Part shown: one piece after another, positions 1 to 43,388 of the stretch
Numbering within the stretch: the first letter of the stretch is position 1
Layout of the letters: each line of letters begins with the position of its first letter
Assembly: GCA_002842265.1 (NCBI GenBank)
Contig: PHCO01000005.1
Location: forward strand, 1 to 43,388
DNA: 43,388 bases
From: Betaproteobacteria bacterium HGW-Betaproteobacteria-18
GTDB taxonomy: Bacteria; Pseudomonadota; Gammaproteobacteria; Burkholderiales; Burkholderiaceae_C
Reading direction: 5' to 3'
Made by a program: the position numbers and the translations under genes
Notes under the pieces: model-generated
The model's input: only the letters and a program-made list of their open reading frames with translations
Told to the model about the DNA's origin: nothing
Database searches by the model: none

Positions 1-99
1 GATGACCCCTGCCGCTTATGCCAGATCACTTGCCCAGAAATCAGTAAAATTAACCCCGGACTCTAAAGCCTACTGCTACTGAAAACGGGGGGACGTCGC
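1..99. repeat. Terminal inverted repeat, left copy (probable edge of an IS/transposon or assembly repeat)
   Basis: Positions 1-99 are the exact reverse complement of 43290-43388; identity stops at base 100 (t vs c). Family not assigned. Confidence 0.9.
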
Positions 100-345
100 T
101 TGCAAAGTATCGTTTGATTTGAAACAGCAAAGTACCATCTTTGAACCAGCGACAGCAGCAGGATCAGTATTGGCGGAAACCGGCACCTGTTCGTCAAAAC
201 TTTGCGTTTGCATGCGCAACCCGCCGCAACGAATTGCTTCGACATGAACAGAGCGGCCAATCAGGACAACTTCACGTCCAGCGCGAGCAAGCATTCCGCC
301 GTAAAAGCAGCCGACTGCGCCAGCACCCAGTATTGTGGTCTTCAT
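76..345 (-). pseudogene. panE: 2-dehydropantoate 2-reductase (ApbA/PanE family), 5' fragment truncated by the terminal repeat
   Basis: N-terminal Rossmann motif MKTTILGAGAVGCFYGGMLARAGREVVLIGR; similarity stops around FKSNDTLQ, where the 99-bp repeat begins, followed by a short repeat-encoded tail. Confidence 0.75.
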
Positions 346-496
346 AGCGTGTTCTCTGTGTATTTTGTTGTCTTCTCGGGATCTGCTCTATGTAGGAGGG
401 AAGCATAGCGATAGCAAATGGCGTACCGTCGATGGAGGTAAGTTGTGCTTTCAGGGTCAGGACAAATCCGATTCAGGGCGCCAAGGGACTAAATGC

Positions 497-1534
497 CTAA
501 TGCCGCGCCAATATAAATGAACCCTTTTCTCGTGGGTCGAGATGGACTAGTTCAACGGACTTGAAACCGGCTTCTGTTAACCAATTTGAGTAATCATCAT
601 AGGAGTAGGTTTGAGTGCCGGTTTCTAACAGGAGAGTAAGGCGAAATGCTGCATCGAGTGCGTTCTTCGGTGTCTTTGTTAAGTATTCATGGATGACGAG
701 CAGGCCCCCTGGGTTTAGGGAGTTGAAAATCCGCTGAAAGACAAGGCGATTCTCGTCCACAGTATGGTTGTGTGCGACTGAAAGATAAAATACCAAGTCA
801 TGGTTGATTCCCCAGTTCTGTTCTTGTAAATCTCCGGGAATCAAGTCAATACGTTCTGAGAGGCCTTCATTCTTGATGGTTTTCCCTGTTTTGGTTAGAG
901 CGGAGGGAAGGTCAACGATGGCCGCGTTGAGCTGTGGGTAGTGATGGCAGAATCGAATCGCATGTAGACCATGTGAGCCACCCAAGTCGAGCAATTGGCG
1001 ATATTCTGCTTGAACAGGGACGTGTTTTAGTAGGTCAGCTCCAAGATCTGAAGCAAATGCAGCCATATATGATGAAAACAAATCACCAAGGTGGGGTTTT
1101 TCCACCATCGCATTCCAAAGAATATTTTCAGGGTGTCCGCCGCGCACTGCTTCCGCTAGCCCCCCCATCATTGACCATGCCTCGTGTGTCCATAGCAGCC
1201 CCGGTGTGTAGTCGACTTTCCCTCGGCTTGTAAACCAACGTTGGGTACTAGCAGTATTGGCCAAGTGATCGCCGTGCTTTTCCAGATAGCCCAAGGCTAT
1301 TAGGAAGTCAGTTAGGGCGGCAGTCCCCTTGTTGCTGGAATCAATTTTGGCAGCAAGTTTCGCAACTGAGAGGGGGCCAACGGCCAATGCTTCAAACAGC
1401 CCCAGGCGTCCTGCTGCGATGATTGCTGACGATTTCATCATCGGCATGTAGACGTCGAGCATCGCCAACTCATTGGATCCTGTCGGCTGGGAAAAATCCG
1501 ATTTCCGGATTAGGGTTGTCGGTTTTTTCGCCAT
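497..1534 (-). CDS. SAM-dependent O-methyltransferase with N-terminal dimerisation domain (acetylserotonin/CrtF-type)
   Basis: 345 aa; LLDLGGSHGLHAIRF SAM motif I, winged-helix-like N-terminus, C-terminal LNPGGLLVIHEY. Confidence 0.8.
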   Translation of the reverse strand: MAKKPTTLIRKSDFSQPTGSNELAMLDVYMPMMKSSAIIAAGRLGLFEALAVGPLSVAKLAAKIDSSNKGTAALTDFLIALGYLEKHGDHLANTASTQRWFTSRGKVDYTPGLLWTHEAWSMMGGLAEAVRGGHPENILWNAMVEKPHLGDLFSSYMAAFASDLGADLLKHVPVQAEYRQLLDLGGSHGLHAIRFCHHYPQLNAAIVDLPSALTKTGKTIKNEGLSERIDLIPGDLQEQNWGINHDLVFYLSVAHNHTVDENRLVFQRIFNSLNPGGLLVIHEYLTKTPKNALDAAFRLTLLLETGTQTYSYDDYSNWLTEAGFKSVELVHLDPREKGSFILARH

Positions 1535-1592
1535 ATTTTTACCTGAAGCTCAATTCAATGATTTACACCTGATGCTGTGCCTAAGCATGCTT

Positions 1593-1976
1593 TCATTCCG
1601 GGGAGCGGCAAGAGGCAACAATTTTGTGCCCATCGAGGTCGCGGATATAGGCTGCATAGGCGTTCTCACCAAATGGGCGTGGGCCGGGGGGGCCTTCGTC
1701 AGTTCCGCCGAGTTCGAGTGCGCGCCGGTAAAACTCATTAATGGCTGCACGGTTAGGTGCCTGAAGCCCGATAGTCAAACCATTGCTTGCGGATGCAGGC
1801 TCCCCATTGCGCGGGTAACCAACCATGAATTGTGGGGATTGGATTCCCCAGCCGCAGATTTTGTGCGCCAGATTGAGCAGAGGCTTAAAGTTTAATGGTT
1901 CGAGTACGTAGTCATAAAATAATTTGGCGCGATCGAGGTCCTGTGTGCCTAGTGTAATGTGTGTAAGGATGCTCAT
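1593..1976 (-). CDS. VOC/glyoxalase-family protein
   Basis: 127 aa; MSILTHITLGTQDLDRAKLFYDYVLEPL ... YAAYIRDLDGHKIVASC. Confidence 0.85.
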   Translation of the reverse strand: MSILTHITLGTQDLDRAKLFYDYVLEPLNFKPLLNLAHKICGWGIQSPQFMVGYPRNGEPASASNGLTIGLQAPNRAAINEFYRRALELGGTDEGPPGPRPFGENAYAAYIRDLDGHKIVASCRSPE

Positions 1977-2005
1977 GTTGTGGCCGTTTCTTGATTTTCT
2001 CAGGG

Positions 2006-3637
2006 TTAACGCTTGGTTATCTGGATATCACTTTGTTCCATATCCCAAGTGCTAGGAGTTTTGCCTTCTTCACGGAGTTCGTATTTCAGCACGCGTCCTT
2101 GGGGGTTCTTTGGCATGGTCGTCCGAAACTCGATGTAGCGGGGGAGCGCATAGTAGGGCACTGCAGATGTCGCCCATTTGAAGAGGTCTTCCGGCTTAAG
2201 GGAACTACCAGGTTTGAGGATCGCGGTTACTTTTACGTCATCCTCCCCCTTGTCAGAGGGGACAGCATGTACGGCCACTTCCTCAATTTCTGGATGCGCG
2301 GAGAAGGCAGCCTCCATCTCGAAGCTTGAAATGTTTTCTCCGCGGCGACGCAGGTAGTCTTTCTTGCGGTCCACGAAATAGAAAAAGCCATTGTCGTCAA
2401 ACTTGCCAATATCGCCGGTATGGAACCACATATTGCGCATTAGTTTGACTGTGTCAGCAGGACGGCCCCAGTAGCCCATAAACATGATGTCTGGGCGAAG
2501 TGGACGAACCACGATTTCACCCGGCGAGTTAGCGGGAAGTTCGCGGTCCAGTTCATCAAATATACGAACATCAAAGTCTGGTACACGTTTGCCAGACGAT
2601 CCTGGTGCGGCATATTCGCCACCTGGTAACGAAGTGATAACGCTGGCTTCGGTCAGGCCATACCCATTTCCGCCAACTTGCTTTGCGCCGAATCGATCAC
2701 GCCAAGTCTTTTTGGTTTCTTCAGTGAATGGATTTCCCCTTACAGTGTGAATCTGGCCGAAGCACTTTTTCATTGATGCGTTGTCTGTCGCTTGAGCGAG
2801 TAAACCGCCCATACTGCCAAGGATGGAAGCAATCGTTGCGCCGCTTCGTTCAACCTCGGGCCAGAAATTTGAGACGGAGAAGCGTTGAACAATGGCAACA
2901 CGGGCACCGACGAGGATGTTCGATATGATGCCGACGCATAGTGCGTTCATATGAAACAGCGGTAGAGGCGTGATTGTCACGTCCTTTTCTGTAGCGGGCC
3001 CCGCTCGAAGTTGTAGGCGGGCTAGATTGCACATGTAGTTGTAACTCAGCATGCAACCTTTTGATGGCCCGGTAGTACCTGAGGTGTAAACGATACAGGC
3101 AAGGTCCCAAGGATTTGGCTTGGTCATTATCGTGTCAGTGCAACTACCTCGATGTTCGTCGAGTGGACGAATGCCAATAGGCGATGTTGGGTGCCGCTCG
3201 AGATTGCCTCGATGCAGGATTAAACTTGCATCGGGAATGCCGTCTGATACTTGGGCGATACGATCAACGTAATCTGCCTCGGAAATGATGATTTTTGCTT
3301 TCGAGTCAGCGATTTGGTGACGCAGAAACTCTCCTCGCAGTGCAGTGTTGACCGGAACACTTACCGCGCAGAGCTTATTCGCCGCAAGCCAGCAGACTAC
3401 CGCATCGATGTTGTTATCGAGCATGCTTAACACTGTATGCCCGGCTTCTACACCCAATTCGGCAAGTGCATGAGCAAATTGCGTTGAGAGTCGGTCTACG
3501 TCTGCATACGTGAACAATTGTCCACCGAAATCGAGTAGCACTCGATCCGGGTGGGCGGCAACCGCCCTATCAAGTGCTGCGATAACCGTATCCTGCTGGC
3601 CGATAGACCAAGTATTGATGTCGCCAATTCCAGCCAT
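2006..3637 (-). CDS. AMP-dependent acyl-CoA synthetase/ligase (CaiC-like ANL family)
   Basis: 543 aa; YTSGTTGPSKGCMLS, GYGLTEASV, YFVDRKKDYLRRRGENIS, PKNPQGRVLKYELR. Confidence 0.88.
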   Translation of the reverse strand: MAGIGDINTWSIGQQDTVIAALDRAVAAHPDRVLLDFGGQLFTYADVDRLSTQFAHALAELGVEAGHTVLSMLDNNIDAVVCWLAANKLCAVSVPVNTALRGEFLRHQIADSKAKIIISEADYVDRIAQVSDGIPDASLILHRGNLERHPTSPIGIRPLDEHRGSCTDTIMTKPNPWDLACIVYTSGTTGPSKGCMLSYNYMCNLARLQLRAGPATEKDVTITPLPLFHMNALCVGIISNILVGARVAIVQRFSVSNFWPEVERSGATIASILGSMGGLLAQATDNASMKKCFGQIHTVRGNPFTEETKKTWRDRFGAKQVGGNGYGLTEASVITSLPGGEYAAPGSSGKRVPDFDVRIFDELDRELPANSPGEIVVRPLRPDIMFMGYWGRPADTVKLMRNMWFHTGDIGKFDDNGFFYFVDRKKDYLRRRGENISSFEMEAAFSAHPEIEEVAVHAVPSDKGEDDVKVTAILKPGSSLKPEDLFKWATSAVPYYALPRYIEFRTTMPKNPQGRVLKYELREEGKTPSTWDMEQSDIQITKR

Positions 3638-3698
3638 ATTTGTCTCCTGATCCTCATGCGTTGCGATGAGGTTGATGTGATGTGATCAAGTCCGACAA

Positions 3699-3727
3699 AA
3701 TATAAACAGAAAACGAATAAGTGTCAA
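3699..3727 (-). promoter_or_regulatory. Putative sigma70 promoter of the acyl-CoA synthetase gene
   Basis: Minus strand TTGACA - 17 nt - TATATT, in the divergent intergenic region facing the TetR gene. Confidence 0.5.
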
Positions 3728-3819
3728 AGTTGTTCCGATTTTAAGGGCTTGTGCATATTCGGATTGAGGCGGGCGCGCTACAATCCATCGCATGGTTTCG
3801 GTGGTTTCTGGAGAGATTG

Positions 3820-4527
3820 ATGACGGATCTGGGTGAGCAGGGAAAAACTGATAAGGCAAATAAAATGGACGGGACTGCTCGTGGCAAAAAAAGTCTGGGG
3901 ATAGGTACCAGGACGCCCAAACAAAGCGGTGCTGTGATCAAGGTGCGGCGTAACAAGCGATCTGATGGCACGATTCAGTCGATATTGAGTGCAACTGAAG
4001 AGATTTTGCTTCGCTCTGGGGCGGAACGGATTTCTATTCTGGATGTTTGCGAAGAAGCTCATATTTCGCGCGGCACGTTCTATCGTTACTTCTCATCGCA
4101 GGAAGACTTGCTTGACGCTTACTCCCGTTACAAGCGCGACCAATTTCATACCTCGTTGCATGATGCAACCGATGCTTACGTCGATCCGGACGAGCGACTT
4201 CAGGCGGTTGTACGTTACATCGATAATTACCTTGAAAATACCCGTGCCCGACAGCTGCTGGTAGTGGCACCTGATTACGCGCTGCGTTTTTTCCAGCGTA
4301 TTTTTCAGGATTCTGTGGTCCGATTTCAGGATGTTTTACGGACAGTCTTCGATGCCTGGGAGGAACGCTTTGGCGTCCAACTCGACCGTGAAATGATTTG
4401 TGAGCTGATGATCCGTTATATCTTGAGCGAAGTCCTCGTTCCATCGGGCCCAGAGCGGCGTAATGTGCCACGCAAGATCGGTCGAATGATCTCGATGTTG
4501 ATGTCGGGCAAAGTTGCTCGACGCTAA
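3820..4527 (+). CDS. TetR/AcrR-family transcriptional regulator
   Basis: HTH ISILDVCEEAHISRGTFYRYFSSQEDLLDAY; ATG 3820 preceded by ggagag. The longer ORF starts at 3751. Confidence 0.85.
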   Translation: MTDLGEQGKTDKANKMDGTARGKKSLGIGTRTPKQSGAVIKVRRNKRSDGTIQSILSATEEILLRSGAERISILDVCEEAHISRGTFYRYFSSQEDLLDAYSRYKRDQFHTSLHDATDAYVDPDERLQAVVRYIDNYLENTRARQLLVVAPDYALRFFQRIFQDSVVRFQDVLRTVFDAWEERFGVQLDREMICELMIRYILSEVLVPSGPERRNVPRKIGRMISMLMSGKVARR

Positions 4528-4692
4528 TACTTAGACCGACAGCACCGTGCGGGGGCGATCAGGTATTTGCCTTTGACTCCAGGTAAAACCAATCTCCTGT
4601 TCAAGAACTGGTGATGTGCTTCAATCCGTGTCGATTGAAGTTTAACCGCCAGAATCATTGGAACGGACTGGGAAAGTCCAGGAGGAGACTGA

Positions 4693-6282
4693 ATGGTAGT
4701 CGGGAGTTCATACGATGTGGCAATTGTCGGCGGAGGGCATAACGGATTAGCTGCCGCTTGCTATCTGGCAGAAGCTGGGAAGCGGGTGGTAGTGATCGAA
4801 GCATGTGACAAGATCGGTGGGATGGCATCGAGTGGATATCTGATTCCAGAAGCACCACAGCATCTTATCAATCCATGTGCCTTGGACCTGATGTCATTAA
4901 GGGTTCATCCCATGATGTCTGAGGAGTTACAACTAGACCGTCATGGATTTCGCCAGGTGGAGGTCAGTCCTGGCTATGTATACCTGCATCCGGATGGCAA
5001 CTCGCTGGTCTTCTGGCGCGATCCTAAAAAAACGGCTGAGGAGATTGCACGTTTCTCTGCCAAGGACGCGCTTGAATTCTTGGACTTGATGAAATTGGTT
5101 GATGCCTTCGTCAATATGGCTATTCCGATGATGCGGGTAGATCCTTCTCAGCGGAATCTAGGCGCAAAGTGGGAGGCGATAAAGGCCCTGTTTCGGAATC
5201 GCCACCTCAAACCTGACGTCATGGCGCTGATCGGAAGTCCTGCCTATACCTCGATCATGGAGCGCTTTGAGCACCCCATTACACAATCAGCATTGTGTTG
5301 TCTGCTCGGTGCGGCTGGGCCGATTACCAACGAGGCGACCGGAATCTACTTCGCCTTGCTCGGGTTTATTCACCGTTTCGGTATTGGTCGGGCAATTGGT
5401 GGTACCCAAACGATTTCCAACGCGCTAGCCTCCCGGTTACGAGAACTGGGTGGAGAAATTCTGCTGTCGTCACCCGTTGAGGAAATACTTGCTGAGAGGG
5501 GGCGAGTGAAAGGCGTTCGCCTAAAGAGCGGCACGATATTGACGGCTAAGGCTGTGGTTGCCTCGATTCATCCGAAGATGGCGTTAGAAATGGTTACGCC
5601 AGGTGTCTTAGATCGGCGTACCTTGATTCGAGTGGCGCATGCACCATCGAATGGTCATGGCGCTTCGCCGCTGAAGGTTGATGTCGCGCTCAGCGGCAGG
5701 ATTAGCTATAAACGCCATGAAGCAATGCGGCATGATGGCTTGAGCTTGAGACAATGCGTTCTGTTAATTGGTACCTCTGAAGCGGTTCTCGATAACTTTC
5801 GTGTCTCTGCACGCGGCGATGTCTCGAGTTTGCCCTACTTATGGATTACAGCCCCGAGTGCTGTTGATCCAGGTCAGGCTCCAGATGGGCAGGAAGTCGC
5901 TTATCTCTATTCGGTTGCCATGCCCGTCGAGCCGCGCGAAGGATGGGGGGTGATTCGGTCGCGTATTGGTCAGCAGGTGATAGATCAGGCTGCTGACTAT
6001 ATGGATGGATTGAAGGAGTATGAAATTGGTCGTCGCATCGAAGCTGCACCTGACCTGGCTGCCCGTCTGAATGTATATCGCGGCTGCGTGGTGCACATTG
6101 ATACCAGCACAACGCGCTCCTCACTCATGCGTCCTGCGGTCAGTTTGGGGGGCGACACTTTACCAGTGGCAGGTTTGTTTTTGGGGGCAGCTGGTATTCA
6201 TCCGGGTGGAGGGGTCAATGGCTTGCCTGGGCGAATTGCTGCGGGCCGGGTTAAACGATATTTGGCTCGTTCGCCACTTTAA
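4693..6282 (+). CDS. Phytoene desaturase/dehydrogenase-like FAD-dependent oxidoreductase (COG1233)
   Basis: 529 aa; YDVAIVGGGHNGLAAACYLAEAGKRVVVIEACDKIGGMASS and C-terminal LFLGAAGIHPGGGVNGLPGRIAAGRV. Confidence 0.87.
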   Translation: MVVGSSYDVAIVGGGHNGLAAACYLAEAGKRVVVIEACDKIGGMASSGYLIPEAPQHLINPCALDLMSLRVHPMMSEELQLDRHGFRQVEVSPGYVYLHPDGNSLVFWRDPKKTAEEIARFSAKDALEFLDLMKLVDAFVNMAIPMMRVDPSQRNLGAKWEAIKALFRNRHLKPDVMALIGSPAYTSIMERFEHPITQSALCCLLGAAGPITNEATGIYFALLGFIHRFGIGRAIGGTQTISNALASRLRELGGEILLSSPVEEILAERGRVKGVRLKSGTILTAKAVVASIHPKMALEMVTPGVLDRRTLIRVAHAPSNGHGASPLKVDVALSGRISYKRHEAMRHDGLSLRQCVLLIGTSEAVLDNFRVSARGDVSSLPYLWITAPSAVDPGQAPDGQEVAYLYSVAMPVEPREGWGVIRSRIGQQVIDQAADYMDGLKEYEIGRRIEAAPDLAARLNVYRGCVVHIDTSTTRSSLMRPAVSLGGDTLPVAGLFLGAAGIHPGGGVNGLPGRIAAGRVKRYLARSPL

Positions 6283-6961
6283 CGAGAGGGTGCGACTCGC
6301 TACGTTCCCTTTCTACCGCGGAGAGTACGAAATCGACGGAAAATCTTCGCCAAATATCTGCATCCGTTTTTTTGCTGACATCCAATCCGCACAATGTTGA
6401 GACGGTATAGCGGCTAACGTAGGCGCTGGTCGTGGCCAATACTGCTGCCGTAAGCAGTAATTCAATGTCGACGTCCCGGCGAAAATCACCCGATTCTATG
6501 CCGCGGTCAAACACTCGACGCATCATCTGTTTCAATTCAGGAGCAAGCTCGATAAAGCTGTTCCGTGGAGTCGTATGACTCTCATGGTATCGGATGCCTT
6601 CCTGAGCGAGCGAACTCAGAAGAGGGTCATGATAAGGGTGAATCATGTGCTCGAGGAGTGCCTGGAGGGCTTTGCGGGGCGATAGATGGTCGAGCTCTAT
6701 CGACAGCAATCCGCTCATTGTTTCGGCTGAGGACTGTTCCAGAACATAGGCGAAGAGTTCGTCCTTACTATGGTAGTAGTGGTAGATCAGTTGCTTTGTG
6801 ACGCCCGCAGCTTGGGCGATGTCATCGATCCGTGCCTGAGCCAAACCCTTTGCGGCGAACTCTTGTCGTGCCGCTTCAGCAATCCGCCTCAAGGTCTCAC
6901 GTTTGTCCGGAGGCGCCTTGCCTGCGATTGGAGAGGTGATGCTTTTGGTCTTTCCAAGCAT
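6251..6961 (-). CDS. TetR/AcrR-family transcriptional regulator
   Basis: 236 aa; ARIDDIAQAAGVTKQLIYHYYHSKDELFAYVLE. Its 3' end overlaps the convergent upstream gene by 32 bp. Confidence 0.87.
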   Translation of the reverse strand: MLGKTKSITSPIAGKAPPDKRETLRRIAEAARQEFAAKGLAQARIDDIAQAAGVTKQLIYHYYHSKDELFAYVLEQSSAETMSGLLSIELDHLSPRKALQALLEHMIHPYHDPLLSSLAQEGIRYHESHTTPRNSFIELAPELKQMMRRVFDRGIESGDFRRDVDIELLLTAAVLATTSAYVSRYTVSTLCGLDVSKKTDADIWRRFSVDFVLSAVERERSESHPLVKVANEPNIV

Positions 6962-7146
6962 GAAGTGGCTACATATCTTATCTAGATTCAGATCATCTTA
7001 CTCCACTTGACTGAAGGTCAAACGAAGCTACGGTTGCGGTGACCTGAAGTCGGTATTATGTATTCGAAAATTGAAAAAGTATTCAGTTTTTAATTCGTGG
7101 CTAATTGCGTCCGGCATACGCAGGAATTCATATAACGGAGACAAAA

Positions 7147-8421
7147 TTGAAAAACAACGTGGTCGATCTTGATCTGGAAACCGCTTATTCAGCTGTTTCG
7201 GAAACCTATAAAGGCAAAGGCGACATTCATGTCGCTTGCCGTGAAATGAGGAGTAAGTCGCCAGTTTTTGTCGGTGACTTTCTTGAACAGTTTGGTGTTC
7301 CAACGAATGCTGGAATGCAACAGGGTACTCGTCCAACTTTTGCGCTGTTCAAATACCAGGACGTCATGAGTGTTCTTAGAGATGCTTCCACTTTCACCAA
7401 TGGTTTTATTGCTGAGGGATTGGGTGCCTTTTTTGATGGTTTGATTATCCTTGCGATGGATGGTGAGCAACACCGTCGCGTCCGTGCCTTGCTTCAACCG
7501 GCCTTTATGCCAGAAACAGTCAACAAGTGGCGGGACCAGATCGATGAAGTAATCCGCGAGGACTTTCTTGAGCAGATGGTGCCGGTAAAGAAAGCGGACC
7601 TGATGGATTTTGGGTTGAACTTTCCAATTCGCGAAATGTACGCGCTAATGGGGTTTCCTACCGACAACAAAGAGGCGTACCGAAAATATGCGGCCTGGAC
7701 TTTGGCTATGGTCGGCGGCAATCAGATTGATCCGGAAAAGGCCCCTGAAGCAAGGCGAAATGCAGGTATCGCTGTCAAATTACTCTATGACGCCATTAAG
7801 GATGTGGTGGTCAAGAGAAGGGCAGATGGTTGCATAGGAGACGACCTAATTGGCCGCCTGCTGCGAGCTGAGCATGAAGGGCATCGACTGAATGACCATG
7901 AAGTAGTTACGTTCGTGCGCTCCCTCCTTCCGGCTGCTGGCGAAACGACGACCCGTACATTTAGTTCGGTAATGTCTCTGCTGTTCGCTACACCAGGTCT
8001 GATTGATCGGGTACGCGCTGACCGTTCTCTAATACCGAAACTGATTGATGAGACAGTTCGCTATGAGCCAGTTTCAACATTCAAGGTGCGTGAAACGGCT
8101 AAAGATGTCGAATTCCACGGTGTGAAAATTCCAAAGGGTTCTTTTGTCCAGTGTTTGGTAGTGTCGGCCAATCGTGACGAAGAAGTATTCGAGAACCCAG
8201 ACACATTCGACATAGACCGCAAACTTAAACCGTCCTTTGGCTTTGGTTTCGGTCCGCACATGTGTATCGGCCAGTTCGTCGCCAAGGTCGAACTGAATTG
8301 TGCGATCAACGCCATCCTCGATCTTTTTCCGAATATCCGGCTTGACCCAGATATGCCGGCGCCAGTTATCGAAGGTGCGCAACTGCGTGGCGCATCGCAT
8401 GTTCATGTGATTTGGGACTAA
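7147..8421 (+). CDS. Cytochrome P450 (paralog 1)
   Basis: I-helix AAGETTTRTF, ExxR ETVR, heme loop FGFGFGPHMCIGQF. TTG start at 7147 after ggag; ORF open from 7105. Confidence 0.95.
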   Translation: MKNNVVDLDLETAYSAVSETYKGKGDIHVACREMRSKSPVFVGDFLEQFGVPTNAGMQQGTRPTFALFKYQDVMSVLRDASTFTNGFIAEGLGAFFDGLIILAMDGEQHRRVRALLQPAFMPETVNKWRDQIDEVIREDFLEQMVPVKKADLMDFGLNFPIREMYALMGFPTDNKEAYRKYAAWTLAMVGGNQIDPEKAPEARRNAGIAVKLLYDAIKDVVVKRRADGCIGDDLIGRLLRAEHEGHRLNDHEVVTFVRSLLPAAGETTTRTFSSVMSLLFATPGLIDRVRADRSLIPKLIDETVRYEPVSTFKVRETAKDVEFHGVKIPKGSFVQCLVVSANRDEEVFENPDTFDIDRKLKPSFGFGFGPHMCIGQFVAKVELNCAINAILDLFPNIRLDPDMPAPVIEGAQLRGASHVHVIWD

Positions 8422-8488
8422 ATCGTCAAGCCTGACACTTGCCCTTTCGTTTCTACGGAGGGCATTAGATCGTTTTCGGAAAATTCCC

Positions 8489-9520
8489 ATGAGAAAATTT
8501 ACGACCATTCCCCAGCGTGGCGACTTTGCTTATCAATGCCTGGTTGGTCCGCAAAATGTCAGTGGTGCAAAGTTGGCGGACTTGCGCGATCACTACGGTT
8601 TAAAGCTGACCAAGCACATGCCGTTTGGCTGCGTGCGCGATGATGACGGGCATATCTATGCAATGGTTCGCGCTATCAATGCGCCCGGTAGCAGCCCTAA
8701 TCCAACGAAGTTCATTTACCAGTCTACCCGTCTCGACAATAAGAATGTGCGAGTCGATAAAGCGCGGATTGCGACTCAGGCGCTGACGATGTTTCCGAAG
8801 CGATGGCTCGATGGCGATACCGCCTGCTGGTCGAGTCTGGATGAGGAAATGGGCAATCCGTGGCTGATTACAGCCTCAGGCACACGTTTTAGCTGGAAGG
8901 AGGAGGGGCTCCTCGATCTTAGTGGTTCTCTGATTGGCAATGGGATGCAGTGGTATTTGCCAGGAGAGGAATGGGGAACCTTCTATGTTTCCCAATTGTA
9001 TGATGTAAAAGGCATTTGCGAGGGGCGGCCGGTGAAAGGTGTTATCGCCTTGGATCAGGCCTGGCTACCAGAAGGTGGGAGCATCCATTTTCACAAGGAC
9101 TTGGTCGTAAATAACAAGATGCACGTGATTTGGTGGTCTTTTGCCACGATTTACAAGGATGGCACCTGGGATGTCGGTTCGTTCATGGTCGGGCACGATC
9201 ATCTCGGCTACGCAATTCTCCAGAACCATAAAGGCGAGATTTACTGTACTACGGACATCGAAGGCAGTGTTGTCCACAAGCCCGGTAGTTACTTTGTGGA
9301 GAGTGCTCGCATAGTGCTCGAGGGAAATGAGGAGTGGGAGTTTTTGCCTGATAAAAAGGGGGAAATGATCGATTTTGTCGGCGGATTTCCGATTACCGCG
9401 CAACAAGAGGGACGGTGGCGCAGAGTGGGTGATACGCGTGAGCCTGATCGCTGGATGGGTTGGGGGGAATCTGATCGTCGGAATGGAACTGCACGGAACG
9501 TACGGGGCCAAGATCTATAA
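8489..9520 (+). CDS. Conserved-looking protein of unknown function, possibly lipocalin/AttH-like beta-barrel
   Basis: 343 aa, 67 bp downstream of P450-1 on the same strand; Trp/Gly-rich with beta-like segments; no signature recognised. Confidence 0.6.
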   Translation: MRKFTTIPQRGDFAYQCLVGPQNVSGAKLADLRDHYGLKLTKHMPFGCVRDDDGHIYAMVRAINAPGSSPNPTKFIYQSTRLDNKNVRVDKARIATQALTMFPKRWLDGDTACWSSLDEEMGNPWLITASGTRFSWKEEGLLDLSGSLIGNGMQWYLPGEEWGTFYVSQLYDVKGICEGRPVKGVIALDQAWLPEGGSIHFHKDLVVNNKMHVIWWSFATIYKDGTWDVGSFMVGHDHLGYAILQNHKGEIYCTTDIEGSVVHKPGSYFVESARIVLEGNEEWEFLPDKKGEMIDFVGGFPITAQQEGRWRRVGDTREPDRWMGWGESDRRNGTARNVRGQDL

Positions 9521-9560
9521 ATAACGACGTTACGAATTGTTGCTGCAACGGAGAGTCAGT

Positions 9561-9920
9561 ATGAATACCTTTGAAATTAACGCTATCGAACGCTTTATGC
9601 ATGCACAAGTTGCTTGTTGGAACGCAGGCGACAAAGAGGGCTTTTTTGCTGCATATCGTGCTGCTGTGCCCGGTCGATTCTCAATCGAATATGTCGGCAA
9701 CTCATCAGCCGATGGATGGGCCGTGCTTGAGGGGATATGGGCAAAACAAAATGCTCGGATCGAGATCGAGGAGGTGGCCCTGGTCATCAATGGGCACGAA
9801 GCCGCTGCGCACAATCGCAACAGAATTAGGGATAGCTGTATTTGTATAGATACCATCGAGTTGTACAGCTTCAATGCTAGCGGCGACTTGTCCGTACGCT
9901 ATTTCATTGATCAGCCATAG
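9561..9920 (+). CDS. SnoaL/NTF2-like small protein
   Basis: About 119 aa; INAIERFMHAQVACWNAGDKEGFFAAYRAAVPGRFSIEYVG; gagag upstream of ATG 9561. Confidence 0.7.
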   Translation: MNTFEINAIERFMHAQVACWNAGDKEGFFAAYRAAVPGRFSIEYVGNSSADGWAVLEGIWAKQNARIEIEEVALVINGHEAAAHNRNRIRDSCICIDTIELYSFNASGDLSVRYFIDQP

Positions 9921-10302
9921 GTGTACCCGAATAGTAGCGGCTGATTCCCTCTGCTTACCCATTAAATACCACCAGAGAAATGACGCCATTCGGTTGGGTA
10001 GCCGCCAGAATTTTGTCGACAAAGATCCTTTGTGACGGTAAGGTTGAACACAAGTTACAAATGTGATCACATCATGTCGTCGGGCAAAGGTGCCGATTTT
10101 ATGAGCCTCGGTTGGCAAAGATTGTCGATTTGATGCGCGGTTGGGTGGCGGCCTGGACGGTGTGTGACAAGGCAGGTTTTGTAGTGTTCGTAATGAAGTC
10201 GCACCGAATGGATTGGAGATCAAGCTCCTTGCTAGAAGCAAGACTAGCGACGACTGTTTAGTGATTGAAGATAACTACGCCTAAAGCCATCTCAATGTTC
10301 AT

Positions 10303-10872
10303 GTGCCCATTGCCAGCGACTACGAGGGGGCTAGGTTATTACGCAAGGATATTGTCGTGGTAAGAATTTCTACGGTACCTGTTGACCAGTTCCCCCCATC
10401 TCTTGCCGAGGCAGTCAGGCGTGGACGCTCCAACCGCATGCTCAGTTCCTCGGTTCCGGTTCAGGTTTGGGCCCATTGCCCGGAGGTCGCTGAGGCATGG
10501 CTTGGAGCCTTAGAAGCCATGCATTTACGAGGTCTTCTTGACCAGCGTCTAAAAGAGTTGGTTCGCTTGAAGATTGCCTCCATTACTACATGTAAGGCTT
10601 GTCAGGTAGCCCGTAAAGATGATTCGGTAAGCGAGCAAGACATTGCCTGCCTAGCATCAGACAGCGATCGCTTTTCTCCACCCGAGCAGGTGGCGCTACG
10701 CTACGCGGAGTTGTTCGCTGCAGACTATATGGCGATTGGTGACGAGGTTTTTGATAATTTGCGGAAGCATTTTTCTATTCCGGAAATCGTCGAACTCAAT
10801 ATGTTTTGTGCGCTGATGCTGGCAGGGGGGCGAATGACCTTTGTGCAGCAGGCCTACGATGAAATCGTTTGA
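10303..10872 (+). CDS. Carboxymuconolactone decarboxylase/AhpD-family protein
   Basis: LDQRLKELVRLKIASITTCKACQVARKD matches the CMD core; exact start uncertain (GTG 10360 possible). Confidence 0.8.
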   Translation: MPIASDYEGARLLRKDIVVVRISTVPVDQFPPSLAEAVRRGRSNRMLSSSVPVQVWAHCPEVAEAWLGALEAMHLRGLLDQRLKELVRLKIASITTCKACQVARKDDSVSEQDIACLASDSDRFSPPEQVALRYAELFAADYMAIGDEVFDNLRKHFSIPEIVELNMFCALMLAGGRMTFVQQAYDEIV

Positions 10873-11017
10873 GGAATCAACAGAGGGTCCAGTGCATCGT
10901 AATGGCAGCTCGCCCACCGGCTGCCCAAGTGGCATCGTAGTTGCCCTGGGCTGGTGCATGCAATGATGAAAGAATTGGTCCCAAAACAGATCGATATCAT
11001 TCTGATTCGAGCATTCC

Positions 11018-12298
11018 TTGTTGATGTGGCAACGGTACAGTGCTCTTCCGCCGGTTCTGAAGAGATTCAGAATTGGTTGTCTGATGGCGACGACTCTCGG
11101 GAGTGCGCCATTGGCTGATGTGAATATGCCCCCGTCAAGCAATTCAAGCCGAAGCGTGCTCGTTGCCTTGATAGCTTGCCAGATTGGATTGCATGCCTGC
11201 GTTCAGGGCGTACGTCTTGCTGCACCATTGAGCGCCTTGCGGCAAGGATATTCTGAGTGGTCTGTTGGCCTGGTGCTGACCATGTTTGCGCTCTTTCCTG
11301 CATTATTGGCAATACCGGCAGGGCGATTTGCAGACCGGAATGGATATCATCTGCCTGTAAGGTTGGCAGCAATATTATCGGTTGTTGGAGCCTTTTTGGC
11401 TGTGTTCTCCGAGCAGCTTGTTTTTCTATGTGCTTCCGCAGCCCTGTGCGGTGCTGGATCTGGCCTTGGTATGATTACCATTCAGCGAAGCGCAAGTCGC
11501 TTGTCACATGGAGATGCCGACAGTCTACGGGTATTCAGCTGGATTGCTTTGGCTCCCGCCATTGCTGGGCTCTTTGGCCCCATGCTTGCTGGTGCGCTGA
11601 TCGACTATGCAGGATTTACTGCTGCATTTGTGGCCTTGGCACTTCTGCCTGCCTGCACCTTGTTGATATCTAAAGCGGTCCCTGTGGAGAGGCTGCCGAC
11701 TACTGTCAGAGGCCTACAAAATCAGCCGTCGTCCTCGGGCCTTTTGAGGTTGCCGGCTTTTCGCCGCTTACTATTAATCAACTGGCTGGTATCTGCAAGT
11801 TGGGATGTCCATTGTTTTGCCCTTCCCATCCTTGGGGTGCAACGCGGACTTAGTGCCTCAGCTTTGGGCGGTGTTCTGGCGGCATACGCAGTGTCTTCCA
11901 TGGCTGTGCGTCTAATTATTCCGGTAGTTGCTGAACTGCTTCCCAGGCGCCACATTTTGGTTGGCGCTCTGATGCTGACATTTTCAGTATTTTTAGTCTA
12001 TCCGCTTCTTTATGAGGCCTGGGCTATGGCGCTTTGTGCCGCAGCGCTTGGCATTGCCTTGGGGGCAATTCAACCTTCCATTCTGGCTACGCTGCTCGAT
12101 GTGGTGCCAAAGGAGCGGCACGGAGAGGCGTTGGCATTCCGCTCGATGACGGTTCATGCATCGATGACAGTGATGCCCCTATTCTTTGGCCTAATTGGCG
12201 CAGGCATCGGAGCCGCTTCCTTGTTCTGGCTGATGGCAACTGCCCTAGGGCTGGGGTGTTTGGAGGCTCGGCAGCTTAGATCGGTTGGTAGGTGTTGA
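11018..12298 (+). CDS. MFS transporter
   Basis: Multiple TM segments; MFS loop FPALLAIPAGRFADRNGYH. True start may be 11084 or later. Confidence 0.85.
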   Translation: MLMWQRYSALPPVLKRFRIGCLMATTLGSAPLADVNMPPSSNSSRSVLVALIACQIGLHACVQGVRLAAPLSALRQGYSEWSVGLVLTMFALFPALLAIPAGRFADRNGYHLPVRLAAILSVVGAFLAVFSEQLVFLCASAALCGAGSGLGMITIQRSASRLSHGDADSLRVFSWIALAPAIAGLFGPMLAGALIDYAGFTAAFVALALLPACTLLISKAVPVERLPTTVRGLQNQPSSSGLLRLPAFRRLLLINWLVSASWDVHCFALPILGVQRGLSASALGGVLAAYAVSSMAVRLIIPVVAELLPRRHILVGALMLTFSVFLVYPLLYEAWAMALCAAALGIALGAIQPSILATLLDVVPKERHGEALAFRSMTVHASMTVMPLFFGLIGAGIGAASLFWLMATALGLGCLEARQLRSVGRC

Positions 12299-12371
12299 GG
12301 CAGTCACGTATTGGGCTGACCGGGTTGGGGTTTTGCAAGCAGTTCAACTAATTAATACACGGGAGAAGAAT

Positions 12372-12572
12372 GTGTCTGATGTCAAAGTGAGTGTTCTTAA
12401 CAATGGGCCCATTAAAATCGATGGGGCAGTTGATCTTGTTCTGGAGGATGCTGTTCCCATGAATCCGGCAGGACCAATTTTCCTTTGTCGTTGTGGCGCT
12501 TCGGCCAATAAGCCATTTTGTGATGGAGCTCACACGCGGATTGGATTCAAGAGTAGCGCCGCTCAAAACTAG
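12372..12572 (+). CDS. CDGSH iron-sulfur domain protein
   Basis: FLCRCGASANKPFCDGAHTRIGF is the CDGSH signature; GTG start 12372 preceded by gggagaag. Confidence 0.88.
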   Translation: MSDVKVSVLNNGPIKIDGAVDLVLEDAVPMNPAGPIFLCRCGASANKPFCDGAHTRIGFKSSAAQN

Positions 12573-12670
12573 GTGAATCTCAGAACCGCTTGGGGAATAT
12601 TTGTTAGCTTAACTGTTTCCGCCCTCCTTCTTGCCTTGGCATCCAGTAAAAAATAGAGCACTATTAGAAA

Positions 12671-12687
12671 ATGTGTTCAATAAGTAT
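12671..12687 (+). promoter_or_regulatory. Shared upstream motif copy (atgtgttcaataagtat)
   Basis: 16/17 identical to 21937-21953; lies upstream of P450-2. Confidence 0.4.
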
Positions 12688-12784
12688 CCGGTGACCTCAG
12701 GGGGCCGGTTTCTGGTTGCCGTGAGATTCCGTTCTGTGAACAGGGGTCATGGTGGAGAACAAGAATTCACAGGAGGAAGATGAA

Positions 12785-14059
12785 ATGAGTAATAGCAGTA
12801 ATGCGGCTCTGGAAAAGGCGTTTGCCGGTGTGGCTGACAACTATCGAGGCGACGATGTAGATCTCAATGAGCTTTATCGCAATATGCGAAAGAACTCGCC
12901 GATCATCGCCGAGAACTTTATGGCTAAGCTTGGTGTGCCAAATATTGCTGGTCTGGACCCGGACCGTCCAACCTATACCGTTTTTAAGCACAAGGAAGTG
13001 ATGGCGGTGCTTCGTGATGCAGCCAACTATACAAGTGGCTTCATCGCTGAGGGTTTGGGTGCTTTCTTTGACGGTCTGATTTTGACCGGTATGGATGGTG
13101 ATGCACACAAAAAGGCGCGTGGCCTGCTCCAACCCATCTTCATGCCTGACGTAGTAAATACCTGGCGCGATGCAAAGATGGATCCGATTGTTCGGAACGA
13201 GTACCTTATTCCATTGATCCCCCAGAAAAAGGCCGACTTGATGGATTTTGGCCTATATTTTCCTATTAGGCTGATCTACGCACTTATCGGCTTTCCGGAT
13301 GATGATCCGGAAAAAATCAAACAGTATGCAGCTTGGGCCTTGGCAATTCTCGCGGGTCCTCAGTTGGATGCTGAGAAGGCCGCCATCGCACGCAAAGCAG
13401 CGATGGAGGCCGCTGCGGCACTCTATGATGCAGTCAAGATCGCCGTAGTCGATGTGCGAAAAAATGGGGGTCTTGGCAACGATTTGATCAGTCGCCTTAT
13501 TCGCGCTGAGTATGAAGATCGGAAGCTTGATGACCACGAGATCACCACTTTCGTTCGGTCTCTATTGCCTGCAGCTGGAGAGACTACGACGCGTACTTTT
13601 GGCTCACTGATGGTTCTGCTACTTGAGCGTCCTGAGTTGCTGGATCGCATCCGCGCTGACCGATCATTGATTGGCAAGGCAATCGATGAGGCCATTCGAC
13701 TAGAACCGGTAGCGACGTTCAAAGTTCGCCAGGCTGCCCAGGACCTAGAGTTGTCGGGCATGTCGATCCCCAAGGGGGCGATGGTCCAATGCATCGTCGC
13801 TTCAGCCAATCGTGATGAAGATGTCTTCGAAAATTCTGAAGTATTCGATATTGATCGAAAAGTGAAGCCTTCATTCGGATTTGGTTTTGGTCCGCATATG
13901 TGTATTGGTCAGTTTATTGCCAAGACGGAACTGCAGGTGGCCCTGAACGCTATTCTGGATCTTTTTCCGAATATTCGTTTGGATCCTGAACAACCAAGGC
14001 CAGAAATCACCGGCGCGCAGCTCCGAGGGCCACATTCTGTACCAGTGATTTGGGATTGA
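12785..14059 (+). CDS. Cytochrome P450 (paralog 2)
   Basis: AAGETTTRTF, EAIR, FGFGFGPHMCIGQF. ATG 12785 after aggaggaagatga; long blocks identical to the product of 7147-8421. Confidence 0.95.
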   Translation: MSNSSNAALEKAFAGVADNYRGDDVDLNELYRNMRKNSPIIAENFMAKLGVPNIAGLDPDRPTYTVFKHKEVMAVLRDAANYTSGFIAEGLGAFFDGLILTGMDGDAHKKARGLLQPIFMPDVVNTWRDAKMDPIVRNEYLIPLIPQKKADLMDFGLYFPIRLIYALIGFPDDDPEKIKQYAAWALAILAGPQLDAEKAAIARKAAMEAAAALYDAVKIAVVDVRKNGGLGNDLISRLIRAEYEDRKLDDHEITTFVRSLLPAAGETTTRTFGSLMVLLLERPELLDRIRADRSLIGKAIDEAIRLEPVATFKVRQAAQDLELSGMSIPKGAMVQCIVASANRDEDVFENSEVFDIDRKVKPSFGFGFGPHMCIGQFIAKTELQVALNAILDLFPNIRLDPEQPRPEITGAQLRGPHSVPVIWD

Positions 14060-14224
14060 TATAGGCAGATGGTGGTGATTCCGTCGATTGTCATCTGCAA
14101 GGATTGAATTTTTATGAACACAAATAGAAAAAGTGTTTAACAAATTCCATTCCTTGATCTAAGATACGAACTCAGCAATCCATTCCGCAGAAAAGCGGAT
14201 TCCATCACAACTGAGGAGACAAAC

Positions 14225-15532
14225 ATGAAACTTGAAGATCTGATCTTGGTTAGCGTTGACGATCATGCGATTGAGCCGCGTGGTGCGTTTGATCGGCACA
14301 TGCCAGCCAAGTACAAAGGGCGTCAGCCGAAAGTCGAGAACCGAGATGGCCGTGACATCTGGGTATTCGAAGATCAAGCCACGGGCTACATGGGTCTAAA
14401 CTCCGTGGTAGGGCGCCCGAAAGAAGAGTACGGTATGGAGCCGCTATCCTACGAGCAGATGCGCCGTGGTACTTGGGATGTCAAGGCTCGCGTGGATGAT
14501 ATGAATGCCAATGGCGTTCTTGGTTCAATTTGTTTCCCAACTTTCCCTGGTTTTGCTGGGCAGCGTTTTCAGGTTATGCCGGACAAAGATGTAAGCCTTG
14601 CCGCGATTCAGGCGTACAACGATTGGCACTTGCATGACTGGTGCAATGCTGCACCTGGCCGTTTTGTTCCGCTAATGATGGTGCCATGGTGGGATATGCA
14701 GGCGGCCGCAGCCGAAGTCAAGCGCTTGGCTGCTCAGGGTGTGCATGCAGTAACATTTTCAGACAATCCGACCGTGCACGGCTATCCGTCCATCCATAGC
14801 CCTCACTGGGATCCGTTGTGGAAAGCTTGTTCGGACAACAATGTCGTGGTCTGCTGCCATATCGGTACCGGAACCAAGGCGGCTCATGCATCGGATGATT
14901 CCCCGATTGACGCCTGGATTACTGCCATGCCGATCTCGATTTCGAACTCCGCAGCTGACTGGATTTGGGCGCCGATGTGGAAGAAGTTTCCGAAGCTTAG
15001 GATGGCTCTGTCAGAAGGTGGTATCGGTTGGATTCCCTATCTGCTTGAGCGCGCCGATTTTACGCATAACCACCATCACGCTTGGACGATGTCTAATTTC
15101 GGTGGCAAGAAGCCTAGCGATATCTTCAACGAACACATCATTACCTGCTTCATTGAAGATGCGTTTGGTCTCAAAAACCTTGACTCCATTAATGTCGACA
15201 AGGTGACTTGGGAGTGTGATTACCCGCATTCGGACTGCACCTGGCCGAACTCGGCCGATGTGTTCTGGGATCAGGCAAAGCATCTGCCGGATGAGATCAT
15301 CAACAAGATTTCGCACCTTAACGTGATGCGTGAGTTCTCGTATGACCCATTCGCTATTCTCGGGCGTGAAAACTGCACGGTTGGCGCCTTGCGCGCCCAG
15401 GCTGCTCATGTCAACGTAGAGCCTGCTCTGGGCTTGGGTGGCGCTGCGGTTGAGCGAGATCCTAGCAAGCCGGTGACTTCTGGTGACATCAATAAGATGT
15501 TTGCAGCAGCAGACGCGCAGACTGCGCTCTGA
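14225..15532 (+). CDS. Metal-dependent amidohydrolase (COG2159, PF04909-type)
   Basis: 435 aa; VSVDDHAIEP start, GGIGWIPYLLERAD, WECDYPHSDCTWPNS; gaggag upstream. Confidence 0.88.
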   Translation: MKLEDLILVSVDDHAIEPRGAFDRHMPAKYKGRQPKVENRDGRDIWVFEDQATGYMGLNSVVGRPKEEYGMEPLSYEQMRRGTWDVKARVDDMNANGVLGSICFPTFPGFAGQRFQVMPDKDVSLAAIQAYNDWHLHDWCNAAPGRFVPLMMVPWWDMQAAAAEVKRLAAQGVHAVTFSDNPTVHGYPSIHSPHWDPLWKACSDNNVVVCCHIGTGTKAAHASDDSPIDAWITAMPISISNSAADWIWAPMWKKFPKLRMALSEGGIGWIPYLLERADFTHNHHHAWTMSNFGGKKPSDIFNEHIITCFIEDAFGLKNLDSINVDKVTWECDYPHSDCTWPNSADVFWDQAKHLPDEIINKISHLNVMREFSYDPFAILGRENCTVGALRAQAAHVNVEPALGLGGAAVERDPSKPVTSGDINKMFAAADAQTAL

Positions 15533-15539
15533 TAGTCGC

Positions 15540-15564
15540 AGACCGGAGGTGATGCCCCCGGTCT
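15540..15564 (+). terminator. Stem-loop between amidohydrolase and acyl-CoA dehydrogenase genes
   Basis: agaccgg / ccggtct perfect 7-bp arms, followed only by a weak T-rich stretch (tgttgt). Confidence 0.4.
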
Positions 15565-15648
15565 TGTTGTGCTTACTGCCGGCCATTTGCGATGAGCAAT
15601 TGGTCGGCAGCGATAATTTGACGAAAATCACTTATCAAACGACCTTTC

Positions 15649-16794
15649 ATGTCTATCGATCAGTTTAAATACAGTCGTATTCCGCCTGAGGCTGAAGCAG
15701 TTCGCGGAGAGGTTCGTGCCTTTCTTGCCGATGCCCTTAAGGACAATCCAGCGATTCGCCGGGCAAATTCTTGGATGGGTTTTGACGCCGAATTTAGTCG
15801 CAAGCTGGGTGCTCGTGGCTGGATTGGCATGGCGCTGCCCAAGCGTTATGGTGGTGGCGATGCGAGTCCGTTCGCGCGTTATGTTGTGATCGAAGAGCTT
15901 CTTGCTGCTGGAGCTCCGGTTTCTGCACACTGGTTCGCTGATCGTCAGAGCGGCCCACAGATACTCCACTACGGTACGGATGTGCAGAGGGAAAAGCACC
16001 TTCCTGCAATTTGCCGCGGTGAGCAGTTTTTTTGTATCGGCATGAGCGAACCGAATTCTGGCTCTGACTTGGCTTCGATCAAAACACGTGCTCGCCGGGA
16101 GGGTGACAAGTGGGTGGTGAATGGGCAGAAGGTATGGACAACCAATGCACACCGTTCCCACTACATGATCGCGCTGGTACGCACGGGCGAGAATAGTTCA
16201 CGCAACCAAGGACTCTCGCAATTCATCATTGATCTCTCTCTGCCGGGTATTACCATCCGTCCGATTAAGGATCTGACCGGGTCTGAGCATTTTAATGAAG
16301 TATTTTTTGATGAATTGGTGCTCGACGCTGATGCGCTTATTGGAACCGAAGGGCAGGGTTGGGCGCAGGTAACCGCCGAACTGGCTTTCGAGCGTAGCGG
16401 TCCTGAAAGGTTCTTGAGTTCGATCGCACTGATCCATACCCTGATCGATGCCGTAGGCTGCAAGCCAGATGCGCTGCAAGCCAAGGAAATTGGTCGTTTA
16501 ATGGCGCGCCTGTTGACGTTGCGCCATATGTCGTTGGCGGTGACTTCACAGCTGGCCGCAGGCCAGAACCCCGCGTGGGAAGCTTCGGTGGTTAAGGACT
16601 TTGGCGCTGTTTTCGAGCAAGAAATTTCTGAGTTGGCTCAATTGTTGTGTGATATTTCGCCGAAGATAGAGGGCGGTAGCGATCATGCCCAGGTTCTGGC
16701 TTATCTGACCCAGATGGCACCGTCGTTTTCATTGCGTGGCGGTACCCGGGAAATTCTTCGTGGAATCATCGCGCGTGGTTTGGGGATGCGTTGA
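15649..16794 (+). CDS. Acyl-CoA dehydrogenase
   Basis: CIGMSEPNSGSDLASIKTRARREGDKWVVNGQKVWTTNAH; LRGGTREILRGIIARGLGM. Confidence 0.92.
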   Translation: MSIDQFKYSRIPPEAEAVRGEVRAFLADALKDNPAIRRANSWMGFDAEFSRKLGARGWIGMALPKRYGGGDASPFARYVVIEELLAAGAPVSAHWFADRQSGPQILHYGTDVQREKHLPAICRGEQFFCIGMSEPNSGSDLASIKTRARREGDKWVVNGQKVWTTNAHRSHYMIALVRTGENSSRNQGLSQFIIDLSLPGITIRPIKDLTGSEHFNEVFFDELVLDADALIGTEGQGWAQVTAELAFERSGPERFLSSIALIHTLIDAVGCKPDALQAKEIGRLMARLLTLRHMSLAVTSQLAAGQNPAWEASVVKDFGAVFEQEISELAQLLCDISPKIEGGSDHAQVLAYLTQMAPSFSLRGGTREILRGIIARGLGMR

Positions 16795-16796
16795 TC

Positions 16797-17855
16797 ATGA
16801 GAGAAATATTTGATTCTACTATCGAGCGTCTGTTCTTGGATTTGGTCACGCCGCAGGCAGTAATGTCTTGCGAAGGTGGTGTTTGGCCGGAAGCCATGTG
16901 GGATGCTATCGAAGAGTCTGGATTCACGTTGGCGCTGGCTCCTGAGTCAGCTGGCGGAGCTGGTGCAGCTTGGGCTGATGTCTGCGGTATAGTACGGCTG
17001 GCCGGACGTTTCAGTCTTCCATTGCCGTTACCAGAGGCAATGCTGGCAAATTGGCTGCTTGGTGTTAGTGGGCTACAGGGGTGTGGAGGTCGGTTGACGA
17101 TAGGCGCTCAGGGTACGCTCCGCTTCGAAAATGGCACGGTAAGCGGTGAGGCAATCGACGTGCCTTGGGGCTCCGAGGTAGATTTTATTGTTGCTGTGAT
17201 TGCGGGTGATGAGCCTCGTGTGGTGTTGCTCTCGACGTATGGTGTGCAGAAGATACACGGGGCCAATATTGCTGGGGAGCCGCGCGATACGCTGGTCTTT
17301 AACGAGGTTGTTCCTCTGGCAACTGAGCTTCTTCCACTAGGACTGTACGACGATGTCCTTCGGCTTGGCGGCGCCATGCTGCGCTCGGCCCAGATTGCAG
17401 GTGCACTGGAGTGTGGGCTTGCATTGACCACTACTTATGCCGGAGAACGCGTGCAATTCGGCAAACCCATTGCCAGTTTTCAAGCTATCCAGCATCAGGT
17501 ATCCGTTCTGGCTGAACATACGGCAGCATCGGCGATAGCAGCAGAAGCTGCTTTTGCCGAATCATCGAATGAGCGCTTGGCAGAGTTCTTTAGCATGGCA
17601 GCTAAGATCTGCTCATCCGAAGCCGCCGGCATTGGAGCTGGTATCGCCCATGCGGTGCATGGCGCTATTGGCTTTACCCATGAACATGCTTTGCATTTAA
17701 CCACACGTCGGCTTTGGGCTTGGCGTAGCGAATTTGGCTCATTGACCGAGTGGTCGAAGAAGCTTGGATATGCCGCTTGCAGTGGCGGTGCTAAAGAGTT
17801 CTGGCCAGCTATCACAAGCGGTCAGCTTCACAATTTGAAGGGGGTTCCGGCGTGA
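16797..17855 (+). CDS. Acyl-CoA dehydrogenase-family protein (shorter partner subunit)
   Basis: About 352 aa; ERVQFGKPIASFQAIQHQVSVLAEH ... CSSEAAGIGAGIAHAVHGAIGFTHEHALH; starts 3 nt after the previous stop. Confidence 0.85.
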   Translation: MREIFDSTIERLFLDLVTPQAVMSCEGGVWPEAMWDAIEESGFTLALAPESAGGAGAAWADVCGIVRLAGRFSLPLPLPEAMLANWLLGVSGLQGCGGRLTIGAQGTLRFENGTVSGEAIDVPWGSEVDFIVAVIAGDEPRVVLLSTYGVQKIHGANIAGEPRDTLVFNEVVPLATELLPLGLYDDVLRLGGAMLRSAQIAGALECGLALTTTYAGERVQFGKPIASFQAIQHQVSVLAEHTAASAIAAEAAFAESSNERLAEFFSMAAKICSSEAAGIGAGIAHAVHGAIGFTHEHALHLTTRRLWAWRSEFGSLTEWSKKLGYAACSGGAKEFWPAITSGQLHNLKGVPA

Positions 17856-18652
17856 AACCATTCCTGCTCATCGAGCGTGAAGATTCCATTCTAAAAGTGC
17901 GCATGGATAGTCCTGAGACGCGGAATGCCTTGACGGATCCGACTCAGATGCAGGAGTTCGTTGATCTAACCAAGCGAGTGCGTGAAGACCGCAGTATCAA
18001 GGTTGTTGTTTTGAGTGGTAATGGGCCGGCATTTTGTGCTGGTGGAAATGTGAAGGATATGCGTGACCGAGGCGGCATATTTGGTGGTTCGCCCTATGAG
18101 CTTCGGGACAATTACCGCAACGGTATCCAGCGCATTCCTCTTTGCCTGTATGACCTTGATGTGCCGGTTATTGCCGCGATGAATGGCCCTGCTATCGGTG
18201 CGGGGCTTGATCTGGCATGCATGTGTGATGTTCGAGTTGCGGCAGATACAGCCAGGTTTGCAGAGAGTTTTGTCAAACTAGGCATCGTGCCCGGTGATGG
18301 AGGCGCTTGGTTTTTGCCGAGAATCATTGGAATGCCAAAGGCGAGCCTGATGGCATTGACAGGCGATGCCATCGATGCTTCGACGGCGCTGGCCTGGGGG
18401 CTGGTTACGGAGGTTGTCCGGGCAGATGATCTGGATGATGCGGCAATGTCGATCGCCAGGCGTATGGCGGTTAATCCATCACATGGCTTGCGATTGACGA
18501 AGCGACTGCTGCGCGAGGGGCAGCATATGCGGCTCGATTCCTTGCTTGAGCTCTCTGCCGCCTACCAACCCTTGGCACATCACACCGAGGATCATATGGA
18601 AGCCGTTGCAGCCTTTTTGGAAAAACGGACCCCTGAATTCACCGGCCGCTAA
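17852..18652 (+). CDS. Enoyl-CoA hydratase/isomerase (crotonase family)
   Basis: VVLSGNGPAFCAGGNVKDM, GPAIGAGLDLACMCDVRVAA, LGIVPGDGGAWFLPRIIG; GTG start overlaps the preceding TGA. Confidence 0.92.
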   Translation: MKPFLLIEREDSILKVRMDSPETRNALTDPTQMQEFVDLTKRVREDRSIKVVVLSGNGPAFCAGGNVKDMRDRGGIFGGSPYELRDNYRNGIQRIPLCLYDLDVPVIAAMNGPAIGAGLDLACMCDVRVAADTARFAESFVKLGIVPGDGGAWFLPRIIGMPKASLMALTGDAIDASTALAWGLVTEVVRADDLDDAAMSIARRMAVNPSHGLRLTKRLLREGQHMRLDSLLELSAAYQPLAHHTEDHMEAVAAFLEKRTPEFTGR

Positions 18653-18687
18653 CCACCTGGCCACCAAGAGAATCTGGAGAAAATAGT

Positions 18688-19812
18688 ATGCGGGCTGTAT
18701 TCCGTGAAGATCATGAAATGTTCCGCGAGATGGCGCGTAGGTTCATTGAAAACGAAATTGTTCCCCATCTGCATGAGTGGGAACAGGACGGTATCGTACC
18801 CAAGGATATCTGGCTGAAGGCGGGTCAAGTCGGCCTGCTATGCTCGACAGTGCCAGAGGAGTACGGTGGTGCAGGGGGTGACTTTGGCCACTCAGCGGTG
18901 ATGATTGAGGAACTGGCACGGGTCAATGCAACAGCGATCGGCTTTACCACGCACTCGGAGATTGTTGCTCCCTATATTGTTGCCTACGGTACCGAAGAGC
19001 AGAAGCAGAAGTGGCTTCCGAAAATGGTTTCTGGCGAGTTGATTGGTGTCATCGCGATGAGTGAGCCTGGCGTTGGTTCAGACCTGCGCTCAATGCGTAC
19101 TAGCGCCCGGCGTGAGGGCGGTGAATACGTTGTTAACGGTCAGAAAACTTTCATTACCAATGGAGGAAATGCTGACTTGATGGTGACGGCAACCAAGCTT
19201 GATCCTAACGTCAAAGAGTTAACGCTCATTTGTATCGAAGCTGATCGTCCCGGTTTTTCCAAAGGAAGACTCCTGGAGAAAATCGGACTGAAGGGCCAGG
19301 ATACGTCAGAGCTGTTCTTCGATGATGTACGCGTGCCGATAGAAAATCGCCTTGGGGACGAAAACAAGGGGTTTAGCTATCTTACCCATCAGCTTGCTTG
19401 GGAACGTACCATCATTGGCATTCGTGCCGCCGCTTCAATTGAAGCGCTGATCGAGGATACCCTTCAGTATGTGCGGGAACGGAAAGTGTTCGGAAAGACG
19501 GTGTTTGACTTTCAAAACACGAAGTTCAAGCTAGCAGAATGCAAGGCGCAGGCCACAATGTTGCGCGTATTTGTTGATGACTGCCTCGGCAAGGCAATGC
19601 GTGGCGAGTTATCTCCGGAGGTCGGTGCGATGTGCAAGCTGATGGGTTCGGAGATGCAGGGGAAAGTTCTTGATGAACTGCTGCAGCTTCATGGAGGATA
19701 CGGCTTCATGAGCGAGTACAAGATCAGTCGTGCCTGGGTTGACGCGCGAGTCGCACGAATCTACGGCGGTACATCAGAAATCATGAAGGAAATCATTTCC
19801 CGGGCAATGTGA
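18688..19812 (+). CDS. Acyl-CoA dehydrogenase
   Basis: 374 aa; GVIAMSEPGVGSDLRSMRTSARREGGEYVVNGQKTFITNG; QLHGGYGFMSEY; VARIYGGTSEIMKEII. Confidence 0.95.
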   Translation: MRAVFREDHEMFREMARRFIENEIVPHLHEWEQDGIVPKDIWLKAGQVGLLCSTVPEEYGGAGGDFGHSAVMIEELARVNATAIGFTTHSEIVAPYIVAYGTEEQKQKWLPKMVSGELIGVIAMSEPGVGSDLRSMRTSARREGGEYVVNGQKTFITNGGNADLMVTATKLDPNVKELTLICIEADRPGFSKGRLLEKIGLKGQDTSELFFDDVRVPIENRLGDENKGFSYLTHQLAWERTIIGIRAAASIEALIEDTLQYVRERKVFGKTVFDFQNTKFKLAECKAQATMLRVFVDDCLGKAMRGELSPEVGAMCKLMGSEMQGKVLDELLQLHGGYGFMSEYKISRAWVDARVARIYGGTSEIMKEIISRAM

Positions 19813-19832
19813 ATAAGACCAGGGGGCGATTA

Positions 19833-20461
19833 ATGGCCAAATCAAAAAAATCGTTCCTTCGGGAAAGACTAAAGTCTCTCGCGAACAGGCAGAGACAGCG
19901 GTGCGAACGCTAATTCAATGGGCCGGGGATGACCCCGATCGGGAAGGTCTGCTTGATACCCCGGCCAGAGTAGTCCGCTCCTATGAAGAGTTCTTCGTAG
20001 GCTATGCAAAGGAACCCGCTGAGGTACTTGCACGAACCTTTTCCGAGGTCGAAGGGTACGATGAGATGGTTGTGATGAAGGATATTCGTTTCGAAAGTCA
20101 TTGCGAACATCATATGCTGCCAATTATCGGCAAGGTCCACATTGGCTATTTGCCGAATCGGTGGGTCGTTGGAATATCCAAGCTGGCCCGGCTGGTAGAT
20201 ATCTATGCTAAGCGACTGCAAATTCAGGAGAAAATGACCGTTCAGATTGCGGATACACTTCATTCTGTGCTCCAGCCAAAGGGTGTTGCAGTGGTAATCG
20301 AAGCGACACATCAGTGTATGACCACGCGCGGCGTAAATAAACCCGGAGCAGGATTAGTGACGAGCAGAATGCTCGGTGCTTTCCGCGAGGATGCGTCTAC
20401 GCGCCGTGAGTTTCTGGCCATGATTGGAATGGCTAGGGGCGGCCAGAGGTCGAACGCTTGA
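19833..20461 (+). CDS. folE: GTP cyclohydrolase I (start region disrupted by one frame; in-frame ORF from GTG 19901)
   Basis: [33 protein letters not shown]. The best SD/ATG (agggggcgattaATG, 19833) is one frame off; FolE-like sequence is open from about 19829. Confidence 0.85.
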
Positions 20462-20475
20462 ATGGAGCTTTGATG

Positions 20476-20916
20476 ATGAGCAACGGTACTTCCTCCTGGT
20501 GCGATGACTTTCTCCTCGGGTACACGCCCATGGATGATACGCATCGCGAGTTTGTCGATCTCGTGCATGCGATGCGTGTAGTCAGTGATGAGGTGTTCCC
20601 TGCGTTGCTGGATCGATTTTCTGCGCATGCGGAAAAACATTTCGCCGAGGAGGCCGAGTGGATGGCTGCCGAGGATTTTCCTGCACGTGACTGTCACATT
20701 GAGGAACACGACAAGGTACTTTGCTCACTTCGGGAGGTTCAGAAAATGCTTGCATCCGGTGATTTCGAGGTTGGGCGGCGATTCGCTCTAGCACTTGAGG
20801 AATGGTTTCCGGGGCATGCTGCGTATATGGATTCAGCGCTGGCACAGTGGATGGTTAAGAAGCAGGCAGGCGGGGTGCCGCTAGTTCTGAAGAGGATGAA
20901 GGTAACTGCAGACTAA
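20476..20916 (+). CDS. Bacteriohemerythrin
   Basis: DTHREFVDLV, HAEKHFAEEAEWM, CHIEEHDKVL, HAAYMDSAL: expected His/Glu/Asp diiron ligand pattern. Start 20473 or 20476. Confidence 0.9.
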   Translation: MSNGTSSWCDDFLLGYTPMDDTHREFVDLVHAMRVVSDEVFPALLDRFSAHAEKHFAEEAEWMAAEDFPARDCHIEEHDKVLCSLREVQKMLASGDFEVGRRFALALEEWFPGHAAYMDSALAQWMVKKQAGGVPLVLKRMKVTAD

Positions 20917-20962
20917 TGACTTGCTCAATGGTGTCAGATACATTCGAATTGAAGTGGGATAT

Positions 20963-21874
20963 TCAATTGGTGCAGATCTGTATCAAAAATTGCCTGAAAG
21001 CATTCGCACTAGGCGGCAGCTCTCGTTTCCGATTCCAGATGAGTCCGATTTCCATATCGGGAACGACGTCCAGAATGGGGCGAGCCTCAATTTTTTTTCC
21101 TTCCAGCGACCAAGGTCGGTAAACCATGTCGGACAGGATACTCACACCGAAGCCGTGAGCGATTAGCCCGCGCAAGGCCTCCATTGAACTCGTTCGAAAG
21201 GCGATATTAGGGATTACCCCCTTGGCGTTCCAATAACGACTTGTGGACTGTTCGCTTTCATCCACCGTGAGCTGGATATAGGGGTATCGGGCGACGTCCT
21301 CGAGTGCTGCATTGGGCTGCTGCATCAGTGGGTGTGCAACCGCAGCCCAGAGCTGCCGGCGCGAACGTAGCAGTACGTGGTGGCCAAATCGCTCGGGTTC
21401 GACGATATTGGAAAGAATGACTACACCGACATCAATCTCTCCTTGATCGATGGCCATCTCGATTTCATCCCGATTCATGTCGCGCAGGTCGATCTCGATC
21501 TCGGGATAGTGAGCTCTATAGCGAGCCAGGAGCGGCGGCAGAAAGTATCCGAGCAAGGTATATGACGCACCGATTCTGATCGTACCTTTCAGGTTCAGAG
21601 GGAGGTGCCTTGGCTCGCGTAGAGCATCCTCAAGCGAATCTAAAATGTGTCGCGCCCTTTGGTAGAAGCTATGTCCTTCGGCGGTTAGGCTGACGCCGTG
21701 TGGCTTGCGATCAAATAGCTTGAGATCAAGTGTTTCCTCGAGAAGTAAAACGGCATTGGTAATTGCCGACTGGGAGACGTGGACGCGAGTGGCAGCCATT
21801 GAGAACTGCCCGGTCTCAGCAGCAGCAACAAAGTAATTCAATTGGCGCAATGTGACATTGTTGGCTAATGACAT
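20963..21874 (-). CDS. LysR-family transcriptional regulator
   Basis: 303 aa; VTLRQLNYFVAAAETGQFSMAATRVHVSQSAITNAVLLLEETLDLKLFDR; divergent from the oxidoreductase at 21971. Confidence 0.93.
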   Translation of the reverse strand: MSLANNVTLRQLNYFVAAAETGQFSMAATRVHVSQSAITNAVLLLEETLDLKLFDRKPHGVSLTAEGHSFYQRARHILDSLEDALREPRHLPLNLKGTIRIGASYTLLGYFLPPLLARYRAHYPEIEIDLRDMNRDEIEMAIDQGEIDVGVVILSNIVEPERFGHHVLLRSRRQLWAAVAHPLMQQPNAALEDVARYPYIQLTVDESEQSTSRYWNAKGVIPNIAFRTSSMEALRGLIAHGFGVSILSDMVYRPWSLEGKKIEARPILDVVPDMEIGLIWNRKRELPPSANAFRQFLIQICTN

Positions 21875-21936
21875 CTGTTTTCCTAATACCAGAACTCATC
21901 ATTTTTGATTTTACGATACATATACATTTATGTACT

Positions 21937-21953
21937 ATGTGTTCAATAAATAT
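21937..21953 (+). promoter_or_regulatory. Shared upstream motif copy (atgtgttcaataaatat)
   Basis: 16/17 identical to 12671-12687; lies between the LysR gene and the oxidoreductase, 18 bp before its ATG. Confidence 0.4.
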
Positions 21954-21970
21954 ATGGTCTGGAGACACGG

Positions 21971-24900
21971 ATGAACTCACCCTTGAGTGCTGATGCCAAC
22001 AACGCTTTGCAGTCTGTGACGCTGGACGATAAATATATCCAGACCAAAGGCCGGATTTACATTAGTGGGACGCAAGTCTTGGCTAGGCTCCCGATGCTGC
22101 AAAAAGAACGTGATCGTCGTCAGGGGCTTAATACGGCTGGATACGTTTCAGGCTACCGTGGGTCGCCATTGGGAGGGCTGGATCTTGCGCTTTGGAAGGC
22201 CCAGAAGCACCTCGCCAGCCACGATATCGTATTTCAGCCTGGGCTAAACGAAGACTTGGCAGCAACTGCTGTGTGGGGAACCCAGCAGGTTAACCTGTAT
22301 CCAGATGCGCAGCGCGACGGTGTATTTGGCATGTGGTATGGCAAAGGGCCAGGGGTGGATCGCTCGGCTGATGTGCTAAAGCACGCCAATGCTGCGGGGA
22401 CCTCAGCGAATGGTGGTGTACTTATGCTGGCCGGTGATGATCATGCGGCCAAATCGTCCTCTGTTGCGCATCAGTCTGAGCACTTGTTGATTGCATGCGG
22501 AATCCCAGTTCTTTATCCAGCCAACGTTCAAGAGTATCTCGATTTCGGTTTGCATGCGTGGGCCATGAGTCGCTACTCCGGGCTTTGGGTGTCAATGAAA
22601 TGTGTTACCGATGTCGTTGAGTCGTCTGCCTCTGTGGATATTGATCCAGAGAGCCTCAATATTGTTCTACCCGATCATCTGGAAATGCCGGAAGGCGGGC
22701 TAAATATTCGCTGGCCGGACAGCCCTTTGGCCCAAGAGGCACGAATGCTCGACCACAAGTGGTACGCCGCCCTTGAGTATATTCGTGCCAACAAGCTAAA
22801 TCGTGTCGTGATCGATTCGCCCAATGCACGATTCGGGATTATGGCAGCCGGGAAGGCTTACCTCGATGTGCGACAGGCGCTTGCCGACCTTGGTCTGGAC
22901 GATGAAACCTGCCAAAGGATCGGTATCCGGGTGTTCAAGGTTGGATGCGTCTGGCCCCTGAATGCACATGATGCCCGTGAGTTTGCGACTGGACTTGAAG
23001 AGATTCTTGTTGTTGAGGAAAAGCGTCAAATTCTTGAGTATGCCCTGAAAGAAGAGCTCTACAACTGGCGCGACGATGTGCGGCCACGGGTATATGGCAA
23101 GTTTGATGAGCGTGACAAGGCGGGCGGGGAATGGTCAGTGCCACGCGGGCAATGGCTCCTCCCCGCGCGTTATGAGTTGTCTCCGGCAATTATTGCCAAG
23201 GCAATTGCCAATCGCTTGGAGCAGGTTGGTCTACCTGACGATGTACGCGCTAAGGTGGCAGCCCGAATCGCCGTGATCGAAGCTAAGGAGCGCGAAGCCA
23301 CCAGGCCGCGAATCACAGTTGAGCGCAAGCCGTGGTTTTGTTCAGGCTGCCCACATAATACTTCTACCCGAGTTCCCGAAGGGTCTCGCGCCTTGGCTGG
23401 CATTGGCTGCCATTACATGGCGATGTGGATGGATAGGCGTACAGAGACTTTCTCCCAGATGGGAGGGGAGGGAGTTAGCTGGCTTGGACAGATGCATTTC
23501 TCTGGTGACAAGCATGTGTTTGTCAATCTCGGTGACGGTACCTATTTCCATTCGGGCCTGCTTGCGATTCGCGCAGCAATTGCTGCGAAGGCCAATATTA
23601 CTTACAAGATTCTCTATAACGATGCCGTAGCCATGACTGGCGGTCAGCCTGTGGATGGGGTTTTAACCGTCCCTCAGATCGCACAACAGGTCGTCAGTGA
23701 GGGAGCTAGTCGTGCATTAATAGTTAGCGATGAGCCAGAGAAATATCGTGAGCGGCTTGGTTTGCCGGCGAACGTAACGGTGCATCATCGAGATGAGCTC
23801 GACGCTCTCCAGCTTCAGTTGCGAGAAACCTCTGGGGTTTCCATCCTGATATACGATCAAACCTGTGCCACCGAAAAAAGAAGGCGTCGTAAAAAAGGTG
23901 AACTTGTTGATCCTGCGCGCCGTGCTTTTATCAATCCGGCAGTCTGTGAAGCTTGTGGTGACTGCTCGATTGCGTCGAACTGTCTTTCAGTAGAGCCTTT
24001 GGAGACAGCGTACGGTACAAAGCGTCAAATCAACCAAAATTCGTGCAACAAGGATTTCTCTTGCTTGAAGGGCTTCTGTCCGAGTTTCGTTACCGTGGAG
24101 GGGGCGCAGTTGCGCAAGCCTATTCCGGCGGTTGACGCACAATTCAGTAGTCCAGTTGATCTCCCGGAGCCCGTACTACCTACGCTGGACAAGCCTTATG
24201 GCGTCGTAGTGACCGGCGTTGGTGGGACTGGCGTTGTGACAATTGGTGCGCTTCTAGGGATGGCCGCACATCTTGAGCAAAAGGGCGTAACGGTGCTTGA
24301 TATGACCGGCCTCGCGCAGAAGGGTGGTGCTGTTTTGAGCCACGTTCAGATTGCTGCTGGTCCTGATCGTATCCATGCCACACGTATCGCGACGGGTGAA
24401 GCATCACTTTTGATTGGCTGCGACGAAATTGTTTCGGCTTCGGCAGAAGCATTGTCAAAAATGCGTCATGGCAGAACCAAGGCCGTAGTTAACAGTGCTC
24501 GCACACCGACGGCTGACTTCCTTTCTAATCGCGACTGGAAATTTCCAAGTGTGGCTGCTGAGGTGGATATTCTTACCAGCCTAGGTGATGAGTGCCAATT
24601 TGTCGATGCAAACGCTCTGGCAGTCCGACTGTTGGGTGACTCGATCTACGCCAACCCACTTATCCTCGGCTACGCTTGGCAAAAAGGGTGGATTCCGCTT
24701 GGACGGGAGGCGTTGGTGCGGGCGATCGAGCTCAATGGCGTCTCAATTGAGAGGAATAAGCAGGCTTTTACCTTTGGCCGCATGGCTGCGGAAAACCAGT
24801 CCGGGCTGCAGGGCATAGACAAAAATAGTGTCGTAGATCGCTATCCTGCTGATTTACTCGAAGGTGATCTTGATCAGATCATCCAGCGTCGCGTCGAGCT

Positions 24901-25534
24901 GCTCTCCGCTTATCAAAACCAAGCCTATGCGTCCCGTTATCGTGACTCTGTAAAGCGTTTGCGGAAGGTTGAGCGGCGCATCGCAGGGAAGGGGCAGTTG
25001 CGGCTTACAGCGGCGGTAGCACGCAATTTGGCGAAACTAATGGCCTATAAAGATGAGTATGAAGTAGCCCGTTTGTATGCTTCGCCCGAGTTCACATCCC
25101 GACTTCGGGAGCAGTTTGATGGAGAGCCGGGTATTGATTACCAACTCAATTACTTCTTGGCTCCCCCCAGCGTCTCTAAGCGCGACGCAGAAGGAAAGCT
25201 CCTTAAACGTCGCTTCGGCCCGTGGGTGAGGAATGTCTTTAGCTTACTGGCCCGGTGCAAAGGTTTGCGTGGCACTTTCCTGGATGTTTTCGGGAGAACC
25301 GAGGAGCGCAAAAAGGAGCGTCAGTTGGTCGAAAATTATTTCACCTTGGTCGATCGATTCTGCAATTCGCTGACGATCGACCGCTTGGAATCCGCCATCA
25401 GGCTGGCCGAGCTACCTGACCAGATACGTGGCTACGGCCATGTGAAAGAACAGGCTATGAAGCTTGCCGAACAAAAGGGCGCTGATTTGCTTGCTGACTA
25501 CGAGTCGGGAGTTTCCAGTGCTGCAGGTTGCTAA
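21971..25534 (+). CDS. Indolepyruvate ferredoxin oxidoreductase-family (fused alpha/gamma) 2-oxoacid oxidoreductase
   Basis: 1187 aa; GYVSGYRGSPLGGLDLALW, GCPHNTSTRVPEGSRALAGIGCHYMA, CEACGDCSIASNC, GVGGTGVVTIGALLGMAAHLEQKGV. Confidence 0.93.
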   Translation: MNSPLSADANNALQSVTLDDKYIQTKGRIYISGTQVLARLPMLQKERDRRQGLNTAGYVSGYRGSPLGGLDLALWKAQKHLASHDIVFQPGLNEDLAATAVWGTQQVNLYPDAQRDGVFGMWYGKGPGVDRSADVLKHANAAGTSANGGVLMLAGDDHAAKSSSVAHQSEHLLIACGIPVLYPANVQEYLDFGLHAWAMSRYSGLWVSMKCVTDVVESSASVDIDPESLNIVLPDHLEMPEGGLNIRWPDSPLAQEARMLDHKWYAALEYIRANKLNRVVIDSPNARFGIMAAGKAYLDVRQALADLGLDDETCQRIGIRVFKVGCVWPLNAHDAREFATGLEEILVVEEKRQILEYALKEELYNWRDDVRPRVYGKFDERDKAGGEWSVPRGQWLLPARYELSPAIIAKAIANRLEQVGLPDDVRAKVAARIAVIEAKEREATRPRITVERKPWFCSGCPHNTSTRVPEGSRALAGIGCHYMAMWMDRRTETFSQMGGEGVSWLGQMHFSGDKHVFVNLGDGTYFHSGLLAIRAAIAAKANITYKILYNDAVAMTGGQPVDGVLTVPQIAQQVVSEGASRALIVSDEPEKYRERLGLPANVTVHHRDELDALQLQLRETSGVSILIYDQTCATEKRRRRKKGELVDPARRAFINPAVCEACGDCSIASNCLSVEPLETAYGTKRQINQNSCNKDFSCLKGFCPSFVTVEGAQLRKPIPAVDAQFSSPVDLPEPVLPTLDKPYGVVVTGVGGTGVVTIGALLGMAAHLEQKGVTVLDMTGLAQKGGAVLSHVQIAAGPDRIHATRIATGEASLLIGCDEIVSASAEALSKMRHGRTKAVVNSARTPTADFLSNRDWKFPSVAAEVDILTSLGDECQFVDANALAVRLLGDSIYANPLILGYAWQKGWIPLGREALVRAIELNGVSIERNKQAFTFGRMAAENQSGLQGIDKNSVVDRYPADLLEGDLDQIIQRRVELLSAYQNQAYASRYRDSVKRLRKVERRIAGKGQLRLTAAVARNLAKLMAYKDEYEVARLYASPEFTSRLREQFDGEPGIDYQLNYFLAPPSVSKRDAEGKLLKRRFGPWVRNVFSLLARCKGLRGTFLDVFGRTEERKKERQLVENYFTLVDRFCNSLTIDRLESAIRLAELPDQIRGYGHVKEQAMKLAEQKGADLLADYESGVSSAAGC

Positions 25535-25576
25535 AGCACCTATAGGCAATATCGAGTAGTCAATCGAGGAGAAAAA

Positions 25577-27559
25577 ATGAAAGAAACACTTAACAAGCCG
25601 TTGTGGACGCCTCGGCCCGATCAGATTTCGGCTAGCGCAATGACGGCATTTGCTTCGCAGGTGGAATCTCGCTTTGGCAAGAATATCAACAGCTATGATG
25701 ATCTTCATCGTTGGTCCGTCGAATCACCGGTTCATTTCTGGCGATTGGTCTGGGATTTCTGCAAGGTATTCGGAGAGCGGGGTGACCGGGCGTTGGTTAA
25801 TGAGGGGCAAATGCAGAATGCCAAATGGTTTCCGGATGCGCGTTTGAATTTTGCCGAGAATCTATTGCGCTCTAGTTCCAATTGGACGGCACTGGTTTTC
25901 TGGGGCGAAGACAAGATCAAACAGTCGCTGACACGTGATCAACTACGCACTGAAGTGGCTCGATTTTCTGCTGCTCTAATTAATCTTGGAGTCAAGCCGG
26001 GAGACCGCGTCGCGGCATATATGCCAAATGTTCCGGCAACTGTAATTGTCATGCTAGCTGCATCCAGCATCGGGGCTGTATTTACCAGCGCCTCCCCAGA
26101 TTTTGGGGTGCAAGGGGTTCTGGATCGATTTGGTCAGACCGAACCCAAAGTATTGGTCTCTGTTGATGGATATTGGTACAACGGAAAGGCGATAGACATC
26201 CGTCCGAAACTGGCGGAATTGTTGCCGCAACTACCCAGCATTTGTCAGTTGGTTGTCCTCCCATACTTGGCCGGAACTGGTGAACTAGATCTTGGTGACT
26301 TACCTGGTGTCATCTCCTACAAAGATTTTGTTGCGCCATACCAAGATAAGCGCGACCCGCATTTTGTACGCCTGCCCTTTGATCACCCGCTATATATCAT
26401 GTACTCGTCCGGGACCACAGGTGTTCCCAAGTGCATTGTTCACGGTGCTGGCGGTACGCTGTTGCAACACATGAAGGAGCATGTCTTACATGCCGATGTG
26501 CGAGAGGGTGATCGACTTTTTTATTTTACGACATGTGGATGGATGATGTGGAATTGGCTGGTTTCCGGTTTGGCAACTGGTGCTAGCCTGATGCTATACG
26601 ATGGCAATCCATTTGTTGGTGATGGCAGGATTCTTTGGGATTACGCTCAGTCTGGGCGTTTTACGCACTTCGGAACGTCAGCCAAATATATCGAGACCCT
26701 GTCCAAGGGGACTGTTAGGCCAAACACCAGCTATGTCTTGGATGACCTGCGCGTTGTTTTGTCTACGGGAAGTCCTTTGGCGCCCCAAAGTTTTGATTAT
26801 GTCTATGAGCACATTAAGTCCGATGTCCTCCTCGCGTCAATTTCCGGTGGTACAGATATCGTGTCCTGCTTCGTGCTTGGTAATCCGAATCTGCCTGTTT
26901 GGAGAGGAGAGCTACAGTGTGCTGGACTCGGTATGGCGGTCGAGGTCTGGGATGACTCAGGAAGTCCGGTTCATGGTGAGAAAGGTGAACTGGTTTGCAT
27001 AAAGCCGTTCCCGTGTATGCCAATTGGCTTCTGGAGTGATCCGGGTAATGTGAAGTACTCGACGGCATATTTTGACCGTTTCCCCGGAGTCTGGTGCCAC
27101 GGTGACTATTGCGAATTGACCTCACGTGGTGGCTACATCATTCATGGGCGATCTGATGCAACTCTTAATCCTGGCGGCGTACGAATTGGAACCGCCGAGA
27201 TTTACAGGCAAGTGGAAAAACTACCGGAGGTTTTGGAGGCGTTGGTGATCGGCCAAAACTGGCCTCCCAGCGATGCGAGTGATGTGCGTGTTGTCCTGTT
27301 CGTACGTTTGCGTGACGGAGTCTTGTTGGATGAAGCCTTGTCTGGTCGGATCCGGCAGGTCATACGCGATAACGCGTCCCCTCGCCACGTTCCTTCCAAG
27401 ATTCTCGCTGTAAGCGATATTCCTCGTACGAAGAGCGGCAAGATTGTAGAGCTTGCTGTGCGAAACGTCGTACATGGTCAGCTGGTAAAGAATCTCGAAG
27501 CGTTGGCAAATCCCGAGGCGCTGGCAGAGTTTACCAATCGGGCTGAGTTGGCTATCTGA
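25577..27559 (+). CDS. aacS: Acetoacetyl-CoA synthetase
   Basis: 660 aa; YSSGTTGVPKCIVHGAGGTLLQHMKEH, TTCGWMMWNWLVSGL, GRSDATLNPGGVRIGTAEIY, PRTKSGKIVELAVRNVVHG. Confidence 0.9.
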   Translation: MKETLNKPLWTPRPDQISASAMTAFASQVESRFGKNINSYDDLHRWSVESPVHFWRLVWDFCKVFGERGDRALVNEGQMQNAKWFPDARLNFAENLLRSSSNWTALVFWGEDKIKQSLTRDQLRTEVARFSAALINLGVKPGDRVAAYMPNVPATVIVMLAASSIGAVFTSASPDFGVQGVLDRFGQTEPKVLVSVDGYWYNGKAIDIRPKLAELLPQLPSICQLVVLPYLAGTGELDLGDLPGVISYKDFVAPYQDKRDPHFVRLPFDHPLYIMYSSGTTGVPKCIVHGAGGTLLQHMKEHVLHADVREGDRLFYFTTCGWMMWNWLVSGLATGASLMLYDGNPFVGDGRILWDYAQSGRFTHFGTSAKYIETLSKGTVRPNTSYVLDDLRVVLSTGSPLAPQSFDYVYEHIKSDVLLASISGGTDIVSCFVLGNPNLPVWRGELQCAGLGMAVEVWDDSGSPVHGEKGELVCIKPFPCMPIGFWSDPGNVKYSTAYFDRFPGVWCHGDYCELTSRGGYIIHGRSDATLNPGGVRIGTAEIYRQVEKLPEVLEALVIGQNWPPSDASDVRVVLFVRLRDGVLLDEALSGRIRQVIRDNASPRHVPSKILAVSDIPRTKSGKIVELAVRNVVHGQLVKNLEALANPEALAEFTNRAELAI

Positions 27560-27585
27560 TAGAAAAGTAAAAGGAGCATTTATCC

Positions 27586-28335
27586 ATGAAGATTCTCGTA
27601 CCCGTAAAACGCCTTGTAGATTACAACGTCAAAGTTCGCGTCAAGGCGGATGGGTCGGGTGTAGACCTGGCCAACGTCAAGATGAGCATGAACCCCTTCG
27701 ACGAAATCGCCATCGAAGAAGCAGTGCGCCTCAAGGAAGCCGGCATTGCCACCGAAGTCATTGCCGTCTCCTGCGGCGTCGCTGCCTGCCAGGAAACCCT
27801 GCGCACCGCCATGGCCATCGGTGCCGACCGCGGCATCCTCGTCGAAACTGACGTCGACCTCCAGCCGCTCGCCGTCGCCAAGCTCCTCAAGGCCCTGTGC
27901 GACAAGGAACAACCGCAACTCGTCATCTGCGGCAAACAAGCCATCGACGACGACGCCAACCAGACCGGGCAAATGCTCGCCGCCCTGCAGAACTGGCCGC
28001 AAGCCACCTTCGCCTCCAAGGTCGTTCTCGCTGCTGGCAAAGCCACCGTCACCCGCGAAATCGACGGCGGCCTCGAAACCCTCGAAATCACCCTGCCGGC
28101 TGTCGTCAGTACCGACCTGCGCCTCAACGAACCGCGCTACGCCACGCTCCCCAACATCATGAAAGCCAAGAAAAAGCCGCTCGACACCGTCAAGCCGGCC
28201 GACCTTGGTGTCGACGTCACGCCGCGTCTGACCACCCTCAAGGTCGCCGAACCCGCCAAGCGCAGCGCCGGCATCCGCGTCGCCGACGTCGCCGAACTCG
28301 TCAACAAACTCAAGAACGAAGCCAAGGTGATCTGA
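27586..28335 (+). CDS. etfB: Electron transfer flavoprotein subunit beta
   Basis: [80 protein letters not shown]. Confidence 0.96.
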
Positions 28336-28337
28336 TC

Positions 28338-29267
28338 ATGACCATTCTCGTCATAGCCGAACACGACAACCAGTCCCTCAAGGCCGCCACCCTCAACACC
28401 GTCGCTGCCGCGCAAAAGATCGGGGGCGACATCCACCTCCTCGTCGCCGGATCAGGCTGCCAAGCCGCCGCCCAGGAAGCCGCCACGCTCAGCGGTGTGA
28501 GCACCGTCAAAGTCGCCGACGCCGCCCACTACCAAAGCCAGACCGCCGAGAATCTCACGGCACTCGTCATCGCCAACGCTGCCGGCTACAGCCACATCCT
28601 CGCCCCGGCCACCACCTTCGGCAAGAACCTCATGCCGCGCGTGGCTGCCTTGCTTGACGTCGCCCAGATCTCGGAAATCACTGGTGTCGACAGCCCGGAT
28701 ACCTTCGTGCGTCCCATCTACGCCGGCAATGCCCTGGCCACCGTCAAGAGCGCTGACGCCGTCAAGGTCATTACCGTGCGCACGACGGCCTTTGACACGG
28801 TGAACCGGGAAAATGCCGCGAAAATCGAAAGCATTGCCGCCGCAGCCGACACCGCCCAAAGCACCCTCACCAGCCGCGAACTGACCAAGTCCGAGCGTCC
28901 CGAACTCGGGGCCGCCAAGATCATCGTCTCCGGTGGTCGCGGACTGGGCGGTGGCGAGAACTACCACACCCTGCTCGAACCGCTGGCCGACAAGCTCGGT
29001 GCCGCCCTCGGCGCCTCCCGCGCCGCGGTCGATGCCGGCTTCGTGCCGAACGACTACCAGGTCGGCCAGACCGGCAAGATCGTCGCCCCGCAGCTCTACA
29101 TCGCCGTCGGTATATCCGGGGCCATCCAGCATCTGGCCGGCATGAAGGAGTCGAAGGTCATCGTCGCCATCAACAAGGACCCTGACGCACCGATTTTCCA
29201 GGTGGCCGATTACGGTCTGGTCGGTGATTTGTTTGAGCTCGTGCCTGAACTGGCGGATGCCCTTTGA
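28338..29267 (+). CDS. etfA: Electron transfer flavoprotein subunit alpha
   Basis: [76 protein letters not shown]. The longer ORF from 27897 runs out of frame through etfB. Confidence 0.96.
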
Positions 29268-29373
29268 CGCCTTCTGAGGAAAAGCTGGCTTTCAGATAGC
29301 CCAGAGGCCTGTTTGTTTTCGTGGATTCTTCGGCGAGTTTGTACCTCTGCCAAGCGTTATTGCCGAAGATTTG

Positions 29374-29404
29374 CCCATCGCTTCTTAAGCGGTGGGTTTT
29401 TTTT
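29374..29404 (+). terminator. Rho-independent terminator downstream of etfA
   Basis: cccatcgctt / aagcggtggg stem (one G-U pair) followed by tttttttt. Confidence 0.85.
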
Positions 29405-29546
29405 GGCTTGCTGTCTCGAATGTTAAAAAGTTAAACATAAATTAAGCTTGTGTTTTATTTGTTTTGTACTATCCTGAAATCAGAACAATGATTCCGAATG
29501 GAGAATGGCTGGTTGAGATGCTTCAACCGATTTAGGAGGAGATACA

Positions 29547-29777
29547 ATGATTATAAAAATAGTAGGCGTCGTGGCTATTGTGACCGTTGCATTGGCGGGA
29601 TCAAGCGGACTTGGTTCCAGAGCTAGCTTGCTCCCCATTATCAATGTTATCGCGGAGTGCAAAGCCGTGCAGGGATGTAGTATTTTTGAAAATGTCCCGG
29701 AGCACCATTTGCCCCATCCTTATAGCCACATGACAGTTAACGAGTTTTTGGGGCACTTCGCGGCCAGCGCTCGCTAA
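29547..29777 (+). CDS. Small exported-looking hypothetical protein
   Basis: 76 aa with hydrophobic N-terminus MIIKIVGVVAIVTVALAGSSG; strong SD aggaggagatacaATG. Confidence 0.5.
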   Translation: MIIKIVGVVAIVTVALAGSSGLGSRASLLPIINVIAECKAVQGCSIFENVPEHHLPHPYSHMTVNEFLGHFAASAR

Positions 29778-29784
29778 TCAGGCC

Positions 29785-31371
29785 TCAAGCCACCGCGATA
29801 TAACGTCGGGTGCTTAGTGTAGGGTTCGTTGCGAAGGACAGAAGTTCTTCTTCGCCTTCCTTGTCTATTCGGGTTTGACGTTCGACGTGGCGAAGGTAGT
29901 CTAGCCACGAGTCCACCAGGAAGCGTTCGACAAAGCAGTCAGGGGTGTCGAGATCACGGTACAGGCGCCAGGCAAGAGCGCCGTTCCGACGACGAGACTG
30001 TCCGACTTGTCGGGATTTCGCGATGAATAACGAGTGGTTTCCTGCTGCAACTTTATAGAATATTTCTACTGCGACGGGGCCGTCTGATGTGTCTTCGATG
30101 ATCGTCTGAGGTTCAAACGGATACTGTTTGACCACACTGAAATCTGTTTCAGATCCGAGTTTTATGTTGATGCGGCCAGTTAATAGAAGCCCTAAGACAA
30201 TCATGATCGCCGAAAGCCAAAGAGCTTCCTGTATCCCAAAGTGTTGTGCTATAGCGCCCCAAATAACTCCGCCAGCAGCCATGGCTCCCATTACGACTAG
30301 TAGGTACACCGAGGCGACTCGAGCACGTACCCATGCTGCGGCCGAGGTCTGAATCACCGTTCCTATTGTTGTGTTAACCGCCATCCATGCCATTCCGCCA
30401 ACGATAAGAAGGATACACATGATCCACGGGTGTGAAACGACCGGGATCAACGCAGTGATGGCGGCAAAACCTATCCCTCCCCCCATAATAATTTGCCTAG
30501 CAGATAGGTGACGGTAGAGCAGTGTGACCTGAAATCCTGCGAGCATTGCTCCCACGCCGAGGCTACCAAGGAGGAGCCCAAATCCGCTTGCACCAAAACC
30601 CAGTTGGACTCGTGCAACAAGGGGGAGCAGGGCCCAAATTGAACTTCCCGTTGCAACGAACACAAATACCAGTCGCAGCGCCAGGCGAAGGTCAGTAGAG
30701 TGCTGCATGTAGCGCAGACCGCTGCGCATTCCATTCCACATCCGTTCCGGCGGAAGCTTGGGGCGAATTGCAGCTTCCGGGAGGGCTTTTAGCAGAACGA
30801 GAGATAGGAGAAAACCAGCGCTGACAGAAATGAACAGTGTGGTGGTTCCGGCTACTGCGATTAAAAATCCAGCTAGGGCGGGACCGACGACTCGAGCAAT
30901 ATTCGGAGTGATCGTTGACAGCGCGATTGCAGCAGTAACCTGTCCTTGGGGCGCGCAGTCAATGGTCGACGCGATCCAAGCAGCCATAGCGAAGGCATTG
31001 GTGCAACTGATGGCAAAAGTTAGCCCGAGAAGCAGCCAACCATCGATTTCGCCTACCCAGGCGAAGCCAACCAAGATTACCGAGAATCCGAGCGAACCGA
31101 TCTGCGTGCTTATTAGAAGGCGTTTGCGATTGACTAGGTCGGCGAGTACCCCGCTGGGCAGGCCAAGCAGAAAAGCTGGAAGGGCCATCGACGTCTGGAC
31201 GAGCGAAACCATGAATGGCGAATTTGGTTGTAGGTCCGTCATCATCCATGCTGCAGCGATATTCTCCATCCATATGGAGAGGTTGACCACCGTGGCTGCA
31301 ATCCAGAGTGCCCGAAAAGGCTGGTGATGCAATGGTGCCCATGCGTCGGCCAATTTTGGCGAAACGCTCAC
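29785..31371 (-). CDS. MFS_3-type transporter with C-terminal antibiotic-biosynthesis-monooxygenase-like extension
   Basis: 528 aa; AWAPLHHQPFRALWIAATVVNLSIWMENIAAAWMMTDL ... SRRRNGALAWRLYRDLDTPDCFVERFLVDSWLDYLRHVER. Confidence 0.88.
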   Translation of the reverse strand: MSVSPKLADAWAPLHHQPFRALWIAATVVNLSIWMENIAAAWMMTDLQPNSPFMVSLVQTSMALPAFLLGLPSGVLADLVNRKRLLISTQIGSLGFSVILVGFAWVGEIDGWLLLGLTFAISCTNAFAMAAWIASTIDCAPQGQVTAAIALSTITPNIARVVGPALAGFLIAVAGTTTLFISVSAGFLLSLVLLKALPEAAIRPKLPPERMWNGMRSGLRYMQHSTDLRLALRLVFVFVATGSSIWALLPLVARVQLGFGASGFGLLLGSLGVGAMLAGFQVTLLYRHLSARQIIMGGGIGFAAITALIPVVSHPWIMCILLIVGGMAWMAVNTTIGTVIQTSAAAWVRARVASVYLLVVMGAMAAGGVIWGAIAQHFGIQEALWLSAIMIVLGLLLTGRINIKLGSETDFSVVKQYPFEPQTIIEDTSDGPVAVEIFYKVAAGNHSLFIAKSRQVGQSRRRNGALAWRLYRDLDTPDCFVERFLVDSWLDYLRHVERQTRIDKEGEEELLSFATNPTLSTRRYIAVA

Positions 31372-32417
31372 TCCCCGGATGTGCCTATGCGAGTTAATGT
31401 CTCATGAAGGTTGGCGATTCGCGAATATAGGCGACGATAGGTTTCGCGCTCCCCTGCATTGAAACGGGGGTCACCATTCTGTCCGAAAGCTGTTGCTACT
31501 TCCTTCCAGTCATCTTCAGTCAAGTGCTTTTGTGCCCCAGGAATGATCCGTTGCTCTTCTATTGCGATGTGTTTTAATTGAGCACTTGCAAAGGCGTCTA
31601 CTGCGGTAGCTAGCGACAGATTTTTTTCGTCTGGATGCGACTTGTATTCCTCAAGTGCTTCACGCAGTGTTTTCAGGTGAGCGTTTCCTTCTGCGTGTTG
31701 GCGCTGCAGTTCATTGATTGTCTCGTGCAGTTGATTCGATCGACGTGCCAGTGCTGCGAACAGGTAGGTTTCTTCCTTCGGGTGGTGGAGCTTGGCTGGA
31801 AACTCGGCCAAGTAAATCAACATCGACTCAAGCAAACCTAAATCAATCATCTCTCCTTGTGAGAGTTTAGCGGAAAGCATGCGCATGCCATAGGAAACCA
31901 CCGCGATGCAGCGGTGTTCATCTTTCATGATGGCGCAGACAGTGCTCATGGCTGGGTTCAAGTCGTTTTTTTCGACAGAAGACACAAGCACGGGAATCCG
32001 GCTGCCAGCCAAAACCTTGAGCGTTTCCGATCCGAGCATAAAGCCGCCGATGCTACGCGGACCATGCGATGCCATAAAGATTAGGTCGCAATCCAACTCA
32101 GCCGCGATGGCGAGGATGGCTTCAAAAGGTCGCCGAGCCGGTCGGCTAACGCAATTGCAGTCCACTCCTGCGGCCCGTGCAGAAACCTCCGCTTTCGAAA
32201 GTATTTCTCGCGCACGGCCACCGAAGTCGTCTTGATAAAGTGCAGTATCTAGGAGATGGACGAGTGCTCCATCATCAACAAGTGATTCACTCGCGTCAGC
32301 ATCCGCGTAGAAAAAGGTAATGCGAGCACCGGTCGATAGCGCGAATTGAACGGCCTGAGTAATGGTTTGGCTGGAGAGATTCGTGCCGTCGGTGGGAACA
32401 AGGATATGGCTATACAT
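31368..32417 (-). CDS. UspA universal stress domain fused to hemerythrin (HHE) domain
   Basis: MYSHILVPTDGTNLSSQTITQAVQFA; DLIFMASHGPRSIGGFMLGSETLKVLAGSRIPVLV; C-terminal HHPKEETYLF, HIAIEEQRIIPGA. Stop overlaps MFS start by 4 bp. Confidence 0.88.
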   Translation of the reverse strand: MYSHILVPTDGTNLSSQTITQAVQFALSTGARITFFYADADASESLVDDGALVHLLDTALYQDDFGGRAREILSKAEVSARAAGVDCNCVSRPARRPFEAILAIAAELDCDLIFMASHGPRSIGGFMLGSETLKVLAGSRIPVLVSSVEKNDLNPAMSTVCAIMKDEHRCIAVVSYGMRMLSAKLSQGEMIDLGLLESMLIYLAEFPAKLHHPKEETYLFAALARRSNQLHETINELQRQHAEGNAHLKTLREALEEYKSHPDEKNLSLATAVDAFASAQLKHIAIEEQRIIPGAQKHLTEDDWKEVATAFGQNGDPRFNAGERETYRRLYSRIANLHETLTRIGTSGE

Positions 32418-32569
32418 AGCAGTTGGCTCCGTGGGTGCTGGTGTAGGAATGTCGATACGTTGCCGACATCCCATGTGCGCACATCAATTCTGTGCGGAAG
32501 TGATTGCTCTTCGTATGAATCTCCGGAACTAATCGATCATCTTGGGGCTGGTAAATTGTGGTCAAGGGG

Positions 32570-32605
32570 GGAAGTGATGGGTGGCCAAGGCTACCCATCA
32601 CTTCC
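32570..32605 (-). terminator. 13-bp perfect stem-loop downstream of the extradiol dioxygenase
   Basis: ggaagtgatgggt / acccatcacttcc with a 10-nt loop; not followed by a clear T tract on either strand. Confidence 0.5.
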
Positions 32606-32614
32606 GCCTAGCGA

Positions 32615-33553
32615 TTACTTCGCTGCGAGAACTGCAGGGTCAAAAATATCTTCGGGTGCCCGTACGCTGGGCCCCAGAATTGGCCCCACCAGCTCATGAC
32701 CCCAAGTCGACAATTGCTCCGGGTTTAGTTCAAATCCGTCGTCGTGCCATGGCTCCAATTCGGTAATGCATTCGATGGCGAAACCGGAGGGGGTGAAGTG
32801 ATAAAAGGACATGTGCGGATCTTGGGTGTGTTGGCCCAGGGTCATCATCATCGGCAATCCTTTTTTCTTTACTAGGTCATAGGTTTCGCCGACATCTCTG
32901 ACGCTCTGAACAAACAGGCCAATGTGTTGCACGCCCGCCTTTCCAGGACCGAACCCATACGCGATATCGTGACTGGTCTTGTTGTTGAGTTTCGAGCGGA
33001 AAAATCCGGTCTTGCCCTTGCCAGCGCCCGAACCGTACCAGTGCATGCCCATGATCTCGGTCAGAAAATGTTCAAGTTCCGGTGTGTAGGTCGGGGTAAT
33101 AACAACAACGTGCCCAACGCCGCGATCACCACAGACAAATCCACCATGGGGACGGCCTGGCTGGAATGATCTTGGCATCCATTTCTGTGCGTAGAAAAGT
33201 TCGTGCTGATACCCGACTGGATCACGGAAGCGAATCAGTTCCTTGACACCACGCTTTTCACATAAGGCGGCATCGCCAAAGGCTATTTCCACACCATGAC
33301 TGCGAAATCGTTCGACAGCAGCATGAAATTCCAATTTTCCTTTTGCTTCCCAGCCGATATAGCTCAGACGGTCAATTTTCCCTGGATGGAATGCAAGCCG
33401 GTGCCTCCGATCATCCATCCGAAAATATAGTGATTCCGAGTCGGATTCAGGTGACTGACCAATTTGCAGTCCCATGACCTCTGGGCCGTAGGTTCGCCAT
33501 TCGTCGAGTTTGGTCGATTCAAATCCCAGGTAACCGATACCGATGATATCCAT
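32615..33553 (-). CDS. Type I (VOC) extradiol ring-cleavage dioxygenase
   Basis: 312 aa, two VOC modules; GHVVVITPTYTPELEHFL, VQHIGLFV, SHDIAYGFGPG, HMSFYHFTPSGFAIECITE: H-H-E metal triad with second-shell His and Tyr. Confidence 0.88.
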   Translation of the reverse strand: MDIIGIGYLGFESTKLDEWRTYGPEVMGLQIGQSPESDSESLYFRMDDRRHRLAFHPGKIDRLSYIGWEAKGKLEFHAAVERFRSHGVEIAFGDAALCEKRGVKELIRFRDPVGYQHELFYAQKWMPRSFQPGRPHGGFVCGDRGVGHVVVITPTYTPELEHFLTEIMGMHWYGSGAGKGKTGFFRSKLNNKTSHDIAYGFGPGKAGVQHIGLFVQSVRDVGETYDLVKKKGLPMMMTLGQHTQDPHMSFYHFTPSGFAIECITELEPWHDDGFELNPEQLSTWGHELVGPILGPSVRAPEDIFDPAVLAAK

Positions 33554-33631
33554 TGCTGTCCTCCTTTATTGTCTTGAGTGATTCCCCGCTAAGTCCTGGG
33601 GGTATTTTGGTGCGTCCGTTGTTGAGTCGAA

Positions 33632-34402
33632 TTAAAGTGCGAGTAAGCCGCCGTCAATGACGAGATCCGAGCCAGTCATGAATGCAGCCTCATCCGATGC
33701 CACATAGAGAGCCAAGGAAACGATCTCTTCTGGTTCCCCCGGACGATCTTGCAGGACCCCGTCGAGAAGCGCTCGGCGGGTCTTGGGATCGTCTACAAAA
33801 GCAGCCGTGCCGGGGGTCCGTACAAAACCTGGGCTGATGCTGACGGCCCGAATCCCCTGTGGAGCTCCTTCTACCGCCAGTTGTCGGGTGAAGGAAACAA
33901 CGGCACCTTTCGCTGCGGCGTGGGCGCTAATGCCGGCCACCTTGGAGCCACCCCAGGCAGCAGTTGAGGCAATGTTGATTACCACGCCACCCTGAACTGC
34001 CAAGTGTTCCCAGGCATATTTTGTGGTGAAAAAAATCAAGTCGAGTTCATTCCGGATCGTGTAATGCCAATCATCAATCGAAAATTTGTCGACTGCTCCG
34101 AAACGCGCGGCAGAGGCGTTATTGTAAAGAATGTTGATGCGCCCGTGCTGCTTGATTGCCGACATAATCCATTCACGGGCTTGTTCATGGTCGCCGAGGT
34201 CGACGGGTGCGTTGCCATACAGACTAAACCCCTCGGCCTGCAGCAGGCGATGGGTTTCTTCATGAGCTGCTGCATCAACATCACAGCCGACAACAATTGC
34301 GCCTTCTCGCGCAAATTGCAAGGCGGCTGCTCGCCCTTGTCCACCACCTGTGCCTGTGATGAGGGCGACTTTTCCAGTCAATCTTTTCATGACAATGTCC
34401 AA
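33632..34402 (-). CDS. SDR-family protein with His at the catalytic Tyr position
   Basis: LTGKVALITGTGGGQGRAAALQFA; IASTAAWGGSKVAGISAHAAAKGAVVSFTRQLA. Start may be 34390. Confidence 0.87.
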   Translation of the reverse strand: MDIVMKRLTGKVALITGTGGGQGRAAALQFAREGAIVVGCDVDAAAHEETHRLLQAEGFSLYGNAPVDLGDHEQAREWIMSAIKQHGRINILYNNASAARFGAVDKFSIDDWHYTIRNELDLIFFTTKYAWEHLAVQGGVVINIASTAAWGGSKVAGISAHAAAKGAVVSFTRQLAVEGAPQGIRAVSISPGFVRTPGTAAFVDDPKTRRALLDGVLQDRPGEPEEIVSLALYVASDEAAFMTGSDLVIDGGLLAL

Positions 34403-34514
34403 GAAGATTTTGCCGAGCGTAAAGGGCTATCCTTGTATTTCTAGGAGGAGCCTTTGACAACTAATGGGAGTAATCTCCGTTCAGTCCGACCTATATGGTA
34501 GGACTGATTTTTTG

Positions 34515-34730
34515 TCAGGGCATCGGGGGGGTGACGTGAATGGCTTCTGCGGGGCAAACTGCAGCGCCTTCAATGGCAGCCTCTTCCATACCGGCAGGTA
34601 CGAAATCAATTTCAAGGTATACGATACCGTCGGCATCAAGCTTATAGACGTCCGGGCAGATTGCGGCGCAAAGTCCGTATCCGCAACAACGGCTGCGGTC
34701 AATAGTGACCTTGTGAAGTTTTTCGCTCAT
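34515..34730 (-). CDS. [3Fe-4S]/[4Fe-4S] P450-type ferredoxin
   Basis: MSEKLHKVTIDRSRCCGYGLCAAICPDVYKLDADGIVYLE ... GAAVCPAEAIHV; aaggag upstream of ATG. Confidence 0.88.
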   Translation of the reverse strand: MSEKLHKVTIDRSRCCGYGLCAAICPDVYKLDADGIVYLEIDFVPAGMEEAAIEGAAVCPAEAIHVTPPMP

Positions 34731-34777
34731 GTTTTGTCTCCTTGTGTGGATTGGACTACTTAGGTCCGTGGAGAGAT

Positions 34778-34806
34778 TATGCACATATTTCAAAAAACTG
34801 TCACGT
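34778..34806 (-). promoter_or_regulatory. Putative sigma70 promoter of the ferredoxin gene with motif-bearing spacer
   Basis: Minus strand GTGACA - gttttttgaaatatgtg (17) - CATAAT; spacer resembles that at 38290-38318. Confidence 0.45.
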
Positions 34807-34831
34807 TTTGTCAGGGTCGATATATTTATCG

Positions 34832-35620
34832 TCAGTAAAGCAAGCTGGACAACTTGTTGGCTAGCTTTCGTACGGCTTCGCCAATTTTCTTGATATCTTC
34901 AGGGGTGTGTTGTCCGCGAAACATTACAGCTGAGAGGGTGGCCGCTATACCGGTATTCCGCTCTCTGATTGGCGCCGCAATGGTCTGAATGCCGGCAGAG
35001 AAGTATCCATCGTCAATGGCCCAGCCGCACTCTCGCGCTAAGGCGACCTGTGCCAAATATTCGTCGAAGCTAAGTGGGCGGGCCCAGCGGACTTTATTGA
35101 AAGCCGCTTGCATGGTTGATATGTCGAGGTTCATGTGAGCGGCAAAGAGGCGGCCGCTTGCGCCCATCAAGATCGGCAACCGTTGCCCAACGGCCATGTC
35201 GATACGTAAGTCGCTTGGGCTGGTTTCTGAACTAACCAGAACTATGCGATCCGATCCCATCTGGCGCCAAAGTGTAGCCGTGACATGAAAACGGGCCGCG
35301 AGTTCCTGCATGAGGGGCTTTGCGACATCAAGTCGCTGACCCTGGGTTACAAGATGATCTAGCAGTTTGGCCAGGCCGAGTCCTGGTGTGTAGGTTTTCG
35401 ACAAGGCACTAAAATCGATCATTCCTTCGGCTACCAAGGTCCGGAGGATGTTAAAGCATGTGCTCGGATTAATCGATAGTTCCCGTGCGATATCGGAGGC
35501 TCGTTCGGGGGTTCCGGAAAGGGTCAGGAAACGGATGATGCTGATTGCGTTCGAGACGGGCTTAACCATTACACCTGTTGATGGCCGAAGCGAGCCTTGT
35601 TCTGTTGTTTCATTTTCCAT
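34832..35620 (-). CDS. IclR-family transcriptional regulator
   Basis: 262 aa; NAISIIRFLTLSGTPERASDIARELSINPSTCFNILRTLVAEGMI; C-terminal effector domain ECGWAIDDGYFSAGIQTIAAPIRE. Confidence 0.92.
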   Translation of the reverse strand: MENETTEQGSLRPSTGVMVKPVSNAISIIRFLTLSGTPERASDIARELSINPSTCFNILRTLVAEGMIDFSALSKTYTPGLGLAKLLDHLVTQGQRLDVAKPLMQELAARFHVTATLWRQMGSDRIVLVSSETSPSDLRIDMAVGQRLPILMGASGRLFAAHMNLDISTMQAAFNKVRWARPLSFDEYLAQVALARECGWAIDDGYFSAGIQTIAAPIRERNTGIAATLSAVMFRGQHTPEDIKKIGEAVRKLANKLSSLLY

Positions 35621-35724
35621 ATTCGCACTCGTCTAGTAGCGTGCAAGGCTGTGGCACTACTCGCACAGGAAAATGATTCTATATTTAGAATTGAGTTGTC
35701 GCAATGAATGGACAGGGAGACTGA

Positions 35725-36588
35725 TTATGGTTTGTAGTAGCCCACGGCGACGATATAGTTATTGACCACTTGAAACAGTGCGAACTTGTTTTCGCTTCGC
35801 TGCGTAACGGGGTTCTTCCAGACGTACTGAAGCTGACCATTTTGTTGCTTGAGTGATTGTGCTATCAGGTTTTTGATAATTGGTGTGCCGTCACGGTCAC
35901 GTAGTTCATTGCCATCTGTGCCGCGTAGCCTTGGCATCGTTCCGTGCGCTACGAAGCGGCCAGTCCGGGTATCGATCACATATACATAGAGATCGTCCTG
36001 TATGAAGCGGCCATCTAGCTTGTTGAATTCTTCAATTGCCTCGGATGGAGATGTTTTCATCGCTGCTACGGCGTGATTGAGAAATGCTCGCGCCTGATCT
36101 TGCGACGCGCGAGTAAGGTAGTAACCGACGGCAATGATCCTGTCAGACGAGACTTCAAAGAATGGACGTTTTCGTTGAATCGTATTGTCTGCCCAGTTGA
36201 GCCAGCGATAGTCAACTTCGCCGTGGCCATCCTGGCGGGCCTTGTGAATCATTTCGGCAAAAAATGGTTTGCCTGCTATGTCCCGCATTGTCTTGACGTT
36301 CCGCCCAACGAGCGTGGCGGAGGAACCTCCGCTCGTTAAAACAACGCCATCCATGTCGAGAACGTATACATAGAGTTCGTTGTCAGTAAATTCCCCTTGT
36401 CGTGCAAACTCTGCCAATGCCTTGTCTTGAACTGCTTGATAACGCAAGACTGCTCGCTGCAGGAGCTGTTGGGCCCGTTTTGCGTCGAGTGAATCGTTGG
36501 CGCTACTTGGAGTATCTGCTGCCCAGAGAGGATGAAGGCCGGTTGAGAGGATCAAGGCAATACCCATAAGAACTTTTTTCATAAACAT
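35725..36588 (-). CDS. Secreted/periplasmic double-Cache domain protein
   Basis: Signal peptide MFMKKVLMGIALILSTGLHPLWA; two repeats YVYVLDMDGVVLTSGG...IIAVGYYL and YVYVIDTRTGRFVAHG...YIVAVGYYKP. ATG 36588 after gaggaaacg. Confidence 0.85.
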   Translation of the reverse strand: MFMKKVLMGIALILSTGLHPLWAADTPSSANDSLDAKRAQQLLQRAVLRYQAVQDKALAEFARQGEFTDNELYVYVLDMDGVVLTSGGSSATLVGRNVKTMRDIAGKPFFAEMIHKARQDGHGEVDYRWLNWADNTIQRKRPFFEVSSDRIIAVGYYLTRASQDQARAFLNHAVAAMKTSPSEAIEEFNKLDGRFIQDDLYVYVIDTRTGRFVAHGTMPRLRGTDGNELRDRDGTPIIKNLIAQSLKQQNGQLQYVWKNPVTQRSENKFALFQVVNNYIVAVGYYKP

Positions 36589-36649
36589 CGTTTCCTCGCA
36601 TTTCGGGGGCAACTGATTTGGCTGTGGGTAGGGCAGAATATGGTTTGTA

Positions 36650-37843
36650 TTATTCACGAACCAGCAATACGCTACCAGCCAAGGGGCCTCCTCCGGAGGC
36701 GACAACGGAAACCTGATGCTCGGCGATCTGTCTCTTCCCGGCTCTGCCCCATAGCTGGCTGCATGCTTCGTGAACATAACCAAGGCCATGCGTGCGGCCG
36801 CCCGATAATTGGCCACCATTGGTGTTAATTGGCAGTTGGCCGGTGCGGGAAATTCGCTCTCCCCCCTCAATAAAACGGCCACTTTCGCCTCGGGGGCAGA
36901 GTCCGAGAGCTTCCATCCAGATCATGGTCAGAATGGAAAATCCATCATACAGTTGAGCCGAGCCGACATCGCTTGGCTTGTAGTCGGTGCGTGCCCACAT
37001 CATGTCACTGGCGTCGCCGGCAGCCATGCCGGTAAGATCGATTTGGTCCCATGACCAGGGCTGGTGCAGTGCAGAGCCAATGGCTTCGATTCGTATCGGT
37101 TGATTCGGCCCATCTTTAGCAACATCGGCACGAGACAAAATGATGGCTGTTGAGGCGTCGCAATGAACATCGCAATCGAGCATCCGTAACGGGCTGGAAA
37201 TCATCCGTGAGGCTAGGTAATCGTCCAAGCTGAGTGCCGTGCGATAGATGGCCTTTGGATTGAGCGCAGCATTAGCGCGACAAGTCAGTGCGATTTGGGC
37301 CAGTTGTTCCGGGGTGGTTCCATATTCATGGAAGTGGCGCTGCGCATAGAGCGCCATGAGATTGACCCCAGAAAGCACGTTGAATGGGGTGTACCATTGC
37401 CAGAAAAAGCTGCTGTCGCGGCCAACTGTTTTGTTGGTTAGGGCGCTTGCAGTCTTGTCGGTTTGTCGGCGGCTCGCTTCGGTAATGGTGCGAAATACGA
37501 GCACGTTACGGCATAGCCCCGCAGCGATCGCCATCGCGCCATTAATTATGCCAGCTAGTGGGCCGGGGCCTTCATAACCAGCGCCGTACCAATTGACTTT
37601 GAGTCCAAGAGTGCTGATTAAGGCATTCGGGCCAACCGGCGAAAAGGCATCCCCATTGTTGTTGTCTCCCGGCCAGCAGGCGACACCGTCAATATCATCT
37701 CGTCGGAGCCCAGCATCGGCTATTGCCTCGAGGCAAGCATCCAAGGTTAGCTGCATGGCTGTTTTTGCTACTGGGCGCCCAACTTCAGATTGGCCGATGC
37801 CGGAGATGGCGACGTCTTTTTCAAAAATTCGGTCGAACATCAT
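36650..37843 (-). CDS. Thiolase-fold protein lacking catalytic cysteines (SCP2-thiolase/Ltp2-like)
   Basis: 397 aa; MQLTLDACLEAIADAGLRRDDIDGV; NTNGGQLSGGRTHGLGYVHEACSQL; ASGGGPLAGSVLLVRE. Confidence 0.85.
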   Translation of the reverse strand: MMFDRIFEKDVAISGIGQSEVGRPVAKTAMQLTLDACLEAIADAGLRRDDIDGVACWPGDNNNGDAFSPVGPNALISTLGLKVNWYGAGYEGPGPLAGIINGAMAIAAGLCRNVLVFRTITEASRRQTDKTASALTNKTVGRDSSFFWQWYTPFNVLSGVNLMALYAQRHFHEYGTTPEQLAQIALTCRANAALNPKAIYRTALSLDDYLASRMISSPLRMLDCDVHCDASTAIILSRADVAKDGPNQPIRIEAIGSALHQPWSWDQIDLTGMAAGDASDMMWARTDYKPSDVGSAQLYDGFSILTMIWMEALGLCPRGESGRFIEGGERISRTGQLPINTNGGQLSGGRTHGLGYVHEACSQLWGRAGKRQIAEHQVSVVASGGGPLAGSVLLVRE

Positions 37844-38239
37844 TCATCTTTCTCGAACAGAGGTAGCCAGACGTCTTCGTGTTGCTCGAATCGCACCTTA
37901 ACCGCCATGTTGATACGAACCTCTTCGGGAGGTATGTCAACAATATTGCTGACGAAACGGAGTCCGGCTTGCTCTTCTAGTTCAACAATCGCGACGACAT
38001 AGGGTGTGGTCAGATCGGGGCGCCACGCTTGGTAGTTGATTGTGTAGCTTGCGACATGCCCTTTGCCGGAAACGCGTCTGGGTTCCACGGCAAAGCTTGT
38101 GCAGCGTGGACAGATCGGTGCAGGAGGATGGAAGAAACGGGGGCACTGCTGACAATAGTGAATTGTGAGCTGTCCCTTTGCGCCATCGTGCCAAAAATTG
38201 ACGTTGTCAGGTGTGATTGACGGTAGTTTTCGAGTCATA
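37840..38239 (-). CDS. Zn-ribbon/OB-fold (DUF35) protein
   Basis: YCQQCPRFFHPPAPICPRC (CxxC...CxxC) then GKGHVASYTINYQAW OB-fold; overlaps thiolase-fold gene by 4 bp. Confidence 0.88.
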
Positions 38240-38289
38240 TGGTTCGCCTTGTCGTTTGACGAATGGTCAATACTGATTCTATAACAAGA

Positions 38290-38318
38290 TATAGACATAT
38301 GTTTAAAAACTGTCTAAA
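38290..38318 (-). promoter_or_regulatory. Putative sigma70 promoter of the DUF35/thiolase-fold operon
   Basis: Minus strand TAGACA - gtttttaaacatatgtc (17) - TATATC; spacer similar to that of the ferredoxin promoter at the same distance from the ATG. Confidence 0.45.
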
Positions 38319-38370
38319 GTTTGCTTGGTTCCCTAGTGGTTAAATGGGTTGAATAAAGGAATTAAGTGAT

Positions 38371-39072
38371 ATGTCATCTGCAATTAGATCTACTAATATT
38401 GTGATTACAGGCGGCTTCGGGGCGCTGGGTCGGGCCTTGGCTGCTCGCTTGGTCGCCGAAGGTGCGCAAGTTGTGTTGCTCGACTGCGCACCTGTGCCGA
38501 CAGATGGGCTACCTTCGGGAGTTGTTCTCGCGCTTGGCGAGGTTGATCTGAGTGATGGGATTTCCTGCACAACTGCATTTGACAGCATACGAAGTGTTCT
38601 CGGAGGTATCGACGGATTGGTTAACGTCGCCGGGGGGTTTGTTTGGGAGTCGGTTGAGAGTGGCACTCTTGAGTCTTGGGATCGTATGTATGCGATGAAT
38701 GTGCGTACTGCTATTGCCAGTTGTCGTGCTGCCTTGCCGCATCTTTTGGAACATCCTGCGGGACGCATAGTCAATGTGGCTTCGATGGCAGCGCTTAAGG
38801 CCGGAGCGGGAATGGGCGCTTATGCGGCCTCAAAATCCGGCGTCATCCGCTTGACGGAAGCGCTCTCCGAGGAGTTTAAGGATCGGGGGATTACCGTGAA
38901 TGCTGTGCTCCCGAGCACCATCGATACGCCGGCAAGCCGGGCCCTTATGCCGGATGCCGATAGAAACCGTTGGGTGTCGCTTGGGAAACTTGCTGCAGTC
39001 ATTGCATTTTTACTCTCAGATGATGCATCTGATGTGACCGGGGCGAGTATTCCGGTCAGCGGGCGACTCTAA
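38371..39072 (+). CDS. SDR-family oxidoreductase
   Basis: 233 aa; NIVITGGFGALGRALAARLVAEG; NVASMAALKAGAGMGAYAASKSGVIRLTEAL (YxxxK present). Confidence 0.92.
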   Translation: MSSAIRSTNIVITGGFGALGRALAARLVAEGAQVVLLDCAPVPTDGLPSGVVLALGEVDLSDGISCTTAFDSIRSVLGGIDGLVNVAGGFVWESVESGTLESWDRMYAMNVRTAIASCRAALPHLLEHPAGRIVNVASMAALKAGAGMGAYAASKSGVIRLTEALSEEFKDRGITVNAVLPSTIDTPASRALMPDADRNRWVSLGKLAAVIAFLLSDDASDVTGASIPVSGRL

Positions 39073-39157
39073 ATAACAGATATTGGGTTTTCAAACGCCC
39101 GTAAATCATTCGTACTTGGCCGCTTCCAAGTGGCGTTTCGCGAAATTGAGGCAAAGC

Positions 39158-40144
39158 ATGAGATTAGTTACCTATCTTAACGAACATGGGATTCAGCGAG
39201 CAGGGGCGCTGATTGAGTCAGATTCAGCGATTGTTGATTTGCTCGCGGCGGCAGAGAAAATCACGGGTAATGCCATTCCAGAATTCGCCAGTATCCTATC
39301 GTTGGTCGAAGGTGGTAAGAACGCGTTAGACGCTGCAGGGGCTCTTGTGGCGCGGGCACCAACTATTGCGGTGGTTCAGCGCGACATGGTGAGGTTGTGT
39401 GCGCCAATCCAGCCGCCGCCCCAGATGCGAGATTGTTCTTGTTTTGAATTGCATCTTCGCCAGAGCTTTGCTGCCGCGAGACGAGCACGGGTAGCAAACG
39501 AGCCGAATCCAGAAGAGGCACTTAAGCTCATGAATACCCGTGCCGACGATCGCGTTATCGAGACTTTTAATCGTCAGCCCATCTATTACAAGTGCAACCG
39601 ATTTGCCGTGATCGGTCCGGATGACGATGTAATCTGGCCTTCCTATAGCAAGGTAATGGATTTTGAACTTGAGTTTGCTTGCTACATAGGTCGCCAGACC
39701 AAGGACGTTGCGCGTGAAAGAGCTCGCGAGCATATCGTCGGTTACACCATTTTCAACGACATGAGTGCGCGGGACGCGCAGGCCAGGGAAATGCCAGGAA
39801 TGCTTGGCCCAGCCAAGAGCAAGGATTTTGATACAGGCAATGTGATGGGGCCGTGCCTAGTGACTGCAGACGAGTTGCCTGATCCCTACGATCTACTCAT
39901 GATTGCACGGGTCAATGGTGAGGAGTGGGGGCGAGGTACGACGCGAGACATGCGCTGGCAGTTCGAGGATGTCATTGCGCATATATCCCGTTCGGAAACG
40001 CTATATCCCGGTGAGGTCCTTGGGTCTGGAACGGTTGGCAATGGCTGTGGCCTAGAGCAGCAACGTTTCCTGAAGCCCAACGATGTCATTGAACTTGAAG
40101 TCGAGGGTATCGGCATCCTGCGTAGCCGCGTGATTAAATCGTGA
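39158..40144 (+). CDS. Fumarylacetoacetate hydrolase-fold (FAH) family protein
   Basis: MRLVTYLNEHGIQRAGALIESD; DFELEFACYIGRQTKDVARERAREHIVGYTIFNDMSARDAQARE; GSGTVGNGCGLEQ. Confidence 0.9.
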   Translation: MRLVTYLNEHGIQRAGALIESDSAIVDLLAAAEKITGNAIPEFASILSLVEGGKNALDAAGALVARAPTIAVVQRDMVRLCAPIQPPPQMRDCSCFELHLRQSFAAARRARVANEPNPEEALKLMNTRADDRVIETFNRQPIYYKCNRFAVIGPDDDVIWPSYSKVMDFELEFACYIGRQTKDVARERAREHIVGYTIFNDMSARDAQAREMPGMLGPAKSKDFDTGNVMGPCLVTADELPDPYDLLMIARVNGEEWGRGTTRDMRWQFEDVIAHISRSETLYPGEVLGSGTVGNGCGLEQQRFLKPNDVIELEVEGIGILRSRVIKS

Positions 40145-40175
40145 GCCAACAGTGAGCTTCGTCGGCTAGTGAAGC

Positions 40176-41504
40176 ATGGGAATATATCTCATGAAAAATA
40201 GGCACATGACATCCAGTCTGGCGGCAATCGATTTGACTGAGTTCAAGGAAGCATGGTCCATCGTGCTCTTGGCGGTGGTTGGTGTGGCAATTAGCATCAA
40301 CGCCGCACTCCTTTATGGTTTCGGTGTGCTTGTTATTCCATTGCAGCAGGCTTTTGGATGGGAACGAGGGGAGTTGCAGGCAGCAATCAGTTTTCTATTT
40401 GGCGGAGCGGTAATTGGACTGCAACTTGTCGGCTGGGCCAATCTCCGCTACGGAATCAAGCGAGTCACTCTCGCCTCCTTTTTCCTGATGGCGCTTGGCT
40501 ATCTTGCAACGACACAAATCTGGGGTTCAATCTGGAGCTTGTACGCCGCATTTTTCCTTCTGCCAATTTGTGGAATGGGGGCTCTCGCTGTCACTTGGAC
40601 CCAGTTGCTTAACCTCTGGTTTATGCGCAATCGAGGGCTGGCCCTAGCAATCGGACTTTCAGGGACAGGTATCACAGCGGCATTGATCCCCCGCCTGCTG
40701 GGGTGGGGAGTCGAGAACTGGGATTGGCGGGCGGCGTTCGTTATTCTGGCTACTCTTAATTTAGTGATCGGAATTCCTCTGACCTTGTGGTGGTTTCGAC
40801 TTCCAGGAGAACTCAAGAGAGCGTCGCCGGGGACCAAAAATCAATCTGAGAAAATTGTTGAGCGTACCTCTTTGGCGGGAATCGATTTTCGTCATGGTGT
40901 GTGCGCCCCCAAATTCTGGGTCTGCAATATCGCGCTATCGTTGGTAGTATCGGCGGTGGTCGGCTTAGTTACAAGTACCGTCCCGATGCTGCGCGACCGT
41001 GGGTTCTCGACGGCAGAGGCAACTATGATCTTCAGCTATTTTGGCTTTGCGTTGATCGCTGGCCGTCTAGTTGTTGGTTATCTGCTTGATCGATTCTGGC
41101 CTCCCGGAATTGCAGCACTGAGTTTGGCACTGCCTGCTGTTGGTTGCCTGATCTATTTGTCTGACAACAACTCAATACAGCTGATTAGTCTAGCTGGTGT
41201 GCTCATCGGTCTGGGGGCCGGTGCCGAATTCGATATTGCCGCCTTTTTGATTGCACGTTACTTCGGACTCAAGGATTACGGCCGGCTGTTTGGAGTGCAT
41301 CAGGGGCTGATTACCGTCGCATCAGCTGCTGCGCCGCTGCTCTTTGCAAGCATGCTGGCAAAGAGTGGTTCATATTCCTCGATGCTGACCTATAGCGTGG
41401 TCAGCACGCTAATTGGCTCCTTCATGTTACTGACTCTTGGGCGTAGTCCGTCATTCGTGCAAGAAGTCTATCCAGAGCATTCAAGAAGACAGAAGCTTCT
41501 GTAG
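40176..41504 (+). CDS. MFS transporter (monocarboxylate/oxalate-formate-type)
   Basis: 442 aa, 12 TM-like; YGFGVLVIPLQQAFGWERGELQAAISFLFGGAVIG. Confidence 0.88.
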   Translation: MGIYLMKNRHMTSSLAAIDLTEFKEAWSIVLLAVVGVAISINAALLYGFGVLVIPLQQAFGWERGELQAAISFLFGGAVIGLQLVGWANLRYGIKRVTLASFFLMALGYLATTQIWGSIWSLYAAFFLLPICGMGALAVTWTQLLNLWFMRNRGLALAIGLSGTGITAALIPRLLGWGVENWDWRAAFVILATLNLVIGIPLTLWWFRLPGELKRASPGTKNQSEKIVERTSLAGIDFRHGVCAPKFWVCNIALSLVVSAVVGLVTSTVPMLRDRGFSTAEATMIFSYFGFALIAGRLVVGYLLDRFWPPGIAALSLALPAVGCLIYLSDNNSIQLISLAGVLIGLGAGAEFDIAAFLIARYFGLKDYGRLFGVHQGLITVASAAAPLLFASMLAKSGSYSSMLTYSVVSTLIGSFMLLTLGRSPSFVQEVYPEHSRRQKLL

Positions 41505-41544
41505 TTCAGTCCTGATTAGAAACAACTTTATAAGAGAATTCCAC

Positions 41545-41865
41545 ATGCCTACCATTACTTTCATCGAGCACAACGGTAACGAACATCAGGTTTCCATCGA
41601 GGTCGGACAGTCTGTCATGCAGGCTGCTACCTTTGCCGGCCTACCCGGGATATCGGCTGATTGCGGCGGGGCATGTGCATGTGCCACATGCCATGCCTAC
41701 GTTGATGAGTCCTGGATGGGACATTTTGGTCCTGCGCAAGGAACGGAGAAGGACATGCTTGAGAATGTGCCGATGCTTATGCCGAATAGCCGCCTGACTT
41801 GCCAATTGGTTGTAACTGCAGACATGGACGGCCTTACTCTGCGTTTGCCCGAATCGCAGTATTGA
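41545..41865 (+). CDS. [2Fe-2S] ferredoxin (adrenodoxin/putidaredoxin type)
   Basis: MPTITFIEHNGNEHQVSIEVGQSVMQAA; CGGACACATCHAYV ... SRLTCQL. Confidence 0.94.
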   Translation: MPTITFIEHNGNEHQVSIEVGQSVMQAATFAGLPGISADCGGACACATCHAYVDESWMGHFGPAQGTEKDMLENVPMLMPNSRLTCQLVVTADMDGLTLRLPESQY

Positions 41866-41887
41866 CCTGAAAACAAGGATTTTGGAA

Positions 41888-43141
41888 ATGCCACTACAAT
41901 CTATCGTGATCATTGGTGCTGGGCATGGTGGTTTTCAGGTTGCTGCCTCGCTACGTCAGGAAGGCTTCGATGGCGAGATCATTCTGGTCAATAACGAGCA
42001 GGGTCTGCCCTACCAGCGTCCCCCGTTATCTAAAGCGTATTTGCTCGGAAAGATCAATGCATCTGCAATGATCTTCCGGCCTGAGGTGTTTTATGAGGAT
42101 CAGCGCATTCGCATGATTCATGATGATGCTGAGGCAATCGACCGACAGAATCAGCGCGTCATACTAAAATCCGGCGCTGAGCTTCGCTACGATCACCTAG
42201 TGCTGGCTACAGGGGCGCACAATCGGCCACTTAACGTGCCCGGTTCTGACATGGATGGAATCTTTGGAATTAAGACGAAAGTGGATGCTGATGCTTTGTC
42301 TCCACTGCTTCAGTCAGCGAAAAACGTTGTGGTAATTGGCGCTGGTTTCATTGGACTCGAGTTCGCGGCTGTTGCTGCCGCTGGCGGTGCTACCGTCGAA
42401 GTCATCGAGCTAGGCGATCGTCTGATGGCACGGGCTGTATCGCCGCAGATGTCGGAGTTATTCCTTTCAGCGCACCAAGGGTGGGGGGTTAAGTTCAATT
42501 TTCGTACCGGTATAGCTGCATTAAAGGGCGAGGGTGGGAAGGTTGCCGAGGTGGTTACTTCGGATGGTCGACTATTGCCGGCAGATCTTGTGGTCTTTGG
42601 CATTGGGGTGATTCCTAATGTGGCTCTAGCGTTAGAGGCAGGGCTTGAAATCGACAATGGGATTCGTGTAAATGGCAATATGCTGACGTCAGATCCAGCT
42701 ATATCAGCACTTGGCGACGTGGCGGCATTTCCCTGTGCCCAAAATGATGAAAAGCTGACACGTCTGGAATCGGTCCAGAATGCCGTAGACCAAGGGAAAC
42801 TGATTGCTGCACGCCTGATGGGTAAGCCCGCCCAGTATTCGGCGCTGCCCTGGTTTTGGACAGATCAAGGTAGCCTAAAGCTGCAAATTGCCGGGCTGTC
42901 GACAGGGGCAGACAGCTATGTAGCTCTCGGCGATATTGAGAAGCAGCAATTGTCTGTGTTGTGTTTTCGAGGTCAAGAACTGTTGGCGGTCGAGTCGTGC
43001 AGTCGGCCGGGCGACCACATCATCGCCCGGAAAATTCTTTCTCGTCCCCCCGCATTAACGCCGGCTATCGCTGCAACTCCGGGCTTTGACCTGAAAGTAT
43101 GGGAATCCGAGAACCGTCCAGGAGAAGGGGCTGGAAGGTGA
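41888..43141 (+). CDS. Ferredoxin reductase (putidaredoxin/rhodocoxin reductase-like)
   Basis: IVIIGAGHGGFQVAASLRQEGFDGEIILVNNEQGLPYQRPPLSKAYL; VVIGAGFIGLEFAAVAAAGGATVEVIE. Confidence 0.93.
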   Translation: MPLQSIVIIGAGHGGFQVAASLRQEGFDGEIILVNNEQGLPYQRPPLSKAYLLGKINASAMIFRPEVFYEDQRIRMIHDDAEAIDRQNQRVILKSGAELRYDHLVLATGAHNRPLNVPGSDMDGIFGIKTKVDADALSPLLQSAKNVVVIGAGFIGLEFAAVAAAGGATVEVIELGDRLMARAVSPQMSELFLSAHQGWGVKFNFRTGIAALKGEGGKVAEVVTSDGRLLPADLVVFGIGVIPNVALALEAGLEIDNGIRVNGNMLTSDPAISALGDVAAFPCAQNDEKLTRLESVQNAVDQGKLIAARLMGKPAQYSALPWFWTDQGSLKLQIAGLSTGADSYVALGDIEKQQLSVLCFRGQELLAVESCSRPGDHIIARKILSRPPALTPAIAATPGFDLKVWESENRPGEGAGR

Positions 43142-43224
43142 AGCCCCCTGTCGCTTGATTGCACAGGCAGTCTCGAAAACTCGCTTGGTGCTGACCATCT
43201 GTGCCGCCACTTTGAGGACAACTC

Positions 43225-43326
43225 ATGCTAATTGACGTTCATGCCCACCTGTTAACCTCTGGCATGTTAAATCGCCATCCGTTTTGGGGGCGACGTCCCC
43301 CCGTTTTCAGTAGCAGTAGGCTTTAG
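43225..43326 (+). pseudogene. COG2159 amidohydrolase, 5' fragment truncated by the terminal repeat
   Basis: MLIDVHAHLLTSGMLNRHPFWG carries the HxH metal motif; reading enters the 99-bp repeat and stops at 43324. Confidence 0.65.
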
Positions 43327-43388
43327 AGTCCGGGGTTAATTTTACTGATTTCTGGGCAAGTGATCTGGCATAAGCGGCAGGGGTCATC
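43290..43388. repeat. Terminal inverted repeat, right copy
   Basis: Exact reverse complement of 1-99. Confidence 0.9.

Follow-up and report, generated by a model that had tools for sequence, protein, structure and literature searches.

A probable dit-type cluster for abietane diterpenoid catabolism in a betaproteobacterium, and a possible link of its indolepyruvate:ferredoxin oxidoreductase-like enzyme to leucine catabolism

The window analysed here is the 43,388-nt contig PHCO01000005.1 (assembly GCA_002842265.1) of Betaproteobacteria bacterium HGW-Betaproteobacteria-18. Gene classes were assigned by Pfam/NCBIfam, and dit gene letters by enzyme class. All classes named in a preliminary description of this DNA (P450s, ferredoxins, reductase, dioxygenase, 2-oxoacid oxidoreductase, acyl-CoA dehydrogenases (ACADs), crotonase, ETF, ligases, thiolase pair, FAH and others) were present. 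Percentages below are identities to counterparts; the P. abietaniphila genome is that of ATCC 700689, which we take to be strain BKME-9, and LB400 is Paraburkholderia xenovorans LB400.

1–106 (no strand): left terminal inverted sequence, IS3-family-end-like (97% inverted match to 43283–43388)
76–345 (−): PanE-like gene, interrupted by the left IS3-like end
497–1534 (−): O-methyltransferase (Pfam); counterpart not found in the dit clusters compared
1593–1976 (−): small VOC protein (74% in LB400 dit region and Massilia)
2006–3637 (−): acyl-CoA ligase, dit-type (72–75% P. abietaniphila and LB400, 83% Massilia)
3751–4527 (+): TetR regulator (Pfam; 52–57% in LB400)
4693–6282 (+): CrtI/CrtO-like FAD oxidoreductase, COG1233 (61–64% P. 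abietaniphila and LB400; NCBIfam CrtO below cut-off)
6251–6961 (−): TetR regulator (47–50% in dit clusters)
7105–8421 (+): cytochrome P450 a, DitQ/DitU class (80–82% P. abietaniphila, 68% LB400)
8489–9520 (+): 343-aa protein, no Pfam family, predicted AttH/CrtC-like double-barrel fold (65–76% in dit clusters)
9537–9920 (+): SnoaL-like small protein (53–56% in dit clusters, next to the 343-aa gene)
10303–10872 (+): carboxymuconolactone decarboxylase-like (CMD) protein (54–65% in dit clusters)
11018–12298 (+): MFS transporter (Pfam; 65% Massilia)
12285–12572 (+): CDGSH iron-sulfur protein (Pfam)
12749–14059 (+): cytochrome P450 b, DitQ/DitU class (71–74% P. abietaniphila and LB400; 80% other Paraburkholderia)
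14225–15532 (+): complete amidohydrolase of dit clusters (80–90%)
15649–16794 (+): ACAD1 (73–81%)
16791–17855 (+): ACAD2, probable partner subunit of ACAD1 (55–63%)
17852–18652 (+): crotonase (71–81%)
18688–19812 (+): ACAD3 (82–91%)
19901–20461 (+): GTP cyclohydrolase I, FolE (TIGR00063 over cut-off; recurs at dit clusters)
20458–20916 (+): hemerythrin domain protein (51% LB400 dit region, 72% Aromatoleum)
20963–21874 (−): LysR regulator, divergent from the next gene (58–60% beside that gene's homologue in LB400 and P. abietaniphila)
21971–25534 (+): fused indolepyruvate:ferredoxin oxidoreductase-like enzyme (IOR; NF009588), proposed to convert a 2-oxoacid to an acyl-CoA
25577–27559 (+): acetoacetate-CoA ligase, terminal part of leucine breakdown (TIGR01217, 938 bits, cut-off 521)
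27586–28335 (+): ETF beta (Pfam)
28338–29267 (+): ETF alpha (Pfam; start set by reading frame)
29785–31371 (−): MFS_3 transporter (45–66% adjoining ditC in many dit loci)
31368–32474 (−): Usp-hemerythrin fusion (Pfam; 58–71% in Aromatoleum, Thauera and Zoogloea dit loci)
32615–33553 (−): DitC-type ring-cleavage extradiol dioxygenase, VOC (75% P. abietaniphila, 77% LB400, 29% edc-type; tree)
33632–34402 (−): SDR dehydrogenase adjoining ditC, candidate dihydrodiol dehydrogenase (65–73% in LB400 and P. abietaniphila, again next to ditC)
34515–34730 (−): small 3Fe-4S/4Fe-4S-type ferredoxin, DitA3 candidate (cysteine motif; like Massilia and Caulobacter ferredoxins)
34832–35620 (−): IclR regulator (59–61% in dit clusters)
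35725–36588 (−): Cache-domain protein with signal peptide (Pfam; 44–60% in dit loci)
36650–37843 (−): thiolase-fold protein, DitF candidate (78–85%)
37840–38298 (−): OB-fold/rubredoxin-like partner, ChsH2-type (61–63% next to thiolase)
38371–39072 (+): SDR dehydrogenase (59–67%)
39083–40144 (+): FAH-family hydrolase/hydratase/isomerase, DitH candidate (71–80%)
40176–41504 (+): MFS transporter, DitE candidate (66–69% P. abietaniphila and Massilia)
41545–41865 (+): 2Fe-2S ferredoxin (Pfam; 59% P. abietaniphila)
41882–43141 (+): ferredoxin reductase (59–73%)
43225–43388 (+): first part of an amidohydrolase (MLIDVHAH...), truncated by the right IS3-like end (43283–43388)

The cluster occupies nearly the whole contig, whose two ends carry the same ~99–106-bp inverted sequence with IS3-family (IS1389/ISCte3-like) matches, found in these two copies only in the genome assembly. 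Its previously proposed extent, 7147–43141, was too narrow, for the CoA ligase at 2006–3637, the VOC protein and the CrtI-like enzyme belong to it as well. Of the two amidohydrolases seen earlier only the one at 14225–15532 is complete; the other is truncated at the contig end, and its beginning resembles that of a Massilia amidohydrolase located after the reductase. CoA ligases were likewise correctly noted, except that the one next to the IOR is an acetoacetate-CoA ligase. The listed ORF start of the Cache-domain protein (36882) is probably too early, and the small ferredoxin is readily overlooked. A Foldseek search with a model of the 343-aa protein (pLDDT 69) returned 2ich as best match (E 2e-8), together with kievitone hydratase and 25-phosphosteroid lyase.

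The ring-cleavage dioxygenase speaks for a dit identity of the cluster. It has a single match at E≤1e-60 in the P. abietaniphila genome and a single one in that of LB400, it falls into one 19-member clade with their enzymes, and it is 75–88% identical to dit enzymes. The preliminary description had placed the locus near the aerobic 4,5-seco estrogen pathway (edc/oec) or another aromatic-steroid route, with which it does share the enzyme classes P450, type I extradiol dioxygenase, IOR, ACADs and thiolase/OB pair. However, the dioxygenase, P450s and thiolase pair all group with dit genes instead of edc/oec genes. No ortholog of the 4-hydroxyestrone 4,5-dioxygenase (EdcB/OecC) was found in the window; the edc-type enzyme of Novosphingobium ES2-1 is 29% identical and lies outside the ditC clade. 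An EdcA-type P450 was not found either, the window P450s showing 34–35% identity over part of the protein, nor was the edc order IOR-ACAD-MaoC-MaoC, the window containing no MaoC gene and an IOR on a different branch. The presence of DitA1A2 in the genome also argues against an estrogen cluster, to which we assign next to no probability. The grouping of the dioxygenase with a family whose different substrate is known is the outcome that the preliminary description had itself named as speaking against its proposal, and the estrogen-type identity was dropped on the 29% identity to the edc-type enzyme versus 75–77% to those of resin-acid degraders.

Knockouts tie the dit genes of P. abietaniphila and LB400 (chromosome 3) to growth on resin acids. 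In the LB400 dit region, 27 of the 38 window proteins are matched at ≥50% identity, spread over ~67 kb. Both P450s, which are ~60% alike, have counterparts at 68–80% within the dit regions of both LB400 and P. abietaniphila, and the DitF and DitH candidates, the IclR regulator and the permease have counterparts at 59–81% in dit clusters. The window is also syntenic with a cluster on a Massilia putida plasmid. The ring-hydroxylating dioxygenase DitA1A2 is absent from the window and lies on another contig of the same genome (C89), where the alpha subunit is 69% identical to P. abietaniphila DitA1 and the beta subunit adjoins it. The dioxygenase likeness, the recurrence of these 27 proteins and the separate DitA1A2 together indicate that the window is an additional member of the already known dit clusters. 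Judged from these homologies, it very probably encodes most of a dit-type cluster for the breakdown, under aerobic conditions, of abietane diterpenoids, the resin acids of conifers (e.g. dehydroabietic and abietic acid). The “extra” genes that had been taken as a sign of a different substrate or a new variant belong, for the most part, to the usual gene content of dit clusters.

The DitA1 of this genome belongs to a 12-member paralog clade (100/100), apart from the clade of P. abietaniphila and LB400 DitA1; since neither of those two genomes has a DitA1 of this paralog clade, the exact substrate may differ. This separation, together with the O-methyltransferase, raises the unlikely alternative of a dit-like cluster whose substrate is some other aromatic or abietane-like diterpenoid, e.g. 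a phenolic or C18-modified one. The finding of this DitA1 type alone in Massilia genomes is consistent with that alternative. However, the remaining core enzymes are all closest to standard dit genes, and Aromatoleum, Zoogloea, Acidovorax and P. resinovorans hold both DitA1 types.

What is new is the role proposed for the IOR, which has the full-length fused TPP/POR/DUF6537 architecture (NF009588, 1969 bits vs cut-off 952). An IOR gene lies ≤60 kb from ditC in 42 of 57 genomes, against 2.6 expected, although the related species among these are not independent observations. In the IOR tree the dit-linked enzymes occupy at least two separate places, probably three, indicating at least two recruitments to dit clusters and probably a third; the enzyme of the window falls among the ordinary IORs of burkholderial bacteria. 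That the genes for the IOR, ETF and acetoacetate-CoA ligase serve amino-acid catabolism and adjoin the cluster by chance is very improbable in view of the linkage frequency, these separate recruitments and the conserved divergent LysR, even though these genomes encode similar IORs at other places too, and P. abietaniphila and a relative have a second IOR a few kb from the chromosomal MCC-beta, away from dit. The acetoacetate-CoA ligase is found in Zoogloea dit loci too. Against the proposed role it counts that, within the 57-genome comparison, several Paraburkholderia have an unlinked IOR only, and Brevundimonas genomes have none. Where a linked IOR is lacking, a branched-chain 2-oxoacid dehydrogenase complex lies near ditC in Marinobacter, Robiginitomaculum and a Caulobacter plasmid, in Marinobacter directly after ACAD1-ACAD2-crotonase-ACAD3-FolE; judging by this gene content, the IOR is replaced by that complex in three lineages. 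Enzymes of this class usually act on small branched oxoacids.

Leucine-catabolism (liu) genes recur at dit clusters. Seven of 34 genomes have two full MCC-beta copies (>65% identity), and in all seven one copy is ≤64 kb from ditC. Apart from the present genome, nine genomes or plasmids have liu genes located at their dit cluster. One operon has the order IOR-IVD-MCCb-MGH-MCCa-HMGL, Glaciimonas has IOR-MCCb-MCCa adjoining ditC, and Massilia and Telluria have a complete liu set at the edge of the dit cluster. Isovaleryl-CoA dehydrogenase, MCC and HMG-CoA lyase are absent from the window, the genome's own MCC-beta (83%) being on contig C122, and liu genes were not found near dit in the stretches read of LB400, P. 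abietaniphila and P. resinovorans. The liu set could serve some other branched fragment.

In the route that we propose, the P450s would hydroxylate ring B at the 7-position and dehydrogenases would then form the 7-oxo compound. DitA1A2, with the small ferredoxin and the reductase, would dihydroxylate ring C at C11/C12, the SDR adjoining ditC would re-aromatise it, and DitC would open it. From this point we infer a cut at the ring-fusion bond C9-C11, giving a 2-oxo acid in which C11 forms the carboxyl and C12 the keto group. The FAH-family enzyme may hydrate this product, and the thiolase/OB pair or another aldolase may cleave C13-C14 in an aldol-type reaction. The isopropyl-bearing piece would thus be freed as 4-methyl-2-oxopentanoate (ketoleucine) and converted by the IOR to isovaleryl-CoA; if the IOR acted ahead of the aldol step, isovaleryl-CoA would be freed directly, the ketoleucine order being the likelier. 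Leucine catabolism would turn isovaleryl-CoA into acetyl-CoA and acetoacetate, and the ligase beside the IOR would activate the latter. The comparative pattern suggests that a dedicated IOR, or the branched-chain 2-oxoacid dehydrogenase in other lineages, links ketoleucine to leucine catabolism, and that several bacteria have placed a duplicate of that pathway in their dit clusters.

We lean, by a little, towards this draining of ring C into leucine catabolism via ketoleucine/isovaleryl-CoA after the C9-C11 cut by DitC. A less probable possibility, within the same dit cluster, is an EdcC-like IOR that oxidatively decarboxylates the bulky ring-cleavage product to a CoA thioester, the liu genes being unrelated. 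In estrogen degraders, EdcC acts in this way once an analogous meta-cleavage has opened a ring-fusion bond (PMC7793797), and the tie of the IOR to ditC would fit as well. In contrast, the substitution by the branched-chain complex, the extra liu copies with the IOR-liu operon, and the position of the window IOR among ordinary burkholderial enzymes, at 48% identity to the edc-type one, speak against an EdcC-like role. The order of steps in the preliminary description, from hydroxylation by P450s through meta-cleavage and oxidative decarboxylation to beta-oxidation, holds in outline for a polycyclic terpenoid, diterpenoids having been among its suggested test substrates. Its idea of decarboxylation by the IOR survives with ketoleucine, instead of the ring-cleavage product itself, as the likeliest substrate. 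Taken as one whole, the dit-type cluster with the proposed route is, with good confidence, the best explanation of the window.

Conifers defend themselves with resin acids, which are abundant and also occur as pollutants from pulp mills. According to a 2026 paper (PMC13063091), neither the bond that DitC cleaves nor any compound formed after the 11,12-dihydrodiol has been identified. For the later half of the pathway, the genome comparison names a product and candidate genes and predicts which bond is cut. While edcC has been put forward as a marker for estrogen degraders among the Pseudomonadota (PMC12507874), the set of P450, extradiol dioxygenase and IOR alone is no sign of estrogen degradation.

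Among known systems, the edc/oec 4,5-seco clusters share the logic of P450, type I extradiol dioxygenase and IOR with the window, but differ in sequence (29% for the dioxygenase, 48% for the IOR) and in gene order. The P. abietaniphila (ATCC 700689) dit cluster is close in its dioxygenase (75%), P450 (80%) and thiolase (81%) and has an IOR at a distance of 27 kb, accompanied by the same LysR, whereas that IOR belongs to a separate Pseudomonas clade and its DitA1 lies inside the cluster and in the other clade. In LB400 (chromosome 3), order and orientation are rearranged, DitA1 is of the other clade, and FolE, the acetoacetate-CoA ligase and the Usp-hemerythrin fusion are unmatched in the stretch read; the 27 shared proteins, at 50–86% identity, nevertheless include the ditC-type dioxygenase, both P450s, thiolase/OB, FAH, the ACAD-crotonase block, the LysR-IOR pair and the 343-aa protein. 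The uncharacterised cluster on Massilia putida plasmid NZ_CP019037 is bordered by a full liu operon and contains five additional genes (CoA transferase, SDRs, ACAD, phosphotransferase), and the acetoacetate-CoA ligase and Usp-hemerythrin fusion were not found in it, but it is otherwise almost gene-for-gene syntenic with the window, at 60–91% identity and with a DitA1 of the same clade.

The extradiol dioxygenase of the window groups with the dit genes, which encode degradation of abietane diterpenoids (conifer resin acids). An alignment of three dioxygenases was used to scan one genome per species (84,980 species); matches came from Aromatoleum, Thauera, Zoogloea, Massilia, Paraburkholderia and Pseudomonas, P. 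abietaniphila and P. xenovorans LB400 being among them. Both are reference resin-acid degraders, in which knockouts tie dit genes to function (PMC10710418, PMC13063091). A tree placed the window dioxygenase and the dit enzymes in one clade with full support; it is called DitC here, the dit gene letters being assigned by enzyme class. As a yardstick for membership among the estrogen 4,5-seco degradation (edc) genes, we used the edc-type cluster of Novosphingobium ES2-1, presumably an estradiol degrader, whose dioxygenase was only 29% identical to that of the window. The gene order of the ES2-1 cluster agrees with the published edc description (PMC7793797). The low identity and the position within the ditC clade ruled out by sequence the estrogen-like reading of the preliminary description, whose gene list was borne out, with corrections, by Pfam and NCBIfam. 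The features discussed below are as follows.

Features of the window
1–106, end sequence, inverted relative to 43283–43388
8489–9520 (+), 343-aa protein
19901–20916, FolE (GTP cyclohydrolase I) and a hemerythrin gene, side by side
21971–25534 (+), fused indolepyruvate:ferredoxin oxidoreductase-like enzyme (IOR)
31368–32474, universal-stress-protein/hemerythrin fusion, adjoining the MFS_3 transporter next to ditC
32615–33553 (−), ring-cleavage extradiol dioxygenase DitC
43283–43388, end sequence

The window is one entire contig of the source genome, and the same ~99–106 bp sequence at both ends matches the ends of IS3-family elements, interrupting a PanE-like gene at the left and an amidohydrolase at the right. 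Two insertion sequences may have flanked the cluster; a break in the assembly at a repeat is a simpler reading than two insertions. The stress-protein/hemerythrin fusion and MFS_3 also stand beside ditC in Aromatoleum, Thauera and Zoogloea. The pairing of FolE with a hemerythrin gene is shared with Aromatoleum. FolE itself turns up repeatedly inside dit clusters or close to them: in Aromatoleum (87%), Marinobacter (49%), P. resinovorans (51%), P. abietaniphila (50%, ~33 kb beyond IOR) and on a Massilia plasmid (at 78 kb). No pterin-dependent enzyme to go with it was evident.

Of the 57 genomes that carry ditC, 42 have an IOR gene no more than 60 kb away from it on the same contig. Copy number and genome size predicted 2.6 such linkages, and none of 200,000 simulations, which treat the genomes as independent although they are not, went above 13. 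A divergent LysR gene accompanies IOR in the window, LB400, P. abietaniphila and Glaciimonas. Because the dit-linked copies occupy separate tree positions (a beta-/gammaproteobacterial clade, a separate Pseudomonas clade, and Acidovorax on a long branch), IOR was recruited to dit on at least two occasions, and probably on three. The edc-type IOR fell elsewhere in the tree, on a long branch that calls for caution, and orthology of IOR with EdcC was rejected. Besides its dit-linked IOR, LB400 carries three further copies. Separately, P. abietaniphila carries a second, non-dit IOR ~3 kb from the beta-subunit gene of MCC, a leucine-catabolism (liu) product (contig C23, 662–670 kb), and a similar non-dit pair occurs in a second genome (G093). 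The two pairs suggest a possible role of IORs in leucine catabolism across Pseudomonas generally.

IOR is absent from Marinobacter alexandrii, where the order ACAD1-ACAD2-crotonase-ACAD3-Cache-FolE is followed, in place of IOR, by a complete branched-chain 2-oxoacid dehydrogenase complex. The same complex occurs in the dit regions of Robiginitomaculum and a Caulobacter plasmid, with E1-alpha 74–82% alike. Brevundimonas subvibrioides also has an E1 gene on the contig of its ditC, but the product is a longer, different protein without a match to the Caulobacter complex, and for this reason it was left out of the replacements. Two full MCC-beta copies (>65% identity) were present in 7 of the 34 genomes searched, in all seven with one copy 8–64 kb from ditC. 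One gammaproteobacterium has the order IOR-IVD-MCCb-MGH-MCCa-HMGL, IOR-MCCb-MCCa adjoins ditC in Glaciimonas, and a liu set lies at or near the dit cluster in Telluria, Massilia and Marinobacter. The idea that every dit cluster has a liu operon nearby was rejected, none being present in the dit stretches read from LB400, P. abietaniphila and P. resinovorans. The metabolite 2-isopropylmalate, reported from resin-acid cultures (PMC6891630), was set aside as support for a leucine link because it is also an intermediate of leucine biosynthesis. In the window, the gene directly after IOR encodes an acetoacetate-CoA ligase, which acts at the end of the leucine route.

Type I dioxygenases of the DitC family usually cut beside a carbon with a bulky substituent (BphC, HsaC, EdcB). 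Steps before DitC are assigned from their homology with published dit systems; beyond the gene identities, linkage, replacement and recruitment observed here, we infer the following reactions. DitC would cut the 11,12-catechol, possibly at C9–C11, giving a product with C11 as carboxyl, C12 as keto group and the isopropyl on C13. Hydration and aldol cleavage of C13–C14 would then release 4-methyl-2-oxopentanoate, the leucine keto acid, just as ordinary meta pathways yield pyruvate, and IOR or the dehydrogenase complex would convert it to isovaleryl-CoA. Alternatively, IOR might, like EdcC, act ahead of the aldol cleavage, and the thiolase/OB pair would then possibly free isovaleryl-CoA directly. 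A cut at C12–C13 would instead yield isobutyryl products and leave the leucine genes unexplained. With cleavage at C9–C11, we lean towards a role for IOR in the leucine route. This proposal is possibly new: a literature search, largely confined to papers outside subscription, returned none pairing indolepyruvate with dehydroabietic, or dehydroabietic with isovaleryl-CoA.

The 343-aa protein is kept in dit clusters at 59–76%, and it had no Pfam or NCBIfam family and no match in a PDB sequence search. Its predicted structure has an AttH/CrtC-like fold (moderate confidence, pLDDT 69), with hydratases, pericyclases and a 25-phosphosteroid lyase as structural relatives, so that it is possibly an isomerase, hydratase or lyase acting on a diterpenoid. 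In Mycobacterium branderi and Paraburkholderia sprentiae, distant relatives (35%) are part of ACAD-rich clusters.

No Rieske dioxygenase lies within the window. The idea that the genome has lost ring hydroxylation was nevertheless rejected, since the ring-hydroxylating dioxygenase DitA1A2 is present on another contig (C89, 2343–4337); its alpha subunit is DitA1-like (69% to P. abietaniphila) and has the beta subunit alongside. This DitA1, the only one in the genome, belongs to a second, well supported clade with Massilia, Zoogloea, Acidovorax and P. resinovorans, and therefore the substrate may not be exactly 7-oxodehydroabietate. Several genomes carry both DitA1 types, whereas P. abietaniphila and LB400 carry the first type only.

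When plasmids were searched using the dioxygenase and 343-aa protein as queries, a Massilia putida plasmid proved to match the window cluster in nearly every gene, at 60–91% identity. The Caulobacter plasmid came from that search too; on it, parts of the cluster adjoin genes for a ring-hydroxylating dioxygenase. Chromosome 3 of LB400 (597–665 kb) matches 27 of the 38 window proteins at ≥50% identity. The window cluster is a further example of the already known dit clusters.
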